Source: Streptomyces sp. NBC_00775
GTDB taxonomy: Bacteria > Actinomycetota > Actinomycetes > Streptomycetales > Streptomycetaceae
Reading direction: 5' to 3'
DNA length: 64,000 nt
Assembly: GCF_036347135.1 (NCBI RefSeq)
Contig: NZ_CP108938.1
Location: 8,370,001-8,434,000 of the forward strand
Positions 1 to 64,000 of the stretch are shown in pieces. A program made the translations under genes and the position numbers. Under the pieces are notes generated by a model, which did not search any database, was not told the DNA's origin, and worked only from the letters and a program-made list of their open reading frames with translations. Each line of letters opens with the position of its first letter. Position 1 is the stretch's first letter.

Positions 1-60
1 AAGGTGCGGAACGGGTACGCCGAGCTGTCCCGCCGCTTTCCCGCCGACGCGGAAAAAGAA

Positions 61-108
61 CCGCCCTGCTCACCGTCACCAGGAAACGGTGACCGATGAG
101 CAGGGCGG
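61..108 (-). terminator. Intrinsic terminator of the pit operon
   Basis: A 12-bp perfect stem (61-72 with 97-108) encloses a further 6-bp stem (75-80 with 88-93). Reading the minus strand, the hairpin is followed by a T-rich run (complement of 50-60), so it should end transcripts from pit and its small partner gene. It may also serve a plus-strand gene that ends before or near the window start. Confidence 0.8.
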
Positions 109-170
109 CAAGGATCGTGCGGTCCTCAGAGGGGATCGTGCGGTGCTCGCACCACGATCGGCCGGATGCT

Positions 171-386
171 TCAGGCGACGATCAGGGAGATGCCGTACGC
201 CACCGCCGCAGCGCAGGCCGCGAAGCAGACGTACGCGCCCGTGGCCGCCGCGGCGGCCGGACCGCCCTGGGCCGACTCCTTCTTGGAGAGGCCGACGACG
301 CCGAGGGTGAAGAGGCCGACGAGGGCCACGGTCACTCCGAGGCTCACTCCGATGACGGACCCGAGGGCTGCCCAGTCGATGTTCAT
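171..386 (-). CDS. Small two-helix membrane protein downstream of pit
   Basis: This is a 71-residue protein with two hydrophobic segments (about residues 5-30 and 47-70) separated by a short polar, Lys/Ser/Gly-containing loop. It starts at an ATG preceded by a good AAGGAAG ribosome site. It lies 20 bp after pit on the same strand and before the shared terminator, so the two are probably cotranscribed. Small membrane proteins of this kind commonly follow pit in Streptomyces. A role as an accessory subunit of the phosphate permease is an inference from position only; no catalytic motif is visible. Confidence 0.85.
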   Translation of the reverse strand: MNIDWAALGSVIGVSLGVTVALVGLFTLGVVGLSKKESAQGGPAAAAATGAYVCFAACAAAVAYGISLIVA

Positions 387-406
387 GCTGTTTCTTCCTT
401 TGGGTC

Positions 407-1648
407 TCAGGCCATGGCCGACGGAGCCGACGGGTTCGCCGCGGTCTCGGCGGGAGCCGGAATGGTGGCCGTGAGGTCATCGGTGAGGCTGCCGGCCGGG
501 GGCGGGGTCACGGCGGCGATGGCCGTGGTCACCACACCGGCGGGCTCCTCGGTCTCGTTGACGTTGGTGGCGTCGACGACCTCGCGACGCGAGATCCGCC
601 AGATCGCGGCGCTGGAGGCGACCAGGAAGACGGCGACGAGCGCGGTGCCCCAGTCGCCGAGGCCGGTGACCCACTCGGCGCCCGCGCCGACCAGCGCGGC
701 GGCCGGCAGCGTCAGACCCCAGGCGACGAACATCCGGGTGGCGGTGGACCAGCGGACCACGCCGCCCTTGCGGCCGAGGCCGGCGCCCATCACGGAACCG
801 GAGACGGAGTGCGTGGTGGAGAGGGAGAAGCCGATGTGGGAGGAGGCCAGGATGACCGTGGCCGCGCTGGTCTGGGCGGCGAAGCCCTGCTGCGGCTGGA
901 GGTCGGTCAGGCCCTTGCCCATCGTGCGGATGATGCGCCAGCCGCCCAGGTAGGTGCCGAGCGCGATGGCGAGACCGGCGGAGAGGATCACCCAGACCGG
1001 CGGATCGGCGTCGGGGGCGATGGCGCCACCGGCGATCAGGGCCAGGGTGATGATGCCCATCGTCTTCTGGGCGTCGTTGGTGCCGTGGGCCAGCGAGACC
1101 AGACCGGCGGAGGCTATCTGGCCGGCGCGGTAGCCCTTCGCGGTGGCCTTGGTGTCGGCGTTCTTACTGAGCCTGTACGACAGCCGCGTGGCGAGCATCG
1201 CGGCGATGCCCGCGACGATCGGGGCCGCGACGGCGGGCAGCAGCACCTTGCCGACCAGGACGTCCCCGTGCACCGCGCCGGTGCCGGCGGAGGCGATGGT
1301 GGCGCCGACCAGGCCGCCCATGAGGGCGTGCGAGGAACTGGACGGGAGGCCGACGAGCCACGTCAGCAGATTCCAGAGGATGGCACCGACAAGCGCCGCG
1401 AAGATCACTTCGGGCTGGATGCCGGATTCGTCGACGAGGCCTTTGGAGATCGTGTTGGCGACCTCCACCGAGAGGAAGGCGCCGACAAGGTTGAGGACGG
1501 CGGACATAGCCACCGCGACCTTGGGCTTGAGCGCGCCGGTCGAGATGGTGGTGGCCATCGCGTTGGCGGTGTCGTGGAAACCGTTCGTGAAATCGAACAC
1601 GAGAGCGGTGACGATCACGATTCCGAGGAGGAGCGTGATGTGTTCCAT
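407..1648 (-). CDS. pit: Low-affinity inorganic phosphate transporter (PiT family)
   Basis: This 413-residue integral membrane protein belongs to the PiT family, which takes up metal-phosphate complexes by proton symport. The two family signature repeats are visible: DFTNGFHDTANAMATTIST near residues 19-37 and HGTNDAQKTMGIITLAL in the second half. Several hydrophobic helices and an SSSSHALMGG loop also fit. The C-terminal 50 residues are Ala/Pro/Thr-rich and probably disordered. The ATG start lies close to a GGGTAA sequence. A Pho box at 1696-1717 points to PhoP control, so expression should respond to phosphate supply. A small membrane protein gene follows in the same transcript. Confidence 0.96.
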   Translation of the reverse strand: MEHITLLLGIVIVTALVFDFTNGFHDTANAMATTISTGALKPKVAVAMSAVLNLVGAFLSVEVANTISKGLVDESGIQPEVIFAALVGAILWNLLTWLVGLPSSSSHALMGGLVGATIASAGTGAVHGDVLVGKVLLPAVAAPIVAGIAAMLATRLSYRLSKNADTKATAKGYRAGQIASAGLVSLAHGTNDAQKTMGIITLALIAGGAIAPDADPPVWVILSAGLAIALGTYLGGWRIIRTMGKGLTDLQPQQGFAAQTSAATVILASSHIGFSLSTTHSVSGSVMGAGLGRKGGVVRWSTATRMFVAWGLTLPAAALVGAGAEWVTGLGDWGTALVAVFLVASSAAIWRISRREVVDATNVNETEEPAGVVTTAIAAVTPPPAGSLTDDLTATIPAPAETAANPSAPSAMA

Positions 1649-1695
1649 TTACCCAGGCTTCTGTTTGACGTCAGTGGCATGTGGACCGTAGGCAA

Positions 1696-1717
1696 CCTGG
1701 GTGAACGGAAGATGAAC
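1696..1717 (-). promoter_or_regulatory. Pho box (PhoP-binding direct repeats) upstream of pit
   Basis: On the minus strand the 22 bases read as two adjacent 11-nt units, GTTCATCTTCC and GTTCACCCAGG, matching the GTTCACC-type direct repeat bound by Streptomyces PhoP. The box ends 48 bp before the pit start codon. A third, weaker unit (TTGCCTACGG) follows. Match and position are seen; PhoP binding is inferred. Confidence 0.75.
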
Positions 1718-1750
1718 TGGGGCGGGCGATGGGGTGTCTCAAAGGGTGGA

Positions 1751-1779
1751 CCGCCCCTCCGTTTGTGTCGAAGGGGCGG
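1751..1779 (-). terminator. Hairpin terminator after the GH25 gene
   Basis: CCGCCCCT (1751-1758) pairs with AGGGGCGG (1772-1779) across a 13-nt loop. It lies 48 bp beyond the stop codon of the muramidase gene and separates that gene from the pit promoter. There is no strong T-run. Confidence 0.55.
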
Positions 1780-1826
1780 CCGGCCGGCTCGAACGAAGGC
1801 GGAATATCGGGCTCCGAGGGCCGTTT

Positions 1827-2576
1827 CTAGCCCCGCGTGAGCTTCTTGAGCTGAGTCATGGATCCGTTGAAGAGATTCTGGTCACCCGGCAGGCTGCCGC
1901 TGTTGTCGTACTGCCAGAACGTCCAGTACGACCAGCCGGCGGGCAGCGCGCCCGCGTCCGCCGAGTCGTAGCGGGCGAGCCACAGGGCGTGGTTCGCGGC
2001 GAAGGCGCGACTGTTGCCGGTGCAGGTGTTCCACCAGTGCGTGGTCGTGTAGATCACCGGACGGCGGCCGGTCTCCCGCTTGATCTCGTCGCTGAACGCC
2101 TTGATCCAGCTCACCATCTTGGCCTTGCTCAGGCCGTAGCACTTGTGCGAGCTGTACGGGTTGTACTCGATGTCCAGCGCTGGCGGCAGCGTCCAGCCGT
2201 CCGCGCTCCAAGCGCCGCCGTTGCGCACGAAGTACGCGGCCTGGGTGGCGCCGGACGACTTGTTCGGCACCGCGAAGTGGTAGGCGCCGCGGAGGATGCC
2301 CGCGTTGCGTGCGCCGTTGTACTGCTGGCTGAAGTACGGATTGTGGTACGTGTGGGACTCGGTCGCCTTGACGTAGACGAACCGGGCGCCCTTCGCCTTC
2401 GCGCTCGACCAGTCGACGTTCTTCTGATGCGAGGAGACGTCGTGCCCCTTGGGTTTGCTCGCTGCGTCGGCCGGGAGCGCGGCGAGAGCGGTCCCCCCGG
2501 CGGTGAGTGCCGCCACGACGCCCGCGGCCGCAAAGCCCCGGGCGCGACGACTTAACGGTTTGTGATCACGGGCCAT
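1827..2576 (-). CDS. Secreted GH25 muramidase (lysozyme)
   Basis: A 249-residue secreted peptidoglycan hydrolase that should cleave the MurNAc-GlcNAc bond. The first ~40 residues are a signal peptide (RRAR, then a hydrophobic Ala-rich core ending ALPADAA). The mature domain opens with GHDVSSHQ and has the GH25 landmarks FVYVKATES and ALDIEYNPY, which carry the acidic catalytic residues. The ATG at 2576 is chosen because GGGGGGAAAT lies just upstream and the signal peptide then has normal length. Codon 8 is TTA, the rare leucine codon read by the bldA tRNA, so translation may be restricted to development. A role in cell-wall remodelling or lysis during differentiation is inferred. Confidence 0.93.
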   Translation of the reverse strand: MARDHKPLSRRARGFAAAGVVAALTAGGTALAALPADAASKPKGHDVSSHQKNVDWSSAKAKGARFVYVKATESHTYHNPYFSQQYNGARNAGILRGAYHFAVPNKSSGATQAAYFVRNGGAWSADGWTLPPALDIEYNPYSSHKCYGLSKAKMVSWIKAFSDEIKRETGRRPVIYTTTHWWNTCTGNSRAFAANHALWLARYDSADAGALPAGWSYWTFWQYDNSGSLPGDQNLFNGSMTQLKKLTRG

Positions 2577-2772
2577 ATTTCCCCCCGGAATGGCGACGTG
2601 CACGACAAATCCCCCAGAGGTTACTGGAAGATCACCGAATGCCCGTCCATCGCCAGCCAATCGCCAATAGAGGGGGATGTATGCCCATATGCGACCTTAC
2701 GGACGCCCGGGTTCCGCCCTAAAGTGCCCTCGCCTGCGGCGCGTTGACGACGCTGCCTGGCAGGATCGCGGC

Positions 2773-3504
2773 ATGGCTGAGCAGCGGCGGGACGCACGGG
2801 ACATGCGGGGGGACGCACAGGTTGCGCCCGAGCGGGGCGAGTTGGACGGGAGGGGCGTGCGGGACGCGGTGGAACGGGCGTGGGACGAGCTTGTCGCGAC
2901 GGCCCGCCGGACGGTGGCCGACGGGCTGGTCGTCGGTACGTCGGGCAATGTGTCGGTACGCGTCGACGACACCGTCCTGGTCACGCCGACGGGAGTGCCG
3001 TACGACCGGCTGACGCCGGATGACGTCGTCGGTGTGGATCTCGACGGCCGGCAGGTGCTCGGTTCGTTTCTCCCGACGAGCGAACTGCCGATGCATCTGG
3101 CGATCTACCGCGCGACGGACGCGCGCGCCGTCGTCCACACCCACGCGGCGCACGCGACGGCCGTCTCGACGCTCGTCCCCGAGCTCCCGCTGATCCACTA
3201 CATGGCGGGCGCCCTCGGCGGACCGGTCCGTGTTGCCCCCTATGCGACATACGGCACCCCGGAGTTGGCCGAGAACATGCTCCAGGCCCTCACCCACCGC
3301 ACCGCCTGCCTCCTCCAGAACCACGGCACCATCGCCTACGGAGCTTCCCTGAACCAGGCCTACGACCGCACGGCCCAGCTGGAGTGGATGTGCCGAGTCT
3401 GGCTCCTGTCCTCCTCACTCCCGGGCCTGACCCCCACGCTGCTGTCCCCGACCCAGGTGGAGGAGGCGGGCCGGCGCCTAGGGGACTACGGCCAGAAGAA
3501 CTAG
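2773..3504 (+). CDS. Class II aldolase/adducin family protein (L-fuculose-phosphate aldolase-like)
   Basis: A 243-residue cytoplasmic zinc aldolase of the FucA/AraD/adducin fold. The GTSGNVSVRV motif (about residue 57) binds substrate phosphate in this family. Zinc ligands are visible: HTH in VVHTHAAHA and a third His in LLQNHGTI; the Glu of SELPMH is the usual catalytic acid. FucA-type enzymes cleave L-fuculose 1-phosphate to DHAP and lactaldehyde, but related enzymes act on ribulose phosphates or methylthioribulose phosphate, so the substrate is not settled. The ATG at 2773 is taken because upstream codons look non-coding. No pathway partner sits beside it. Confidence 0.88.
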   Translation: MAEQRRDARDMRGDAQVAPERGELDGRGVRDAVERAWDELVATARRTVADGLVVGTSGNVSVRVDDTVLVTPTGVPYDRLTPDDVVGVDLDGRQVLGSFLPTSELPMHLAIYRATDARAVVHTHAAHATAVSTLVPELPLIHYMAGALGGPVRVAPYATYGTPELAENMLQALTHRTACLLQNHGTIAYGASLNQAYDRTAQLEWMCRVWLLSSSLPGLTPTLLSPTQVEEAGRRLGDYGQKN

Positions 3505-4308
3505 CCCGCTACACCACCTCCGGGCCGACCTGGCCCGGCCTGCGCCTCCCGCCCGGTCCACGGCCTCCAGTGCTCGCCCACCGGGCGGCCCCCGCTACTC
3601 CGCTCACCGGCCAGGCCTGCGGTGCTGCGCCCGCCGCCTGCCGGCCGGGCTCGCGCTGGTCCGCCTGCCGGCCGGGCTCGCCGGTCCAGTGCGTGATGCT
3701 CGCTTGTCGATCCAGCCTGTCGTGCTCCGCCCGCCGGGCGTGCGTCAGTCCGCCTGCCGGCGGGGCCTGCCGGCCCAGCCCGTGCTGCTCGCCGGCCATG
3801 CTCCGCCTGTCGACCGGGCCGTCGCGCCTGCCGACCGGCCCCGCTACTGCGCCGTCGATAACGCCCACGATGCTCCCCCCCATCGGCCTGGCGTGCGGCT
3901 TCGCCCGCCGGCCCGGTCTGCGGTGCCCCGCCCACTTGGCCCGGTCTGCGGTGCTCCCCCCGCTGGGCCGTCCTCGCCTGCTCGTGCAGCAGGGCTTCCC
4001 AGCTTCCCCTTGTCTGTTCTCCGCCGGGGCGAACATCTCTATCCCGCCGCGACGGCGCTCAGCCGAGACGTGCCGACCCGGCGGTGCCGAACGATCCGGC
4101 GCCCCGGAGGTCTCGTGCCGCTGTGCCGACGAGGGCGTCCTGCCACCGCGACGGCGCTCAGCCGAGACGTACCGACCCGGCGGTGCCGACCCGGCCGTGC
4201 CGAACCATCCGTACCGTTGGAAAACACCCGCCCCACCCCCGGCGAAAGACGTCACCCCGCCCCCGCCCCCCGCTGGCCGATAGCGGGCTCCCCCGGGAGA
4301 CTGAACCC
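3505..4308. repeat. Repeat-rich 804-bp non-coding gap
   Basis: No convincing gene lies between the aldolase stop and the GTG of the hydrolase. The DNA is low-complexity and built of short repeated words (CCTGCCGGC, GGGCTCGC, CGGTGCTCC). A 21-bp unit is duplicated exactly at 3634-3654 and 3661-3681. A 44-bp unit occurs at 4047-4090 and again at 4146-4189 with a single difference, 99 bp apart. Part of the second unit's end (CCGACCCGG) is repeated once more at 4188-4200. Long open frames here merely reflect high GC and the repeats. Confidence 0.75.
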
Positions 4309-5436
4309 GTGCGCACTGTCAAAGCGACGGCCGCGGCCGTCACCGTAGCCATAGCCGCGGGCATAGCCTCCGTGGCGGCGGGCCGGTTCGCCAGCGACGC
4401 CGCGCTGAAGGCGCCGCCTGGCAGGCCCCTGCCCACCGAGCCCCGGCTCACCGTGCACGGCACGACGGCGGGCGGGATCACGCTCACCCGGGACCTGGCC
4501 TCTCAGCGCCCGGGCACGTACGGCCTCGCCGGCGACGGCTCCCACGCGGTCGTCGGCCCGGTCATGAACGCCACCCCCCACCCCGTCGACACGGTCGTAC
4601 GCCGCCTGGAACGCGTCACCCACGGAGCCCTGAATCCCGGCGACAAGGTGTGGCTCACCCCGAACCTGTTCATCGGCAATCCGAGCGCCGCCCTCGGCCT
4701 CGACCACGCCGACGTCGACGTCCCCGGCGAACTCGGCGCCCTGCCCGCCTGGTTCGTGCCCGCCGTCCGTGAAACCTGGGTGATCACGGTGCACGGCCTG
4801 GGCACCACCCGCGAACATCCGATGAACGTGATGAAGTTCCTGAACCGCCACCACTTCTCCGTACTCGACCTCGCCTACCGCGGCGACCTCGGCGCACCCC
4901 GCTCCCAGGACGGCCTCAACCACCTCGGCGAGACCGAGTGGCGCGACCTCGACGCCGCCATCCGGTACGCCGTGCGGTACGGCGCCGAGAAGGTCGTCCT
5001 GTACGGCTGGTCCACCGGCGCCACCATGGCCCTGCGCGCCGCGGCGCACTCCGCGCTGCGCGAGCGGATCTCCGGGCTCATCCTGGACTCGCCCGTGCTC
5101 AACTGGGAGACCACGCTGCGCGCCCTCGCCACGGCCCGCCGCACCCCCAGCGCCCTCCTGCCCCTCGCCGTCCGCGCCGCCCAGGGCCGCACGGGCCTGC
5201 ACGGCGACCGCCTCGAGAACGCCGCGCACCCCGACCACCTCAAGGTGCCGACCCTGGTGCTGCACGGCCCGGACGACACCATCGCCCCCTGGGGCCCCTC
5301 GCGCCGCCTCGCCGAGCGCCGCCCCAACCTGGTCACCCTCTACACGGTCCCGCACGCCCCGCACGGCGCCATGTGGAACGCCGACCCGGCAGGCTACGAA
5401 GAGGCCCTCCGCCGCTTCCTCACCCCCTTGATGTAG
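4309..5436 (+). CDS. Alpha/beta-hydrolase with N-terminal membrane anchor or signal
   Basis: A 375-residue serine hydrolase of unknown substrate. The N-terminus (VRTVKATAAAVTVAIAAGIASVAAG) looks like a signal peptide or single anchor, so the enzyme is probably extracytoplasmic. The catalytic triad is readable: nucleophile in YGWSTGAT (G-x-S-x-G), acid in LHGPDDTIAP, and histidine in PHAPHGAMWN. The oxyanion region is VHGLGTTREH. The start is the GTG at 4309; residues further upstream would be translated from the repeat region and have no coding character. Members of this group are annotated broadly as esterases, lipases or peptidases; the true reaction cannot be read from sequence. Confidence 0.88.
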   Translation: MRTVKATAAAVTVAIAAGIASVAAGRFASDAALKAPPGRPLPTEPRLTVHGTTAGGITLTRDLASQRPGTYGLAGDGSHAVVGPVMNATPHPVDTVVRRLERVTHGALNPGDKVWLTPNLFIGNPSAALGLDHADVDVPGELGALPAWFVPAVRETWVITVHGLGTTREHPMNVMKFLNRHHFSVLDLAYRGDLGAPRSQDGLNHLGETEWRDLDAAIRYAVRYGAEKVVLYGWSTGATMALRAAAHSALRERISGLILDSPVLNWETTLRALATARRTPSALLPLAVRAAQGRTGLHGDRLENAAHPDHLKVPTLVLHGPDDTIAPWGPSRRLAERRPNLVTLYTVPHAPHGAMWNADPAGYEEALRRFLTPLM

Positions 5437-5580
5437 CCCCTTGGCGTAGCCGGCCGGAACCCCCTTGGCGCATACCTCCGGGCCCAGCCCCTGGTGCGGG
5501 CCCGCGCCGACCGGACCGCCGGTCCCGACGAGGCACCCCGGCGGACCCGGGTGCGCCCTTCCGGTTCGGCCCCGGACAAC

Positions 5581-5622
5581 TCTCATGGGGGCTCATTCCC
5601 GTCTCACGGGGGCTCTTTCCCG
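5581..5622. repeat. 21-bp tandem duplication upstream of 5722 gene
   Basis: Two adjacent 21-nt units (5581-5601 and 5602-5622) differ at only two positions; each contains GGGGGCTC and ends TTCCCG. They lie in the 285-bp gap before the next gene and could be a duplicated regulatory word or replication slippage. Confidence 0.6.
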
Positions 5623-5721
5623 CGTGTCGAGCGCTCTGAGAACCCCGTGCGCCCACCACCCCCGTCGCCCGCCGTGGCATTCCGTTTGGGTTTTCGGACT
5701 GTCAACCGGAAGACTGCACCC

Positions 5722-7125
5722 GTGACGTCCCGTAACCCGCGCGACTCCAGGCTCCGACTCGTCAGCCCGCGGCCCCTGGCCGCCGCCCCCCGAGCGGTGA
5801 CCCAGCGCCGCACGCGCCGCCCCGCACCGCGGCCGCCCGAGGGCACACCGCCGCCCGCGGAACTGGCCCGAATGGCGCGCACCGGCCTGGCCGACGCGGC
5901 CCGTGTCGCCCGCTGGGCCGACGCCGCCCTGCGCCCGGGGCGCGACGGCGCGAACCCCGACGGCAAGGGCACCCTCTCGGATGCCACCGCCGAACGGGCC
6001 GCCGCCGACCTGGGGCTGACCCCGTCTCAGGTCCGCGCCCACTGGGACACCGCACGCCTGGCGGGCCTCGTCGAGGTGCACGGCGACAGCGCCCGCCCGG
6101 GCTGGCGGCTGCGCGCCTGGAACCGCGACGACAGCGCCGTGCTGCGCGGCTGGGTCGCCCTCTTCGACGCCTGGTCGCTCGCATACCCGGAGCCGGTGGA
6201 CCGCGAACCCGCCGCCGTCGCCGAGGTCGTCTCCGCGATGCCTCAGGTGCTCTCCTTCCTCCAGCTCTCCGCGGGGCCCGTCCCCATGGAGCAACTCCTC
6301 GACCTGCTCGAACAGCGCGTCACGGAACTGCGCACCGAGCGCTGCGAAATCCCCTACGGCCCCCAGCCGGAGGCCGCCCCGGAGGCCGCCGAGGTCGCGG
6401 ACGCCCCCCTCGCCCCCCTTCTCGACTGGGCCCTGCACGCCCTCGCGTCCGTGGGCGCGCTCACCTGCACCGACGGCCAGGCCACCCTCACCCCGCTCGG
6501 CAGCTGGGCGGTCTGGGTCAAGCTGGAGCAGATCTGCGTCGCCGCGCAGAGCCCCGCAGGGAACATCGAGCAGAACGCCGAGGGCATGCTCCGCGGCTGC
6601 GCCCAGCTCCGCCCCAACGCGGCCCGCGCCGAGTACCGCGCCTGGCTCGCCGCCCGTCCCGTCGGCAGCGCCGTCACCGAGCTCCTCGACGCCGCCCGCG
6701 GCGACGACGCCCTCACCCGCGGCCTCGCCTTCGAGGCGCTGCGCGTGGTCGGTGCCCCCGCCGAGCCCGACGTACGCGCCGTGGCCGAGGAGACCTCGCT
6801 GCGCCCCTACGCCCTGCTGTGGCTCGCCGAGCACGACGGCCACGACCCCGAGGACGCCCACGAGGTGCTCACCCGCGAGGAGTCCACCTGGCTGTGGGTC
6901 GACACCGCGGCCGCCGTCGCCGACCACGGTGAAGCCCCGCTCCTCGTACGGCACTTGGAGTCCGCGGTGCAGCCCACCGTGCCCGCGCTCCTCGACGAGG
7001 TGCGCGCGGTCGGGCACCCTCGCACCGTGCAGGTCCTGGTCGCCCTCGCCGCCGCCCACCCGGACCCGGCGCTCGCCAAGGCCGTACGCCGTGCCGCCTT
7101 CCAGGTGCACACCGGGGGAAGCTGA
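5722..7125 (+). CDS. Conserved hypothetical protein, winged-helix-like N-terminal region
   Basis: A 467-residue soluble protein that I do not recognise with certainty. The first ~45 residues are basic and Pro/Arg-rich. Residues ~60-140 contain LTPSQVRAHWDTARLAGLVEVHGDSARPGWRLRAW, which reads like a winged-helix/MarR-like module, and a second similar stretch (ALASVGALTCTDGQATLTPLGSWAV) lies near residue 250. The C-terminal third is helical and Ala/Leu-rich, suggestive of HEAT-like repeats. The GTG at 5722 follows GGAAGACTGCACCC and begins consistent coding. No operon partner is obvious. It may be a DNA-binding or scaffold protein; function unknown. Confidence 0.75.
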   Translation: MTSRNPRDSRLRLVSPRPLAAAPRAVTQRRTRRPAPRPPEGTPPPAELARMARTGLADAARVARWADAALRPGRDGANPDGKGTLSDATAERAAADLGLTPSQVRAHWDTARLAGLVEVHGDSARPGWRLRAWNRDDSAVLRGWVALFDAWSLAYPEPVDREPAAVAEVVSAMPQVLSFLQLSAGPVPMEQLLDLLEQRVTELRTERCEIPYGPQPEAAPEAAEVADAPLAPLLDWALHALASVGALTCTDGQATLTPLGSWAVWVKLEQICVAAQSPAGNIEQNAEGMLRGCAQLRPNAARAEYRAWLAARPVGSAVTELLDAARGDDALTRGLAFEALRVVGAPAEPDVRAVAEETSLRPYALLWLAEHDGHDPEDAHEVLTREESTWLWVDTAAAVADHGEAPLLVRHLESAVQPTVPALLDEVRAVGHPRTVQVLVALAAAHPDPALAKAVRRAAFQVHTGGS

Positions 7126-7179
7126 CGGGGAGTCGGCGGGGTCACCGACCGGGGAACGGACGGGGGAGCGGGCGGGGTC

Positions 7180-7602
7180 CTACGCCCGTATCTCCGGGGC
7201 GTAGGTGCCGAAGCTCCAGATGTTGCCCTCGAGGTCGCGGGCCATGTAGTCCCGCGAGCCGTAGTCCTGGTCCGTCGGGGGCATCAGGATCTCGGCGCCG
7301 TGGTCCACGGCGCGCTGGTGGTGTGTGTCCACGTCGTCCACCACCACGTACACCCCCGTCGGGCCGGCGTCCTTCATCGCGGTGTCGAAGACGCCGCCGC
7401 GGCCCTTGGAGCCGAGCATGACCGCGCCATGGCCCTGGACCAGCTCGGCGTGCAGCACCGTGCCGACCCCGTTCTCGTCGCTCTCGTACACCGACGCCTC
7501 GGTGAAGCCGAAGGCTTCCGTGAGCTGCCTGATAGCCGCCTTCGCGTCCGCGTACAGCAGTGTCGGGTAGATGCTGGGGCGTCCGCCGTCCATGCCTGCC
7601 AT
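7180..7602 (-). CDS. VOC-superfamily (glyoxalase/bleomycin-resistance fold) protein
   Basis: A 140-residue protein with the paired beta-alpha-beta-beta-beta modules of the vicinal-oxygen-chelate fold: SIYPTLLYADAKAAIRQLTEAFGF opens the first and VYVVVDDVDTHHQRAVDHGAEI the second, ending in YMARDLEGNIWSFGTY with a metal-ligand-type Glu. Such proteins are glyoxalase, dioxygenase or drug-binding relatives, and this sequence does not decide between them. The ATG at 7602 is chosen over an upstream GTG because GGGAG is correctly spaced before it. It stands alone, 105 bp from the metallopeptidase gene that reads in the same direction. Confidence 0.85.
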   Translation of the reverse strand: MAGMDGGRPSIYPTLLYADAKAAIRQLTEAFGFTEASVYESDENGVGTVLHAELVQGHGAVMLGSKGRGGVFDTAMKDAGPTGVYVVVDDVDTHHQRAVDHGAEILMPPTDQDYGSRDYMARDLEGNIWSFGTYAPEIRA

Positions 7603-7707
7603 GCCGATCACTCCCACTCGTCCAGCCGCCGGAATCCGACCTGTTGCCCAGTCTTGCACCGGCCACTGACAACGCCCCGCCGCGTGGCGGCCGCCCGCCG
7701 TCCGGTC

Positions 7708-8598
7708 TCAGCGGAAGGTGTTGCACCGCGCCATGTCGCCGCTGCTGTAGCCCTGGTAGAACCACTGCTGCCGCTGCTGGGCCGAGCCGTGCGTCCAGGT
7801 CTCCGGGGTCACCCGGCCCTGGAACTTCTCCTGGATCCGGTCGTCGCCGACGGCCGCCGCGGCATCCAGGCCGTCGCGGATGTCGGTGTCCGTGAGGCTG
7901 GTGATCAGCGGCCTGCCCGTCGACGGGTCCTTCGTCGTCGTCGCGTGGTGCGCCCACACCCCGGCGTAGCAGTCGGCCTGCAGCTCCACCTTCACCGAGT
8001 TGCTGTTCGCGCCGGTCACGCCGTCCTGCGACCTGCTCAGCGTCCCCATCAGGTCCTGCACATGGTGCCCGTACTCGTGCGCCACCACGTACGCCTGCGC
8101 GAACGGCCCGCCACTGGAGCCGAACTTGGTGCGCAGATCGTCGAAGAAGCCCAGGTCCAGATAGACCTTGCGATCGCCGGGGCAGTAGAAGGGCCCGACG
8201 GCGGACGTCGCCGCGCCGCACGCCGTGCCGACCTGGTTGCTGAAGAAGACCGTGGGAGAGCGCGTGTACGTGCCGCTGCGGCGTGCGAACTCCTGCGTCC
8301 AGAAGGCCTGCACGCTGTTGACCACCGCCACCATGCGGCAGTCCTCCTGGGCGTTCGCGTCGCTTCCCTTGCGGCAGGTCTGCTGGACCTGCGCGAGGGA
8401 CGAGGAGGTCGCCGCGGGCTGGTCGTTGCCGGAGGAGAGGCCGAGCTGGTCGGGACCGACTCCGAAGAACAGTCCGATGAGCAGGGCGATCAGCCCGGCG
8501 ATGCCGCCACCGACGGTCGCTCGGCCGCCGGGGATTCGACTGCCGCGCACATCCTGGACCTCGGAAGTATCCAGGTCGGCGTCGTCGTCGAACTGCAT
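7708..8598 (-). CDS. Neutral zinc metallopeptidase, YpfJ family
   Basis: A 296-residue membrane-anchored putative zinc protease. An acidic cytoplasmic N-terminus ([21 protein letters not shown]) precedes one transmembrane helix ([19 protein letters not shown]). The external domain carries the zinc motif HEYGHHVQ, with a downstream [14 protein letters not shown] that supplies the third ligand; both are typical of the YpfJ/KPN_02809 group. Several conserved Cys could form disulfides. An in-frame GTG two codons upstream (8604) is possible, but GAGGG is better spaced for the ATG at 8598. The physiological substrate of this family is not established. Confidence 0.92.
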
Positions 8599-8786
8599 GG
8601 GCACACCACCCTCTGCCGTACGTCGCTCTGTGGCGCCATCCTCGTACGGCCTCAGGTCCCCGGCCCCGGGCGGAGGTCCGAACGGGGGACGTACCTGTCC
8701 CGTCCGCCGTGTTCCGACGCCGGTCCCGGCTGCCCGCCCCTACGCTCTGCGCCTGATCCGTGGGCTGTGGTGGCAAGGGGGGCGAG

Positions 8787-9707
8787 ATGGCCGTGCTGTC
8801 GACCGAGGTGACCGAGGCGCTCCCGACCGTCCCGGCTGCCACGAAGAGCGCGGCCACGAAGAGCGCGGCCACGAAGAGCGCGGCCACGAAGAGCGCGGCC
8901 ACGAAGAGCGCGGCCACGAAGAGCGCGGCCACGGAGACTGCGCCCCTGGAGACCGCGGCCGTGGGGTTCCCACCCTCCCTCGTCCGGCGCCGCCCCCTTC
9001 GCCCCCTCCTGCCCACCGCCCTCGCCCTCCTCCTGGCAGCCCCCCTGCTCGCGGCGGCCCACCAGGCCCGCACCGCCCCCTACGGAGACCGCCTCACCGC
9101 CCACACCCTCCACGCGCGCGTGGAGCACGCGACGCGACCCTCGCTGCGTACGGCAGGGGCCACCGTCGAGGCGTACGACGCACAGACCGGGCGCCCCCGG
9201 TGGACGTACACGCGGGAGGGCCGGCGCCCGCTCGGCGTGCTCCCCGCGCGCGGGGACGCGATCGCGCTCTGGGACGACGGACTGGTCACCGCCACCGTGC
9301 GCGGCGACGGCAGCGCGGTGCGCTGGCACCGGGCCCTTCCCGGGGCCGCACCCTGGCTCGCCGCCCACGGGGGAGCGGGCGTGCTGCGGGCCCTCGGCCC
9401 CCGCATGCTCGCCGTCGTCACCCCGCAGCGCGTCGCCGCGTACCGCATCGCCGACGGCGACCTGCGCTGGCTGCTGCCCGCCCGCCCCGGCTGCGCCTTC
9501 GTGCCCGCGCGCGCGATGCGTGCCCGCGCGGCGCTGCTGATCGCGCAGCCCTGCGCCGCCACCGACAGCTGGACCGGCGAGATCATCGCCGTGGACGACC
9601 TGGGCAGGATCACCCCGGAGCGCGCGCCGCTGGACAATGAGCGACGGGGCGAGCGTCACAGTCTCGAACGCGCGCACACCGGAAAAGTGGTTGCACGGCC
9701 CCGTTAG
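8787..9707 (+). CDS. Membrane-anchored PQQ-like beta-propeller protein with expanded AATKS repeat
   Basis: A 306-residue protein starting at an ATG with an excellent AAGGGGGGCGAG ribosome site. The cytoplasmic N-terminus holds six exact AATKS repeats plus a degenerate seventh, encoded by 15-bp tandem units. A single hydrophobic helix ([17 protein letters not shown]) follows. The external part has PQQ/WD-like blades such as [19 protein letters not shown] and [19 protein letters not shown]. The last ~20 residues are polar and end just before the -10 element of the next transcription unit. It resembles outer-wall propeller scaffolds lacking enzyme residues; function unknown. Confidence 0.82.
8838..8942 (+). 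repeat. 15-bp tandem repeat (six perfect copies plus one degenerate)
   Basis: The unit GCCACGAAGAGCGCG is repeated exactly from 8838 to 8927, followed by a diverged copy at 8928-8942. The period is a multiple of three, so copy-number change keeps the frame. Perfect identity of all six copies implies recent expansion by slippage or unequal recombination. Confidence 0.97.
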
Positions 9708-9740
9708 ACTTGGCCCATGGCCATTCTCCTCGCGCATTAG
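9705..9740 (+). promoter_or_regulatory. Leaderless-type promoter and seven-codon leader ORF before ABC-F gene
   Basis: A TAGACT -10 hexamer (9705-9710) is followed after six bases by ATG at 9717, the spacing expected for a leaderless transcript. The ATG opens a short frame, MAILLAH, ending with TAG at 9738-9740. The ABC-F gene begins 58 bp later with its own GGAG site. In between, GACGG/CCGTC and GGCGGG/CCCGCC can form alternative, mutually exclusive stems. Translational attenuation is a plausible inference; no -35 box is convincing. Confidence 0.5.
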
Positions 9741-9798
9741 ACGGCGGGAACGTCCTCAGCCGTCCACCCCGCCACCCACCCCGCCCTGGAGTCTGTCC

Positions 9799-11397
9799 GT
9801 GATCTCCGCCTCCGGTATCGAGCTGCGCGCCGGCGCCCGTCTCCTCATCGAGTCCGCCACCTTCCGTATCGCCAAGGGCGACCGCATCGGTCTGGTCGGC
9901 CGCAATGGCGCGGGCAAGACGACGCTCACCAAGGTCCTCGCAGGTGAGGGCGTCCCTGCCGCCGGCAATGTCGCCCGCTCCGGCGAGGTCGGCTACCTGC
10001 CGCAGGACCCGCGCACCGGCGACCTCGACATACTCGCCGGTGACCGCATCCTTTCCGCGCGCGGCCTGGACACCCTGATCCGCAAGATGCGCGAGAACGA
10101 GCAGCGCATCGCCAACGGCTCGGGCGCCACCCGCGAGAAGGCCATGCGGCAGTACGAGCGCCAGGAGACCGAGTTCCTCACCAAGGGCGGATACTCCGCC
10201 GAGGCCGAGGCCGCCACCATCGCCGCCGCGCTCAACCTGCCGGACCGCGTGCTCGGCCAGCCCCTGCACACGCTCTCCGGTGGTCAGCGCCGCCGTATCG
10301 AGCTGGCCCGCATCCTGTTCTCGGATGCGGACACCCTGCTGCTCGACGAGCCGACGAACCACCTCGACGCCGACTCGATCGTGTGGCTGCGCGACTATCT
10401 GAAGACGTACCGCGGCGGCTTCATCGTGATCTCCCACGACGTCGACCTCGTGGAGACGGTCGTCAACAAGGTCTTCTATCTGGACGCCAACCGCGCCCAG
10501 ATCGACGTCTACAACATGGGCTGGAAGCTCTACCAGCAGCAGCGCGAGGCCGACGAGAAGCGCCGCAAGCGCGAGCGGCAGAACGCCGAGAAGAAGGCCG
10601 CCGCGCTGCACTCGCAGGCCGACAAGATGCGCGCCAAGGCCACCAAGACGGTCGCCGCGCAGAACATGGCCAAGCGAGCCGACCGGCTGCTCGCCGGACT
10701 CGACGCGGTACGGGCCTCGGACAAGGTCGCCAAGCTGCGTTTCCCGGAGCCCGCGCCGTGCGGCAAGACCCCGCTCATGGCCGAGGGCCTGTCGAAGTCG
10801 TACGGCTCCCTGGAGATCTTCACCGACGTCGACCTGGCCATCGACAAGGGCTCACGCGTCGTGATCCTGGGCCTGAACGGTGCCGGTAAGACGACCCTCC
10901 TCAGGCTCCTCGGCGGCGTCGAGACGCCCGACACCGGCGAGGTCGTCGAGGGCCACGGCCTCAAGCTCGGCTACTACGCGCAGGAGCACGAGACCCTCGA
11001 CCCCGAGCGCACGGTTCTGGAGAACATGCGCTCCGCCGCCCCCGACCTGGACCTGGTCGAGGTCCGCAAGACGCTCGGCTCGTTCCTGTTCTCCGGCGAC
11101 GACGTCGACAAGCCGGCCGGGGTCCTCTCCGGCGGTGAGAAGACCCGTCTCGCGCTCGCGACCCTCGTGGTCTCCTCCGCGAACGTCCTCCTCCTCGACG
11201 AGCCGACGAACAACCTCGACCCGGCCTCCCGCGAGGAGATCCTCGGCGCGCTGCACACCTACAAGGGCGCCGTCGTCCTCGTCACCCACGACGAGGGCGC
11301 CGTCGAGGCGCTCGAACCCGAGCGGATCATTCTCCTGCCGGACGGCGTCGAGGACCTGTGGGGCGCCGACTACGCGGATCTGGTCGCGCTGGCATAA
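9799..11397 (+). CDS. ABC-F family ribosome-associated ATPase
   Basis: A 532-residue soluble protein with two ABC domains and no membrane segment, the ABC-F layout. The first domain has Walker A GRNGAGKTT, signature LSGGQRRR and Walker B TLLLDEPTNHLD; the second has GLNGAGKTT, LSGGEKTRLALATL and VLLLDEPTNNLD. Between them (about residues 245-315) is the basic, helical P-site tRNA interaction motif (EADEKRRKRERQNAEKKAAALHSQADK region). ABC-F proteins act in the ribosomal E site to relieve stalling or antibiotic inhibition. The GTG at 9799 follows CTGGAG with a 7-nt gap. An upstream heptapeptide frame may regulate it. Whether it is a housekeeping or resistance factor cannot be read here. Confidence 0.94.
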   Translation: MISASGIELRAGARLLIESATFRIAKGDRIGLVGRNGAGKTTLTKVLAGEGVPAAGNVARSGEVGYLPQDPRTGDLDILAGDRILSARGLDTLIRKMRENEQRIANGSGATREKAMRQYERQETEFLTKGGYSAEAEAATIAAALNLPDRVLGQPLHTLSGGQRRRIELARILFSDADTLLLDEPTNHLDADSIVWLRDYLKTYRGGFIVISHDVDLVETVVNKVFYLDANRAQIDVYNMGWKLYQQQREADEKRRKRERQNAEKKAAALHSQADKMRAKATKTVAAQNMAKRADRLLAGLDAVRASDKVAKLRFPEPAPCGKTPLMAEGLSKSYGSLEIFTDVDLAIDKGSRVVILGLNGAGKTTLLRLLGGVETPDTGEVVEGHGLKLGYYAQEHETLDPERTVLENMRSAAPDLDLVEVRKTLGSFLFSGDDVDKPAGVLSGGEKTRLALATLVVSSANVLLLDEPTNNLDPASREEILGALHTYKGAVVLVTHDEGAVEALEPERIILLPDGVEDLWGADYADLVALA

Positions 11398-11431
11398 ATC
11401 CCCACCTGCCCCCGCGCTGTCAGCGGGGCGT

Positions 11432-11499
11432 GATCGAATGACTGATCCACTGCGTATGGATCATTCGGCCGATCCGTGATCCATCATCTGTGTGAGATC
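11432..11499 (+). promoter_or_regulatory. Cluster of six GATC sites upstream of gbn
   Basis: GATC occurs at 11432, 11444, 11459, 11471, 11478 and 11496, six sites in 68 bp, with one more at 11726 and one in the terminator loop after gbn (12039). The downstream gene encodes the GATC-binding nucleoid protein Gbn, so autoregulatory binding is a natural inference. Spacings of 12, 15, 12, 7 and 18 bp do not form a regular helix-turn series. Confidence 0.6.
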
Positions 11500-11533
11500 T
11501 CCTCGTACCGAGGTGTGTCCTACATCGATTTCG

Positions 11534-11570
11534 CGGCCGAGCCCTTTATTCCCAAGGGCTCGGCCGTTTT
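11534..11570 (+). terminator. Strong intrinsic terminator between the ABC-F gene and gbn
   Basis: CGGCCGAGCCC (11534-11544) pairs perfectly with GGGCTCGGCCG (11556-11566) and is followed by TTTTG. It lies 137 bp after the ABC-F stop, beyond the GATC cluster, so it may end either the ABC-F transcript or a short RNA started within the cluster. The remaining gap to 11767 holds only the gbn start region. Confidence 0.85.
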
Positions 11571-11767
11571 GCGTCGCTGACCAGGTACTTCGTGGAAGAA
11601 CCCGTTCGGCCGTACGGACGCGGGCAGCCGGAACCTCGGATTCCACTCGTGGGGACGGGCTCCTGTCGTCAAAACCTTGTCTTACGGACCTTGCCGAATG
11701 GGTGGCCATGAGGCCCAGGAGGGGTGATCATGAGAGTCCAGAGCGCACTTCCCATGAGGAGGCACGG

Positions 11768-11989
11768 GTGGCCGAGACTCTGAAGAAGGGCAGCCGGGTA
11801 ACCGGCGCCGCGCGCGACAAGCTCGCGGCAGACCTGAAGAAGAAGTACGACTCCGGTGCGAGCATCCGAGCGCTGGCCGAAGAGACCGGCCGCTCGTATG
11901 GCTTCGTGCACCGGATGCTCAGCGAGTCGGGCGTCACGCTCCGAGGGCGTGGCGGTGCGACGCGGGGCAAGAAGGCCGCCTCGGCCTGA
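11768..11989 (+). CDS. gbn: Gbn, GATC-binding nucleoid-associated protein
   Basis: A 73-residue basic protein with a central helix-turn-helix (YDSGASIRALAEETGRSYGFVHRMLSE, about residues 27-53) and a basic GRGGATRGKK tail. Length and sequence match my recollection of Gbn (SCO1839), a small Streptomyces nucleoid-associated protein that binds GATC and influences timing of development and antibiotic production. The GTG at 11768 is chosen because GAGGAGG ends five bases before it and gives exactly 73 residues. The gene stands alone between strong hairpins. The dense GATC cluster upstream suggests autoregulation. Confidence 0.9.
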   Translation: MAETLKKGSRVTGAARDKLAADLKKKYDSGASIRALAEETGRSYGFVHRMLSESGVTLRGRGGATRGKKAASA

Positions 11990-12020
11990 GGCCGGGCGTC
12001 CCCATCGGCTTCGGTGGTGG

Positions 12021-12052
12021 CCACCCGGTCGGTCGCGTGATCGACCGGGTGG
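12021..12052 (+). terminator. Hairpin terminator after gbn
   Basis: CCACCCGGTCG (12021-12031) pairs perfectly with CGACCGGGTGG (12042-12052) across a 10-nt loop, which itself ends in a GATC. A short TTAC follows. It lies 32 bp after the gbn stop codon. Confidence 0.75.
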
Positions 12053-12135
12053 TTACTGTGCAGTCACTTAGGTGTGTCCCTCATGTTCCGCATGGGGTAC
12101 GCATCTGATCCGACCGCACCCATCGGAGGCGCCCC

Positions 12136-12927
12136 ATGGCTTCGCTCGACCCGGTATTCGACAAGGACGGCGTACGGCTCACCGTCGACGACGCGATCGC
12201 CACGGTGACGCTGACCAACCCGGCCAAGCGCAACGCCCAAAGTCCTGCTCTGTGGCGGGCGTTGACGCAGGCCGGACGGTCACTGCCGGGCTCCGTCCGG
12301 GTGGTCGTCCTGCGCGCCGAAGGCAAGTCCTTCTCCGCGGGGCTCGACCGGCAGGCGTTCACGCCCGAGGGCTTCGACGGGGAACCGTCGTTCATCGACC
12401 TCGCGCGCGGCTCCGATGCCGACCTCGACGCGACCATCGCCGAGTACCAGGAGGCGTTCACCTGGTGGCGGCGCAGCGACATCGTGTCCATCGCCGCCGT
12501 TCAGGGGCATGCCATCGGCGCGGGGTTCCAGCTCGCGCTCGCCTGTGACCTGCGCGTCGTCGCGGACGACGTGCAGTTCGCCATGCGCGAGACCAGTCTG
12601 GGGCTCGTGCCCGACCTCACGGGGACGCATCCGCTGGTGAGCCTCGTGGGCTACGCCCGTGCGCTGGAGATCTGCGCGACAGGGCGGTTTGTGCTGGCCG
12701 AGGAGGCCGAGCGGACCGGGCTCGCCAATCTTGCCGTGCCTGTCGACCAGGTCGACGGTGCGGTGCGGGATCTTGCCGCCGCGCTGCTTTCCGCGCCGCG
12801 GGATGCCGTGATCGAGACCAAGGCGTTGTTGCGGGGGGCGCAGGACCGTACGTATGAGGAGCAGCGGGGTGCTGAGCGTGCGGCTCAGGCTCGGCGGCTG
12901 CGGGATCTTGCCGGGGTGGGTGACTGA
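12136..12927 (+). CDS. Enoyl-CoA hydratase/isomerase family protein
   Basis: A 263-residue crotonase-fold protein. Typical landmarks are VTLTNPAKRNAQSP at the start, VLRAEGKSFSAGLD (first oxyanion-hole strand), and VQGHAIGAGFQLALACDLRV (second oxyanion hole and substrate pocket), with MRETSLGLVPDLTGTHPL after it. The family hydrates or isomerises acyl-CoA esters in beta-oxidation and related pathways. The two canonical hydratase glutamates are not both obvious, so isomerase, hydrolase or another crotonase reaction remains possible. The ATG follows CGGAGGCGCCCC. No other fatty-acid gene is adjacent. Confidence 0.9.
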   Translation: MASLDPVFDKDGVRLTVDDAIATVTLTNPAKRNAQSPALWRALTQAGRSLPGSVRVVVLRAEGKSFSAGLDRQAFTPEGFDGEPSFIDLARGSDADLDATIAEYQEAFTWWRRSDIVSIAAVQGHAIGAGFQLALACDLRVVADDVQFAMRETSLGLVPDLTGTHPLVSLVGYARALEICATGRFVLAEEAERTGLANLAVPVDQVDGAVRDLAAALLSAPRDAVIETKALLRGAQDRTYEEQRGAERAAQARRLRDLAGVGD

Positions 12928-12987
12928 CGCCCCTTGGGGTGGGTGGCTTGGGTTGTTTCCGGGGCTGCGGGCTGGTTGTGGCTGGTC

Positions 12988-13018
12988 GCGCAGTTCCCCG
13001 CGCCCCTGAAAGGGGCGC
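12988..13018 (-). terminator. Dispersed Streptomyces intergenic element with hairpin, copy 1
   Basis: The word GCGCAGTTCCCCGCGCCCCT (12988-13007) is a frequent intergenic sequence in Streptomyces as I recall, and a second copy occurs at 52639-52658. Here its end forms a perfect 8-bp hairpin, GCGCCCCT (13000-13007) with AGGGGCGC (13011-13018), immediately between two convergent genes. It probably acts as a bidirectional terminator. Confidence 0.7.
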
Positions 13019-13019
13019 T

Positions 13020-13751
13020 CTAGTGGACGGCGGTTACCAGTACTGCCACTGAGGGCTTGTCCTTCAGGGCCTCCGTGATCGCTTCCCTGACGGACCTCGC
13101 CACGTCCACCGCCCGTTCCTCCGCCGCGACCGCCAGTTCGATACGGACGTGGCGGCGCGGCAATGCGGGCTCCCCGCCCGGCGTGTCGGTGATGTGTACG
13201 GGGCGGCCCAGGATGTCCGTCAGGTGGGTCACGCCCGGGACGGACAGGGCTGCCGTGGCCGCACGTGCCTCGTCCGGGTCCGTCGGCTCGGCGGCAGGGC
13301 GTGCCTCGGTGGGGCGTACCGCGGCGGCGGCCTCTTCCTCCTCCAGCAAGCCCGTCACCCGTAGGTCCACCTCCGTGACCTTGAGGCCGAGGCGTTCCGT
13401 TGCCGCTGTGGCCAGGGCCAGGCGGAGGCGGGCCGCCGTGGTGGGGAGCGGGTCGATGCCCGGGGCCGTGGGGTCCGCCGAGGCCGTGAACTCCGCGCTG
13501 ATGCGCAGGGGGCCGGGCGGCAGCGCGCTCGGCGGGGGCGGCACGGCGGGGTCGTACGCCTGGTCGGGATCGGCGAGAGCGATACGGAGCGCGCCGAGGC
13601 GTACCCCGCGCACGGGATCCGCCGCGCGCCGCAGTACCGGGTCGGCCGCTTCCTCCGTGATCCACGCGCCGTCGCGCGGAAGGCCGAGCGGCAGCAGTCT
13701 GCCGAACCCGAGCTGGTGCCGTACAACCTGCGTCCACCGGTCCGCCGTCAT
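13020..13751 (-). CDS. Asp23-like protein divergent from the Asp23/AmaP operon
   Basis: A 243-residue soluble protein of unknown function. The N-terminal half is Pro/Ala-rich with no recognisable fold. The C-terminal ~60 residues (HVRIELAVAAEERAVDVARSVREAITEAL, then VAVLVTAVH) resemble the strand-helix pattern of the Asp23/Gls24 domain found in the neighbouring operon. Streptomyces homologues are, from memory, labelled nucleopolyhedrovirus P10 family, a name without functional meaning. The ATG at 13751 lies 87 bp from the divergent Asp23 gene, so the two probably share a promoter region. A link to envelope stress is inferred from position and the C-terminal similarity. Confidence 0.75.
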   Translation of the reverse strand: MTADRWTQVVRHQLGFGRLLPLGLPRDGAWITEEAADPVLRRAADPVRGVRLGALRIALADPDQAYDPAVPPPPSALPPGPLRISAEFTASADPTAPGIDPLPTTAARLRLALATAATERLGLKVTEVDLRVTGLLEEEEAAAAVRPTEARPAAEPTDPDEARAATAALSVPGVTHLTDILGRPVHITDTPGGEPALPRRHVRIELAVAAEERAVDVARSVREAITEALKDKPSVAVLVTAVH

Positions 13752-13838
13752 TGCTCCAGCCTGCCGCATCCCCGGCGCGCGACCGCGCAACCCCACTTAC
13801 TGTGGGCAAAGGAGGACGACCGGAAGGGACGTACGGCG

Positions 13839-14321
13839 ATGACCGACATGACGGAGCGGAACCGGACGGAGAACTCCGACGGCGAGAAGGAGCCGCAGCA
13901 GACCCGTAAGCCCACCAGGCGCGGCGGCGGAGATCCGGCTACCCGGGGACGGACCACGATCGCCGACGGCGTCGTGGAGAAGATCGCCGGGCTCGCCGCC
14001 CGCGATGTGCTCGGCGTGCATGCCATGGGCAGCGGACTGAGCCGGACCTTCGGAGCGGTGCGCGATCGTGTGCCCGGGGGTTCGAAGTCCGTCTCGCGGG
14101 GTGTGAAGGCCGAGGTCGGCGAGTTGCAGACCGCGCTCGACCTGGAAATCGTCGTCGACTACGGCGTGTCGATCGCCGACGTGGCCCACGCCGTGCGCGA
14201 GAACGTCATCGCGGCCGTCGAGCGGATGACCGGCCTTGAGGTCGTGGAGGTCAATATCGCGGTGAGTGATGTGAAACTTCCCGACGAAGAAGACGAAGAG
14301 CCGGAGTCGCGGCTCCAGTGA
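13839..14321 (+). CDS. Asp23/Gls24 family envelope stress protein
   Basis: A 160-residue protein. A polar, charged N-terminus (about 40 residues) precedes the Asp23 domain: TTIADGVVEKIAGLAARDVLGVHAMG, then LDLEIVVDYGVSIADVAHAVRENVIAAVERMTGLEVVEVNIAV, which is the family hallmark. An acidic tail (PDEEDEEPESR) closes it. In staphylococci Asp23 is membrane-tethered by AmaP and accumulates under alkaline and cell-wall stress. Here it heads a run of five genes with DUF2273-like, Asp23, DUF6286 and AmaP products. The ATG at 13839 follows GGAAGGGA. Confidence 0.93.
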   Translation: MTDMTERNRTENSDGEKEPQQTRKPTRRGGGDPATRGRTTIADGVVEKIAGLAARDVLGVHAMGSGLSRTFGAVRDRVPGGSKSVSRGVKAEVGELQTALDLEIVVDYGVSIADVAHAVRENVIAAVERMTGLEVVEVNIAVSDVKLPDEEDEEPESRLQ

Positions 14322-14405
14322 CCACCGGTCACCGAACCGCCGGCGACCGCCCGGCCACCGCACAGCTAGTGATCACTCGGCCATCGAACTGCTGAGGAGC
14401 GCACC

Positions 14406-14591
14406 ATGAGCTTGGCCGTGATCGGCATGATCGCCGGAATGGCGCTGGGCTTCGCCGGGTACTTCGGAGGGTTTGGGGCCTTCCTGCTGGTGGCGGCCCT
14501 GGGCGCCATCGGATTCGTCGTCGGGCGGTTCCTCGAAGGGGATCTGGATCTCGGTGACTTCTTCCGTCCCCGTGACGACCGGCGGCGGTGA
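14406..14591 (+). CDS. Small DUF2273-like integral membrane protein of the Asp23 operon
   Basis: A 61-residue protein that is mostly one long or two short hydrophobic segments (VIGMIAGMALGFAGYFGGFGAFLLVAALGAIGFVVGRF) ending in the charged tail FFRPRDDRRR. Glycine-zipper spacing and size match the small DUF2273 proteins found in Asp23 operons of Firmicutes. It starts at an ATG with GAGGAGCGCACC upstream. It probably helps anchor or multimerise Asp23 proteins at the membrane; that role is inferred from context. Confidence 0.85.
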   Translation: MSLAVIGMIAGMALGFAGYFGGFGAFLLVAALGAIGFVVGRFLEGDLDLGDFFRPRDDRRR

Positions 14592-14594
14592 CGC

Positions 14595-15026
14595 GTGCCA
14601 GGTCACATCGACCGGCTCGGCGAGACGCGGCGGCCCGTGACGACCGTCGCGCCGGCCGAGCGGGGCGCGACCCGGATCGCCGACCGGGTCGTCGCGAAGA
14701 TCGCCGGTCAGGCGGCGCGCGAGGCGCTGGGATCGCTGCCCGCGGACGCCGCGCCCCCGCACGCGAGCGTCGTCGTGCGTCCCGGGGCTGTCGGCTCCGC
14801 CAGGGCGGGGGAGACCCCGGCCGAGAGAACCGAGAGCGCCCATGTCCGCGTCAGCGTCGAACTCGACTACCCCTCCGACATCGGTGGCCAGTGCAACGCG
14901 GTGCGTCGCCATGTCGCTGAGCGGGTAAGGGCGTTGGCGGGGATGGAAGTGCCAGAGGTGGCCGTCCAGGTGGAGCGGCTGCACCTGGCGCAGGCGCCCG
15001 GCGCGGCACAGGGGAGGACGCAATGA
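14595..15026 (+). CDS. Second Asp23/Gls24 family protein
   Basis: A 143-residue paralogue of the first Asp23 protein. It keeps the helix GATRIADRVVAKIAGQAAREALG and the core AHVRVSVELDYPSDIGGQCNAVRRHVAERVRALAGMEVPEVAVQVERL, but has a different linker and no acidic tail. The GTG start lies three bases after the stop of the small membrane protein, and its stop overlaps the next start (ATGA), so translational coupling is likely. Two non-identical Asp23 subunits may form mixed assemblies at the membrane. Confidence 0.9.
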   Translation: MPGHIDRLGETRRPVTTVAPAERGATRIADRVVAKIAGQAAREALGSLPADAAPPHASVVVRPGAVGSARAGETPAERTESAHVRVSVELDYPSDIGGQCNAVRRHVAERVRALAGMEVPEVAVQVERLHLAQAPGAAQGRTQ

Positions 15027-15709
15027 GCGAGCCCCAGGGCTCCGAGAGCACCCGGCGCATGCCTGTCATGCCCGTCATGGAGAAGGGGTCCGAGAGCGGC
15101 GCGCTCGGGCAGTCCGCCTCGGCGTCGGACTACGAACCACTGCACAGCGTCGACGACGAGGACGGCGGCCAGGGCCGCTTCTGGTCCGTGCGCCGCGTGC
15201 CCGCGGGCATCCTCGCGGTGCTGGTCCTCGTCGTCGCGGGGGCCTTCCTGTACGACATCGCGGCCGTACGCGCCCACCGGCCCGCCATGCACTGGCGCAG
15301 GGAACTGGCCCGGCAGCTCGCCGAACAGCCCCTCGACGACACCTGGGTGCTGGTCGGCGCCGGAGTCGCGGCCGCCCTCGGGATCTGGCTGATCGTCCTC
15401 GCCGCCACGCCCGGACTGCGCGACGTCCTGCCCATGCGGCGCACCCACGCCGACGTCCGGGCCGGGCTGCACCGGGGCGCCGCCGCGATGGCGCTGCGCG
15501 ACCGGGCGATGGAGGTCGCCGGGGTCCAGTCGGTCCGGGTCCGTATGGGACGCAAGAAGGTCGACGTCCGCGCGGTCTCGCACTTCCGTGAACTCGACGA
15601 CGTACGCGCCGACTTGGACGCCACACTCGCCGACGGCATCAGGGGGCTCGGGCTCGCCCGGCCGGCCGCGCTGTCGGTGCATGTGAAGCGTCCCGGACGG
15701 AAGGGGTGA
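15023..15709 (+). CDS. DUF6286 family membrane protein of the Asp23 operon
   Basis: A 228-residue protein with a disordered N-terminus (~55 residues), two transmembrane helices (AGILAVLVLVVAGAFLYDI and VGAGVAAALGIWLIVLAA, about residues 60-130) and a cytoplasmic C-terminal domain (ADVRAGLHRGAAAMALRDRAMEVAGVQSVRVRMGRKKVDVRAV). That domain is AmaP-like in pattern: a helix followed by short strands. It overlaps the Asp23 stop and the AmaP start by four bases each. DUF6286 assignment is from recollection of the family; a structural role in the Asp23 membrane complex is inferred. Confidence 0.85.
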   Translation: MSEPQGSESTRRMPVMPVMEKGSESGALGQSASASDYEPLHSVDDEDGGQGRFWSVRRVPAGILAVLVLVVAGAFLYDIAAVRAHRPAMHWRRELARQLAEQPLDDTWVLVGAGVAAALGIWLIVLAATPGLRDVLPMRRTHADVRAGLHRGAAAMALRDRAMEVAGVQSVRVRMGRKKVDVRAVSHFRELDDVRADLDATLADGIRGLGLARPAALSVHVKRPGRKG

Positions 15710-16293
15710 GGCCGGTGCTCCGGATCGTCAACCGGGTACTGATCGGGATCATCGGTCTCGCGCTGGTCGCCCTGGGCGGTTCCGTGCTCGCCGTCGGGCT
15801 CGGCGTGAGGCCGCCCTCGTGGTGGATCCATGACGGCCGGCACGACGTGCTGCTCAGCGATGCCGAGCGGACCCGGTGGCGGGACCACGGCTGGTGGTGG
15901 CCGACCGTCATCGGCGTCCTCGCGGTGCTCGTGGTGCTCGCCCTGTGGTGGCTGGCGGCCGTGCTGCGGCGGCGCCGGCTCGCCGAGGTGCTCGTCGACA
16001 CCGGCGACGGTCAGGGCGCGCTGCTGCGCGGGCGGGCCCTGGAGGGCGTACTGGAGGCCGAGGCAGGCCAGTTGGACGGCGTCGAGCACGCGCAGGTCCT
16101 GCTGACCGGGCGGCGCGGCACCCCCGAGGCGCGGGTGCGGCTCCTGCTGGAACCGCATGTGGACCCCGGCCACGCGCTGCACCTGCTCACGGCGGAGGCG
16201 CTCGCACACGCGCGGGACTCGGCGGGGCTCGCGGCACTCCCCGCGGAGGTACGCCTCCGCGGGGTCAAGCACCGTGCCGAACGGGTCAGTTGA
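15706..16293 (+). CDS. amaP: AmaP-like alkaline shock membrane anchor
   Basis: A 195-residue protein with two transmembrane helices (IVNRVLIGIIGLALVALGGSVLAVGLG and WPTVIGVLAVLVVLALWWLAAVL) separated by a short external loop, then a cytoplasmic domain of ~110 residues (LRGRALEGVLEAEAGQLDGVEHAQVLL, HALHLLTAEALAHARDSAG). This is the AmaP plan that tethers Asp23 to the membrane. GTG at 15706 overlaps the preceding stop; GTG at 15715 is an alternative start. It ends the operon; the next gene is convergent. Confidence 0.88.
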   Translation: MRPVLRIVNRVLIGIIGLALVALGGSVLAVGLGVRPPSWWIHDGRHDVLLSDAERTRWRDHGWWWPTVIGVLAVLVVLALWWLAAVLRRRRLAEVLVDTGDGQGALLRGRALEGVLEAEAGQLDGVEHAQVLLTGRRGTPEARVRLLLEPHVDPGHALHLLTAEALAHARDSAGLAALPAEVRLRGVKHRAERVS

Positions 16294-16332
16294 GCACGAC
16301 AGGGAGTCCCGGGACCCCCGCGCGGCAAGGAC

Positions 16333-17088
16333 TCAGAACCCGTGCCGCATTCCGCCGTCCACCGGCAGCATGATGCCCGTGAGGTAGGACGCCGCGGGCG
16401 AGAGCAGGAACGCGGCCGTCCGGCCGAACTCCTCCGGGGCGCCGTAGCGGCGCAGCGGAATGCTGGCCTCGTTGGCCGCGCGGGTGGCCTCCGGGTCGGC
16501 GGAGAGGCCGTCCAGCTCGCGCACGCGGTCCGTGTCGATACGGGACGGGAGCAGGCCGACGACGCGGATGCCGCGCGGGCCCAGCTCGTCCGCGAGGGAC
16601 TTGGCGAAGCCCGCGAGGCCGGGGCGCAGACCGTTGGAGATGGTCAGCCCCGGGATCGGCTCGTACACCGAGGCGGAGAGCACGAAGCCGATGACACCGC
16701 CCTCGCCGAGCTCCGCGGCGGCCGTGCGGGCCAGCCGCACCGCGCCCAGGAAGACCGACTCGAACGCGGCCGTCCACTGCTCGTCCGTGTTGTCGGCGAC
16801 GAACCCGGGCGGCGGGCCGCCGACGCTGATCAGGATGCCGTCGAAGCCGCCGAAGTGCTCATGGGCGGCCGCGATCAGCCGGGCCGCGGTCTCGGGGTCG
16901 GCGTTGTCGGCGGCGACCCCGACCGCGTTCGGGCCGAGCGCGGACGCGGCATCGGCGACGCTCTTCTCGTCACGCCCCGTCACGATCACCTTCGCGCCGT
17001 CGGCGACGAGTTCACGCGCGACGGCGCTGCCCAGGCCACGGGTGGCTCCCGTGACGACGTACACACGGTCTTTCAGTCCAAGATCCAT
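16333..17088 (-). CDS. SDR-family protein with atypical active site
   Basis: A 251-residue Rossmann-fold protein with an intact nucleotide motif (VVTGATRGLGSAV) and an SDR-type C-terminus (AAFLLSPAASYLTGIMLPVDGG). The usual catalytic YxxxK is absent: aligning GLTISNGLRPGLAGFAKSLA with the common YxASKAAL segment puts Ser where Tyr should be and Arg where Lys should be; NNAG is also replaced by SVGGPP. This matches the BKR-like SDR subgroup that lacks the classical tetrad, so a true ketoreductase activity is uncertain. It starts with ATG 16 bp after the GH15 stop and is likely read from the same promoter as that gene. Confidence 0.88.
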   Translation of the reverse strand: MDLGLKDRVYVVTGATRGLGSAVARELVADGAKVIVTGRDEKSVADAASALGPNAVGVAADNADPETAARLIAAAHEHFGGFDGILISVGGPPPGFVADNTDEQWTAAFESVFLGAVRLARTAAAELGEGGVIGFVLSASVYEPIPGLTISNGLRPGLAGFAKSLADELGPRGIRVVGLLPSRIDTDRVRELDGLSADPEATRAANEASIPLRRYGAPEEFGRTAAFLLSPAASYLTGIMLPVDGGMRHGF

Positions 17089-17103
17089 GGCCCCTATCCT
17101 CCC

Positions 17104-18948
17104 CTATCCCGCCTTCTCGCCTCCGTACAGGGCGAAGGCGGTACCCACCAGGCCGATATGGCTGAACGCCTGCGGGAAGTTGCCGAGCTGGCGGCCGGCG
17201 ACGGGGTCGTACTCCTCGGACAGCAGGCCCACGTCGTTGGCCAGCCCCACCAGCCGTTCGAACAGCTCGCGGGCCTCCCGCGTACGACCCGTCAGATGCA
17301 GGGCCTCCGCGAGCCAGAACGAGCAGACCAGGAAGGTGCCCTCGCCGCCCGGCAGCCCGTCGAGGCCGGTGCCCTCGGCGGTGTAGCGGCGCACGAAGCC
17401 GTTGCCGCCGAGCTCCTCGCGGATCGCGTCGATCGTGCCGATCACCCGTGGATCGTCGGGCGGCAGGAAGCCGACGCGCGGGATGAGCAGCAGCGAGGCG
17501 TCCAGCTCGCGTGAACCGTAGGACTGCGTGAAGGTGTTCCGCTCGGCGTCGTAGCCGCGCTCGCACACCTCCTGGTGCACCTCGTCGCGCATCGCGCGCC
17601 AGACGTCCGGATCGCCGCCGAGCTCCGGATACTCCTCCAGGGAGCGTACGGCGCGGTCGGCGGCCACCCACGCCATCACCTTCGAGTACACGAAGTCCCG
17701 TCGCGGGCCGCGCACCTCCCAGATCCCCTCGTCCGGCTGCCGCCACGCGGTCCGCAGGAACTCCAGCAGGGCGGCCTGCACCCGCCACATGTGCGGCTTG
17801 AAGGGCAGGCCCGAACTCCGGGCCAGCGACAGCGAATCGATGACCTCGCCGTACACGTCGAGCTGCAACTGCTGCACGGCTTCGTTGCCGACCCGGACCG
17901 GGTACGAGCCGCAGAAGCCGGGCAGCCACGGCAGCTCGTACTCGGGCAGGCGGCGCTCGCCGGCGATGCCGTACATGATCTGCAGGTCCGCCGGGTCGCC
18001 CGCGACCGCGCGCAGCAGCCAGTCGCGCCAGGCCTCGGCCTCCTCGTGGTAGCCGGCCGCCAGCAGCGCGCCGAGCGTGAGCGTGGAGTCGCGCAGCCAG
18101 CAGTAGCGGTAGTCCCAGTTGCGGACGCCGCCCAGCTCCTCGGGCAGCGAGGTGGTGGGGGCGGCCACGATGCCGCCGGTCGGCGCGTAGGTGAGGGCCT
18201 TGAGGGTGATCAGGGAGCGTACGACGATGTCCCGGTGCGGGCCGTCGTAACGGCAGCGCGCCGCCCACGCCTGCCAGTCCTCGACGCTGACGCGCAGTGC
18301 CTCGAACGGGTCGACGAGGGAGGGACGCGGCTCGTGCGAGGGATGCCAGGTCAGAACGAAAGCGACCTTCTCACCCTTTTCGACCGTGAACTCCGAGTGC
18401 GTGCGGAAATCCTTGCCCCAGGTGCGCACCGGCGGCTCACTGCGCAGCCACACCGAGTCCGGCCCGGCGACCGCGACGCGTTCGCCGTCCACGCGGCGCA
18501 TCCATGGCACGACCAGGCCGTAGTCGAAGCGCAACCGGAGCAGGCCGCGCATCGTCACCCGGCCGCTCAGTCCTTCGATGACGCGTACGAGATCGGGGGC
18601 GCGGTCGCGCTGGGGCATCAGGTCGGTCACCCGGACCGAGCCCTCGTCGGTGTCCCACTCGGTGTCGAGCACGAGTGTGTCCGGGCGGTAGGCGCGCCGG
18701 GTGCAGAGGCCCGCTCCCTTGGGCGCGATGCGCCAGTGGCCGTGGTCCTCGTCACCCAGCAGGGCGGCGAAGCAGGCCGCCGAGTCGAACCGGGGCAGAC
18801 ACAACCAGTCGACGGAGCCGTCGCGGCTCACCAGAGCGGCCGTCTGTTCGTCCCCGATGAGCGCGTAGTCCTCGATGCGTCGTTGCACGGTGGACGGGTT
18901 CCCGACGGGGGCGGCGGCCAATCGGGCCGCCAGAGTGGCACGAGCCAC
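17104..18948 (-). CDS. Glycoside hydrolase family 15 (glucoamylase/trehalase-like)
   Basis: A 614-residue cytoplasmic enzyme. The N-terminal beta-sandwich begins at RIEDYALIGDEQTAALVSRDGSVDWLCLPRFDS, the usual start of GH15 trehalase-like proteins; the (alpha/alpha)6 catalytic barrel follows from about residue 240 (VRNWDYRYCWLRDSTLTLGAL). Acidic residues in GNEAVQQLQLDVYGEV and GLDGLPGGEGTFLVCSFWL sit where the catalytic acid and base are expected. Mycobacterial relatives hydrolyse trehalose; others act on glucosides, so the substrate is open. The GTG start at 18948 gives ~20 extra residues compared with typical members; internal GTG codons are alternatives. Confidence 0.92.
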   Translation of the reverse strand: MARATLAARLAAAPVGNPSTVQRRIEDYALIGDEQTAALVSRDGSVDWLCLPRFDSAACFAALLGDEDHGHWRIAPKGAGLCTRRAYRPDTLVLDTEWDTDEGSVRVTDLMPQRDRAPDLVRVIEGLSGRVTMRGLLRLRFDYGLVVPWMRRVDGERVAVAGPDSVWLRSEPPVRTWGKDFRTHSEFTVEKGEKVAFVLTWHPSHEPRPSLVDPFEALRVSVEDWQAWAARCRYDGPHRDIVVRSLITLKALTYAPTGGIVAAPTTSLPEELGGVRNWDYRYCWLRDSTLTLGALLAAGYHEEAEAWRDWLLRAVAGDPADLQIMYGIAGERRLPEYELPWLPGFCGSYPVRVGNEAVQQLQLDVYGEVIDSLSLARSSGLPFKPHMWRVQAALLEFLRTAWRQPDEGIWEVRGPRRDFVYSKVMAWVAADRAVRSLEEYPELGGDPDVWRAMRDEVHQEVCERGYDAERNTFTQSYGSRELDASLLLIPRVGFLPPDDPRVIGTIDAIREELGGNGFVRRYTAEGTGLDGLPGGEGTFLVCSFWLAEALHLTGRTREARELFERLVGLANDVGLLSEEYDPVAGRQLGNFPQAFSHIGLVGTAFALYGGEKAG

Positions 18949-19011
18949 CCGCCCACGGCACGGGCCGCACCCAGGCAGCGGTCGGCGCGTCCCGAAGCGG
19001 TCGGCCCGGGG

Positions 19012-19824
19012 CTAGACGGTTGCCGCGGCCGTCTCCGGCACGGTCTCCTTCGCGGCCGTCTCCGCGCGGTCACGGCGCTCGCGGCGGGCCAGGACCACCC
19101 AGCCCACGGGGACGCCCGCGGAGAACAGCCACCACTGGATCGCGTACGCCATGTGCGGACCGATGTCGCTGTGCTCGGGGTTGGGGATCAGCTCGGGGGA
19201 GTCGCCCTTGGGCTCCGGCGCGGTCTGCTCGATGTAGCCGCCGAGGACCTGCTTGCCGAGCCGCTGTGCCTGCTGCTCGCTGCTGATCAGCATGACCTGG
19301 CGGTCCGGGAGGCCCCGCACGTTCTTGATGCCGCTGTCGGCGGTCGTCTCGTCGGCCATGAGCCGGCCGGTGACGGTGATCTCGCCCTTCGCGGGCGCCG
19401 GGATCTTCGGGAACGCGGTCTGCGCGCCGTCCGCCGGGATCCAGCCACGGTTGACGACGAGGACGCGGCCGTCGTCCAGGACGAACGGGGTCAGGACGTG
19501 GTAGCCGACCTCGCCGTCGGTGTTGGTGCGGCGGCGTACGACCTCTTCGTGCGCGGTGTCGAAGTGGCCCTTCGCGGTCACCCGGCGGTACAGGTCGTCG
19601 TGCCTGATGTGCTGCCCCGGTGATGTCAGCGACTCGGCGGGCACCGGCTTCGCGGCCAGCGACTCGGAGATCACCGTGTTCAGCGCGACCTTGTGCTCAT
19701 GGCGATGCAGCTGCCAGAAGCCCAGCTTGATCATCGTCGGGATGAGCGCGAGGGTCACGAGGGTGAGAATCACCCACTGCCGGGACAACAGGAAGCGGTA
19801 CACCCCATTGACGGTACTCGGCAC
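19012..19824 (-). CDS. SURF1 family cytochrome oxidase assembly protein
   Basis: A 270-residue protein with a transmembrane helix at each end: VILTLVTLALIPTMIKLGFWQLHRHEHK carries the SURF1 LGxWQLxR motif, and HMAYAIQWWLFSAGVPVGWVVL is the conserved C-terminal HxxYAxQWW segment. The external loop between them (about 170 residues) includes VLVVNRGWIP. SURF1 helps insert heme into the aa3-type cytochrome c oxidase. The GTG at 19824 is chosen for its well-spaced GAGGG; a GTG at 19803 is an alternative. The small zinc-ribbon gene lies upstream on the same strand. Confidence 0.92.
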   Translation of the reverse strand: MPSTVNGVYRFLLSRQWVILTLVTLALIPTMIKLGFWQLHRHEHKVALNTVISESLAAKPVPAESLTSPGQHIRHDDLYRRVTAKGHFDTAHEEVVRRRTNTDGEVGYHVLTPFVLDDGRVLVVNRGWIPADGAQTAFPKIPAPAKGEITVTGRLMADETTADSGIKNVRGLPDRQVMLISSEQQAQRLGKQVLGGYIEQTAPEPKGDSPELIPNPEHSDIGPHMAYAIQWWLFSAGVPVGWVVLARRERRDRAETAAKETVPETAAATV

Positions 19825-19895
19825 GAATCGGCCCTCGACGGGAGGGTCCCGCCGAGGGCCGCAGCGATGCCCCACGCCGTGCCGGGGGGCGAGGC

Positions 19896-20129
19896 TCAGA
19901 CCTTGTCGATGATCCCCACCTTCCCCTCCGCGCGGGCGCAGTGGCCGCCGCAGAACCAGTGGCCCTCGACCTCGACCCCTTGGCCGATGATCTGGACGCG
20001 ACAGTGCTCGCAGAGGGGGGCCATCCGGTGGATCGCGCAGGAGAAGCAGTCGAAGACGTGCACCGCGCCCTGCGCGTGCACCTCGAACGACATGCCGTAG
20101 TCATTGCCACATACTTCACATCTCGCCAT
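19896..20129 (-). CDS. Small Cys-rich zinc-ribbon protein
   Basis: A 77-residue protein with CEVC, CFSCAIH, CEHC and CGGHC clusters, enough to bind two zinc ions. It starts MARCEVCGNDYGMSFEV at the ATG at 20129. The type is common in Streptomyces, where it is variously called metallothionein-like or hypothetical. It lies upstream of the SURF1 gene, and a joint transcript is possible. Function is unknown; the clear observation is metal binding. Confidence 0.82.
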   Translation of the reverse strand: MARCEVCGNDYGMSFEVHAQGAVHVFDCFSCAIHRMAPLCEHCRVQIIGQGVEVEGHWFCGGHCARAEGKVGIIDKV

Positions 20130-20172
20130 GCGCCACAGGGTGGGGTGCCGACGCGGCGCGGGCGAGCGGGCG

Positions 20173-20267
20173 CCGGGCGAGTCGCCCGGCAATCACCCGT
20201 ACGTCCGCCAATCACCCGTGCGTCCGCCCCTTGCGGGTACGTCCGTCAGGGCATCCGTACGTCCGTC
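20173..20267. repeat. Small tandem repeats and palindrome between two minus-strand genes
   Basis: A near-perfect palindrome CCGGGCGAGTCGCCCGG (20173-20189) is followed by two tandem 19-nt units (20190-20208 and 20209-20227) differing at one base, then two further CCGTACGTCCGTC-like words to 20267. This is the 152-bp gap between the exonuclease stop and the zinc-ribbon start. The palindrome may terminate the exonuclease transcript. Confidence 0.6.
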
Positions 20268-20281
20268 GGTGGCCCCCGGGG

Positions 20282-21280
20282 TCACTTCCCCGACGCCGGC
20301 TCCACATCCCGCAGCAGCTGGCCGAACGCCGCCTCGTCGATCACCGGCGTCCCGAACTGCTTGGCCTTGACCACCTTCGACGTGCTGGAGTCCGGGTCGT
20401 TGGTGACGAGCAGGCTGGTGAGCCGGGACAGGCTGGTCGCGACATGCAGCCCGGCCTCGACGGCACGGTCCTCCAGCAGCTCGCGGTCGACGGACGTGTC
20501 GCCGGAGAACGCGATGCGCATGCCCTGCTTGAGCGGTTTGCCCTCTTCGTACCGCCCTGGGTTGGGATAGGGGCATGCGGGGCGTTTGCGTGAGGGTCGC
20601 CAACTCCCGGACGGGTAGCCGCCTGACGAGTAACCGCCGGACTGCCGCCCGATGCGAGGCGCCGCGGCGCTGTCGGACCACTCCTTGAGCGGCCGGCACT
20701 CAAGGAGCGGCAGCCGCACACCCTTGCTCACGGCGGCCCGCAGGCTCGGCCGGAACGCCTCGGCCAGCACGCGCGCGTCGTCCAGCGCGTGGTGCGCCCG
20801 CTGCTGCACGACCCCGAAGTGCGCGGCCAGCGACTCCAGCTTGTGGTTGGGCAGCGGAAGCCCCAGCTCCTTGGAGAGCGCGATGGTGCACAGCCGCTGC
20901 CGCACCGGTGCCTCGCGCTCCGCGCGCGCGTACTCCCGCGCGATCATCGACCAGTCGAAGACCGCGTTGTGCGCGACGAGCACGCGGCCGTCGAGCCGGG
21001 TGGCGAACTCCTCGGCGATGTCCTGGAAGAGCGGGGCGCCTTCGAGCATGTCGCTCGTCAGGCCGTGGATCCACACCGGGCCCGGGTCCCGCTCCGGGTT
21101 GACCATCGTGTACCAGTGGTCCTCGACCTCGCCGCGCGCGTCCAGCCGGTAGACGGCGGCCGAGATTATCCGGTCGTCGCGGGCCAGGCCTGTGGTCTCC
21201 ACGTCGACGACCGCGTACCCCTGCGGATACGCGGCCGGCCAGGAGGCTGGGGACGCTGCGGTCGTCAGGTCTTCGAGCAT
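20282..21280 (-). CDS. DnaQ-type DEDDh 3'-5' exonuclease with C-terminal BRCT domain
   Basis: A 332-residue protein. The exonuclease half shows ExoI VVDVETTGL, ExoII LVAHNAVFDWSM and ExoIII HHALDDARVL, the DEDDh set of catalytic residues. A Gly/Ser/Pro-rich linker (about residues 205-245) leads to a BRCT-like domain (KQGMRIAFSGDTSVDRELLEDRAVEAGLHVATSLSRLTSLLVTNDP). Exonuclease-BRCT fusions occur in actinobacteria, and the same kind of BRCT is found at the end of ligases. A role in DNA repair or proofreading is inferred. The ATG at 21280 is the first good start. Confidence 0.92.
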   Translation of the reverse strand: MLEDLTTAASPASWPAAYPQGYAVVDVETTGLARDDRIISAAVYRLDARGEVEDHWYTMVNPERDPGPVWIHGLTSDMLEGAPLFQDIAEEFATRLDGRVLVAHNAVFDWSMIAREYARAEREAPVRQRLCTIALSKELGLPLPNHKLESLAAHFGVVQQRAHHALDDARVLAEAFRPSLRAAVSKGVRLPLLECRPLKEWSDSAAAPRIGRQSGGYSSGGYPSGSWRPSRKRPACPYPNPGRYEEGKPLKQGMRIAFSGDTSVDRELLEDRAVEAGLHVATSLSRLTSLLVTNDPDSSTSKVVKAKQFGTPVIDEAAFGQLLRDVEPASGK

Positions 21281-21526
21281 GGTCACTGAGGATACGGGCC
21301 ACGACTGACAGTCCGGGCCCCGGCTTCCCGGAACGCGGTCCTCCAAAGGCCCACGACATGGCCACGCGCGCGTGTGCCGCACAATCGGGCCGGACCGCCC
21401 CTGAGTTGACGCCGCGCCGCCCGCCAGTACGGCGCGGGCCCCGGGTGACGGCCCGGCAGCACCGCCGCGAGCCGTCGGTCCAGCGCGTGACGAAAGGGGG
21501 CGGGGCCGGCGCGCGGGCGGCCCGGG

Positions 21527-22144
21527 TCAGCGCCCGAGCAGGGCCTCCACGAGCGCTCGTACGGAGAGGGCGAACAGCTTCTCCTGGTCGACCGGGCCGG
21601 CCAGCGCCCGGGCCAGGCCCGGGTCGTCCTCCGCGGTCTGGGTGTCCCACAGCTCTTCCTCGGCGGGCTGCTGTACGGGCGCGCGCTCACGGTTGCGCTC
21701 GACGAGGACGAAGCCGACGACCTGGAACTGCACGGCCCGAACGACCTCGGCCGCATGGGTGCCGCGCAGACCCGCCGCGTGCACCTCGTGCACCAGGGCC
21801 TGCTGCGCGGGCAGGAACATCCGCTCGGTCAGTCCGCGTTCGTGCACCATCGCGACGAGGTGCGGATGCTCGCGCAGCTGCCGGCGCAGGGCGCGGGCCA
21901 CCGACGTGATGCGCTGGGCCGGCGTGCGCCCGGTGGGGCGGATCACGCCGAGGTCGGCGACCGTGCGCTCGACGAGCGCGTCGAGGAGCGACTCCCGATT
22001 GCCGACGTGCCAGTAGATCGAGGTGACCGCGGTGCCCAGCTCGGCGGCGAGCTTGCGCATCGTCAGGGCGTCCGGGCCGTGCTGCTTCACCAGGTGCGCG
22101 GCGCTGTCGAGGATCGCGTCGCGGGTGAGTGCCGTCCTCGTCAT
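21527..22144 (-). CDS. TetR/AcrR family transcriptional regulator
   Basis: A 205-residue regulator. The N-terminal helix-turn-helix is clear: AILDSAAHLVKQHGPDALTMRKLAAELGTAVTSIYWHVGNRESLLDAL (TetR_N). The C-terminal ligand domain resembles the TetR_C_33-like group. It is divergent from the decarboxylase operon, with a 124-bp shared gap containing a 17-bp palindrome at 22204-22220. That arrangement predicts repression of the operon and possibly of itself until a small ligand binds. The ligand is unknown. Confidence 0.93.
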   Translation of the reverse strand: MTRTALTRDAILDSAAHLVKQHGPDALTMRKLAAELGTAVTSIYWHVGNRESLLDALVERTVADLGVIRPTGRTPAQRITSVARALRRQLREHPHLVAMVHERGLTERMFLPAQQALVHEVHAAGLRGTHAAEVVRAVQFQVVGFVLVERNRERAPVQQPAEEELWDTQTAEDDPGLARALAGPVDQEKLFALSVRALVEALLGR

Positions 22145-22203
22145 GGCGCCCCCACGTTTCCAGGTCTCCGTCGTGCACGCGTATTTACCCGCAACGCAGT
22201 CTG

Positions 22204-22220
22204 CTGTAACTGTGTTACAG
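22204..22220. promoter_or_regulatory. Candidate TetR operator
   Basis: CTGTAAC-TGT-GTTACAG is a perfect palindrome with 7-bp arms, located between the divergent TetR gene and the decarboxylase operon. It is 60 bp from the regulator start and 48 bp from the operon start, which suits repression of both. It is AT-rich for this genome, which makes chance less likely. Confidence 0.75.
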
Positions 22221-22268
22221 GCGCCAGTGACGGACCATCAGGAAACCTTCGGTGAAGGGCGGTACGAC

Positions 22269-23066
22269 ATGGCACGAGTGAGGTACGGCGCACGAACCGA
22301 GGCGGAGATCGCCGCCGCGCGCACCGCGAGCTCCAAACTCCCCGACATCTGGTCCACCGGAGTGGTGGCCGTCTGGGAGAGCGATCCGGACGCGGTCGCG
22401 GCGGTCCTGCCGCCCCCGCTGAAACCCACCGGGCGGCCCCTGGTGCGAGTGAACATCAGCAAGGTCGAACTGCCCGGATACCCGCTGGGCGCGGGCTCGT
22501 TCGCCGTCGCAGCCGCGCACGACGGCGTCGAGGGCTGGTATCCGCTCGTCATGCCGATGACCCACGAACGGGCCCTCATCGGCGGCCGCGAGGTCTTCGG
22601 GGAACCCAAGAAGCTCGGCGAGGTGACGGTCGAGCGTGACGGTCTCGTCGTACGCGCCGCGCTCGCCCGGCACGGCATCGCGTTCGTCGAGGTACGCGGC
22701 GCGGTGAGCGGCGTCCTGCCGCTTCCCGAGCCCGTCCAGAAGACCGACTTCTACTTCAAGTTCCTTCCCGCGGTGGACGGTTCGGGGTTCGACGCCGACC
22801 CCGTCCTCGTGCACTGTCTGCGCAACGAGAAGGTGCGCAAACTGGAGCGCGTCACCGGAGACGTCGTCCTGCGCGAGTCGATGTACGACCCGGTCGCCGA
22901 CCTCCCCGTACGCCGGCTCGTCGAGATCACCATCGGTGAGAAGACCACCGACCAGAAGGGCAAGGTCGTCGAACGGGTCAGCGCCCAGGCCCTCTTGCCG
23001 TACATCCACCAGCGCTACGACGACCCCCAGCAGATCCTCGACGGGCCGCCCGAGGGGAGCCTGTGA
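22269..23066 (+). CDS. Acetoacetate decarboxylase family protein
   Basis: A 265-residue protein. The central segment ERALIGGREVFGEPKKLGEV matches the family Schiff-base lysine region (E-x-x-G-x-P-K-K). True acetoacetate decarboxylases make acetone and CO2, but many family members act on other beta-keto acids or catalyse aldol/dehydration steps. The ATG follows GAAGGGCGGTACGAC. Its stop overlaps the start of the next gene (TGATG), and it heads a four-gene operon with an SDR and two amidohydrolases, which points to catabolism of a carboxylated or cyclic substrate. Confidence 0.88.
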   Translation: MARVRYGARTEAEIAAARTASSKLPDIWSTGVVAVWESDPDAVAAVLPPPLKPTGRPLVRVNISKVELPGYPLGAGSFAVAAAHDGVEGWYPLVMPMTHERALIGGREVFGEPKKLGEVTVERDGLVVRAALARHGIAFVEVRGAVSGVLPLPEPVQKTDFYFKFLPAVDGSGFDADPVLVHCLRNEKVRKLERVTGDVVLRESMYDPVADLPVRRLVEITIGEKTTDQKGKVVERVSAQALLPYIHQRYDDPQQILDGPPEGSL

Positions 23067-23950
23067 TGGATCTCCGCGCGGGGCAGGTCGCCGTCGTCAC
23101 CGGCGCGGCGAGCGGGATCGGGCTCGCGATGGCGCGGCGGTTCGCGGCGGACGGTCTGAAGGTGGTCCTCGCGGACGTCGAGCAGGGCGCCCTGGAGAAG
23201 GCCGCCGCCGAGCTGCGGGAGGACGGCGCCGACGTGCACGCGCGCGTGGTGGACGTCGGGGACCGCGAGGCGGTGTTCGCGCTGGCTTCGGAGGCGTACG
23301 AGAAGTACGGGGCCGTGCACGTCCTGTGCAACAACGCCGGTGTCGGCTCCGGTGCCGAGGGCCGCATGTGGGAGCACGATCCGAACGACTGGAAGTGGGC
23401 CTTCGCCGTCAACGTCTGGGGCGTCTTCCACGGCATCCAGGCGTTCGTCCCGCGGATGATCGCCCAGGGAGAGCCGGGCCACGTCGTCAACACCTCGTCC
23501 GGCGACGGCGGGATCGCCCCGCTGCCCACCGCCTCCGTCTACGCCGTCACCAAGGCGGCCGTCGTGACGATGACCGAGTCGCTGTACGCCCACCTGAAGG
23601 CGGAGCACGCGCGCGTGGGCGCGTCCGTGCTCTTCCCGGGGCCCCACATGCTCCGTACGGGCCTGTGGGAGTCGCACCGCAACCGGCCACCGCGCTACGC
23701 GAAACAGAAGCCCAGGAAGACCCCCTACCGCAGCCTCGACCAGTGGGAGGCCGCGATGAAGGAGGCGGGCCACGAGGTGCGGTTCACACCCGTCGAAGAG
23801 GTCGCCGACCTCGTCGCCGAGGGGATCCGCCAAGGCCGCTTCTGGCTGCTGCCCGAGAGCGAGCACAGCGACCGGCAGATCCGGGCGCGTTCGCAGTCGA
23901 TGCTCGACCGCGCCGACCCGTCGTACCTAGAGAACTTCATCCTGGACTGA
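23066..23950 (+). CDS. SDR family oxidoreductase in the decarboxylase operon
   Basis: A 294-residue classical short-chain dehydrogenase with TGAASGIGLAMA, NNAG and a catalytic Ser plus YAVTK set (NTSSGDGGIAPLPTASVYAVTKAAV). The C-terminal ~60 residues (KPRKTPYRSLDQWEAAMKEAGH and after) are longer than the minimal family and probably form the substrate lid. The ATG start at 23066 overlaps the preceding stop. It should oxidise or reduce an alcohol/ketone intermediate of the same pathway; substrate not evident. Confidence 0.93.
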   Translation: MDLRAGQVAVVTGAASGIGLAMARRFAADGLKVVLADVEQGALEKAAAELREDGADVHARVVDVGDREAVFALASEAYEKYGAVHVLCNNAGVGSGAEGRMWEHDPNDWKWAFAVNVWGVFHGIQAFVPRMIAQGEPGHVVNTSSGDGGIAPLPTASVYAVTKAAVVTMTESLYAHLKAEHARVGASVLFPGPHMLRTGLWESHRNRPPRYAKQKPRKTPYRSLDQWEAAMKEAGHEVRFTPVEEVADLVAEGIRQGRFWLLPESEHSDRQIRARSQSMLDRADPSYLENFILD

Positions 23951-23960
23951 GGGGTGTGCG

Positions 23961-25244
23961 ATGACCGACCAGGACCCCTACCTCATCATCTCCTCCGACT
24001 GCCACGCCGGTCTCCCCACCGAGGAGTACCGGCCCTATCTTGACCCTCGTTTCCACCGGGACTTCGACGAGTTCCTCGCGGGCCGCGACCGGCGCCGCGA
24101 GGAGATGACGCGGCTCGGTATCCGCAACGAGGCGTTCGCGAACAAGTGGTTCCAGGACAACGAGGAAGGCCTGCGCGGCGGCTGGGACACCGCGCAGCGT
24201 CTCAAGGAGCTGGACGGCGACGGTGTGGCGGCCGAGGTCGTCTTCCCGGACGCGGACGCCGTGGACAGCCAGACCGCCGCCCCCTTCGGTGTGGGCCTCG
24301 GCCTCTCGGGGGACCAGGACCCGGAGCTCGGCATGGCCGGCGCGCAGGCACACAACCGCTGGCTGGCCGACTTCGTCTCCGAGAACCCCGAACGGCACTG
24401 CGGGGTGGCCCTGTTGCCCATCACGGCGGAGGTGTCGCGCGTGGTGGCGGAGGTGTACCGCGCCAAGGAGTCGGGCCTGGGCGCGCTGATGATCCCCTCC
24501 ATGTGGGTCGACAAGGAGCCGTACCACGACCGCCGTTACGACCCCGTGTGGGCGGCGGCCGCCGAGTGCGGGATGCCCGTGGTCACCCACTCGGGCGCGG
24601 CACCGCGCCACGAATACGGCGACCACTTGGGAATCTATGTCTCCGAAGTCACCTGGTGGCCCGCCCGTCCCCTCTGGTTCCTGCTGTGGTCGGGCGTCTT
24701 CGAACGGCACCCGGGTCTCAAGTTCGGTGTCGCGGAGTCGGGTTGCTGGTGGCTGCCGAACCTCCTCTGGTTCATGGACCGCCTCTACCTGGGAGCGCAC
24801 GGCGGCAAGAAGCTGTCGCCCTTCGCGGAACTGAAGCGGCCCCCGCACGAGTACCTGGACCGGCAGCTCTTCATCTGCGCGACGAACACCAAGCGCCGCG
24901 AACTGGCCCAGCGGTACGAGATCGGCATCGACAACATCCTCTGGGGCAGCGACTTCCCGCACCCTGAGGGCACCTGGCCCGACACGCGCGCGTGGCTGGC
25001 GAAAACCTTCCACGACATCCCCGTCGGGGAGACGCGCCGGATGCTCGGCCTGGCGGCGGCGGAGGTCTTCGGGTTCGACGTCGAGAAACTGACCCCGCTC
25101 GCCCGGCGCATCGGTCCGACCCCCGCCGACCTCGGCCAGAGCGACGACCAGACGGCCGTGGAGGCGTCCTGGGCCCGCTCGCGCGAGGTGGGCCGGCACT
25201 GGCTGACGGACCACGACTTCCCAACCCTGGGGGTGACCTCATGA
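23961..25244 (+). CDS. Amidohydrolase family protein (PF04909 type), first of a pair
   Basis: A 427-residue TIM-barrel metal-dependent hydrolase or decarboxylase. Metal-binding landmarks are ISSDCHAG (D-x-H), VVTHSGAAPRHEYG and the C-terminal WGSDFPHPEGTWP with the catalytic Asp. Members of this family include ACMSD-like decarboxylases and ring hydrolases. It begins with an ATG after GAGGGGTGTGCG, 10 bp from the SDR stop, and overlaps the next gene by 4 bp (ATGA). Its similarity to the next product suggests successive or alternative steps on one substrate class. Confidence 0.92.
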   Translation: MTDQDPYLIISSDCHAGLPTEEYRPYLDPRFHRDFDEFLAGRDRRREEMTRLGIRNEAFANKWFQDNEEGLRGGWDTAQRLKELDGDGVAAEVVFPDADAVDSQTAAPFGVGLGLSGDQDPELGMAGAQAHNRWLADFVSENPERHCGVALLPITAEVSRVVAEVYRAKESGLGALMIPSMWVDKEPYHDRRYDPVWAAAAECGMPVVTHSGAAPRHEYGDHLGIYVSEVTWWPARPLWFLLWSGVFERHPGLKFGVAESGCWWLPNLLWFMDRLYLGAHGGKKLSPFAELKRPPHEYLDRQLFICATNTKRRELAQRYEIGIDNILWGSDFPHPEGTWPDTRAWLAKTFHDIPVGETRRMLGLAAAEVFGFDVEKLTPLARRIGPTPADLGQSDDQTAVEASWARSREVGRHWLTDHDFPTLGVTS

Positions 25245-26470
25245 GCGACGACCGGTACACGGTGATCTCCGCCGACTGCCACGCGGGCGCCGATCTCCTG
25301 GACTACAAGCCGTACTTGGCGAAGCGGCACCACGAGGCCTTCGACGCGTGGGCGGCCACGTACGTCAATCCGTACGAGGATCTGCTCGCCGACACGGCCG
25401 ACAAGAACTGGAACTCCGGGCGGCGCCTCGCGGAGCTGGAGGAGGACGGGATCGTCGCGGAGGTCGTCTTCCCGAACACCATCCCGCCGTTCTTCCCCTC
25501 GGCCTCCCTGATGGCGCCGGCCCCGACGGCGGAGGAGTTCGCGCAGCGGTGGGCCGGGCTGCGGGCCCACAACCGCTGGCTCGCGGACTTCTGCGCGGCA
25601 GCTCCCGGCCGCCGTGCGGGCGTCTTCCAGATCCTCCTCAACGACGTGGACGAGGCGGTGAAGGAGATCCGCTGGGCCGCCGGCGCGGGCCTCAGGGGCG
25701 GCCTCCTGCTGCCCGGCACACCGCCGGGTTCGGGCCTGCCCGAGCTGTACTCGTCGACGTACGACCCGATCTGGGCGGTCTGCGCGGAACTGGGCGTGCC
25801 GGTGAACCACCACGCGGGCTCGGCGTCGCCGCCCCTGGGCGACGAACCGGCCGCCCGGGCGGTCTTCATGGTGGAGACGACCTGGTTCTCGCACCGCGCG
25901 CTGTGGCACCTGATCTTCGGCGGCGCGTTCCGTCGTCACCCGGACCTGAGGCTGGTACTGACCGAGCAGGGCTCGGGCTGGATCCCCGGGGTGCTCGACA
26001 TGCTGGACTACTACCACGGGCGGTTGGTGGCCGCCGCCACCAAGGCGTCGACGGCCGAGTCGAAATTCGGCGCGGGACTGGCCGAGGCCATGGGCAAGGG
26101 CCCGTCGGAAGTCTGGCGGGACAACTGCTTCGTCGGCGCCAGCTTCATGCGCCCGCACGAGGTACCGCTCCGGGACCGCATCGGCCTCGACAAGATCATG
26201 TGGGGCAGCGACTACCCGCACGACGAGGGCACCCACCCCTACTCCCGGGAAGGCCTGCGCATCGCCTACGCGGGCCTGCCGCGCGAGGAGATCGCCGCGA
26301 TGGTCGGCGGCAACGCGGCCCGCGTGTACGGCTTCGACCTGGCGTACCTGGACGAGATCGCCGCGAAGGTGGGCCCGACGGTGGAGGAGATCGCCGAGCC
26401 GCTCGGCGATCCGCCGGCGGACGCGACGAGCCCGGTGTTCGCGAAAGGAGGGTCGGTACGGGTGTGGTGA
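25241..26470 (+). CDS. Amidohydrolase family protein, second of a pair
   Basis: A 409-residue paralogue of the preceding protein, with ISADCHAGADLLDY, AHNRWLADF, VPVNHHAGSASPP, VLTEQGSGWIPG and WGSDYPHDEGTHP in the same order. It differs mainly in the loop after the first metal motif. It ends the operon; an 87-bp gap separates it from the VIT gene. Either could be a decarboxylase or a hydrolase; sequence alone cannot separate these. Confidence 0.92.
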   Translation: MSDDRYTVISADCHAGADLLDYKPYLAKRHHEAFDAWAATYVNPYEDLLADTADKNWNSGRRLAELEEDGIVAEVVFPNTIPPFFPSASLMAPAPTAEEFAQRWAGLRAHNRWLADFCAAAPGRRAGVFQILLNDVDEAVKEIRWAAGAGLRGGLLLPGTPPGSGLPELYSSTYDPIWAVCAELGVPVNHHAGSASPPLGDEPAARAVFMVETTWFSHRALWHLIFGGAFRRHPDLRLVLTEQGSGWIPGVLDMLDYYHGRLVAAATKASTAESKFGAGLAEAMGKGPSEVWRDNCFVGASFMRPHEVPLRDRIGLDKIMWGSDYPHDEGTHPYSREGLRIAYAGLPREEIAAMVGGNAARVYGFDLAYLDEIAAKVGPTVEEIAEPLGDPPADATSPVFAKGGSVRVW

Positions 26471-26557
26471 CGGACGGTTCCCTGCGCGCCGAGCCGCCAA
26501 GGGAGCGGTGACGAGTCGGTACGGGGCTGACGGCGCCCGGGGTGCGATCCTCCCCGT

Positions 26558-27268
26558 GTGACGCAACCGACGCACGACGAGGCCCACGGAGGAGCGCTCG
26601 GCTCGCGGCTGAACTGGCTGCGGGCCGCCGTCCTGGGCGCCAACGACGGCATCATCTCCACCGCCGGCCTCGTCGTCGGGGTGGCGGGCGCCACGGACGA
26701 ACGCTCCGCACTGCTCACGGCGGGGCTCGCCGGACTGCTGGCCGGGTCGATGTCGATGGCGGCGGGCGAGTACGTGTCGGTCTCCACCCAGCGGGACTCG
26801 GAGCTGGCCGCCCTGGCCCTGGAGAAGCGCGAGCTCACGGAGCAGCCGGAGGCCGAACTGGAGGAGCTGACCGAGCTGTTGGAGCAGCGCGGCCTGACCC
26901 GGGACGTGGCCCGGGAGGCGGCGGAACAGCTCACCGAGCGGGACGCCCTGCGCGCCCACGCGCGCGTGGAGCTCGGTATCGACCCCGACGACCTCACCAA
27001 CCCCTGGCACGCGGCATGGGCGAGCTTCCTCGCGTTCACCGCGGGGGCGCTGCTGCCGCTGCTGGCCATGGTGCTGCCCCCGGCGGACTGGCGCCTCGGA
27101 GTCACCGTCGTATCGGTACTGGCCGCCCTCGTCCTCACCGGCTGGAGCAGCGCCCGCCTGGGAGGGGCGAACGTGGGCCGGGCCGTCGTGCGGAACGTGG
27201 CGGGCGGCGCGCTGGCGATGGCGGTGACGTACGCGGCGGGAGCCCTGCTGGGAGCGGCGGGCGTGTGA
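26558..27268 (+). CDS. VIT1/CCC1 family iron/manganese transporter
   Basis: A 236-residue integral membrane protein. The first helix LNWLRAAVLGANDGIISTAGLVVGVAGA is the family signature (G-A-N-D-G). A long charged cytoplasmic loop (about residues 95-150, EQPEAELEELTELLEQRGL) lies between helices 2 and 3 and contains acidic residues that could bind metal. The last three helices are in the C-terminal 90 residues. VIT proteins export or store Fe2+/Mn2+. GTG at 26558 is the start, which lacks a strong ribosome site. Confidence 0.92.
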   Translation: MTQPTHDEAHGGALGSRLNWLRAAVLGANDGIISTAGLVVGVAGATDERSALLTAGLAGLLAGSMSMAAGEYVSVSTQRDSELAALALEKRELTEQPEAELEELTELLEQRGLTRDVAREAAEQLTERDALRAHARVELGIDPDDLTNPWHAAWASFLAFTAGALLPLLAMVLPPADWRLGVTVVSVLAALVLTGWSSARLGGANVGRAVVRNVAGGALAMAVTYAAGALLGAAGV

Positions 27269-27408
27269 AGCGGTGATCCGCCCCGGCCGTGGACGGAGTT
27301 CACCGGGAGCCGTTGGAGGAGATCACCAAGAAGCAAGCGCGTACCGCCGGTAATACTTGTCGGTAACAACCCCTAGCCGCAGCCGACCAGCGGTTCTACG
27401 GTGCACTC

Positions 27409-28277
<869 letters not shown>

Positions 28278-28281
<4 letters not shown>

Positions 28282-28949
28282 ACCCACGCCTCGCGCGCGT
28301 GCTGCTCGTCTCCTTCGGCCTCGCGGTGGTCGTGGACCTCGTGTCCCTGGGCGCGGGGTTCGATCTCGGGCACCGGATCGCCAAGCCGCTCCTGATGCCC
28401 CTGCTCGCCGCCCACGCGGGCGTACGCGGCGGCCCGCGGCTCCTGGTCGCCGCGCTGCTCTGCGGCTGGGGCGGCGACGTGCTGCTCCTGTCCGACGCCG
28501 ACCCGGCCTTCCTCGTGGGGATGGCGTCCTTCGCGGCGGGGCACATGTGTTACCTCGTCCTTTTCCGGCGAACGGCACGCGCGCGTGGAGCCCTGCTCGC
28601 AGGTGGGTACGCCGTCGCCCTCGTCGCCACCGTCACGCTTCTGTGGCCCGACCTGCCCGCCGATCTCCGCGTCCCCGTCGCGGGCTACAGCCTGCTCCTG
28701 ACCGCGATGGCGTACGGGGCCACCCGGCTCGGGCTCGTCACGGGTGTCGGCGGCGCCCTGTTCATGCTCTCGGACACGCTCATCGCCACCGGGGTCGCCG
28801 AGTGGCCGCAGCTCCCGAGCCCGGACTTCTGGATCATGCTCACGTACGCCGCCGCCCAGTATCTGCTGGTGCGCGGTGTGCTGGGCACCCTCGGCGCGCG
28901 GCCCGCGCCCGCGGCGGCGTACGGTGAGATGCGCTCAACCACCCCCTGA
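28278..28949 (+). CDS. Lysoplasmalogenase (YhhN/TMEM86 family)
   Basis: A 223-residue protein with about seven transmembrane helices. The conserved aspartate regions appear as LLCGWGGDVLLLSDADPAFLVGMASFAAGHMCYL and VGGALFMLSDTLIATG, typical of the family. The enzyme cleaves the vinyl-ether bond of lysoplasmalogens. The GTG start overlaps the preceding stop. Paired with the desaturase-like gene it suggests ether-lipid metabolism, but no plasmalogen synthesis gene is nearby. Confidence 0.9.
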
Positions 28950-28988
28950 GCGCATCCACCGACGCCCCGCACGAGAAGGACCCTCGCC

Positions 28989-30032
28989 ATGCGCGCCACC
29001 ACCATCCACGCCCCGTACGACATGCGCGTGGAGGACGTGCCCGAGCCCGTGGTGCAGCTGCCCACCGACGCGGTCGTGCGGGTGCTGCGCTCCTGCATCT
29101 GCGGCAGCGACCTGTGGGCGTACCGCGGCGAGGCGGCCCGGCAGCCGGGCCAGCGGATCGGGCACGAGTTCCTCGGCATCGTCGAGGAGACCGGCTCCGA
29201 GGTGACCGGCGTCCGGCGCGGTGACCTGGTCGTCGCGCCCTTCATGTGGTCCGACGGCGTGTGCGACTACTGCCGCGAGGGGCTCACCACGTCGTGCGAG
29301 CACGGCGGCTTCTGGGGTGCCGTCGGGTACGACGGCGGACAGGGCGAGGCCGTACGCGTTCCGTTCGCCGACGGCACGCTCGTCCAGCTGCCCAAGGACG
29401 CGGCGTCCGACGACCACCTGCTGTCGGCGCTGCTGACGCTGTCCGACGTCATGGGCACCGGCCATCACGCGGCCCTCGGCGCGGGTGTCCACAAGGGCGC
29501 CACCGTCGCCGTCGTCGGGGACGGGGCCGTCGGCCTGTGCGCCGTGCTGGCCGCCAAGCGGCTCGGCGCCGAGCGGATCATCGCGCTCGGACGCCACGAG
29601 GTGCGTACGGACATCGCGCGCCTCTTCGGCGCCACGGACGTCGTCGCCGAGCGCGGTGACGCGGCCGTCGAGGCCGTGCGGGAGCTGACCCGTGGCCAGG
29701 GCGCGCACTGTGTCGTCGAGGCCGTCGGCACCGAGCAGTCCATGAAGACGGCCGTGAACATCACCCGCGACGGCGGCGCCATCGGCTTCGTCGGGGTGCC
29801 GCACGGCAGCGGTACGGGCCTGGACCTGGGGGTGATGTTCGACCGGAACATCGCTCTGCGCGGCGGTGTCGCGCCGGTCCGCGCGTACATCCCGGAGCTG
29901 CTGCCCGACGTCCTCGACGGGACCATCGACCCGTCGCCCGTTTTCGACATGACCATCGGCCTGGAGGGCGTGCCCGAGGGCTACAAGGCGATGGACGAGC
30001 GCACCGCCCTCAAGGTCATGGTCGCCAACTGA
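28989..30032 (+). CDS. Zinc-dependent alcohol dehydrogenase family protein
   Basis: A 347-residue medium-chain dehydrogenase. Catalytic zinc ligands are read in RSCICGSDLWAYRG and GHEFLGIVEE; a structural-zinc-like stretch CDYCREGLTTSC follows. The NAD(P) Rossmann fold begins at VAVVGDGAVGLCAVLAAK. The sequence is like the threonine/glutathione-independent formaldehyde dehydrogenase cluster and many putative alcohol oxidoreductases; substrate unknown. The ATG is preceded by AGAAGGACCCTCGCC. It ends four bases before the convergent CopD stop. Confidence 0.92.
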   Translation: MRATTIHAPYDMRVEDVPEPVVQLPTDAVVRVLRSCICGSDLWAYRGEAARQPGQRIGHEFLGIVEETGSEVTGVRRGDLVVAPFMWSDGVCDYCREGLTTSCEHGGFWGAVGYDGGQGEAVRVPFADGTLVQLPKDAASDDHLLSALLTLSDVMGTGHHAALGAGVHKGATVAVVGDGAVGLCAVLAAKRLGAERIIALGRHEVRTDIARLFGATDVVAERGDAAVEAVRELTRGQGAHCVVEAVGTEQSMKTAVNITRDGGAIGFVGVPHGSGTGLDLGVMFDRNIALRGGVAPVRAYIPELLPDVLDGTIDPSPVFDMTIGLEGVPEGYKAMDERTALKVMVAN

Positions 30033-30035
30033 GGC

Positions 30036-31046
30036 TCACCATCTGATCGGCAGCGGCAGCGCCGTCAGCGCGCCCGAGACCGCGACGACCACGCCCAGTG
30101 CCACGACCTCCGCGCGCGCGGGGGCGTAGGCGCTGAGCGGGTCCGCCGCGCGGCGCAGACGCAGGCGCGCCCAGAGGGCCAGGACGGCGACGACGGCCAC
30201 CACGAGCACCTTGGCGAGCAGGGTGCGCCCGTACGCCGTCGTCGTCAGCTGGTCCAGGATCGTGCCGGACGGCATCCGGCGCAGAGCGCTCCAGACGCCC
30301 GTCGCGGTGATCGCCGCGAACAGAACGGCCGCCACGCGCGCGTAGAGCCCGAGCAACGCGGCACCGGCCTCCTCGGCGCGCCATCTCCGCAGCATCCGCA
30401 GGACGTGCAGCAGTCCGCCCGCCCACAGCGCCGCGCAGGTCACGTGAACGAGTGTCAGAGCGGAGCCGACCAGCGGACCGTGCTCCGTGGCGGGGTGGGC
30501 GCGCAGCGCCTCCGCGACCACCACCGCGGCCAGCGGCCACACTTGGGTGACCGGCCGACGCGAGAGGGCGCACAGCCCGGCCGCCAGGAACCCGTTGACC
30601 TCCAGGAGCGCCAGCTTGCCGTCCCGGGTCTCGTAGAGCCCGCCGACGTCGATGTCGGAGAGGTGGTGCGGCAGCAGATTGCCGGTGGCCACGACCGAGG
30701 CGAGGCCCAGCGCGGCGAGGAAACCGGCGGCGGCCGTGTACGGGGCCCAGCTGCGCGGCGCGTCCGCCAGGGGCGCGCCCGGCACCCGGCGGGCCAGCCA
30801 GGACGCGAACAGCTCGCCCGCGGGCACGCACAGCGCCACGAACAGGACCGTACGCAGCAGGGCGATACCGGCGATGCCGGGGGCCGCGGCCTCGCCCGTG
30901 CCCTCCAGCGCGGTGCGCGGGCCGAGCAACGGGATCAGAGCCGCCAGGGCCACCAGGGCCAGTACGGCGGCGGCCCGGCCGGTGGCGCGGCGCCGCGCCG
31001 GCCCGCCCGCGCCCGCCACCTCGGCTGTCGGTCTCGTCAACGTCAC
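30036..31046 (-). CDS. CopD-family copper resistance/export membrane protein
   Basis: A 336-residue protein with about eight transmembrane helices, the CopD domain running from residue ~150 (VNGFLAAGLCALSR, HVTCAALWAGGLLHVL, ALLGLYARVAAVLFAAITATGVWSAL). His in LPHHLSDIDV and HVTC may be metal ligands. CopD moves copper across the membrane, usually with CopC; no CopC domain or gene is adjacent. The GTG start at 31046 begins a positively charged N-terminus. The 100-bp gap upstream holds its promoter. Confidence 0.87.
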   Translation of the reverse strand: MTLTRPTAEVAGAGGPARRRATGRAAAVLALVALAALIPLLGPRTALEGTGEAAAPGIAGIALLRTVLFVALCVPAGELFASWLARRVPGAPLADAPRSWAPYTAAAGFLAALGLASVVATGNLLPHHLSDIDVGGLYETRDGKLALLEVNGFLAAGLCALSRRPVTQVWPLAAVVVAEALRAHPATEHGPLVGSALTLVHVTCAALWAGGLLHVLRMLRRWRAEEAGAALLGLYARVAAVLFAAITATGVWSALRRMPSGTILDQLTTTAYGRTLLAKVLVVAVVAVLALWARLRLRRAADPLSAYAPARAEVVALGVVVAVSGALTALPLPIRW

Positions 31047-31146
31047 CTCACGATCTTCACCAGGCGTGACAGATCCGGGCAAGTGCAGGGAAACAACTGG
31101 CGGAACGGCATTCCGTACATAGGTACGTTTCCTGTCGGGCCGTGAC

Positions 31147-32523
31147 TCAGACCCATCGCGCGGAATCCGTTCCCCAAGGCCCCGGCGGGCGCGCCCAGTC
31201 GGCCGGTCCGCCGGCGAAGGAGACGGGCGGCAGCGCGTACCTGAGCCGCCCCAGCGCGCTGTCGGTCTCGGCGAGCCGGCTGTCCGGCCCGTCGTACGAG
31301 GCCTCGCCCCCGTCACCCGGTTCGATACCGTCCGTCAGCCAGGCCGCGGTCTGCGCGAGCGCGAACCGCACCGACCGGCTGCCGCCGTCGTCGAGTTGCT
31401 CCGTCAGCGACCGCAGGACCGCCGCCGCGAGCAGATATCCCGTCCCGTGGTCGAGCGCCTGCGCGGGCAGCGCACCCGGCCGTTCCGGCGCCCCCTCGAT
31501 CGTCGCGATGCCGGTGGCGACCTGCACCAGGCTGTCGAAGCCCCGCCGCTCCGCCCAGGGCCCGTAGTCGCCCCACGCCGACACCCGCGCGACCACGAGT
31601 CCGGGCCGGCGCTCGGCCAGCGCCTCGGGCGACAGCCCGAACCGGTCCAGGGCGCCCGGACGGTATCCGGTGACGACGACGTCCGCGGCGGCGAGCAGCT
31701 CCTCGAAGGCACGCCGGTCGGTCGCGAGGTCCAGGGTGGTGGACCGCTTGCCGAAGCCCGTGTCGGCGTGCGCGTCGGCGAGTTCGGGCAGCCCCGGCGA
31801 GTCCACGCGCAGGACGTCCGCGCCCAGCAGGGCGAGTGTGCGAGTCGCGACCGGGCCCGCGAGGACCCGGGTGAGATCCAGGACGCGTACGCCCGCCGCG
31901 GGCAGCAGCGGATCACCGGCGAGCGGCGCGAGCGTGCGCGGGGGCGCCTCACCGATCCGCTCCCGGCTCAGCAGTGGTCGGCGCGCCACCGCCGCCCCCT
32001 GTTCGTGCGCCGCCCACTCCTTCGCCGTGCGCAACGCGACGGCCAGGCCCCCGGCCGCGTACACGGCGTCCTCCACGTCCACGGCGGAGCGCTCGGCGAG
32101 GTGCGCGGCGACGGTGTCCACCGACGCGTCGTCGGGCAGCTCCAGTGCGCTCAGCAGCCGCCTCCGGTGGTGCGGATAGTTCGCGTGCGTGCGCACCCAC
32201 CCGTCCGCCGTCCGCCAGAACCGCGACACCGGCGCGAAGTTGACCGGCGCGCGCCCGTCGATCAGCAGCTGCCGCTCGCTGACGAACGCGGTGGCCACGG
32301 CCCCGTCGTCCACCCGCACCTCGGGCACGCCCGCGAGCCCGGCCCGCCGCGCCCCCAGCTCGGCGGCGGCCAGCGCGCACGCGCCCACACAGGCCCGCGC
32401 CAACTCCCGTACGGGCAGCCGGGCTTCCAGCGCGCCCTCCCGCACCACGGTCGAAACCCGGGAGAGCAGGGCGGGATCTCCGCCCAGCCCCTCCCACACA
32501 GCAGCCATCGGTGAATGCGTCAT
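31147..32523 (-). CDS. CoA-transferase family III (CaiB/BaiF)
   Basis: A 458-residue protein. The CoA-transferase III core starts near residue 205: LPAAGVRVLDLTRVLAGPVATRTLALLGADVLRVD, a TGFGKRSTTLDLATDRRAFEELLAAADVVVTGYRPG stretch containing a Lys-binding region, and GLVVARVSAWGDYGPWAERRGFDSLVQVATGIA. The active Asp lies in VRVDSPG-like position. The N-terminal 200 residues look like a second, degraded family-III half, so the protein is a fused double-half form. ATG at 32523 and ATG at 32508 are both possible. Its substrate pair is unknown. Confidence 0.9.
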   Translation of the reverse strand: MTHSPMAAVWEGLGGDPALLSRVSTVVREGALEARLPVRELARACVGACALAAAELGARRAGLAGVPEVRVDDGAVATAFVSERQLLIDGRAPVNFAPVSRFWRTADGWVRTHANYPHHRRRLLSALELPDDASVDTVAAHLAERSAVDVEDAVYAAGGLAVALRTAKEWAAHEQGAAVARRPLLSRERIGEAPPRTLAPLAGDPLLPAAGVRVLDLTRVLAGPVATRTLALLGADVLRVDSPGLPELADAHADTGFGKRSTTLDLATDRRAFEELLAAADVVVTGYRPGALDRFGLSPEALAERRPGLVVARVSAWGDYGPWAERRGFDSLVQVATGIATIEGAPERPGALPAQALDHGTGYLLAAAVLRSLTEQLDDGGSRSVRFALAQTAAWLTDGIEPGDGGEASYDGPDSRLAETDSALGRLRYALPPVSFAGGPADWARPPGPWGTDSARWV

Positions 32524-32545
32524 ACAGGCACTATGCAGGGTGGAC

Positions 32546-33076
32546 TCAATCAACATGTGAGGCGGCCGCCCACCACAGACACACCTCCTTGCGCACGTCC
32601 GTCGGCCGCAGCTCCCACCCCTGCGCGAGCGCGACTTCGGCGACGTAACTCCCGCCCACGCCCCGGTAGACGTGCAGCGGTATCGCGCACTCCACCGGCG
32701 GCTTCGCCTTCTTCGGCCTGCGCGGCGCCGAGGCCGCCGCGGTCCAGCGGGCGACCGTCTTGTCGACGCGCGCCCTGTAGTACTCGGTGTCGCCCTCGTG
32801 CCGCACCTCGGGCCACCACACGCACCAGGTCGCCAGGTCACCGAGCCGTTCCAGCGTCCGGTCCATGAACTCTCCGAAGTCGTGCTCGACGCGCTCACTG
32901 AACGCGGCGATCACCTCCACCAGGAGACCGATCGCGAGGAAGGCGAGCGCCGTCGCCACCCACACCACGCACAGCACCGGGGCGTAGACCACGCTCGCGA
33001 TGAAACGCAGCACCAACTGCCACTTGGGCCGGACCGGTTCAGGAGTCCAGGTCGCGGGATCTTCGTACACATGCAT
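32546..33076 (-). CDS. Streptomyces conserved membrane protein
   Basis: A 176-residue protein of unknown function. It has one or two hydrophobic segments (LVLRFIASVVYAPVLCVVWVATALAFLAIGLLVEVIAAF, about residues 20-60), then a soluble Trp-rich part (LATWCVWWPEVRHEG) and a conserved tail CAIPLHVYRGVGGSYVAEVALAQGWELR. The ATG at 33076 gives MHVYEDPATW. It precedes the CoA-transferase on the same strand, 22 bp away, so cotranscription is likely, but nothing suggests a shared job. Confidence 0.78.
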   Translation of the reverse strand: MHVYEDPATWTPEPVRPKWQLVLRFIASVVYAPVLCVVWVATALAFLAIGLLVEVIAAFSERVEHDFGEFMDRTLERLGDLATWCVWWPEVRHEGDTEYYRARVDKTVARWTAAASAPRRPKKAKPPVECAIPLHVYRGVGGSYVAEVALAQGWELRPTDVRKEVCLWWAAASHVD

Positions 33077-33104
33077 GCCGAAGATCCTGCCGTACGGGAC
33101 GGCC

Positions 33105-33131
33105 GGGCCGGGCGGATCGTCCGCCCGGCCC
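33105..33131 (-). terminator. Hairpin terminator after the subtilisin pair
   Basis: GGGCCGGGCGG (33105-33115) pairs perfectly with CCGCCCGGCCC (33121-33131) over a 5-nt loop, 20 bp beyond the stop of the first protease gene. No T-run follows on the minus strand. Confidence 0.65.
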
Positions 33132-33151
33132 GAACCATCTGCACACAAGCC

Positions 33152-34690
33152 CTACTTCGTCACCGCGTCCAGCGCGTCCACGGTGCCCCATCCATAGAAG
33201 CCGTTGCGGTTCTTCGTGCCGTCGCACACCGCGTCGACCTTGCCGTCGCTGTCGATGTCGTACGGGTCGGTGCACGGCGTGGCATCGGCCTCGGCGTACA
33301 GCAGCGCCTTCACCAGGGCGGCGGAGGCGTGCGGGTGCGTCGACTTGATGAGGGCGGCGACAGCCGCGACATGCGGGGACGCCATCGACGTACCGGCCAT
33401 GTAGCCCCACTTGCCACCCGGCAGCGTGCCCAGGATCAGACCGCTCGTGGCGGGCGGGGCCGGGGTCTGGTAGCTCGTCGCGTCGCCGCCGGGCGCGGCG
33501 ACGTCGATGACGCCCAGGCCGTAGTTGGAGAAGGACGACTTGAGGCCCTTCGCGCCGGTCGCCGCGACCGTGACCACACCCGGCAACTGGGTCGGGATGT
33601 CATAGCACTTGGACGGGTCGATCACCCGGTCCGACGGGGTCCCGTCGTTCGGCGAGACCGGGTCGGTGATCGTGTCGGCCGCCAGGTCGTAGCTCTCGTT
33701 GCCCGCCGCCGCGACGTTGACCGCGCCCTTCTTCTCCGCGTACCGCGAGGCGCGGGTGATCGCGTCGACGAGGGCCTTCTGGTCCGGGTCGTCCGTGCAG
33801 TTGAAGTACCAGGGGTCGGTGTAATAGCTGTTGTTGGTGACGTCGACGCCGTGCTCGGCCGCCCACACGAAGCCGCAGACCACGGCCTCCGTGTAGAAGT
33901 AACCGGCCGTCGTGGCCACCTTGATGCCGGCGACCTTCACGCCCGGTGCGACACCGGTCATGCCGACGCCGTTCTTGGCGGCCGCGATCTCACCCGCCAC
34001 GTGCGTGCCGTGCGGGCTCTCCGCGGCGGTGGGCCGCCAGGCGCCGTCGGTCGTGTCCGGCTTGCCCGTCACGCAGTTGACCGACGCGTCGCGGTCGAAG
34101 TTCGGCGCGATGTCCGGGTGTGTGTCGTCGACGCCGGTGTCGATCACGGCGACCGTGACCTTGCTGCTGCCGAGCGTCTTCTCGTGCGCCTTGTCCGCCT
34201 TGATGGCGGGCAGGTCCCACTGCAACGGTTCCAACGGGTCCTGCCCGTCGGCGGCTTCAGCGCTCGCGGCCCGCACCTGCTGCGCGGTGAGAGCCTTCGG
34301 GGTGCCCACGTCGGTGGTCGACTGCGCGGGCAGCGGCGCGTTGCGCGTGTTGCCCGCCGACTCCACGCCGCGTACGCCACGCATCGTCTTGGCGAAGTCG
34401 GCGTTCGACGAGTGGACGACGATCACGCCGATCTGGTCGTACGACGTCACGATCGTGCCGCCCGCCTTGGCGATGGCCTTCTTCACGGTGGAGGAAGTGC
34501 CGTGCCCGGGACGGACGTTGACGACATAGCTGAGGCCGGTCGCGTCAGCGGCGGTGACCTGCTGGATGCTGCCGGTGGTCGCCTCCGCTGCCGACGCGGT
34601 GACGTTCGGCAGGAAGGCGAGGGCCGTGGCCGTGGCCATCCCCAGCGGGATGGCTATGGCACGACGGGAGCGCTGGGAGCGCGCGGTCAT
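33152..34690 (-). CDS. Secreted S8 (subtilisin-like) serine protease, downstream copy
   Basis: A 512-residue exported protease. The signal peptide is MTARSQRSRRAIAIPLGMA followed by a hydrophobic core and AAEA cleavage region; a propeptide of ~90 residues with an inhibitor-I9-like pattern follows. The catalytic triad is complete: Asp in VIDTGVDDTHPD, His in HGTHVAGE, Ser in GTSMASPH. NNSYYTDPW near residue 285 carries the oxyanion-hole Asn. The C-terminus is a short DPYDIDSDGKVDAVCDG calcium-like loop. It is about 60 percent like the neighbouring gene by eye and should degrade external protein. Confidence 0.95.
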   Translation of the reverse strand: MTARSQRSRRAIAIPLGMATATALAFLPNVTASAAEATTGSIQQVTAADATGLSYVVNVRPGHGTSSTVKKAIAKAGGTIVTSYDQIGVIVVHSSNADFAKTMRGVRGVESAGNTRNAPLPAQSTTDVGTPKALTAQQVRAASAEAADGQDPLEPLQWDLPAIKADKAHEKTLGSSKVTVAVIDTGVDDTHPDIAPNFDRDASVNCVTGKPDTTDGAWRPTAAESPHGTHVAGEIAAAKNGVGMTGVAPGVKVAGIKVATTAGYFYTEAVVCGFVWAAEHGVDVTNNSYYTDPWYFNCTDDPDQKALVDAITRASRYAEKKGAVNVAAAGNESYDLAADTITDPVSPNDGTPSDRVIDPSKCYDIPTQLPGVVTVAATGAKGLKSSFSNYGLGVIDVAAPGGDATSYQTPAPPATSGLILGTLPGGKWGYMAGTSMASPHVAAVAALIKSTHPHASAALVKALLYAEADATPCTDPYDIDSDGKVDAVCDGTKNRNGFYGWGTVDALDAVTK

Positions 34691-34758
34691 GGAATCTCCA
34701 GTTCACATTCGCGGGACGAGCTGTACGAGCCGTGCGGAAGCTCAACTGACGGTCAGGG

Positions 34759-34798
34759 ACGGTTACTCGACCTGGTGGTCGGCAACGGTTACTTGACC
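34759..34798. repeat. Short duplicated stop-codon region between the protease genes
   Basis: ACGGTTACTCGACC (34759-34772) and ACGGTTACTTGACC (34785-34798) are 14-bp copies 26 bp apart with one difference. The second copy contains the stop codon of the upstream protease (minus strand). This looks like a local duplication in the 98-bp gap. Confidence 0.55.
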
Positions 34799-36315
34799 GC
34801 TCGCAGCGCGTTGACGATCCCGAATCCGTAGAAGCCGTTCACGCGCTTGCCGCCCACGCAGGTGGCGTCCACGACGCCGTCGCCGTTCCCGTCGTACGGG
34901 TCGGTCGGGCAACCCGGGTTGTCCGCCTGGGCCTTGAGCAGCGCCTGGAGCTGGGCCGGAGTGGCCCAGGGGTACTTGGACTTCAGCAGCGCCGCGACGG
35001 CGGCGACGTGCGGCGTCGCCATCGAGGTGCCCTGAAGGTAGCCGTACGTGTTGTTCGGCAGGGTGGAGAGGATACGGCCGTTCTGCGACGGCGTGTCCGG
35101 GATCTGGTACCGGTCGCCGCCCGGGGCCGCGACGTCGATCACGCCGTCGCCGTAGCTGGAGAAGTACGACTTGGCGCCCTTGACGCCGGTCGAGCTCACG
35201 GTGACGACACCCGGCAGCTGGGTCGGAACGTCGAAGCACTTGTGCGGGTCGACGGTGCGGGTGACCGCGGTCGAGTCGTCGGGGCTGGAGTCGTCGACGA
35301 GCGCGTCCGAGTCGAGGTCGTCGTTGGAGTTGCCCGCCGCCGCGACGTTCAGGGTGCCCTTGTTCTGGGCGTACAGCTGGGCCCGGTTCACCGCGTCGAC
35401 GATGGCCTTCTGGTCGGGGTCGTCCATGCAGTTGTACAGCCACGGGTCCACGTAGTAGCTGTTGTTGGTGATCTCGACGCCGTGGTCGGCGGCGAACACG
35501 AAGGCGCAGACGACGCTCTCCGGGAAGAAGAGCTGGTTCGCGTCCGGCTCGGCCACCGTGATGCCCGCGACCTTCACGCCGGGCGCGACACCGGCGACAC
35601 CGATGCCGTTGCGGGCCGCGGCTATCTCACCCGCGACATGCGTGCCGTGGTAGTGGTCGGCGTCCACCGGACGCCAGGCGCCGTACGTGGTGTCCGCCTT
35701 GCCGCCCACACAGTTCGCGGACTGCGAGGCCGAGAAGTTCGGGGCGATGTCCGGGTGGGTGTCGTCGACGCCGACGTCGATCACGGCGACCGTCACGTCC
35801 TTGCTGCCCGGATTGATCTTCGCGGCCTTGTCGGCCCCTATCGCGCGCAGGTCCCACTGATCGGCCTCCAGGGGCTCCTCGCCCGCGGTGGCGCTCTTCG
35901 CGACCTTGGCGGCCTCGGCGGCCGACAGCACCTGCGCCGCGCCCTCGTCCGTCGTGCCCGCGGCAGTCAGCGGCGCCGTCCGCGACGCACCGGCCGACTC
36001 CACTCCGCGTACGGCCCGGATCTGCTTCCCGAAGTCCGGGTTGGCGGAATGGACGACGATCACACCGATCTTCTCGTACGCGATGACGACGGTGCCGCCG
36101 GCCGCCTCGATCGCCTTCTTCACCGACTCGATCGTGCGGTGGTCCGTCTTGGTGTTGACCAGGTACGGCAGGGTCGGACCATCCGCGCTGGCAGCGGCGG
36201 ACGCGGTCTGCGGCGCGGCCGACGCGGCGCCCGGCAGGAAGCCGAGCGAGGCGGTGAGCGACAGAACGACCGGCACGGCAAGGGCGAGGCGGCGTCTGGA
36301 TCGCAGATGAGCCAT
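34789..36315 (-). CDS. Secreted S8 (subtilisin-like) serine protease, upstream copy
   Basis: A 508-residue paralogue of the next gene. The signal peptide (MAHLRSRRRLALAVPVVLSL) precedes a ~100-residue propeptide. The triad is Asp in VIDVGVDDTHPD (Val for the usual Thr before Gly), His in HYHGTHVAGE, Ser in GTSMATPH. The Asn of the oxyanion hole lies in TNNSYYVDPW. The C-terminal CPTDPYDGNGDGVVDATC resembles a calcium loop with paired Cys. The pair arose by tandem duplication. Expression is likely joint from a promoter upstream of 36315. Confidence 0.95.
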   Translation of the reverse strand: MAHLRSRRRLALAVPVVLSLTASLGFLPGAASAAPQTASAAASADGPTLPYLVNTKTDHRTIESVKKAIEAAGGTVVIAYEKIGVIVVHSANPDFGKQIRAVRGVESAGASRTAPLTAAGTTDEGAAQVLSAAEAAKVAKSATAGEEPLEADQWDLRAIGADKAAKINPGSKDVTVAVIDVGVDDTHPDIAPNFSASQSANCVGGKADTTYGAWRPVDADHYHGTHVAGEIAAARNGIGVAGVAPGVKVAGITVAEPDANQLFFPESVVCAFVFAADHGVEITNNSYYVDPWLYNCMDDPDQKAIVDAVNRAQLYAQNKGTLNVAAAGNSNDDLDSDALVDDSSPDDSTAVTRTVDPHKCFDVPTQLPGVVTVSSTGVKGAKSYFSSYGDGVIDVAAPGGDRYQIPDTPSQNGRILSTLPNNTYGYLQGTSMATPHVAAVAALLKSKYPWATPAQLQALLKAQADNPGCPTDPYDGNGDGVVDATCVGGKRVNGFYGFGIVNALRAVK

Positions 36316-36571
36316 GGGATCTCCACATCATCCGGAAAACGGAGCTGCCCGAACACAGGTGGTGCTCGGGCAGGTACATGACGGAGTGGTGCAGGCCGAA
36401 GCTATCCCCCGCCCGACCTGGCCAGCAATGACTTCCGGGGATGACTTCCGAAAGAAGTCGGGGGAGTTGAACCGGTCCACGCGTGGCGCCGTGACCTTGA
36501 GCAGGGAGCCCGAGGACGATCGAGCCCCCTGTCGGATCACGCACAGGAGCCAATCCATCGCACCCGGTTAC

Positions 36572-36585
36572 GTGATCCATATCAC
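36572..36585 (+). promoter_or_regulatory. CRP-like palindrome before the acetate symporter operon
   Basis: GTGATCCATATCAC is a palindrome (GTGAT-CCAT-ATCAC) with GTG/CAC separated by 8 bp, close to the Crp half-site spacing of Streptomyces. It ends 17 bp before the ATG of the DUF485 gene, so it overlaps the likely transcription start. Regulation by Crp or another dimeric factor is inferred. Confidence 0.5.
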
Positions 36586-36602
36586 TGTGAGGTCAGAACC
36601 GC

Positions 36603-37043
36603 ATGTCCGTACCCGAGCCCTCCCCCTCCGCGAGCCCCGACTCGCCCCCGTCCACCGTCGCAACCGCACCCGCATCGCGAGGAGACACCGTGGCAACCGA
36701 CGCACCGCCACCGAAAACCGGATCCCCACTCCCCTCCACGGAGGAGTTCACCGCGGTGCAGGAGAGCGCCGAGTTCGCTGAACTGCGCCGCTCCCACCGC
36801 TCCTTCGCCTTCCCGCTGACCGTCGGCTTCATCGTCTGGTACCTGCTGTACGTCCTGCTCTCGAACTACGCGGGCGACTTCATGGGCACCAAGCTGTTCG
36901 GCAACATCAATGTCGCCCTCGCGCTCGGCCTCGGCCAGTTCCTCACCACCTTCCTCATCGCCTGGTGGTACTCGCGGCACGCCGCCACCCAGCTCGACCC
37001 CAAGGCCGAGGCCATCAAGTCCCGGATGGAGGGCGGCGCATGA
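36603..37043 (+). CDS. DUF485 family membrane protein (ActP partner)
   Basis: A 146-residue protein. A disordered, Pro/Ser/Thr-rich N-terminal region of ~60 residues precedes the DUF485 domain with two helices (FPLTVGFIVWYLLYVLLSNYAGDFMG and LFGNINVALALGLGQFLTTFLIAWWYSRHA), ending in a charged tail. DUF485 proteins sit beside acetate symporters and probably assist their membrane function. Its stop overlaps the symporter start (ATGA). The ATG is preceded by GTGAGG. The upstream 287-bp gap (36316-36602) contains the palindrome at 36572 and a small GACTTC/GAAGTC hairpin near 36443-36459. Confidence 0.9.
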   Translation: MSVPEPSPSASPDSPPSTVATAPASRGDTVATDAPPPKTGSPLPSTEEFTAVQESAEFAELRRSHRSFAFPLTVGFIVWYLLYVLLSNYAGDFMGTKLFGNINVALALGLGQFLTTFLIAWWYSRHAATQLDPKAEAIKSRMEGGA

Positions 37044-38659
37044 GCCCCGCGATCACCCTGGCCGCCGGTGAGGCCAGTCAGCACCGGCCGCTGATCATCA
37101 CCCTCTTCGCGGTGTTCGTCGCCGCGACCCTCGTCATCACCGTCTGGGCGGGCCGCCAGACCAAGGACGCCGCCGACTTCTACGCGGGCGGCCGCCAGTT
37201 CACCGGCTTCCAGAACGGCCTCGCCGTCTCCGGCGACTACATGTCCGCCGCGTCCTTCCTCGGCATCGCGGGCGCGATCGCCCTCTTCGGGTACGACGGC
37301 TTCCTTTACTCCATCGGGTTCCTGGTCGCCTGGCTGGTGGCCCTGCTCCTGGTCGCCGAGCCGCTGCGCAACTCCGGCCGCTACACGATGGGCGACGTCC
37401 TCGCGTACCGCATGCGCCAGCGTCCGGTCCGTACGGCCGCGGGCACCTCCACGATCGTCGTGTCGATCTTCTACCTGCTGGCCCAGATGGCGGGCGCCGG
37501 CGTCCTGGTGTCGCTGCTCCTCGGCATCACCAGCGACGGCGGCAAGATCGGCATCGTCGCCCTCGTCGGCGTCCTGATGATCGTGTACGTCACCATCGGC
37601 GGCATGAAGGGCACCACCTGGGTACAGATGGTCAAGGCGGTGCTGCTGATCATCGGCGCCCTGCTGCTCACCTTCCTGGTCCTGCTGAAGTTCAACTTCA
37701 ACATCTCCGACCTGCTCGGCAAGGCGGCCGACAACAGCGGCAAGGGCTCGCCCTTCCTGGAGCCCGGCCTCAAGTACGGCGCCACGTCCACGACCAAGCT
37801 GGACTTCATCTCCCTGGGCATGGCGCTGGTCCTGGGCACCGCGGGTCTGCCGCACATCCTGATCCGCTTCTACACGGTGCCCACGGCCAAGACCGCGCGG
37901 AAGTCCGTGAACTGGGCGATCGGCCTCATCGGCTGCTTCTACCTGATGACCCTCGCCCTCGGCTTCGGCGCCGCCGCGCTGATCAAACCGGACGAGATCA
38001 TCGCCTCCAACAAGGCGGGCAACACGGCCGCGCCACTTCTGGCACTGCATCTGGGAGGCGTCGACTCCAACTGGGGCGCCGTCCTGCTCGCCTCCATCTC
38101 GGCCGTCGCCTTCGCCACGATCCTCGCGGTCGTCGCGGGGCTGACACTGGCCTCGTCCTCCTCGTTCGCGCACGACATCTACGCGAACGTCATCAAGAAG
38201 GGGCAGGCCACCGAGAAGCAGGAGATGAAGGCCGCCCGGTACGCGACGGTCGGCATCGGTGCCGTGTCCATCCTCCTGGGCGCCCTCGCCCGCGACCTGA
38301 ACGTCGCCGGTCTGGTCGCGCTCGCCTTCGCCGTCGCCGCGTCCGCGAACCTGCCGACGATCCTCTACAGCCTCTTCTGGAAGCGGTTCACCACGCCGGG
38401 CGCCCTCTGGTCGATCTACGGCGGTCTGGTCACCGCGGTCGGCCTGGTGCTGTTCTCGCCGGTCGTCTCGGGCAAGCCCACGTCGATGTTCCCCGACGCC
38501 GACTTCCACTGGTTCGCGCTGGAGAACCCGGGCATCATCTCGATTCCGGTCGGCTTCCTGCTGGGCTGGCTCGGCACGATCCTGTCCAAGGAGGAGCCGG
38601 ACGCCGGCAAGTACGCCGAGCTGGAGGTTCGCTCGCTCACGGGCACCGGGGCCCACTGA
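37040..38659 (+). CDS. actP: Cation/acetate symporter (SSS family)
   Basis: A 539-residue sodium:solute symporter with 13-14 helices. The substrate path begins AGRQTKDAADFYAGGRQFTGFQNGLAVSGDYMSAASFLGIAG, the conserved first unwound helix, and GLPHILIRFYTVP carries the family signature. ActP takes up acetate and pyruvate. The start overlaps DUF485. After the stop a long palindromic hairpin (38674-38705) ends the transcript. Confidence 0.94.
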   Translation: MSPAITLAAGEASQHRPLIITLFAVFVAATLVITVWAGRQTKDAADFYAGGRQFTGFQNGLAVSGDYMSAASFLGIAGAIALFGYDGFLYSIGFLVAWLVALLLVAEPLRNSGRYTMGDVLAYRMRQRPVRTAAGTSTIVVSIFYLLAQMAGAGVLVSLLLGITSDGGKIGIVALVGVLMIVYVTIGGMKGTTWVQMVKAVLLIIGALLLTFLVLLKFNFNISDLLGKAADNSGKGSPFLEPGLKYGATSTTKLDFISLGMALVLGTAGLPHILIRFYTVPTAKTARKSVNWAIGLIGCFYLMTLALGFGAAALIKPDEIIASNKAGNTAAPLLALHLGGVDSNWGAVLLASISAVAFATILAVVAGLTLASSSSFAHDIYANVIKKGQATEKQEMKAARYATVGIGAVSILLGALARDLNVAGLVALAFAVAASANLPTILYSLFWKRFTTPGALWSIYGGLVTAVGLVLFSPVVSGKPTSMFPDADFHWFALENPGIISIPVGFLLGWLGTILSKEEPDAGKYAELEVRSLTGTGAH

Positions 38660-38673
38660 TCCCGCTCCGCCGA

Positions 38674-38705
38674 CGGCCGCGTCGTAGAGATCTACGACGC
38701 GGCCG
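38674..38705 (+). terminator. Long palindromic terminator after actP
   Basis: A 15-bp arm (38674-38688) pairs perfectly with 38691-38705 around a 2-nt centre, so the hairpin is a near-continuous palindrome containing CGCGTCGTAGA. It separates the symporter operon from moaA. No T-run follows. Confidence 0.75.
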
Positions 38706-38805
38706 CGTCACGTCTCGTGGGATCCGGCCGCTGTTGTTGTCAGCCGCGTCACGTAGGCTCGATCGTGTCAAGTTGAAGTGATCCGCATCGAGGGAGGGGG
38801 CCCAC

Positions 38806-39795
38806 GTGCTCATCGACACCTTCGGCCGAGTGGCCACCGACCTGCGCGTCTCGCTGACGGACCGGTGCAATCTCCGGTGTACGTACTGCATGCCCGAAGA
38901 GGGCCTGCAATGGCTGGCCAAGCCCGATCTGCTCACCGACGACGAGATCGTCCGCCTGATAGAGATCGCCGTCACCAGCCTCGGCATCACCGAGGTCCGC
39001 TTCACCGGTGGCGAGCCCCTGCTGCGCCCCGGCCTGGTGGGCATCGTCGAGCGGGTCGCCGCGCTCGCTCCCCGCCCCCAGATGTCCCTGACGACCAACG
39101 GCATCGGCCTCAAGCGCACCGCGACCGCCCTGAAGGCCGCGGGCCTGGACCGGGTGAACGTCTCGCTGGACACCCTGCGCCCCGACGTCTTCAAGACCCT
39201 CACCCGCCGTGACCGCCACAAGGACGTCATCGAGGGCCTCGAAGCCGCCCGCGACGCCGGCCTGACCCCGGTCAAGGTCAACTCGGTCCTGATGCCGGGG
39301 CTGAACCAGGACGAGGCCCCGGAGCTCCTCGCCTGGGCGGTGGAGCACGACTACGAACTGCGCTTCATCGAGCAGATGCCCCTGGACGCCCAGCACGGCT
39401 GGAAGCGCGAGGGCATGGTCACCGCGGGCGACATCCTCACCTCACTGCGTACGCGCTTCGACCTCACCGAGGAGGGCGCGGACGAGCGCGGCTCGGCTCC
39501 CGCCGAACGCTGGCTGGTGAACGGCGGCCCGCACCGCGTCGGCGTGATCGCCTCGGTCACCCGCCCGTTCTGCTCGGCCTGCGACCGTACGCGCCTCACG
39601 GCCGACGGCCAGGTCCGCACCTGCCTCTTCGCCACCGAGGAGACCGACCTGCGCGCCGCCCTCCGCTCGGACGCCCCCGACGAGGAGATAGCCCGCATAT
39701 GGCGCCTCGCGATGTGGGGCAAGAAGGCGGGGGCCGGCCTGGACGACCCGTCGTTCGTGCAGCCGGAAAGGCCGATGTCGGCGATCGGCGGCTGA
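38806..39795 (+). CDS. moaA: GTP 3',8-cyclase MoaA (molybdenum cofactor biosynthesis)
   Basis: A 329-residue radical SAM enzyme converting GTP to 3',8-cyclo-7,8-dihydro-GTP, the first step of molybdopterin synthesis. The N-terminal [4Fe-4S] motif is DRCNLRCTYCMP (C-x3-C-x2-C), with TGGEPLLRP next. The C-terminal cluster is CSACDRTRLTADGQVRTCLF. The protein ends in GG, essential in MoaA tail chemistry. It begins with GTG after GAGGGAGGGGG. Other Moa genes are not in the window. Confidence 0.97.
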   Translation: MLIDTFGRVATDLRVSLTDRCNLRCTYCMPEEGLQWLAKPDLLTDDEIVRLIEIAVTSLGITEVRFTGGEPLLRPGLVGIVERVAALAPRPQMSLTTNGIGLKRTATALKAAGLDRVNVSLDTLRPDVFKTLTRRDRHKDVIEGLEAARDAGLTPVKVNSVLMPGLNQDEAPELLAWAVEHDYELRFIEQMPLDAQHGWKREGMVTAGDILTSLRTRFDLTEEGADERGSAPAERWLVNGGPHRVGVIASVTRPFCSACDRTRLTADGQVRTCLFATEETDLRAALRSDAPDEEIARIWRLAMWGKKAGAGLDDPSFVQPERPMSAIGG

Positions 39796-39838
39796 CCCGG
39801 GCCTCGCCGGACCCCGGCGGCCGGCCTCCCCGGGGAGG

Positions 39839-40087
39839 TCAGCGCTGCCCCTCCGGGTCTTCCCACTCGTCGAGCTTCACGACGTCCTTCAGAAACCCGC
39901 GCACACCGAGGAACTGGGACAGATGCTCGCGATGCTCCTCGCACGCGAGCCATGTCTTGCGGCGCTCCGGCGTGTGCAGCTTCGGGTTGTTCCAGGCGAG
40001 CACCCACACGGCGTCGGCGCGGCAGCCCTTGGCCGAACACTGCGGAGTGGTGGGAGCGGGGGACAGGTCGGAGAGCGGCAAGTTCAC
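39839..40087 (-). CDS. Small conserved actinobacterial protein with two Cys/His clusters
   Basis: An 82-residue protein starting at GTG. CSAKGCRADAVWVLAWNN and ACEEHREHL provide paired Cys and His that might bind one zinc. The C-terminus VVKLDEWEDPEGQR is acidic. Homologues are widespread in Streptomyces, but I cannot assign a function. It lies convergent with moaA and next to the 6C RNA. Confidence 0.78.
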   Translation of the reverse strand: MNLPLSDLSPAPTTPQCSAKGCRADAVWVLAWNNPKLHTPERRKTWLACEEHREHLSQFLGVRGFLKDVVKLDEWEDPEGQR

Positions 40088-40130
40088 GCCTCAACCCTAA
40101 GCGGCTCTGCGGCACGCCCTGAACGGCTCC

Positions 40131-40208
40131 GAAAAGGCGACGCCGAGCAGCCACGGGGGGAGCTGCCCGGCGTCGGTCCGTCGCTCCGACGGGGGATGCG
40201 GAGCGCGT
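40131..40208 (-). ncRNA. 6C small RNA
   Basis: On the minus strand two hairpins follow each other. The first has stem CGCTCCG/CGGAGCG (40199-40205 with 40182-40188) and loop CATCCCCCGT. The second pairs GACGCCG-GCAG (with a one-base bulge) across 40139-40174 and has loop CTCCCCCCGTGG. It ends with CCTTTT (complement of 40131-40137). Two C-rich loops followed by a T-run is the diagnosis of the actinobacterial 6C RNA. RNA length is estimated at about 80 nt; no function is proven in Streptomyces. Confidence 0.85.
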
Positions 40209-40342
40209 ACGAAGTATGTCACGGGAGACCCGCCGCCCGGCACTGGAACAACATGATTGATCTGAGCTTTTCTTGAGCTTGGTGCGCGGCCGGATTCCGT
40301 TTTCGGAGGATCCTCCGAGGTCAGCCAGGGGCCGGATCGGGG

Positions 40343-40729
40343 TCAGCTCATGTCGTGCGGCTCGCCCCGCAGCCGCGCCCCGTGGTCGGCCGCGACGTCT
40401 TCCGGGACGGATTCCGCGGAGCCGTCCTCCCGTGGCGGAGCGATCATCGGACGACTGGGGGCGGCGACGAACGTCGAGGGAAGCGACGGCGTGTTCTCCC
40501 GGCCCGCGTTGGCGATGACCACGGCGATGTAGGGGAGGAGTATCCCGAGTACCAGTGCGACGAGCGCGACGTGCCGCTCGACGTTCCACAGGGTGGCTGC
40601 CAGGATCACTGAGACCGTGCGGACGGACATCGAGATGACGTAGCGGCGCTGCCTGCCCCGTACGTCTTCGTCGAGCCCCTGCCTGGCCCCGGTGATCCGG
40701 AAGACCTGACTGTTGCTCTGCTTCCGCAT
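40343..40729 (-). CDS. DUF3099 family membrane protein
   Basis: A 128-residue protein with two hydrophobic segments (ISMSVRTVSVILAATLWN and HVALVALVLGILLPYIAVVIANAG) forming a hairpin, a basic N-terminus (MRKQSNSQVFRITGARQGL) and a disordered acidic C-terminus (ESVPEDVAADHGARLRGEPH). This is the DUF3099 pattern, widespread in actinobacteria. The ATG at 40729 lies just after GGTGGAACGTG. Its 3' side faces the 6C RNA on the same strand. Function unknown. Confidence 0.88.
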   Translation of the reverse strand: MRKQSNSQVFRITGARQGLDEDVRGRQRRYVISMSVRTVSVILAATLWNVERHVALVALVLGILLPYIAVVIANAGRENTPSLPSTFVAAPSRPMIAPPREDGSAESVPEDVAADHGARLRGEPHDMS

Positions 40730-40973
40730 CACGTTCCACCACCCGCCTGTGTCGGACGCTCCCCGGTCCGTACCGGTCCGAACCCCGTCAAGGAAGCAGG
40801 CCCGAACAGCCTCCACGTTACGCCGCGGCTGCGTCGCCTTCGAGACCGGGGGATGTCCTGACTGGGCGGACATGATGCGTCGTACCGCGTATGGCTCCGC
40901 CCGACATGCGCCGTATGGCGGACAGCCCGAGACTGGCCGTACTGCTCACGTAGAGCCGTACTAGGAGGCAGAC

Positions 40974-41249
40974 ATGGGCTGGTTGTGGGCGATCATCGTC
41001 GGGTTCGTGCTGGGCCTGATCGCCAAGGCGATCCTTCCGGGCAAGCAGCACAGCCCGCTCTGGCTGACGACCATCTTCGGCATCCTCGGAGCCGTCGTGG
41101 GCAACGCGATCGCCCGTGCGGTCGGCGTCGACGCGACCCGAGGCATCGACTGGAGTCGGCACCTCTTCCAGCTCGTGGCCGCGCTCATCATCGTCTTCCT
41201 CGGCGACATGGCCTACGTGGCACTGCGGGGCAGCAAGCAGCAAGCCTGA
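40974..41249 (+). CDS. GlsB/YeaQ/YmgE family stress membrane protein
   Basis: A 91-residue protein with three hydrophobic segments: LWAIIVGFVLGLIAKAILPG, LWLTTIFGILGAVVGNAIARAVG and LFQLVAALIIVFLGDMAYVAL. This is the transglycosylase-associated/GlsB pattern. Family members are induced by general stress in several bacteria. It has a fine GGAGGCAGAC ribosome site. It ends just before the terminator at 41262 and converges on tyrS. Confidence 0.92.
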   Translation: MGWLWAIIVGFVLGLIAKAILPGKQHSPLWLTTIFGILGAVVGNAIARAVGVDATRGIDWSRHLFQLVAALIIVFLGDMAYVALRGSKQQA

Positions 41250-41261
41250 CGGCAGGTACGA

Positions 41262-41302
41262 CGAAGGGGGCGGACCTCCCACGCGGGAAGCCGCCCCCTT
41301 CG
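41262..41302. terminator. Bidirectional terminator between the GlsB-like gene and tyrS
   Basis: CGAAGGGGGCGG (41262-41273) pairs perfectly with CCGCCCCCTTCG (41291-41302) over a 17-nt loop. It lies between two convergent stops (41249 and 41317). Confidence 0.85.
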
Positions 41303-41316
41303 GTGTGCGTACGTGG

Positions 41317-42585
41317 TCAGCCGGCCGTGACCTCGACCGCCGCCAGGTTCTTCTTGCCCCGGCGCAGCACCAGCCAGCGCCCGTGCAGCAGGTCCTCCTT
41401 GGCGGGGACCGCGTCCTCGGCGGCGACCTTCACGTTGTTCACGTACGCCCCGCCCTCCTTGACCGTGCGGCGCGCGGCCGACTTGCTCGCCACCAGGCCG
41501 ACCTCCGCGAAGAGGTCCACGACGGGACCGAGCTCGGCGACCTGGATGTGCGGCACCTCGGAGAGGGCCGCGGCCAGCGTCTTCTCGTCGAGCTCAGCCA
41601 GCTCGCCCTGACCGAAGAGGGCCTTGGACGCGGCGATCACGGCGGCCGTCTGATCGGCGCCGTGCACCAGCGTGGTCAGCTCCTCGGCCAGCGCGCGCTG
41701 GGCGGCGCGGGCCTGGGGGCGCTCCTCGGTCTGCTTCTCCAGCTCTTCGAGTTCCTCGCGGGACCTGAAGGACAGGATGCGCAGGTACGTCGAGACATCC
41801 CGGTCGTCCACGTTCAGCCAGAACTGGTAGAACGCGTACGGCGTCGTCATCTCGGGGTCGAGCCAGATGGCGCCACCCTCGGTCTTACCGAACTTGGTGC
41901 CGTCCGCCTTGGTCATCAGCGGCGTCGCCACCGCGTGCACGTTGGCGTGCGGCTCCAGGCGGTGGATCAGATCGAGGCCCGCGGTGAGGTTGCCCCACTG
42001 GTCGCTGCCGCCCTGCTGGAGCGTGCAGCCGTGGCGTCGGTACAGCTCCAGGAAGTCCATGCCCTGCAGCAGCTGGTAACTGAACTCCGTGTAGCTGATG
42101 CCTTCCTCGGACTCCAGGCGCCGGGCCACGGAGTCCTTCGTCAGCATCTTGTTGACGCGGAAGTGCTTGCCGATGTCCCGCAGGAACTCGATGGCCGACA
42201 GGCCGGCCGTCCAGTCCAGGTTGTTCACCATGACCGCGGCGTTCTCGCCCTCGAAGGACAGGAACGGCTCGATCTGCGCGCGCAGCCGGGTCACCCAGTT
42301 CGCGACCGTCTGCGGGTCGTTCAGCGTGCGCTCGGCCGTCGGGCGCGGGTCGCCGATCTGGCCCGTCGCGCCGCCGACCAGGGCGAGCGGGCGCAGGCCC
42401 GCCTGCTGGAGGCGGCGCATGGTCAGGACCTGCACCAGGTGGCCGACGTGCAGGCTGGCCGCGGTCGGGTCGAAGCCGCAATAGAACGTGACGGGACCGT
42501 CCGCGAGCGCCTTGCGCAAAGCATCTTCGTCAGTGGACAGGGCGAACAGGCCCCGCCACTTCAGCTCGTCGACGATGTCCGTCAC
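41317..42585 (-). CDS. tyrS: Tyrosyl-tRNA synthetase
   Basis: A 422-residue class I synthetase that charges tRNA-Tyr. The nucleotide-binding HIGH-like motif appears in [14 protein letters not shown], the KMSKS-like region as [19 protein letters not shown], and the C-terminal S4-like domain near [32 protein letters not shown] marks the tyrosine-binding side. GTG at 42585 follows AAGGAG. It lies 44 bp downstream of tldE. No T-box structure can be seen in this short gap. Confidence 0.97.
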
Positions 42586-42629
42586 GGTTCTCGTATCTCC
42601 TTGGGTGGTCTCGTGAATCAGGTACGAGG

Positions 42630-44024
42630 TTATACGCCCTGACTGACAGAGCTCATATTGAAGTCCGGCACCCGCAGCGCGGGCATCGCAGCCCTAGTGA
42701 ACCAGTCGCTCCACTCCCTGGGCAGCGTCTTTTCCGTCCGCCCCGCCTCCGTCGCCCGCCCCAGCAGGTCCACCGGCGACTCGTTGAACCGGAAGTTGTT
42801 CACCTCGCCGACGACCTGGCCGTTCTCGACGAGGTAGACGCCGTCCCGGGTCAGCCCGGTCAGCAGCAGCGTCGCCGGGTCGACCTCGCGGATGTACCAG
42901 AGGCAGGTCAGCAGCAGACCGCGCTCGGTGGCGGCGACCATCTCCTCCAGGGAGCGGTCCTCGCCGCCGTCCAGGATCAGGTTCCCGATGGTCGGGGCGA
43001 CGGGCAGCCCGGTGAGGCCCGCGCTGTGCCGGGTGGTGGACAGATGGGTCAGCGTGCCCTCACGGACCCAGTCCGTCGCGGACAGCGACAGCCCGTTGTC
43101 GAACACGGACGCGTCGTCGCCGGAGGAGTGCGCGAGAACGAAGGGGGCGGTCTCCAGGCCCGGCTCGTTCGGGTCGCTGCGCAGCGTCAGCGGCAGCTCG
43201 GTGAGCTTCTCACCGACGCGGGTACCGCCACCGGGCTTGCTGAAGACCGTCCGGCCCTCGGCCGCGTCCCGGGCGGCCGCCGACCACATCTGGTAGATCA
43301 GCAGGTCCGCGACGGCGGTCGGCGGCAGCAGCGTCTCATAGCGCCCCGCGGGCAGGTCGATGCGCCGCTCGGCCCAGCCGAGCCGTACGGCCAGCTCGGC
43401 GTCCAGCGCTGCCGGATCGACGTCCTTGAAGTCCCGTGTCGACCGCCCCGCCCACGCCGACCGCGTACGGTCCGGCGACTTGGCGTTGAGCTCCAGCGTG
43501 CCCTTGGGCTGGTCGTGCCGCAGACGCAGCCCCGTCGACGTACCGAGATAGCTGGAGACGAGTTCGTGGTTGGCGAACCCGTACAGCTCGCGGCCGCCCG
43601 CACGCGCGCGTGCGAACGATTCGCCGAGCGCCGGCGCGAAGTCCGCGAAGACGGCGGACGAGGTCTCGGCGGGCGCGTCCGTGAAGTCGGGGGACTCCGG
43701 TACGCCCGCGACGAGCGGCTGGGCATCCTCGGCCGGACCCGCGCCGCGGGCCGCCGCCTCCGCGGCCCGCACCAGCGGCTCCAGCTCGTCGGCGGTCACG
43801 GCCGAGCGCGAGACGACCCCGGACGCGGTCCCCTCACGGCCGTCGACGGTGGCGATCACGGTCAGCGTGCGCCCGCGCGTGACCCCGTTCGTGGTCAGCG
43901 CGTTGCCCGCCCAGCGCAGGTTGGCGGTCGACTCCTCGTCGGCGATCACCACACAACCGTCGGCGCGGGACAGTTCGAGGGCGCGCTCGACGACCTCGTG
44001 CGGCTTGTTCGTACGCGCGCTCAT
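42630..44024 (-). CDS. tldE: TldE/PmbA family metalloprotease subunit
   Basis: A 464-residue protein that forms the inactive partner of TldD in the TldD-TldE protease (microcin processing, antitoxin CcdA degradation in E. coli). It lacks the HExxxH metal motif, as expected. [27 protein letters not shown] and [22 protein letters not shown] are family blocks. Its start (ATG at 44024) overlaps the tldD stop by four bases, so they are cotranslated. Homologues are common in Streptomyces; physiological target unknown. Confidence 0.92.
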
Positions 44025-45544
44025 CGACCGGCCTCCTGCGTGGTGTTCAGAATGTTGACGCCCTTGAAGAGGGCCGACGGGCAGCCGTGCGAGACCGCCG
44101 CGACCTGGCCCGGCTGGGCCTTGCCGCAGTTGAAGGCACCGCCCAGGACATACGTCTGCGGGCCGCCCACCGCGGCCATCGAACCCCAGAAGTCGGTGGT
44201 CGTCGCCTGGTACGCGACATCGCGCAGCTGGCCGGTGATCCGGCCGTTCTCGATCTTGAAGAACCGCTGCCCGGTGAACTGGAAGTTGTAGCGCTGCATG
44301 TCGATGGACCAGGACCGGTCACCGACGACATAGATGCCGCGGTCGACGCTCCCGATGAGATCCTCCGTCGACATCCCGGCCGGATCCGGCTGCAGGGACA
44401 CATTGGCCATGCGCTGCACGGGCACATGGCCGGGGGAGTCGGCGTACGCGCATCCGTTGGACCGCTCGAAGCCGGTCAGCCTGGCGATGCGCCGGTCCAG
44501 CTGGTACCCGACGAGCGTCCCGTCCTTGACGAGGTCCCAGGACTGCCCGGCCACCCCCTCGTCGTCGAATCCGATCGTCGCGAGGCCGTGCTCGGCGGTG
44601 CGGTCGCCGGTGACGTTCATCAGCTCGGATCCGTACCGCAGCTTGCCCAGCTGGTCGAAGGTGGCGAAGGAGGTGCCGGCGTACGCGGCCTCGTAGCCCA
44701 GCGCGCGGTCCAGCTCGGTGGCGTGGCCGATGGACTCGTGGATGGTCAGCCACAGGTTCGACGGGTCGACGACGAGGTCGTACACCCCCGCCTCGACGCT
44801 CGGCGCCCGCATCTTCTCGGCGAGCAGCTCCGGGATCCGCTCCAGCTCGGACTCCCAGTCCCAGCCGGTGCCCGTCAGGTACTCCCAGCCGCGCCCCACC
44901 GGCGGCGCGATCGTCCTCATGGAGTCGAACTCGCCGCTGGACTCGTCGACGGCGACGGCGGTGAGCTGCGGGTGCAGCCGCACGCGCTGCTGTGTGGTCA
45001 CGGTCCCGGCGGTGTCGGCATAGAACTTGTTCTCGTGCACGGTCAGCAGCGAGGCGTCGACGTGATTGACGCCGTCGGCCGCCAGCAGCCGCGCGCTCCA
45101 GTCCGCGAGCAGCCCGGCCTTCTCCTCGGCCGGCACGGAGAAGGGATCGATGTCGTACGACGAGATCCATGTCTTCTCGGCGTGCACCGGCTCGTCCGCC
45201 AGCTCCACGCGCTCGTCCGACCCGGCCGCCTTGATCACCTGCGCCGACAGCTTCGCCATCGCCACGGCCTGCGACGCCACCTTCGCGGCGGCGTCCATCG
45301 TCAGATCCACACCCGACGCGAACCCCCAGGTCCCGCCGTGCACCACCCGCACCGCGTACCCCAGGTCCGTGGTGTCCGACGACCCGGCGGGCTTGGCGTC
45401 CCGCAGCCGCAAGGCCGCACTGCGCACCCGCTCGAACCGGAAGTCCGCATGGTCGGCGCCCAGCGCACGCGCGCGTGCGAGCGCGGCGTCGGCCAGGGCG
45501 CGCAGCGGTAGCGCCGTGAAGGCTTCGTCGATGGAATGAGGCAC
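44021..45544 (-). CDS. tldD: TldD family metalloprotease
   Basis: A 507-residue zinc protease subunit. The metal motif HESIGHATELDRALGYEAAYAG (HExxxH) is at about residue 266, with a Cys-containing NGCAYADSPGHVPVQRM and the C-terminal GAFNCGKAQPGQ. TldD-TldE form a heterodimer cleaving unfolded peptides. Residues SSDTTDLGYAVRVVHGGTWGFAS form the N-terminal domain. It begins with ATG at 45544, 248 bp from the divergent fabG. This gap contains a GAATCCGACAG/CTGTCGG inverted repeat (45665-45698). Confidence 0.94.
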   Translation of the reverse strand: MPHSIDEAFTALPLRALADAALARARALGADHADFRFERVRSAALRLRDAKPAGSSDTTDLGYAVRVVHGGTWGFASGVDLTMDAAAKVASQAVAMAKLSAQVIKAAGSDERVELADEPVHAEKTWISSYDIDPFSVPAEEKAGLLADWSARLLAADGVNHVDASLLTVHENKFYADTAGTVTTQQRVRLHPQLTAVAVDESSGEFDSMRTIAPPVGRGWEYLTGTGWDWESELERIPELLAEKMRAPSVEAGVYDLVVDPSNLWLTIHESIGHATELDRALGYEAAYAGTSFATFDQLGKLRYGSELMNVTGDRTAEHGLATIGFDDEGVAGQSWDLVKDGTLVGYQLDRRIARLTGFERSNGCAYADSPGHVPVQRMANVSLQPDPAGMSTEDLIGSVDRGIYVVGDRSWSIDMQRYNFQFTGQRFFKIENGRITGQLRDVAYQATTTDFWGSMAAVGGPQTYVLGGAFNCGKAQPGQVAAVSHGCPSALFKGVNILNTTQEAGR

Positions 45545-45792
45545 GGAGGTCTCCCTGCTGTCGTGGCCTGTCGGGTCCGATCATGTCGCGCGGGCGGGCC
45601 CGGCGGCCACGTCTTTCCGCTCGACGACCGCATCTTTCGGCCGCGCGGCCAGCACTTTCTGTAGGAATCCGACAGCGAGTCCCCGGTCCCACTGTCGGTG
45701 CCCGATTCTCCGCGCGGCGGAGCGGACCGATAGGTTTTCGGTGAAGGCGCCTGTCTTGCAGGGGTTCCGTCCGCTATCGAAAGGGTGATCCG

Positions 45793-46497
45793 TTGAGCCG
45801 CTCGGTTCTCGTCACCGGAGGCAACCGGGGCATCGGCCTCGCCATCGCCCGCGCGTTCGCCGACGCCGGCGACAAGGTCGCCATCACATACCGCTCCGGT
45901 GAGCCGCCGGCCGGCTTCCTGGCCGTCAAGTGCGACATCACCGACACCGAGCAGGTGGAGCAGGCCTACAAGGAGATCGAGGCCGAGCACGGCCCCGTCG
46001 AGGTCCTCGTCGCCAACGCCGGCGTCACCAAGGACCAGCTCCTGATGCGTATGTCCGAGGAGGACTTCACCTCGGTCATCGACACCAACCTCACCGGCGC
46101 CTTCCGCGTCGTCAAGCGCGCCAACCGCGGCATGCTGCGCGCCAAGAAGGGCCGCGTCGTCCTCATCTCGTCGGTCGTCGGACTGCTCGGCTCGGCGGGA
46201 CAGGCGAACTACGCCGCCTCCAAGGCCGGCCTGGTCGGCTTCGCGCGCTCGCTCGCCCGGGAGCTCGGCTCCCGCAACATCACCTTCAACGTCGTCGCGC
46301 CCGGCTTCGTCGACACGGACATGACCCAGGCGCTCACCGACGAGCAGCGTGCGAACATCGTGTCGCAGGTGCCGCTGGGCCGGTACGCGCAGCCCGAGGA
46401 GATCGCCGCGACGGTGCGGTTCCTCGCCTCGGACGACGCCTCGTACATCACTGGAGCCGTCATCCCTGTTGACGGCGGACTGGGAATGGGTCACTGA
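45793..46497 (+). CDS. fabG: 3-oxoacyl-ACP reductase FabG
   Basis: A 234-residue SDR. TGGNRGIGLAIA binds NADPH; NAGVTK, VVGLLGSAGQANYAASKAGLVGF give the Ser, Tyr and Lys catalytic set; C-terminal ASYITGAVIPVDGGLGMGH is typical. It reduces beta-ketoacyl-ACP in type II fatty-acid synthesis. It starts with TTG (45793), an uncommon start, after AAAGGGTGATCCG. FabI follows after 5 bp, the same order as mabA-inhA in mycobacteria. Confidence 0.96.
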   Translation: MSRSVLVTGGNRGIGLAIARAFADAGDKVAITYRSGEPPAGFLAVKCDITDTEQVEQAYKEIEAEHGPVEVLVANAGVTKDQLLMRMSEEDFTSVIDTNLTGAFRVVKRANRGMLRAKKGRVVLISSVVGLLGSAGQANYAASKAGLVGFARSLARELGSRNITFNVVAPGFVDTDMTQALTDEQRANIVSQVPLGRYAQPEEIAATVRFLASDDASYITGAVIPVDGGLGMGH

Positions 46498-46502
46498 TCA
46501 TC

Positions 46503-47270
46503 ATGAGCGGAATTCTTGCGGGCAAGCGCATCCTGATCACCGGTGTGCTGACGGAGGCCTCCATCGCCTTCCACACCGCCAAGCTGGCCCAGGAGCAGGG
46601 CGCGGAGATCATCCTGACCGCGTTCCCGCGGCCCACGCTGACCGAGCGCATCGCCAAGAAGCTCCCCAAGCCCACCAAGGTCATCGAGCTCGACGTCACC
46701 AACGACGAGCACCTCGCCCGCCTGGCCGACATCGTCGGCGAGGAGCTGGGCGGCCTCGACGGAGTCGTGCACTCCATCGGCTTCGCGCCGCAGGACGCGC
46801 TCGGCGGCAACTTCCTGAACACGCCGTTCGAGTCGGTTGCCACGGCCATGCACGTCTCGGCGTTCTCCCTGAAGTCGCTGACCATGGCCTGCCTGCCGCT
46901 GATGCAGAACGGCGGCTCGGTCGTCGGCCTCACCTTCGACGCGCAGTACGCCTGGCCGCAGTACGACTGGATGGGCCCGGCCAAGGCCGCCCTGGAGGCC
47001 ACCAGCCGCTACATGGCCCGCGACCTGGGCAAGCAGAACGTCCGCTGCAACCTCATCTCCGCGGGCCCGCTCGGCTCGATGGCCGCCAAGTCCATCCCGG
47101 GCTTCGGCGAGCTCGCCGCCGTGTGGGACTCCCGCGCGCCCCTGGAGTGGGACCTCAAGGACCCGGAGCCGGCCGGCCGCGGTGTCGTCGCCCTGCTGAG
47201 CGACTGGTTCCCGAAGACCACGGGCGAGATCATCCACGTGGACGGCGGTCTGCACGCGATCGGCGCGTAA
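46503..47270 (+). CDS. fabI: Enoyl-ACP reductase FabI (InhA type)
   Basis: A 255-residue NADH-dependent enoyl-ACP reductase. The InhA pattern is seen: LITGVLTEASIAFHTAKLAQEQGAEIILT for NADH and YAWPQYDWMGPAKAALEATSRYMARDLG with YxxMxxxK catalytic residues. It completes the elongation cycle after FabG. The ATG follows the fabG stop by 5 bp. It is the probable target class of triclosan or isoniazid-like inhibitors. A hairpin at 47322 ends the operon. Confidence 0.97.
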   Translation: MSGILAGKRILITGVLTEASIAFHTAKLAQEQGAEIILTAFPRPTLTERIAKKLPKPTKVIELDVTNDEHLARLADIVGEELGGLDGVVHSIGFAPQDALGGNFLNTPFESVATAMHVSAFSLKSLTMACLPLMQNGGSVVGLTFDAQYAWPQYDWMGPAKAALEATSRYMARDLGKQNVRCNLISAGPLGSMAAKSIPGFGELAAVWDSRAPLEWDLKDPEPAGRGVVALLSDWFPKTTGEIIHVDGGLHAIGA

Positions 47271-47321
47271 AGGCTTACGCGAGCGCTTACGTACGCGGGC
47301 CCTCCGGCTCTCGTACGTCGA

Positions 47322-47362
47322 TGACGCCCCGTTTCCCGCAGCGCGCGGGGAGCGGGGCGTCA
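47322..47362 (+). terminator. Terminator after fabG-fabI
   Basis: TGACGCCCCG (47322-47331) pairs with CGGGGCGTCA (47353-47362), and the loop holds an inner CCCGC/GCGGG stem. It lies 52 bp after the fabI stop. Confidence 0.75.
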
Positions 47363-47466
47363 CCCATTGGGCCCACCGGCCGGGCGGAGGAGGTGGGCAA
47401 CTGCGCACTCTGGAGTAAGCGTTCCGCACGCGTTCCCTCCCCAGCACGGCCGAGGAGGTCTCCCTT

Positions 47467-47811
47467 GTGCGCCTGTTCCCCCGCTTCGCCCCGGTGCTGG
47501 CCGCCGTCGCTCTCGTGATGGCCCTGCCGTACGACGCCACGCCGCACGCGCGCGTGGAGGCCGAAAAACCCGCTGTTCCGCAACTTTTCGGAGCCGAGTG
47601 CCGCACCACCGTCACCGGCTCCCACGTGGTCGCGTACTGCCACAACCCGTACCCGGAGACCGACCGCGTCAGCCTGCACGTCGAGTGCGACCGCTGGTGG
47701 GACATCGACAGCGACGGCGTGCCGGTCGACGCGGAACCCGCCATGACGGTGCGGCTCACCGGACGATGCTGGGAGGAGATCCGCTCGGTCTGGGTCAGCC
47801 ACCAGAAGTGA
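47467..47811 (+). CDS. Small secreted Cys-containing protein
   Basis: A 114-residue protein. An N-terminal signal peptide (MRLFPRFAPVLAAVALVMALP, start GTG after GAGGTCTCCCTT) precedes a mature part of about 85 residues with four Cys (AECRT, AYCHN, VECDRWW, GRCWE), consistent with two disulfides. No catalytic motif. It ends in a duplicated sequence (47792-47842). Function unknown; conserved in Streptomyces as far as I recall. Confidence 0.82.
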   Translation: MRLFPRFAPVLAAVALVMALPYDATPHARVEAEKPAVPQLFGAECRTTVTGSHVVAYCHNPYPETDRVSLHVECDRWWDIDSDGVPVDAEPAMTVRLTGRCWEEIRSVWVSHQK

Positions 47812-47842
47812 TGTCCGGGGTCAGCCACCAGAAGTGATGTCC
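47792..47842. repeat. 25-bp tandem duplication at the end of a secreted-protein gene
   Basis: A 25-nt segment (47792-47816), which includes the gene's last codons and its TGA, is repeated exactly at 47818-47842, one base apart. The second copy ends four bases before the stop of the convergent GntR gene, so the duplication spaces the two 3' ends. Confidence 0.9.
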
Positions 47843-47846
47843 CGGG

Positions 47847-48551
47847 TCAGCCGGAAGCGCCGTCCGGGTCCTTCGGGCCGAGCCGTCCCGGACGGCACAG
47901 GAACGGATAGCCCGCGGCCTCCGTGGCGGCCGCCTCCGCGTCGCCCGAGCGGATCGCGTCGACGAGCCGGGCGTGGTCCATGTACGTCTCCGGCGTCAGC
48001 TTCTCGCCGACGTCCTCGCGCAGCCAGTCGCGCAGCACCTCGCCGAGATCCGCGTACATCGCCGTCATGACGTCATTGTGGGACGCGGCCACCACCGCCA
48101 GATGAAAGGTCGCGTCGGCGGTCACGAAGGCCTCCGCGTCGCCCGACTCCCACGCCTCCTCGCGGCGTACGAGGAGCGCGTCCAGCTGCTTGAGATCGCG
48201 CTCGGTGCGGCGCTCGGCTGCCAGCTCGGCGGCGCTCGACTCCAGCGTGGAGCGCAGCTCGGCGATGTGCCGCGGGTCGGCGTCCGCGAAGCGGCGGTGC
48301 ATCACACCCGCCAGCTCGCTGGTCGCCACGACATAGGTGCCGGAGCCCTGGCGGATGTCGAGCAGGCCGTTGTGGGCCAGCGCGCGCACCGCCTCGCGGA
48401 CCGTGTTGCGGGCGACGCCGAGTTGCTCGACCAGCTCCGGCTCGGTGGGGATGCGGGAGCCCACCGGCCACTCGCCCGAGGTGATCTGGTTCCGCAGCTC
48501 GGCGATGACCTGCTCGGACAGCGCCGAACGGCGGGGGTGGCTCAGCGGCAT
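47847..48551 (-). CDS. FCD-domain GntR family transcriptional regulator
   Basis: A 234-residue FadR-subfamily regulator. The winged-helix domain is seen in LSEQVIAELRNQITSGEWPVGSRIPTEPELVEQLGVARNTVREAVRALAHNGLLDIRQGSGTYV; the FCD ligand domain has the helical pattern with metal-binding His and Asp (HLAVVAASHND, YMDHARLVDAIRSGD). FCD regulators often sense carboxylic acids. It is divergent from the exporter gene, with a palindrome (48634-48648) between them. Confidence 0.93.
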   Translation of the reverse strand: MPLSHPRRSALSEQVIAELRNQITSGEWPVGSRIPTEPELVEQLGVARNTVREAVRALAHNGLLDIRQGSGTYVVATSELAGVMHRRFADADPRHIAELRSTLESSAAELAAERRTERDLKQLDALLVRREEAWESGDAEAFVTADATFHLAVVAASHNDVMTAMYADLGEVLRDWLREDVGEKLTPETYMDHARLVDAIRSGDAEAAATEAAGYPFLCRPGRLGPKDPDGASG

Positions 48552-48633
48552 GGCGGTCCTTCATACGGGCCCGGGGTGGTCGGTCGCGCCGGGCCGGAGA
48601 TTCCGGAGATTAACGCAACGGGATTGGACAGCC

Positions 48634-48648
48634 AATCATCCCATGATT
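48634..48648. promoter_or_regulatory. Candidate GntR operator
   Basis: AATCAT-CCC-ATGATT is a perfect palindrome with 6-bp arms between the GntR gene (start 48551) and the MFS gene. A related ATGAT word follows at 48651. It is AT-rich for the genome and overlaps the expected exporter promoter. Confidence 0.65.
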
Positions 48649-48662
48649 CTATGATGGGCGGC

Positions 48663-49985
48663 ATGACTGGCGAGAAGACCCGGACGATGACGTCCACGCC
48701 GATACGCACCTCCGCAGGCACGAAGTCCGAGAACGAGACACCCGCCACGCGCGCGTGGACGACGCGTCTGGTGATCGTCGGCATCGTCCTCACCGCCCTC
48801 AACCTGCGCCCCGCGATCACCAGCCTCGGCGCCCTCCTCGAAGAGGTGCGTGGCGGGCTCGGCATGAGCGGCAGCGTCGCCGGACTGCTCACCTCCGTAC
48901 CGCCGCTCTGCTTCGCCGTCTTCGGCGTCATGGCACCGCGGCTCGCCCGCCGCTTCGGACCCGGCGCGGTCGTCTGCGCGGGCATGGTCGCCATCACGGC
49001 GGGCCTGGCGATCCGGCCGTACGCCGGGAACACGGCCGGCTTCCTGGCCGCCAGCGCGCTCGCCCTCATGGGCATCGCCGTCAGCAACGTCCTGATGCCG
49101 GTGATCGTCAAGCGCTGGTTCCCGGACAGGGTCGGCTCCATGACCGGCCTGTACTCGATGGCCCTCGCGCTCGGCACCTCGACCGCGGCCGCGGTGACCG
49201 TGCCCATGACCGACGTCCTGGGCGGCAGCTGGCAGTCCGGGCTCGCGGTGTGGGCGGGGCTCGCGGCGGCGGCCATAGTCCCGTGGATCGCGCTCGTACG
49301 CGCGCGGGGCGCCGAATCCGCGAGCGGCGCCACCGCCCGGCGTACCGACGCCGGGACCCGTACGCCCGCCCGGCACGAGCCCGACGAGTTCCGCATCACC
49401 CGCAGCCGTACCGCCTGGGCACTCGCCGTCTTCTTCGGACTCCAGGCCACCGCCGCGTACATCACGATGGGCTGGATGGCGCAGATCTTCCGCGACGCGG
49501 GCGTCTCGGCCGGCACCGCGGGACTGCTCCTCGCCGTCACGATGGTGATGGGCGTGCCGCTGGCCTTCGTCATCCCGCGCCTGGCCACGCGGCTGCCCCA
49601 CCAGGGGCCGATCGTGGTCGCACTCGGCGCCTGCGGACTCGCCGGATACGCCGGCCTTTACGTTGCCCCCGCGGGCGGCGCCTGGGCCTGGGCCCTGCTG
49701 CTCGGCGTCTCCAACTGCGCCTTCCCGCTGGCCCTCACCATGGTCGGCATGCGGGCCAGGACCGGCGCGGGTGTCGCCAAGCTCTCGGCGTTCGCCCAGA
49801 GCGCCGGCTATCTGCTCTCGATCCCGGGCCCGCTGCTGGTGGGCGTCCTCTACCAGCACAGCGGCGGCTGGGGCCTGCCGCTCGCCCTCATGGCGGGACT
49901 GATGGTCCCGCAGATCGCGGTGGGCATCCTGGCGGGCCGCAACCGCACGGTGGAGGACGAGGCGGCTCGCCGGCCTCAGCCCTGA
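48663..49985 (+). CDS. MFS transporter, CynX/NimT type
   Basis: A 440-residue protein with 12 helices. The first helix TRLVIVGIVLTALNLRPAITSLGALLEEV is characteristic of the CynX/NimT group, which exports 2-nitroimidazole or imports cyanate. A charged central loop (ARGAESASGATARRTDAGTRTPARHEPDEF) separates the halves. ATG at 48651, 48654, 48663 and 48690 are all in frame; I take 48663 provisionally, as none has a strong ribosome site. Regulation by the divergent GntR gene is likely. Confidence 0.9.
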   Translation: MTGEKTRTMTSTPIRTSAGTKSENETPATRAWTTRLVIVGIVLTALNLRPAITSLGALLEEVRGGLGMSGSVAGLLTSVPPLCFAVFGVMAPRLARRFGPGAVVCAGMVAITAGLAIRPYAGNTAGFLAASALALMGIAVSNVLMPVIVKRWFPDRVGSMTGLYSMALALGTSTAAAVTVPMTDVLGGSWQSGLAVWAGLAAAAIVPWIALVRARGAESASGATARRTDAGTRTPARHEPDEFRITRSRTAWALAVFFGLQATAAYITMGWMAQIFRDAGVSAGTAGLLLAVTMVMGVPLAFVIPRLATRLPHQGPIVVALGACGLAGYAGLYVAPAGGAWAWALLLGVSNCAFPLALTMVGMRARTGAGVAKLSAFAQSAGYLLSIPGPLLVGVLYQHSGGWGLPLALMAGLMVPQIAVGILAGRNRTVEDEAARRPQP

Positions 49986-50036
49986 CGCGCCGACCCCCCT
50001 CCTGAGAGGGCGGACGAAGGGTGCGAGACTGGCCGT

Positions 50037-50153
50037 ATGCCAGTGCTCGAACCGAACCCCCCGAACGGCCAGAAGAAGATGCTGCTCGTCTTCGGCACGT
50101 TCTTCGCCATCACCGTGATCATCGCCATCATCGCGACCATCGCTTCGCCGTGA
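50037..50153 (+). CDS. SGM_5486 family 38-residue transporter-associated peptide
   Basis: A 38-residue peptide, MPVLEPNPPNGQKKMLLVFG and onward, with one C-terminal transmembrane helix (VFGTFFAITVIIAIIATIA). Its sequence matches my memory of the tiny SGM_5486 family, found near MFS genes in Streptomyces. The ATG at 50037 lies 51 bp after the MFS stop, and joint transcription is likely. It is too short for most gene callers. Function unknown. Confidence 0.8.
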   Translation: MPVLEPNPPNGQKKMLLVFGTFFAITVIIAIIATIASP

Positions 50154-50329
50154 CCCTGGCTCCGCTCGTCACCGCCCGATGGTGGGGCTAACCCCCCATC
50201 CCCTAGGGGGTGAGTGTCAGGGTCAAGTGGGTGGAGCGCCGGATGGGTTGAGCGCCCCGGATTCCGTAACTTCGAGATGTGGCCGCGAGGACGCGGACCA
50301 CGGAGCACTCGAAGCCCCACGGAGGCGGC

Positions 50330-50545
50330 ATGTCGGCCCGTACGCACACCCGGCCCCACCCGGCGACCTCGGGCCGCGTCGACATCCGGCTGCCCTGGTG
50401 GGCCCTCGCCCTGCCCACGCTCGCCTTCGTCACCCTGCTGCTCCTGATACTCAATCCGGTGGACGCGCACGCCGCGGGCGGCGGAGCCGCGATCACCCAG
50501 GTCTTCGAGCACGTCCAGCACACGGTGCTGCGCCAGGCGCCGTAA
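50330..50545 (+). CDS. Small single-helix membrane or exported protein
   Basis: A 71-residue protein. It starts with ATG after GGAGGCGGC. A basic N-terminus (SARTHTRPHPATSGRVDIRLPW) is followed by one helix (WALALPTLAFVTLLLLILNP) and an external tail (VDAHAAGGGAAITQVFEHVQHTVLRQAP). ALA-type cleavage after DAHA would make it secreted; otherwise it is type II anchored. The upstream gap (50154-50329) contains a GGGG/CCCC hairpin near 50179-50199. Function unknown. Confidence 0.72.
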   Translation: MSARTHTRPHPATSGRVDIRLPWWALALPTLAFVTLLLLILNPVDAHAAGGGAAITQVFEHVQHTVLRQAP

Positions 50546-50642
50546 ACCGGCTGGTGCCCCAGGTGGAACCCCCGTCACCCCTCCCGGGGGAGCACGTCAA
50601 CTCCCTGCGCCCGATGGCGTGTTTCATGCGAAGCTGGGACGC

Positions 50643-51161
50643 ATGAGCGTCGCAGAACCCCGCAGGATTATCCTCTTCCGGCATGCGAAAGCCGACTGGC
50701 CACAGGTGTCCGATCACGAGCGGCCGCTCGCCGACCGGGGCCGCAAGGACGCCGCCGTCGCCGGACGCAGGCTGGCCGACACCGGCATCCCCTTCGATCT
50801 GGCCCTCTGCTCCACCGCGGCCCGGACCCGCGAGACCTGGAAGCTCGCTGTCCACGAGCTCGCGCACCGGCCGAAAACGGTCTATGAGGAGCGGCTCTAC
50901 GAGGCCTCGCCCGGCGAGCTGATCGCCGTGCTCAACGAAACCCCCGACGACGCGCAGAACGTGGTGCTGATCGGCCACAACCCGGGCGTGCACGGCCTCG
51001 CGGAGATCCTGGCGGGCCAGGCCGAGGGCGACACCCGCACCCGGATGAACAGCCGCGATTTCCCCGCCGCCGCCTTCGCCGTACTCTCCTTCGACGGCTC
51101 CTGGAAATCCCTGGAGCCCGGAGTGGCCACCCTGGTCGACTACTGGGCGCCGACCGAGTAA
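50643..51161 (+). CDS. SixA-like histidine phosphatase
   Basis: A 172-residue protein of the phosphohistidine phosphatase branch of the RHG superfamily. Catalytic motif ILFRHAKADWP is at the N-terminus, and the second His is in VVLIGHNPGVHGL; ARTRETW carries the conserved Arg. Streptomyces homologues are annotated SixA-like, acting on phosphohistidine. ATG at 50643 follows GAAGCTGGGACGC. It converges with serB, sharing the terminator at 51175. Confidence 0.92.
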   Translation: MSVAEPRRIILFRHAKADWPQVSDHERPLADRGRKDAAVAGRRLADTGIPFDLALCSTAARTRETWKLAVHELAHRPKTVYEERLYEASPGELIAVLNETPDDAQNVVLIGHNPGVHGLAEILAGQAEGDTRTRMNSRDFPAAAFAVLSFDGSWKSLEPGVATLVDYWAPTE

Positions 51162-51174
51162 CCCACCTCTACAG

Positions 51175-51213
51175 GGACGGGGCCCGGCACCGAGAAGGTG
51201 CCGGGCCCCGTCC
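51175..51213. terminator. Bidirectional 17-bp terminator between sixA-like gene and serB
   Basis: A 17-bp arm (51175-51191) pairs perfectly with 51197-51213 around a 5-nt loop (GAGAA). It lies between two convergent stops (51161 and 51226). Confidence 0.92.
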
Positions 51214-51225
51214 ATGAACGTGAGC

Positions 51226-52437
51226 TCAGTGGTCGTCCAGGTGCATGTCCGCCGCCTCGACCTCTTCACGCGTGACGCCCAGCAGGTAGAGCACGGTGTC
51301 CAGGAACGGGAAGTTCACCGCGGTGTGCGCGGCCTCCCGCACCACCGGTTTGGCGTTGAACGCGACACCGAGCCCCGCCGCGTTGAGCATGTCGAGGTCA
51401 TTGGCACCGTCGCCGATCGCCACGGTCTGGGCGAGCGGCACCCCCGCCTCGGCGGCGAACCGGCGCAGCAGCCGCGCCTTGCCCGCGCGGTCCACGATCT
51501 CCCCGGTGACCCGGCCGGTCAGCTTCCCGTCGACGATCTCCAGCGTATTGGCCTGAGCGAAGTCGAGCCCGAGCCGTTCCTTGAGGTCATCGGTGACCTG
51601 CGTGAACCCACCCGAGACGACACCGACTTGGAAGCCGAGCCGCTTCAGCGTACGAATCAGCGTGCGCGCCCCCGGCGTAAGCCGCACTTCCTCCCGCACC
51701 TTGTTCACCACCGACGCGTCCAGCCCCTCAAGGAGCGCCACACGCGCGTGCAGCGACTGCTCGAAGTCCAGCTCCCCGCGCATCGCGGCCGCAGTCACCT
51801 CGGCGACCTCGGCCTCGCACCCGGCGTGCGCGGCGAAGAGCTCGATCACCTCGTCCTGGATGAGCGTCGAGTCCACATCCATCACCACGAGACGCTGGGC
51901 CCGCCGATGCAGCCCCGCCGCCACCACCGCGATGTCGACACCGAGTGCCGCGGCCTCGGTCACGAGCGCGGTGCGCAGCGTCTCGGTCTCCGTACCGGAC
52001 ACGGCGAACTCGACGGCCGTCACCGGGTACTTGGCGAGCCGGAAGATACGGTCGATGTTGCCGCCGGACTTCGTGATCCGCGCGGCGATCGCGGCCGTCG
52101 ACTCCGCGGTGAGCGGATGCCCGAGCACGGTGACGAGCGAACGCCCGACGCCGCGGGGCCGGTTGTCGCCGAGGCCGGAGATGATCTCGGCCTGCATCTT
52201 CATCGACTCCGCCCAGCTGTGGACGGTGGCCCGCAGATCACCCTCGACCCCGGCGGGCGGCTCGGTCACGAGCGCGCACAGCACCATCCGGCCACGGGTG
52301 ACGACCTGCTCGATGTCGACCACGTCGACGGAGTAGGCGGCGAGGGTGTCGAAGAGTCCGGCCGTGATGCCGGGCCGGTCCTTGCCGAAGATCTTGACGA
52401 GGAGAGTGGGGACGTCAGAGGTCTGCGTAGCGCTCAT
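51226..52437 (-). CDS. serB: Phosphoserine phosphatase SerB
   Basis: A 403-residue enzyme of the HAD superfamily that hydrolyses phosphoserine in the last step of serine synthesis. Two N-terminal ACT domains (KIFGKDRPGITAGLFDTL and SLVTVLGHPLTAESTAAIA) can bind serine. HAD motifs are VVMDVDSTLIQDEVIEL, VVSGGFTQV and GDGANDLDML. The ATG at 52437 follows GGGAGCACC. The long ACT extension makes it longer than E. coli SerB. Confidence 0.96.
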   Translation of the reverse strand: MSATQTSDVPTLLVKIFGKDRPGITAGLFDTLAAYSVDVVDIEQVVTRGRMVLCALVTEPPAGVEGDLRATVHSWAESMKMQAEIISGLGDNRPRGVGRSLVTVLGHPLTAESTAAIAARITKSGGNIDRIFRLAKYPVTAVEFAVSGTETETLRTALVTEAAALGVDIAVVAAGLHRRAQRLVVMDVDSTLIQDEVIELFAAHAGCEAEVAEVTAAAMRGELDFEQSLHARVALLEGLDASVVNKVREEVRLTPGARTLIRTLKRLGFQVGVVSGGFTQVTDDLKERLGLDFAQANTLEIVDGKLTGRVTGEIVDRAGKARLLRRFAAEAGVPLAQTVAIGDGANDLDMLNAAGLGVAFNAKPVVREAAHTAVNFPFLDTVLYLLGVTREEVEAADMHLDDH

Positions 52438-52638
52438 GGTGCTCCCACCGTATCCGGCACCCAGTGCCTTCCGCCCACGCGGTCCGCCTAGCGGACAGGG
52501 AACACTGGACGTCACCAAAGTGGCCCAAGCATGACCACGGGGCAACACCCCCGTCGCCCCTACCCGTCCCCTCCCCAGGGGCTCCGCCCCTTCGACCCCG
52601 GGGGTTGTGTGTCGACCGCGGGCCGGTGGGGGCTGGGC

Positions 52639-52658
52639 GCGCAGTTCCCCGCGCCCCT
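52639..52658. repeat. Dispersed Streptomyces intergenic element, copy 2
   Basis: The 20-base word GCGCAGTTCCCCGCGCCCCT recurs here exactly as at 12988-13007. In this copy the following bases are AAAAACACGCCCC, so the 8-bp hairpin of copy 1 is broken. It lies in the serB/streptophobe gap. Confidence 0.85.
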
Positions 52659-52782
52659 AAAAACACGCCCCCAGGAACCGTTCGCCGCACGGACCCGCAC
52701 CCACACCCGCACCCGGCGACGCACGACGGCCCCACCCACCCTCACCCGGCAGGTACGGCGGCGCGGTCGGCGACGTACGGAA

Positions 52783-52895
52783 GGGGCCGTGCCGGTACGT
52801 CCAGCCCGTCGCATACGGGGTTATGGGCAAGTTCATGCTGTGGCAGCAAGCAGTAATGCCCACCGGCGACGGGCTGGACGTACCGGCACGGCCCC
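52783..52895. repeat. 30-bp perfect inverted repeat flanking 53 bp
   Basis: The left arm (52783-52812, beginning GGGGCCGTGCCGG) and the right arm (52866-52895, ending CCGGCACGGCCCC) are exact reverse complements over 30 bp. The 53-bp centre contains smaller inverted repeats (TGGGCA/TGCCCA; TGCTG/CAGCA) and is richer in A and T than its surroundings. There is no coding frame, no obvious target duplication, and no T-run beside it. It lies 12 bp beyond the streptophobe stop. Confidence 0.9.
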
Positions 52896-52906
52896 GACCC
52901 ACCCAC

Positions 52907-54673
52907 TCATCGGCCCCGAGGCCCCCGCGGCGGAGGCGGAGGCCCCTCGTCCGGTGGAGGTGGAGGTGGAGGCGGAGGCGGCGTCGGTGGCCCAATCGGC
53001 CCAGCCACCGTCGGCGCGCCGTATATGTCGCGAGGCGACCGCGATGCCCCCGGCGGCCGCCCACCCTCCGGCTCCCGCAGCTCATCCGGCAGCCGCAGAT
53101 ACGGATTGGTGTCGGGGTTGGGCGGCCGGTACGAGCCCTGAGGGCGGTACGGCCCAGGCACAGACCCAGGTCCAGGCCCAGCCTCCCCGGCAGCCACCGG
53201 ATACTCGGCGCCAGGAGCCACCCCACCCGAGTCACCCAGTGCCAGCGGCACCGCCCGCCGCCCCGCGGCCCCACTCGCGTACGCCAGCAGCGCACCCCCG
53301 CCCCCCGCCCCGGCCCCCCACAGGGCGCCGAGCAGCAACGCCACCCCCAGACGTCCATGCAGCTCGATCCCCGCCCCGAACGCGTCGAACCCGAGCACCG
53401 ACAGCGAGGCGTCCGCGGACACCTCCGTCAACCACGCCAGCAGAGGCAGTGCCAGCGCCGTCACGACCCCGAGCCGAAGAGCGCAGCGCCCTGCGAAGCC
53501 GAGGGCACCCCCACCCCGTACATCTGGGGCACCCGGCGCTCCCACCAGACCCGCACCCGCCCCCCGTACAAATGGCGTACGCGCGGCGGCCAGCACGCCC
53601 GCGAACAGCATCATGATCGCGGTCGCGACCCCCAACAGCCACACACGCCCGTCGAGTTCGGCGAGCCGCCCCAGCGTGACGGGCCGGTCGGAATTGACGC
53701 TCAGCAACTTGTCCATGGGGTCGGGCAGCAGCTTGGCGAGCTCACCCGTGGCCTTGCCGTCCCAGGGCACGAACAGACCGATCGGGACACCGAGCCACAC
53801 CCCGTTCGGCGCCCCCAGCAGCGCCGCGCCCGCGATCCGTTTGGGATGGGCGTCCCCGATCGCCGCGTACGCCGCCGCCGCGAGCCCGGCCAGGACCGCC
53901 ACCAGCAACACCGTGACGAGCGCGGAGGCGGCCGGCCGTACCACCCGGTGCACGGCCTCCCAGCCGCGCGGCAGCGGCGTACGCCGGGAGGCCAGCAGGG
54001 CGATCACCAGGATCCCGGCGGCCCAGGCCGCGCCGCCGAGCAGCGTGGGCACGGTGTCGACGGTGAACCCCACGGCGGCCTTCGCGTTCACGAGGTCGCC
54101 GATCTTGTCGGGCAGCAGCCCCCCGAGGTCTCCCAGCCCACCGGGAAGCTTGTCCGTGATGTCACCGAGCCCGCCGCCGCCCGCGACCTTGTCGAGCCCG
54201 AGCTTGCTCCCGTCGATCGTGATGATGTCGTGACCGGCCCAGGCGAGCCCGCCGAGCGTGGCCACGAAGAGAACCACCACCGCGGCTGCACGCGCGAGGA
54301 GTTCGGACGCCGCGATCACAACTCCGGCCGCGCGCAAGGACCGTAAGAAGAACCACGACATCAGCAACGCGCCGACCAGCCCCACCCCCAGTGGCGTGAT
54401 CTGGATGGCGGTGCTCGCCTCCGCTCCTTTCAGGCCGAAGGCCGAAACATCGCCGGACGGCTTCACCGCACCATTGGCCCCAAGTGCCACCACCGCCGCG
54501 GTCATTGGGCCCAGCGAGCCCGCCGTGTCCGCCCCGAGCAGATGCAGGCCGAGCGCGGCCGTGCCCGCCATCCCGATCAACGCCCAGCTCACCGAGGCGA
54601 TCGCGGACAGCAGCACGTCCCCCCAGGGCACACTCCTGACACTCCCGCCGTGGTCCGCGGTCTCGATGCTCAT
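52907..54673 (-). CDS. Streptophobe family multi-pass membrane protein
   Basis: A 588-residue protein with about ten hydrophobic segments, Ala/Gly/Val-rich throughout, and no recognised catalytic motif. The family, present in Streptomyces, is known only by its extreme hydrophobicity. A large loop (LGDITDKLPGGLGDLGGLLPDKIGDL, about residues 175-200) has repeated Gly/Leu/Asp. The last ~90 residues are Pro-rich and contain an unbroken run of at least eight prolines, probably disordered. The ATG at 54673 is chosen for its context. It is divergent from the FHA-ABC gene. Function unknown. Confidence 0.85.
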   Translation of the reverse strand: MSIETADHGGSVRSVPWGDVLLSAIASVSWALIGMAGTAALGLHLLGADTAGSLGPMTAAVVALGANGAVKPSGDVSAFGLKGAEASTAIQITPLGVGLVGALLMSWFFLRSLRAAGVVIAASELLARAAAVVVLFVATLGGLAWAGHDIITIDGSKLGLDKVAGGGGLGDITDKLPGGLGDLGGLLPDKIGDLVNAKAAVGFTVDTVPTLLGGAAWAAGILVIALLASRRTPLPRGWEAVHRVVRPAASALVTVLLVAVLAGLAAAAYAAIGDAHPKRIAGAALLGAPNGVWLGVPIGLFVPWDGKATGELAKLLPDPMDKLLSVNSDRPVTLGRLAELDGRVWLLGVATAIMMLFAGVLAAARTPFVRGAGAGLVGAPGAPDVRGGGALGFAGRCALRLGVVTALALPLLAWLTEVSADASLSVLGFDAFGAGIELHGRLGVALLLGALWGAGAGGGGALLAYASGAAGRRAVPLALGDSGGVAPGAEYPVAAGEAGPGPGSVPGPYRPQGSYRPPNPDTNPYLRLPDELREPEGGRPPGASRSPRDIYGAPTVAGPIGPPTPPPPPPPPPPDEGPPPPPRGPRGR

Positions 54674-54903
54674 CGTCAGACCCCCCGATCCGCGCCCGCG
54701 GCGATCCACCGCGGATGTCCCCCTCGCGTGGGATTACCACTCTCCGGGCCGGTTTCAACCCCGTCAACGGAAACGGGCAACCCGCCCGTACGCATCCTTC
54801 ACAAGGCCCGACTTTCGGTCAGGGGGCTCCTACTGAAATAGTTCCCGACGATGTTCGACATCCCTAGACTCCCTGTGATGGGGGTAACTCGGGGGACTAC
54901 TCA

Positions 54904-57417
54904 GTGGGGCATGGAGTGCCGGAACTCGTACTGGAATTGAATGGACGGACCTGGACGCTCGATGCGTCCAGGCCATACACCCTCGGACGTGATCCGCAGG
55001 GGGACATCGTGCTCGACGACGCCAGGGTGTCCTGGCGTCACGCCACGATCAGCTGGGGCGGCCGCAGTTGGGTCATCGAGGACCACGGCAGCACCAACGG
55101 CACGTTCGTGCAGGGGCAGCGGATCCATCAGATGGAGATCGGCCCCGGCTCGGCTGTGCATCTGGGCAACGCGACCGACGGACCGCGCCTGAACCTGTCC
55201 GGCGCCGCGGCAGCGGTCGCGCAGCCCCAGCAGCAGCCGTTCGCGGCCCAGGGCGCGAGCCCCGGCTGGGCTCAGCAGCCGACGCCGCAGCAGCAGGCAC
55301 CGGAGCAGGGCTGGCAGCAGCCGCAACAGGCCGCGCAGATCCCGCAGCAGCAGGGACCCGGTGGTGGCGCGGGGGCGCCGCCGGTCTACGGCGACCGCAG
55401 CCCCACCACGTTCCACCAGTTCTCGCTCGGCCGCGTGATGCGCATCGGCCGTGCGCTGGAGAACGAGCTGGTCGTCTCCGACCTGCAAGTCTCGCGCCAC
55501 CACGCCGAGTTCCACGCGACGCCCGACGGCCGCTTCGAGATCCGCGACCTCGGCTCGCACAACGGCACGTACGTCAACGGTATGCCGATCGCCAAGGGCG
55601 GCTCCGCGCTGCTCGGCCCGAACGACATCGTCGGCGTCGGCCACTCGACGTTCCGCCTCGTCGGCGACCGCCTCGAGGAGTTCGTCGACACCGGTGAGGT
55701 CTCCTTCTCGGCCCGCCATCTGACGGTCACGGTCGACGGCGGCAAGCAGATCCTCAAGGACGTCTCCTTCGGCGTACCCGAGAAGTCGCTCGTCGCGGTC
55801 ATCGGCCCGTCCGGCTCCGGCAAGTCGACGCTCCTGAAGGCGCTCACGGGCTACCGCCCCGCCAACCAGGGTGACGTCCTCTACGACAACCGGAACCTGT
55901 ACAAGCAGTTCGCCGAGCTGCGTCAGCGCATCGGTCTGGTCCCGCAGGACGACATCCTGCACAAGGAACTGACCGTCAAGAAGGCCCTCAAGTACGCGGC
56001 CAAGCTGCGCTTCCCCGCGGACACCACGGGTGAGGAGCGCGAGGCCCGCATAGACGAGGTGCTGCGCGAGCTGAAGCTGGACATCCACAAGGAGAAGAAG
56101 GTCACCTCCCTCTCCGGTGGCCAGCGCAAGCGTGTCTCCGTGGCCCTGGAGCTGCTCACCAAGCCGTCGCTGATCTTCCTGGACGAGCCGACCTCCGGCC
56201 TCGACCCGGGCATGGACCGCGACGTCATGCAGCTGCTGCGCGGCCTCGCCGACGACGGCCGTACGGTCCTCGTCGTCACGCACTCGGTCGCCGAGCTGGC
56301 GATCTGCGACAAGCTCCTCGTGATGGCGCCCGGCGGCTCCGTCGCCTACTTCGGTCCGCCGGAGGAGGCGCTGAACTTCTTCGGCTACGAGACCTGGGCC
56401 GATGTCTTCTCCGCCTTCGAGAACTACCGCGACTACGACTGGGCGGGCCGCTGGAAGGGCTCGCAGCACTACCAGATGTACGCCGCGGACATCGACGCGG
56501 TGGCTCCGCAGTCGGCGAACGTGCCGTCGCAGCAGGCGATGAAGCCGCGCAAGCCGCAGGGCTGGGGTTCGCAGCTGGCCACTCTGATCAGCCGCTACAC
56601 CTCAGTGATCGTGTCCGACCGGGGCTTCCTCGGCCTGATGGTGATCCTGCCCGCCGTCCTTGGTGTCGTGAGCGTGCTGATCCCCGCCGACTTCGGCCTC
56701 GCCCTCGGCCCGCGGAACGGCAAGCCGCCGTTCTCGAACAGGGACGGCAGCACGATCCTGCTGATCCTCGCGGTGGGTGCCTGTTTCGCCGGCGCGGCCA
56801 ACTCGGTGCGTGAGCTGATCAAGGAACGGGTGATCTACGAACGGGAGCGGGCGACCGGCCTGTCCCGCTCGGCATACCTGATGTCCAAGGTCATCGTGCT
56901 CGGCGTGATCACGATCCTGCAGGGCGGCATCATCGGCGCCATCGGCCTGTTCTCGCTCGGCGCCGAGAAGCTGCCGGACGAGGGCCTGCTGCTGAAGAGC
57001 GCGCCCGCCCTCGAACTCACCCTGCCGATCATGGCGCTGGGCTTCACCTCGATGATGTTCGGCCTGGTCATCTCGTCCCTGGTGAAGACGGCCGAGAAGA
57101 CGATGCCGCTGCTGGTGATGTTCGCGATCGTCCAGGTCGTGTTCACCGGCTGCCTCTTCCAGCTCTACGACAAGGTCGGCGTCGAGCAGCTGGCCTGGCT
57201 GATGCCCTCGCGCTGGGCGGTCGCCGCGGCGGGTACGACGGCACAGCTGAACGTCCTGCTGCCCTGGCAGCCCGGCCAGCCGGGGGACCCGCTGTGGGAC
57301 CACGAGCTGAGCCAGTGGTTCGTCGACATGGGTGTGCTGATCGGCATCGGCGTGATCTGCGGCTTCGCGGTCGCGCGCCTGCTGCGCCGTCACGAGCCCG
57401 AGGTCATGCGCAAGTGA
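54904..57417 (+). CDS. ABC exporter with two FHA domains (Rv1747-like)
   Basis: An 837-residue fusion. Two FHA domains at the N-terminus (YTLGRDPQGDIVLDDARVSWRHA with STNGTFVQG; MRIGRALENELVVSDLQVSRHH with SHNGTYVNG) are separated by a Gln/Pro-rich linker. The ATPase has Walker A GPSGSGKST, LSGGQRKRVSVALELL and LIFLDEPTSGLDPG. The ABC-2 permease with six helices ends the protein. This is the order of M. tuberculosis Rv1747, where FHA binds phosphothreonine and links the pump to a Ser/Thr kinase. GTG at 54904 follows a GGGGG run. It sits divergent to the streptophobe gene. Confidence 0.95.
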   Translation: MGHGVPELVLELNGRTWTLDASRPYTLGRDPQGDIVLDDARVSWRHATISWGGRSWVIEDHGSTNGTFVQGQRIHQMEIGPGSAVHLGNATDGPRLNLSGAAAAVAQPQQQPFAAQGASPGWAQQPTPQQQAPEQGWQQPQQAAQIPQQQGPGGGAGAPPVYGDRSPTTFHQFSLGRVMRIGRALENELVVSDLQVSRHHAEFHATPDGRFEIRDLGSHNGTYVNGMPIAKGGSALLGPNDIVGVGHSTFRLVGDRLEEFVDTGEVSFSARHLTVTVDGGKQILKDVSFGVPEKSLVAVIGPSGSGKSTLLKALTGYRPANQGDVLYDNRNLYKQFAELRQRIGLVPQDDILHKELTVKKALKYAAKLRFPADTTGEEREARIDEVLRELKLDIHKEKKVTSLSGGQRKRVSVALELLTKPSLIFLDEPTSGLDPGMDRDVMQLLRGLADDGRTVLVVTHSVAELAICDKLLVMAPGGSVAYFGPPEEALNFFGYETWADVFSAFENYRDYDWAGRWKGSQHYQMYAADIDAVAPQSANVPSQQAMKPRKPQGWGSQLATLISRYTSVIVSDRGFLGLMVILPAVLGVVSVLIPADFGLALGPRNGKPPFSNRDGSTILLILAVGACFAGAANSVRELIKERVIYERERATGLSRSAYLMSKVIVLGVITILQGGIIGAIGLFSLGAEKLPDEGLLLKSAPALELTLPIMALGFTSMMFGLVISSLVKTAEKTMPLLVMFAIVQVVFTGCLFQLYDKVGVEQLAWLMPSRWAVAAAGTTAQLNVLLPWQPGQPGDPLWDHELSQWFVDMGVLIGIGVICGFAVARLLRRHEPEVMRK

Positions 57418-57442
57418 TCGCTCGCGCACGCCGGACATGACT

Positions 57443-57476
57443 GAAGGGCGGCACCCCAGGTGGGGTGCCGCCCTTC
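57443..57476. terminator. Bidirectional 15-bp terminator after the FHA-ABC gene
   Basis: GAAGGGCGGCACCCC (57443-57457) pairs perfectly with 57462-57476 around the 4-nt loop AGGT. It lies between convergent stops at 57417 and 57508. Confidence 0.92.
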
Positions 57477-57507
57477 GGCGTCTGTGTGGGAGCTCCGCGC
57501 TCGGCCC

Positions 57508-58257
57508 TCAGTACGCGCTGTTGACGTTGTCGATCGAGCCGTACTTGTCGGCCGCGTAGTTGGCGGCGGCCGTGATGTTGGCGACCGGGTCGTAGATGTT
57601 CATCGAGGTACCGGAGACGTGGTACGCGGTGAACGTCGGCTGGATGACCTGGAGCAGACCGATCGACGGGGTGCCGTTCTGGGCGTTGATGTCCCAGCCG
57701 TTGATGGCGTTCGGGTTGCCCGTGGACTCCCGCATGATGTTGCGGTACAGGCCGTTGTACGTACCCGGGATGCTGTTCTTCGCCATGATGTCGAGGGACT
57801 GGCGGATCCAGCCGTCGAGGTTGTTGGCGTACGTCTTCACGGCGACGGTCTGTACCGTGACGCGCTGCGCGGAGCGGCTCGCGGCCTGCGCCTTCGCGCG
57901 CTCCTCGGCGGCCTTCTTCTTCGCGGCGGCCTCGGCGTCGGCCTTCTTCTTCGCGGCTTCGTCAGCCGCCTTCTTCTTGGCGGCCGCCTCGGCGGCCTTC
58001 TTCGCCGCGATGGCCTGGTCCTTCAGAGCGGCGCCGGCCAGCTGGTCGGTGACGCTGGCCTTGACGTCCTTGATCGGCTGCTCGCTGTAGGCGACCTGAG
58101 CGGAGGAGGCGGCGTCGGTCGTCGTGGTCTGGGAGTTGCCCGGAACCACGGAGAACGCGAGGGCGGCGGCACCGAGGGCTGCGACACCGGCGATCGAAAG
58201 CTTGTGGGTCTTGGTCAGCTTGGGACTATGACCAGGAGTGTTGATGTTCTTGGACAT
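57508..58257 (-). CDS. Secreted SLT-domain (lytic transglycosylase-like) protein
   Basis: A 249-residue exported protein. The signal region is HKLSIAGVAALGAAALAFSVVPG. A long helical segment rich in Ala, Lys and Glu (about residues 75-125, with AAEAAAKKKAADEAAKKKA) may be a coiled coil spanning the wall. The C-terminal SLT domain has the catalytic Glu in MRESTGNPNAINGWDINAQNGTPSIGLLQVIQPTF. It should cleave peptidoglycan. ATG at 58257 follows GAGGTCCATCAGTC. The promoter and a 5' hairpin (58329-58400) precede it. Confidence 0.92.
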   Translation of the reverse strand: MSKNINTPGHSPKLTKTHKLSIAGVAALGAAALAFSVVPGNSQTTTTDAASSAQVAYSEQPIKDVKASVTDQLAGAALKDQAIAAKKAAEAAAKKKAADEAAKKKADAEAAAKKKAAEERAKAQAASRSAQRVTVQTVAVKTYANNLDGWIRQSLDIMAKNSIPGTYNGLYRNIMRESTGNPNAINGWDINAQNGTPSIGLLQVIQPTFTAYHVSGTSMNIYDPVANITAAANYAADKYGSIDNVNSAY

Positions 58258-58328
58258 GACTGATGGACCTCTTCGAATAGCGCGGAGGTCGCTCTCGGTC
58301 CGGCAGGGGACTGACTGTTTCCGGAACA

Positions 58329-58356
58329 AACGCCGCGGGGCGAAACCCGCGGCGTT
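58329..58356 (-). promoter_or_regulatory. 5' leader hairpin of the SLT gene
   Basis: An 11-bp perfect stem (58346-58356 with 58329-58339) with a 6-nt loop starts about 8 bases after the predicted transcription start. It would form at the extreme 5' end of the SLT mRNA, about 70 nt before the start codon. It could stabilise the RNA or, with the following TTGTTCC, attenuate transcription. No riboswitch aptamer is recognisable. Confidence 0.6.
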
Positions 58357-58370
58357 GAGCGACGGAGGCC

Positions 58371-58400
58371 ATTCTTAGCGGCCGCAAAATCGTGTGGCAA
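58371..58400 (-). promoter_or_regulatory. Sigma-70-type promoter of the SLT gene
   Basis: On the minus strand TTGCCA (58395-58400) and TAAGAAT (58371-58377) are separated by 17 bp, close to the vegetative consensus. The predicted start is near 58365, about 108 nt before the ATG. Confidence 0.7.
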
Positions 58401-58440
58401 AGGTGTGACCTACGAAGCCAGGTAGTGGACCCGGAAAGGG

Positions 58441-58471
58441 CAAAACGGGGCAGACTGTCACGTCTGCCCCG
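58441..58471 (-). terminator. Intrinsic terminator of the queA operon
   Basis: CGGGGCAGAC (58446-58455) pairs perfectly with GTCTGCCCCG (58462-58471). On the minus strand it is followed by TTTTG, so it ends the SDR-queA transcript 86 bp after the queA stop. Confidence 0.88.
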
Positions 58472-58556
58472 CTCACCCGGGCTCCCTTTATCTCCTATGC
58501 ACCTTCGTACGTGATCTGCGCCCTATGTGCGGGCTCACATCGGTCGTGTATCAGTC

Positions 58557-59642
58557 TCACCAACAGTTGCTGGAGCAATGCCCAGAGTGAGGACTCTCGT
58601 CCGGAAGGATGAGGTGCACGTCCCCGAACTCATGCCAGAGGTAGAGCTCACGCAGCGCCTCGTCGTAGCTGCGGTCTATCGCCGCCCCGCCCGCGATCGC
58701 CTCCAGCATCAGGAGATGCGAGGCCTCCGGCTCGTGCAGCCCGGTCAGCAGCCCGTCGATGACCCGTACACCGCGCTCAGGGGTCACCACGAGGTCGGTC
58801 CAGCCCTTCGCCGCCCGGACCACCCCGTCGGGGCCCGTAGCGGACTCGACGGCGCGCACAGCCGTCGTACCGACCGCGATGATCCGGCCGCCTCCGGCCT
58901 TCGCCGCGTTGATCAGCCGCGCGGACGCCTCCGGCACCTCGTACCGCTCCGGATACGGCGGCTCATGGGCCTCCGCCGACGCGACCCCCGTGTGCAGGGT
59001 GATCGGCGCGAACTGCACACCCCGGCTCACCAGCTCCGCCACCAGGCGCGCGGTGAAGGGGCGCGCCGCGCTCGGCATCTCCGCGCTGCCCGCGCCGTCC
59101 GCGGACGGCAGCGCGAACACCGTCTGATACACGGACAGCGGCTGGTCCCTCTTTGTATAGGAGTAGCGAATGGGCCGCCCGTGCCGCCGCAGCAGCCCCA
59201 GGACGTCCGTGTCCGACACCCGTCCCCACCAGAGCCGCGGGCTCCGCGAGGTCAGAGGCTCCTCCAGGACGAGTCGTACGTCCCCGGGCAGGCGCACCTC
59301 CGTCCCCGCGGGCCCGCCCGCACGCGCACGCGTGGTGCCCGTGCCGTCGGGATCCCGCAGCTCGACCGCCCACCGCCCGTCATCGCCCAGCGTGGAGAAA
59401 TGCACCACCACGCGTGCGTGCCCGACGCGTCCGTCCAGGGCGGCCGCCAGGGTGGTGGAGGTGTTGACGACGAGCAGGTCGCCCGCCTTCAGCTGCCGGG
59501 GCAGCTCCACGAACTCGTGATGCGACACCTCTGTACCGCGCGAGACGAGCAGCCGTACGGAATCCCGGTCCAGCCCGGGCCCCCGCTGCTCGGCCGGCAC
59601 CCGCGCCGACAACTCCTCCGGAACCCTCACCGCGGTCGTCAT
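58557..59642 (-). CDS. queA: S-adenosylmethionine:tRNA ribosyltransferase-isomerase (QueA)
   Basis: A 361-residue enzyme of queuosine synthesis, which transfers and isomerises the ribosyl part of SAM onto preQ1-tRNA. QueA landmarks are LPRQLKAGDLLVVNTSTTLAAAL, FAPITLHTGVASAEAHE, IIAVGTTAVRAVES and YLWHEFGDVHLILPDE. The C-terminus, HSGHCSSNCW, adds a CxxxC that most QueA proteins lack, as far as I recall. ATG at 59642 overlaps the SDR stop. No other que gene is in the window, so its place in a full pathway is uncertain. Confidence 0.92.
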   Translation of the reverse strand: MTTAVRVPEELSARVPAEQRGPGLDRDSVRLLVSRGTEVSHHEFVELPRQLKAGDLLVVNTSTTLAAALDGRVGHARVVVHFSTLGDDGRWAVELRDPDGTGTTRARAGGPAGTEVRLPGDVRLVLEEPLTSRSPRLWWGRVSDTDVLGLLRRHGRPIRYSYTKRDQPLSVYQTVFALPSADGAGSAEMPSAARPFTARLVAELVSRGVQFAPITLHTGVASAEAHEPPYPERYEVPEASARLINAAKAGGGRIIAVGTTAVRAVESATGPDGVVRAAKGWTDLVVTPERGVRVIDGLLTGLHEPEASHLLMLEAIAGGAAIDRSYDEALRELYLWHEFGDVHLILPDESPHSGHCSSNCW

Positions 59643-60334
59643 CGCTCCTCCAGGAGTGCCGGCGCCGCGTAGCGACCGCTGGCCGGCCGCTCGTCGAGCA
59701 GGCGAAGAAAGGCCGGAACCACACTGTCCGGCGTCGGCCGCGGATCGTCGTCGTCCGGTACGGCCGCCGCGTACAGGTCCGTGCCCATGTCCCCGGGGTC
59801 GACGGCCCAGACGCGCAGGCCGGGCTCCTCCTCGCCGAGGACCGCGGAGAGGTGGTCCAGCGCCGCCTTCGACGCGCCGTAGCCGCCCCACGTCTCGTAC
59901 GCCTCGGCAGCGGCGTCCGAACTGATGTCGATGACCGCGCCCGCATCCGCGGCCCGCAGCAGCGGCAGCGCCTCCTGGATCAGGCCCAGCGCGGCGACCA
60001 CATTGACCTCCAGGGCCTGCCGGAGCCCGTCCAGGGTCAGGTCCTCCAGACGCACCAGCGGCTCGGCGCCCAGCGCGCTCGCGTTGTTCACCAGCAGGTC
60101 GACGCCGCCGAGCTTCCGGGCGGCAGCCACCAGCTCGGCGCGATGCCCGGCGTCCGTGACGTCCCCGGGCAGCGCCTCCACGCGCGTCCCGTACCCGGAC
60201 AGTGCCACCGCCGTCTCCTCCAGCGCCCCGGCCGTTCTGGCGTCGAGCACCAGATCCCAGCCGCGCTCCGCCAGAGCCGCACCGAGCGCCCGCCCCAGCC
60301 CCTTCGAAGCCCCCGTGATGATCGCTACCGGCAT
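59639..60334 (-). CDS. SDR family oxidoreductase upstream of queA
   Basis: A 231-residue short-chain dehydrogenase. IITGASKGLGRAL, NNASAL and the active set IDISSDAAAEAYETWGGYGASKAALDHL are intact. Its ATG at 60334 is followed by typical SDR coding, and its stop overlaps queA (ATGA), so both are cotranslated. The substrate is unknown. A link to tRNA modification is possible only through the shared transcript. Confidence 0.92.
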   Translation of the reverse strand: MPVAIITGASKGLGRALGAALAERGWDLVLDARTAGALEETAVALSGYGTRVEALPGDVTDAGHRAELVAAARKLGGVDLLVNNASALGAEPLVRLEDLTLDGLRQALEVNVVAALGLIQEALPLLRAADAGAVIDISSDAAAEAYETWGGYGASKAALDHLSAVLGEEEPGLRVWAVDPGDMGTDLYAAAVPDDDDPRPTPDSVVPAFLRLLDERPASGRYAAPALLEER

Positions 60335-60521
60335 GACAACCGTCCCCTCGTCCCTTGACCGCCGTACCTGGCGGGTGTCTTCAAGGTAGGAACCCGGCCG
60401 CCCCGGCGCCTCGTGCGCGGGCCGCAATGATCCGGGGTCCTTTGTCCTAGGCCGACAGGCCTAGGCGACGGCCATCACAGGTCTGATACGCGTTGTCACA
60501 CCCCGCCGGTACTTTGGGGTC

Positions 60522-61679
60522 ATGAGTCAAGGACCCCGGTCGGGCCTGTACGCGGTGAGTTCCGCGCTGCTGGCCATGAGCAGGCACCTCGAAGTGCGCG
60601 ACGTCCTCAAGACGATCGTCGCCTCGGCCCGCGAACTGCTGGACGCGCAGTACGCGGCGCTGGGCGTGCCCGACGACCACGGCGGCTTCGCCCAGTTCGT
60701 CGTCGACGGCGTCAGCGACGCGCAGTGGAAGGCCATCGGCCCGCTCCCGCGCCAGCACGGCATCCTCGCCGCGATGCTGCACGAGGCCCGCCCCGAGCGC
60801 CTCGCCGACGTGCGCACGGACCCCCGCTTCGAGGGCTGGCCCTCGGCTCACCCCGACATGTCGGACTTCCTGGGCCTGCCCATCCGCGACGGCGACGAGG
60901 TCATCGGCGCGCTGTTCCTGGCGAACAAGAACAAGAGCAAGAACAGCGCCAAACCGGACGGCAGGTGCGGCTTCACCGAGGACGACGAGGAACTCCTCAC
61001 CATCCTCGCCCAGCACGCCGCGATCGCCCTGACCAACGCCCGCCTCTACGAGCGCAGCCGCGAACTCACCATCGCCGAGGAGCGCTCCCGGCTCGCCCAT
61101 GAACTCCACGACGCGGTCAGCCAGAAGCTGTTCTCCCTGCGCCTCACCGCACAGGCCGCCGCCACCCTCGTCGACCGCGACCCGGCGCGCGCCAAGGGCG
61201 AACTCCAGCAGGTGGCCGCGCTCGCCGCGGAGGCCGCCGACGAACTGCGCGCCGCCGTGGTCGAGTTGCGCCCCACCGCCCTCGACGAGGACGGCCTCGT
61301 CGCCACCCTGCGCAGCCACATCCAGGTCCTCGACCGCGCCCACTCCGCGCGCGTCACCTTCTCCAGCCGCGGAGTGCGGGCGCTGCCCGCCGCCCAGGAG
61401 GAGGCCATGCTGCGCGTCGCCCAGGAGGCCCTGCACAACGCGCTGCGGCACTCCGGGGCCGCCCGCGTCGACGTCACCCTGGAGAAGCGCGGGCCGGGCG
61501 CCGTTCTGCGCATAACCGACGACGGCAGCGGATTCGAACCCACCGCGATACGCAGCGCGGGCCGCCACCTCGGACTCGTGTCGATGCGCGACCGAGCGAG
61601 CGGAGTCGGCGGCACACTCACCGTGGAATCGGCGCCCGGAAAGGGCACCACGATCGAGATGGAGGTCCCTGGTGGCTGA
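60522..61679 (+). CDS. GAF-domain sensor histidine kinase
   Basis: A 385-residue cytoplasmic kinase of the NarL-partner class. A GAF domain (residues ~18-175, LKTIVASARELLDAQYAALGV and ADVRTDPRFEGWPSAHP) leads to the HisKA_3 phosphoacceptor EERSRLAHELHDAVSQKLFSL, then HATPase with EALHNALRHSGAARVDVTL and GSGFEP, and G-type box GRHLGLVSMRDRA. It has no membrane segment. ATG at 60522 is the first start. Its stop overlaps the response-regulator start. The neighbouring chaplin genes make a developmental role possible but unproven. Confidence 0.94.
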   Translation: MSQGPRSGLYAVSSALLAMSRHLEVRDVLKTIVASARELLDAQYAALGVPDDHGGFAQFVVDGVSDAQWKAIGPLPRQHGILAAMLHEARPERLADVRTDPRFEGWPSAHPDMSDFLGLPIRDGDEVIGALFLANKNKSKNSAKPDGRCGFTEDDEELLTILAQHAAIALTNARLYERSRELTIAEERSRLAHELHDAVSQKLFSLRLTAQAAATLVDRDPARAKGELQQVAALAAEAADELRAAVVELRPTALDEDGLVATLRSHIQVLDRAHSARVTFSSRGVRALPAAQEEAMLRVAQEALHNALRHSGAARVDVTLEKRGPGAVLRITDDGSGFEPTAIRSAGRHLGLVSMRDRASGVGGTLTVESAPGKGTTIEMEVPGG

Positions 61680-62313
61680 CGCAATCAAGGTGCTGCTCGT
61701 CGACGACCACCAAGTGGTCCGCCGGGGTCTGCGCACCTTCCTCGAAGTACAGGACGACATCGAGGTCGTGGGAGAGGCGTCCGACGGCGCCGAAGGGATC
61801 GCCCGCGCCGAGGAGTTGAAGCCCGACGTCGTCCTCATGGACGTCAAGATGCCGGGCATGGACGGTATCGAGGCGCTGCGCAAGCTCCGCGAACTCGCCA
61901 ACCCCGCGCGCGTGCTGATCGTCACCAGCTTCACCGAGCAGCGCACGGTCGTCCCCGCCCTGCGCGCGGGCGCCGCCGGATATGTGTACAAGGACGTGGA
62001 CCCCGACGCCCTCGCCGGCGCCATCCGCTCCGTGCACGCCGGACACATCCTGCTGCAGCCCGAGGTCGCGGGCGCGCTGCTGTCCCAGGAGGAGGCCAAC
62101 TCGGGCCAGGGGAGAGGCGGTTCACTCACCGAGCGGGAGCGCGAGGTGCTCACCCTGATCGCGGACGGCCGCTCCAACCGCGAGATCGCCCGCGCGCTCG
62201 TCCTCTCCGAGAAGACCGTCAAGACGCATGTCTCGAACATCCTGATGAAACTCGACCTCGCGGACCGGACCCAGGCCGCGCTCTGGGCCGTACGACATGG
62301 GGTGGCAGGCTGA
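61672..62313 (+). CDS. LuxR-family (NarL-type) response regulator
   Basis: A 213-residue regulator. The receiver has acidic pocket LLVDDHQVVRRGL, phospho-Asp in DVVLMDVKMPGMDG, and Lys in YVYKDVDPDAL. The LuxR HTH is LTEREREVLTLIADGRSNREIARALVLSEKTVKTHVSNILMKL. It is translated from GTG at 61672 after GGAGG, overlapping the kinase gene, so the two form a pair. Its targets are unknown; chpE lies 206 bp downstream. Confidence 0.95.
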   Translation: MADAIKVLLVDDHQVVRRGLRTFLEVQDDIEVVGEASDGAEGIARAEELKPDVVLMDVKMPGMDGIEALRKLRELANPARVLIVTSFTEQRTVVPALRAGAAGYVYKDVDPDALAGAIRSVHAGHILLQPEVAGALLSQEEANSGQGRGGSLTEREREVLTLIADGRSNREIARALVLSEKTVKTHVSNILMKLDLADRTQAALWAVRHGVAG

Positions 62314-62476
62314 TCACCAGCGGATTCGCACTCAGGCGCACTCCTCGGACGCGGTCGGGGGCGCTCGGGCGGGCGGCAATTCGGAGGGTTCCACTCCGGG
62401 ATGAGATTCATACCGTCGTGTGTATGTCCCCCAGATGGCGCATCCTCCGTGGATCTCGGCCGTTCTCCAATGCGTG

Positions 62477-62494
62477 CTGCGGCGATTGCCGCAG
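62477..62494 (+). promoter_or_regulatory. Hairpin in the chpE leader
   Basis: CTGCGGC (62477-62483) and GCCGCAG (62488-62494) pair around GATT, 25 bp before the GTG of chpE. The ribosome site TAGGAGGGGG follows. The hairpin may lie in the 5' untranslated leader of chpE, or terminate the upstream kinase/regulator transcript. Confidence 0.5.
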
Positions 62495-62519
62495 TGATCG
62501 CTAGGAGGGGGTTTTAGAA

Positions 62520-62765
62520 GTGAAGAACCTGAAGAAGGCCACTGCTGTCGCGATGGTGGCCGGTGGCCTGGTTGCCGCCGGTGCGGGCATGGCCTCCGCG
62601 ACGGACGGCTCGTGGGCGGGCGGCAGTGCTGAGGGCTCCCCGGGCGTCGCCTCGGGCAACCTCATCCAGGCCCCGGTTCACGTGCCCGTGAACGCGGTCG
62701 GCAACAGCGTGAACGTCATCGGCGTTCTGAACCCGGCCTTCGGCAACCTCGGCATCAACCGCTGA
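62520..62765 (+). CDS. chpE: Short chaplin, ChpE type
   Basis: An 81-residue secreted surface-active protein. Signal peptide MKNLKKATAVAMVAGGLVAAGAGMASA precedes one chaplin domain (SGNLIQAPVHVPVNAVGNSVNVIGVLNPAFGNLGINR). The two usual Cys are absent, replaced by Ala and Gly, as in ChpE. Chaplins assemble on aerial hyphae to lower surface tension. It starts at GTG, with AGGAGGGGG nine bases upstream. It sits between the two-component genes and the miniature chaplin. Confidence 0.96.
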   Translation: MKNLKKATAVAMVAGGLVAAGAGMASATDGSWAGGSAEGSPGVASGNLIQAPVHVPVNAVGNSVNVIGVLNPAFGNLGINR

Positions 62766-62790
62766 GTTCCGTACCGGAACCATCATGACC

Positions 62791-62823
62791 ACCGGCCTTC
62801 CAGGGACTCCCTGGGAGGCCGGT
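62791..62823 (+). terminator. Terminator after chpE
   Basis: A 15-bp stem pairs 62791-62805 with 62809-62823 (one G-T pair) around a 3-nt loop. It lies 25 bp after the chpE stop. Between it and the miniature chaplin, the word CATAGGCCGAC occurs twice (62837 and 62860). Confidence 0.8.
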
Positions 62824-62914
62824 CAGTTTGCGGGCCCATAGGCCGACCGGTGGTGTGCTCATAGGCCGACTGAACCGAACGGGCCTTTCCGCAAGCGCAG
62901 GAGAAACGCTTCTC

Positions 62915-63004
62915 ATGAACATCGCCAAGAAGGCCGCCGTGGCCTTCACCGTCGCCGGTATCGCCGCGGGCGCCTCCTTCGGCAACACGGGCGTGAACCG
63001 CTGA
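62915..63004 (+). pseudogene. Miniature chaplin (internally deleted chaplin gene)
   Basis: An open frame of 29 codons, from ATG at 62915 with AGGAG 11 bases upstream. The product begins MNIAKKAAVAFTVAGIAAGA, like a chaplin signal peptide, then runs straight into SFGNTGVNR, which matches the last residues of a chaplin domain (FGNTCVN, Cys to Gly). About 50 central residues are missing relative to chpE. It is probably a remnant of a duplicated chaplin; a functional micropeptide is possible, since frame, start and terminator are intact. Confidence 0.7.
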
Positions 63005-63022
63005 CCCGCACCACGTTCAAGG

Positions 63023-63055
63023 GCCCCGCGAACACAAACGGTTCGCGGGGCTTTT
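63023..63055 (+). terminator. Intrinsic terminator after the miniature chaplin
   Basis: GCCCCGCGAAC (63023-63033) pairs perfectly with GTTCGCGGGGC (63041-63051), followed by TTTT. This is a strong terminator 19 bp after the short frame and 7 bp before the convergent gene stop. Confidence 0.9.
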
Positions 63056-63061
63056 CGCTGC

Positions 63062-63850
63062 TCAGCGAACCCCCCGCTCCCGCTCCTCCACAAACGCGTT
63101 GTACGCCGCCACCTGAGCCCGCCGAGCCGTCCGCTCCACCGGCCGCAGCGCATGCGACCGCGCCGCGATCTCCGAGGCACTCACCGCCCCGCCATGCCCG
63201 TTCTCGTACGCCACGGAGACCAGCAACCCCACCCGCTGGGCAAGCTCCAACACCCGCACCGCACGGGGCGGATACCCGGGCGCCAGCACCTCACGCCCTC
63301 GCTCGGCCCGCGCCCGGTACGCGTCGACCGCCGCCTCCGCGACCGGCCCCGACCCGGCGACATCGAGCCGTGACAACACCTCGGTCGCCTCACGCAGCGC
63401 CTCCGCCAGCTCCCGTTCGGCCTCCCCGAGCGACGGCACGTCGGCGGGCGGCGCCTCCCGCACGGCAAGGCAGTGCCACACCACCTCGACGTGCACATCA
63501 CCGTCGGGCCCCGCCTCGTACACCTCCGGCACGAGCCCGAGCGCGGCACCATGGCAGACGACGGCCTCCTCGGCGTCGAGGGCGCGCGCGTTGAAGTCCG
63601 GCGGTCCACTCAGCCCGAGCGGATGCCCCGGCGCGGGCAGCGCGACCCGCAGCCCGGTCACCCCGAGCGCGCGCAGCCGGCCGAGGGCGAGCGTGAGCCC
63701 GACGGGCCCCGACTCGCCTGGCAGCCCCTCGACCCGGTGCACCGCGTCCTCGCCGACGATGGCGAGGACCGCGTCATCCGGCGAAATAAGTCCGGCCAAA
63801 AGGGCATTTCCCCATGCGGCCAGCCGTCCTGAGCGTGGTTCCGAGAGCAT
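63062..63850 (-). CDS. Conserved Streptomyces protein of unknown function
   Basis: A 262-residue soluble protein. The N-terminal half alternates strands and helices (DDAVLAIVGEDAVHRVEGLPGESGPVGLTLALGRLRALGVTGLRVALPAPGHPLGL); the C-terminal half is helical and charged (EAERELAEALREATEVLSRLDVAGSG). No catalytic motif is recognised. ATG at 63850 is the first start. It is convergent with the miniature chaplin and divergent from the ABC gene. Confidence 0.82.
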   Translation of the reverse strand: MLSEPRSGRLAAWGNALLAGLISPDDAVLAIVGEDAVHRVEGLPGESGPVGLTLALGRLRALGVTGLRVALPAPGHPLGLSGPPDFNARALDAEEAVVCHGAALGLVPEVYEAGPDGDVHVEVVWHCLAVREAPPADVPSLGEAERELAEALREATEVLSRLDVAGSGPVAEAAVDAYRARAERGREVLAPGYPPRAVRVLELAQRVGLLVSVAYENGHGGAVSASEIAARSHALRPVERTARRAQVAAYNAFVEERERGVR

Positions 63851-63971
63851 GCCCCCACCCTAAGGACCGACCGATGGAATGGAGCAGCCGACCGGTGGCG
63901 TAGGTTTTCCCTGGGGGCTGCGTCCACAGACGTAAGCGACGGCCGAGACTGCAATGGGAGACAACGCGCTC

Positions 63972-64000
63972 ATGAGCGATGTACTGGAGCTGGAGGACGT
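63972..64000 (+). CDS. ABC transporter ATP-binding protein, N-terminal fragment
   Basis: Only the first nine codons and part of the tenth are inside the window: MSDVLELED, running on into V. This is the opening of many ABC ATPases of the ModF/ZnuC-like kind, but the Walker motifs lie beyond the window, so the identification rests on pattern only. Confidence 0.45.

Follow-up and report, generated by a model that had tools for sequence, protein, structure and literature searches.

MatP/matS and other macrodomain address sites follow a common arrangement, in which a regional set of sites is bound by an architectural protein. Noc of B. subtilis recognizes a 14-bp palindrome with about 70 sites per chromosome, and SlmA of E. 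coli has palindromic sites numbering 24–52 per chromosome; both site sets are under-represented near the replication terminus, according to the sections of PMC4726725 that deal with them. In the part of PMC4852455 concerned with septum placement, Streptomyces is reported to have no homologue of Noc or SlmA; whether negative control of septum position exists there is given as not known, and another such control is suggested to have evolved. HIP1 occurs at 300–2700 per Mb in most cyanobacteria and HIP sequences generally at 1000–2000 per Mb, and every HIP genome has a predicted methylase for part of the HIP sequence, as stated in the passages of PMC4390886 on abundance and methylation.

Here we describe CACGCGCGCGTG, a 12-bp palindrome iterated in a 64-kb window (the whole stretch of DNA that was analysed) of Streptomyces sp. 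NBC_00775. It forms a real, selected, lineage-limited set of DNA sites. Our tentative reading, and one that could well be right, is that CACGCGCGCGTG is the site of a putative dimeric, sequence-specific DNA-binding protein that marks chromosome addresses in much of Streptomyces.

Over-representation beyond composition and codon use

In the window there are 11 exact copies of the palindrome, all of them where the original prediction had placed them, against a mean of 0.08 and a maximum of 1 in 100 dinucleotide shuffles; with one mismatch allowed there are 17 copies against 2.87 in the shuffles. The single contig of 11,096,612 bases, in which the window takes up 8370001-8434000, has 157 exact copies, or 14 per Mb genome-wide compared with 172 per Mb in the window, which is about 12 times denser. 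A genome-wide count had been set as a check on the prediction, and 157 copies exceed the expectation under every null: 14.4, 3.5 and 1.0 for Markov models of order 1, 3 and 5, and 5.7 when codons were shuffled within genes. To train the Markov and codon-shuffle nulls, 40 random loci of 20 kb were used, all outside those earlier fetched for their sites; they contain 4 sites, and both nulls may be slightly low. Codon shuffling applied to site-rich loci of the same genome gave 4.9 copies against 91 coding copies present, and in 80 loci of relatives 10.4 against 171; because site-rich loci were selected, the value of 5.7 from the random loci is the fairer one.

Like the HIP sequences, then, the palindrome is over-represented beyond composition and codon use. 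The earlier claim that codon bias does not explain it holds, both on the shuffled codons and on the use of all three reading frames. Z-DNA or simple alternation was rejected as an explanation: the reversed word is equally purine-pyrimidine alternating, yet without enrichment (6 copies genome-wide against 157). Selection at the peptide level was rejected on the three frames, in which the exact codons are biased.

Copies within the window

Ten of the 11 copies lie in called genes, five in phase 0, three in phase 1 and two in phase 2, and one is intergenic, in agreement with the original prediction; the clusters that it described at 21–29 kb and 43–49 kb are real. The first copy (9111..9122) is in the HARV frame of ORF 8787-9707 (+), an ORF that also contains a 15-bp tandem repeat at 8838-8937 (GCCACGAAGAGCGCG, 6.7 copies, 98% matches). 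The intergenic copy (21363..21374) is found between an exonuclease gene (20282-21286, minus strand) and a TetR gene (21527-22144, minus strand). Two copies in HARV frame, at 23237..23248 and 23606..23617, lie in the SDR gene 23066-23950 (+), followed by one in TRAW frame at 24983..24994 in the amidohydrolase gene 23961-25244 (+) and one in HARV frame at 26957..26968 in the VIT-family gene 26558-27268 (+). All four are matched at the corresponding position in Streptomyces sp. WAC 01529; the next, in the ARAR frame of the YhhN-family gene 28278-28949 (+) at 28576..28587, is not common to that genome.

In the second cluster, the TldE/PmbA-like gene 42630-44024 (-) and the TldD-like gene 44021-45544 (-) have their copies at 43601..43612 and 45466..45477, both with the codons GCA CGC GCG CGT, the latter copy being absent from WAC 01529. 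They are followed by a copy in HARV frame in the small ORF 47467-47811 (+), at 47545..47556, and by one in TRAW frame in the hypervariable N-terminus of the MFS gene 48651-49985 (+), at 48746..48757. A one-mismatch copy at 51739..51750, in the SerB-like gene 51226-52437 (-), is probably a decayed site, because relatives keep an exact site in the SerB-like gene in 39 of 65 loci. Farther downstream, a 27-bp repeat at 57881-58003 would encode, on the minus strand, a lysine/alanine-rich stretch of gene 57508-58257, judged by eye to be perhaps a basic tail.

Selection on the DNA across species

Recurrence of the sites in sister genomes had been set as a further check, and they do recur there. Eighty Streptomyces loci around TldD contain 180 exact copies against one of the reversed word. 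Five genes hold 167 of the 180 (TldE 40, TldD 26, SerB-like 39, MFS 41 and the small ORF 21), and the other 17 reference genes at these loci have none; of the remaining copies, four fall in genes that have no reference and nine fall outside the gene calls, six of these nine being, by eye, the MFS N-terminal site. Taken by gene, one exact copy is present in TldE/PmbA in 40 of the 80 loci and in TldD in 26 of the 80, while the small ORF has at least one in 20 of 60 relatives; of the MFS copies, our own gene included, 33 occupy the N-terminal column and 8 other parts of the gene. Among genomes with at least 100 copies, the site is present in the SerB-like gene in 15/20, in MFS in 16/22, in the small ORF in 10/22, in TldD in 13/24 and in TldE in 14/24. 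The figures in the same order are 10/15, 2/15, 1/12, 0/16 and 3/16 for genomes with 32–99 copies, and 0/6, 0/7, 0/7, 0/8 and 0/8 for those with at most 31.

The 12-mer is favoured as DNA, regardless of frame or gene function, which upholds the view of an iterated palindrome favoured at the DNA level. In TldE and TldD, where the context is Ala-Arg-Ala-Arg, the site requires GCA and CGT, which make up 4.2% and 8.9% of their codons; GCA stands at the TldE site in 18 of 25 and at the TldD site in 16 of 25 (our genome plus genomes with at least 100 copies). The Ala-Arg-Ala-Arg codon contexts were drawn from loci chosen for sites, with random core loci as the control, and in the latter 3/4 HARV contexts are exact against 1/10 xRARx contexts. 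At the MFS N-terminus the adjoining residues vary freely and ACG CGC GCG TGG is kept, with 27 of 28 xTRA[WC] contexts exact. Sites kept in this way on the DNA level, in fast-changing protein sequence, are a constraint when such genes are recoded or moved. A shift of the TldE site position between species was considered and rejected, the apparent shifts being differences in gene length.

The comparison of our genome with WAC 01529 covered 148 reciprocal best pairs, 28 of them with a site in either. Fourteen of our 26 sites lie at the same aligned place in WAC 01529 (which has 24), a count that scores the MFS pair as not common, its N-terminus being misaligned, and for which sharing is favoured by both sets of loci having been picked near sites. 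Conserved A, V, R, G, P and T residues have the same codon with a frequency of 0.589, and four matching codons are therefore expected in about 12%. Individual sites turn over, being both gained and lost, because parsimony and third-codon changes are no fewer at site codons than at other codons of the same genes and the identity of the 12-mer within each gene ranks as moderate, not among the highest. What is unusual is the choice of codons that persist: the balance of gain and loss is shifted towards the motif. Eight amino-acid contexts that permit the motif were listed, and seven are filled in some species, from 2/7 and 25/68 up to 27/28 and 4/4; in the TyrS context (4 species) the motif is never present. 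Permissive contexts could be filled in this way by weak selection acting uniformly or by a repair drive.

Motif variants

The bases outside each end of CACGCGCGCGTG are C or G in about 95% of cases. In coding DNA, the single changes TACG.., CCCG.., CTCG.. and CGCG.. are still enriched 4.7–8 fold and CACGCGTGCGTG 10 fold, while GACG.., CACCCG.., CAGGCG.. and CACGCGGG.. are depleted 2–3 fold. Octamers containing CGTACG, such as CCGTACGG, occur in the loci of our genome at 2–4 times the codon-shuffled expectation (122 against 34).

Double changes of the outer pairs bear on an element that acts at the RNA level, in mRNA. Such an element would suit the bias towards gene bodies and 3' ends, since most sites are in transcribed DNA, within coding sequence or shortly after a stop, and the RNA could fold into a 4-bp hairpin around a CGCG loop (-2.2 kcal/mol). 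One hairpin-keeping change, CCCGCGCGCGGG, is indeed enriched (28 against 10.9 expected), but the other two of the three tested are depleted, GACGCGCGCGTC with 1 against 5.0 and CTCGCGCGCGAG with 3 against 10.8, and all three frames are in use. We consider an RNA element quite improbable.

Chromosome layout and gene context

All 157 site places were listed through three complementary searches and merged. They range over 1.18–10.18 Mb of the contig, leaving the first 1.1 Mb without a site against 15.6 expected and the last 0.9 Mb without a site against 12.7; between 8.0 and 9.6 Mb there are 60 against 22.6 expected. With the best ParB match, at 5.458 Mb, as a proxy for the origin, site counts by distance show no simple gradient. 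The empty ends may only mirror horizontally acquired arms; permissive contexts are exact in 0/7 cases in the arms against 4/14 in core loci, both small numbers. At short range, 52 of the 156 gaps are below 5 kb; 2000 uniform placements gave 13 on average and never more than 26. When each site was jittered by up to 100 kb, the 13 gaps below 600 bp compared with a mean of 2.4 and a maximum of 11, and the 26 gaps of 600–2500 bp with a mean of 7.5 and a maximum of 17.

Genes were called with a codon-score script. Among 112 sites, from the window and 40 fetched loci, 91 are in called genes (phases 49/31/11), spread evenly along gene length and encoding HARV, xRARx and xTRA[WC]. Eighteen sites fall in 12 intergenic regions. 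Seven of the regions are convergent (p = 0.0007; convergent regions hold 15% of bases), and nine of the 12 have a site at most 90 bp past a stop (p = 0.0004; 25% of positions), the nearest site being used in multi-site regions. Three non-genic sites judged coding by eye (L100:12118, L110:5302 and L110:5482; two regions called divergent) were left out; with them, there are 14 regions, three divergent and seven convergent, nine of the 14 having a site near a stop. The copies are clustered and missing from the chromosome ends, and most occupy gene bodies or stretches close to the 3' ends of genes.

Conventional sites of a global transcription factor (a repressor, roadblock or silencer) would need an unusual preference for gene bodies. 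The palindrome is dimer-like, clusters over neighbouring genes are common to different species, one gene has a site pair upstream and an ECF-type sigma gene an upstream array, all of which would fit such a factor. Divergent regions, however, account for one of the 12 intergenic regions and convergent ones for seven (two more called divergent were left out, as their sites look coding), and the coding sites are distributed evenly along genes. Nor do the site genes have a function in common: 78 of the 86 were scanned for Pfam families, no family is common to more than 4 of them, and a regulon with sites in the promoters of functionally related genes was not found. A transcription factor of this kind thus seems unlikely to us.

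The 78 scanned site proteins include two with a match to UvrD helicase and two with one to PD-(D/E)XK nuclease. The four sites of a cluster at L103:6805-15303 extend over three genes, of which two are very long; judged by size, the long genes are AdnA/AdnB-like candidates. At L110:4406-5890, a MocR-like gene (its aminotransferase part called, its GntR-like part seen by eye) has two exact mid-region sites.

Intergenic arrays

Two intergenic cases speak for a site that is wanted at a place, beyond what the amino acids permit. Downstream of the ORF at L106:10735-11847 there are 4, 2, 2 and 2 exact copies in our genome, G040, G024 and G032, respectively (at least 60% identity), and by eye three of these downstream stretches have no evident similarity; 23 more distant homologs of the ORF have no site nearby, although several are in carriers. 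In the second case, 8 of 30 MarR loci have an exact or one-mismatch copy at most 100 bp past the stop, at varying distances, the stops being placed by an open-frame rule, which did not work in a few of the loci; such matches occur at 0.02 per 600 bp in random core loci. The MarR downstream copies are all in genomes with at least 81 copies, and are present in 7/16 of those with at least 100 and 0/5 of those with at most 14. Together with the clustering and the gene-end preference, these two cases are better explained by a function at chosen regions than by uniform weak selection or a repair drive.

The intergenic region L105:9130-9624, flanked by a MarR gene and a gene for an ECF-type sigma factor, contains two exact and several degenerate copies. 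Near its end is a block of promoter-like look, CTTGACC...CATATGAGACCGGGT, which recurs in several species. Both neighbours of the arrays were rejected as the motif protein: the ORF next to the four-copy array is absent from most carriers, being matched in 26 of 100 genomes and not in G049, the richest of the 60 congeners, and the MarR beside the degenerate array is present in 61 of 61 genomes and so does not track the motif. A phage lead was likewise dropped. Only one viral contig was found in which two copies lie within 30 bp of each other (L211:9145-9180); it has TCACGCGCGCGTGA twice, between genes, and by eye its ORFs look like a prophage tail and reverse-transcriptase region.

Carrier genomes and candidate partners

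Of 60 congeners, 25 have at least 30 copies (maximum 218), 7 have 5–29 and 28 have 0–4. Outside the genus, 39 other genomes have 0–5 copies each, and 287 actinobacteria, from 296 genomes drawn from the phylum, at most 7 each. The enrichment is limited to part of Streptomyces, that is, to many species but not all. Among 48 genomes reached via named loci, S. curacoi (183), S. antibioticus (179), S. melanogenes (80) and S. violaceorubidus (63) are carriers, while S. violascens (1), S. flavotricini (1) and S. laculatispora (0) have low counts. On a tree of five neighbouring genes, built with the site columns masked, these three low-count species adjoin carriers, and the MFS and SerB-like sites appear in distant branches. 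We read this as pointing to an old origin of the motif set with repeated loss.

Six of the 25 congeners with at least 30 copies (G008, G009, G016, G020, G024 and G049) have no match to the C5 methylase family PF00145, and the same six have none to the N6_N4 family PF01555; our own genome has one weak PF00145 match and none to PF01555. The six carry 63–218 copies and include the richest genome, G049 (218). Methylases of the C5 and N6_N4 families were rejected as the motif partner on these grounds, and the proposal of a methylase site is not supported by the two families tested. The original prediction had compared the palindrome to HIP1, and a HIP1-like motif driven by an orphan methylase or by methylation-linked mismatch repair would indeed be genome-wide, present in all frames and limited to a clade, with permissive amino-acid contexts often filled, as is seen here. 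The strong clustering, the six carriers and a density of 14 per Mb, against the 1000–2000 per Mb given in the cited part of the HIP literature, all argue against the analogy, and we find such a drive improbable.

A ParB paralog was also rejected: in a search for the ParB_N family in 36 congeners, matches did not track the motif and no extra paralog did so, G007 (166 copies) having one match. Neither the 12-mer, nor the inner 10-mer together with Streptomyces, was found in the open-licence PMC papers searched, and further searches of them gave no such site set. CACGCGCGCG does occur there, and in the one paper on Streptomyces that has it, it belongs to a sigma-E promoter sequence given in a list; CACGCGCG is found in papers that also mention Streptomyces.

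Proposed function and comparison with known systems

Because all three frames are used, one of them through rare codons, the sites cluster, the chromosome ends are empty and the sites often recur at the same place in orthologs, we conclude that selection, or a drive, acts on the DNA. A Chi-like or other recombination or replication landmark would fit a DNA-level, GC-rich sequence in many copies outside promoters. For such a landmark, 157 copies in 11 Mb are sparse, clustering is unexpected and, as the motif is palindromic, direction would be lacking; we hold this to be very unlikely.

In the reading that we prefer, a dimeric protein marking chromosome addresses, the putative dimer would bind the double-stranded palindrome and would bind neighbouring sites together at distances of 0.03–2.5 kb. 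The sites would then be address marks for folding, segregation or septum protection, not ordinary operators, in a general layout resembling Noc/NBS, SlmA/SBS or MatP/matS. The suggestion of a nucleoid-protein site is plausible. A more specific version, in which a putative lineage-specific dimer bridges the clustered sites and leaves the ends free, as a chromosome-organising or nucleoid-occlusion system filling the role of Noc and SlmA, is possible but rather doubtful. If the nucleoid-occlusion reading were true, a pull-down with the 12-mer could open a direct entry to the control of septum position in Streptomyces. More generally, the palindrome is a precise 12-bp probe for a putative hidden DNA-binding system in the main antibiotic-producing genus.

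With HIP1, the Streptomyces motif has in common that it is an iterated, clade-limited palindrome. It differs in being clustered, in having no link to the two methylase families tested (PF00145 and PF01555) and in being, at its 14 per Mb, roughly 100 times sparser, well short of HIP-class density as given in the cited passages. In contrast to MatP/matS, the sites extend beyond a single terminus domain. The likeness to the site sets of Noc and SlmA is one of functional analogy, not of membership. The Streptomyces sites are clustered and GC-rich, unlike those of Noc and SlmA, and the terminus depletion of the latter compares with the lack of any site in the outermost 1.1 and 0.9 Mb here, a lack that arm gene content could explain. 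In number they are comparable: the 157 palindromic sites of Streptomyces sp. NBC_00775 fall within the tens to low hundreds per chromosome that mark a site set of the Noc/SlmA kind.
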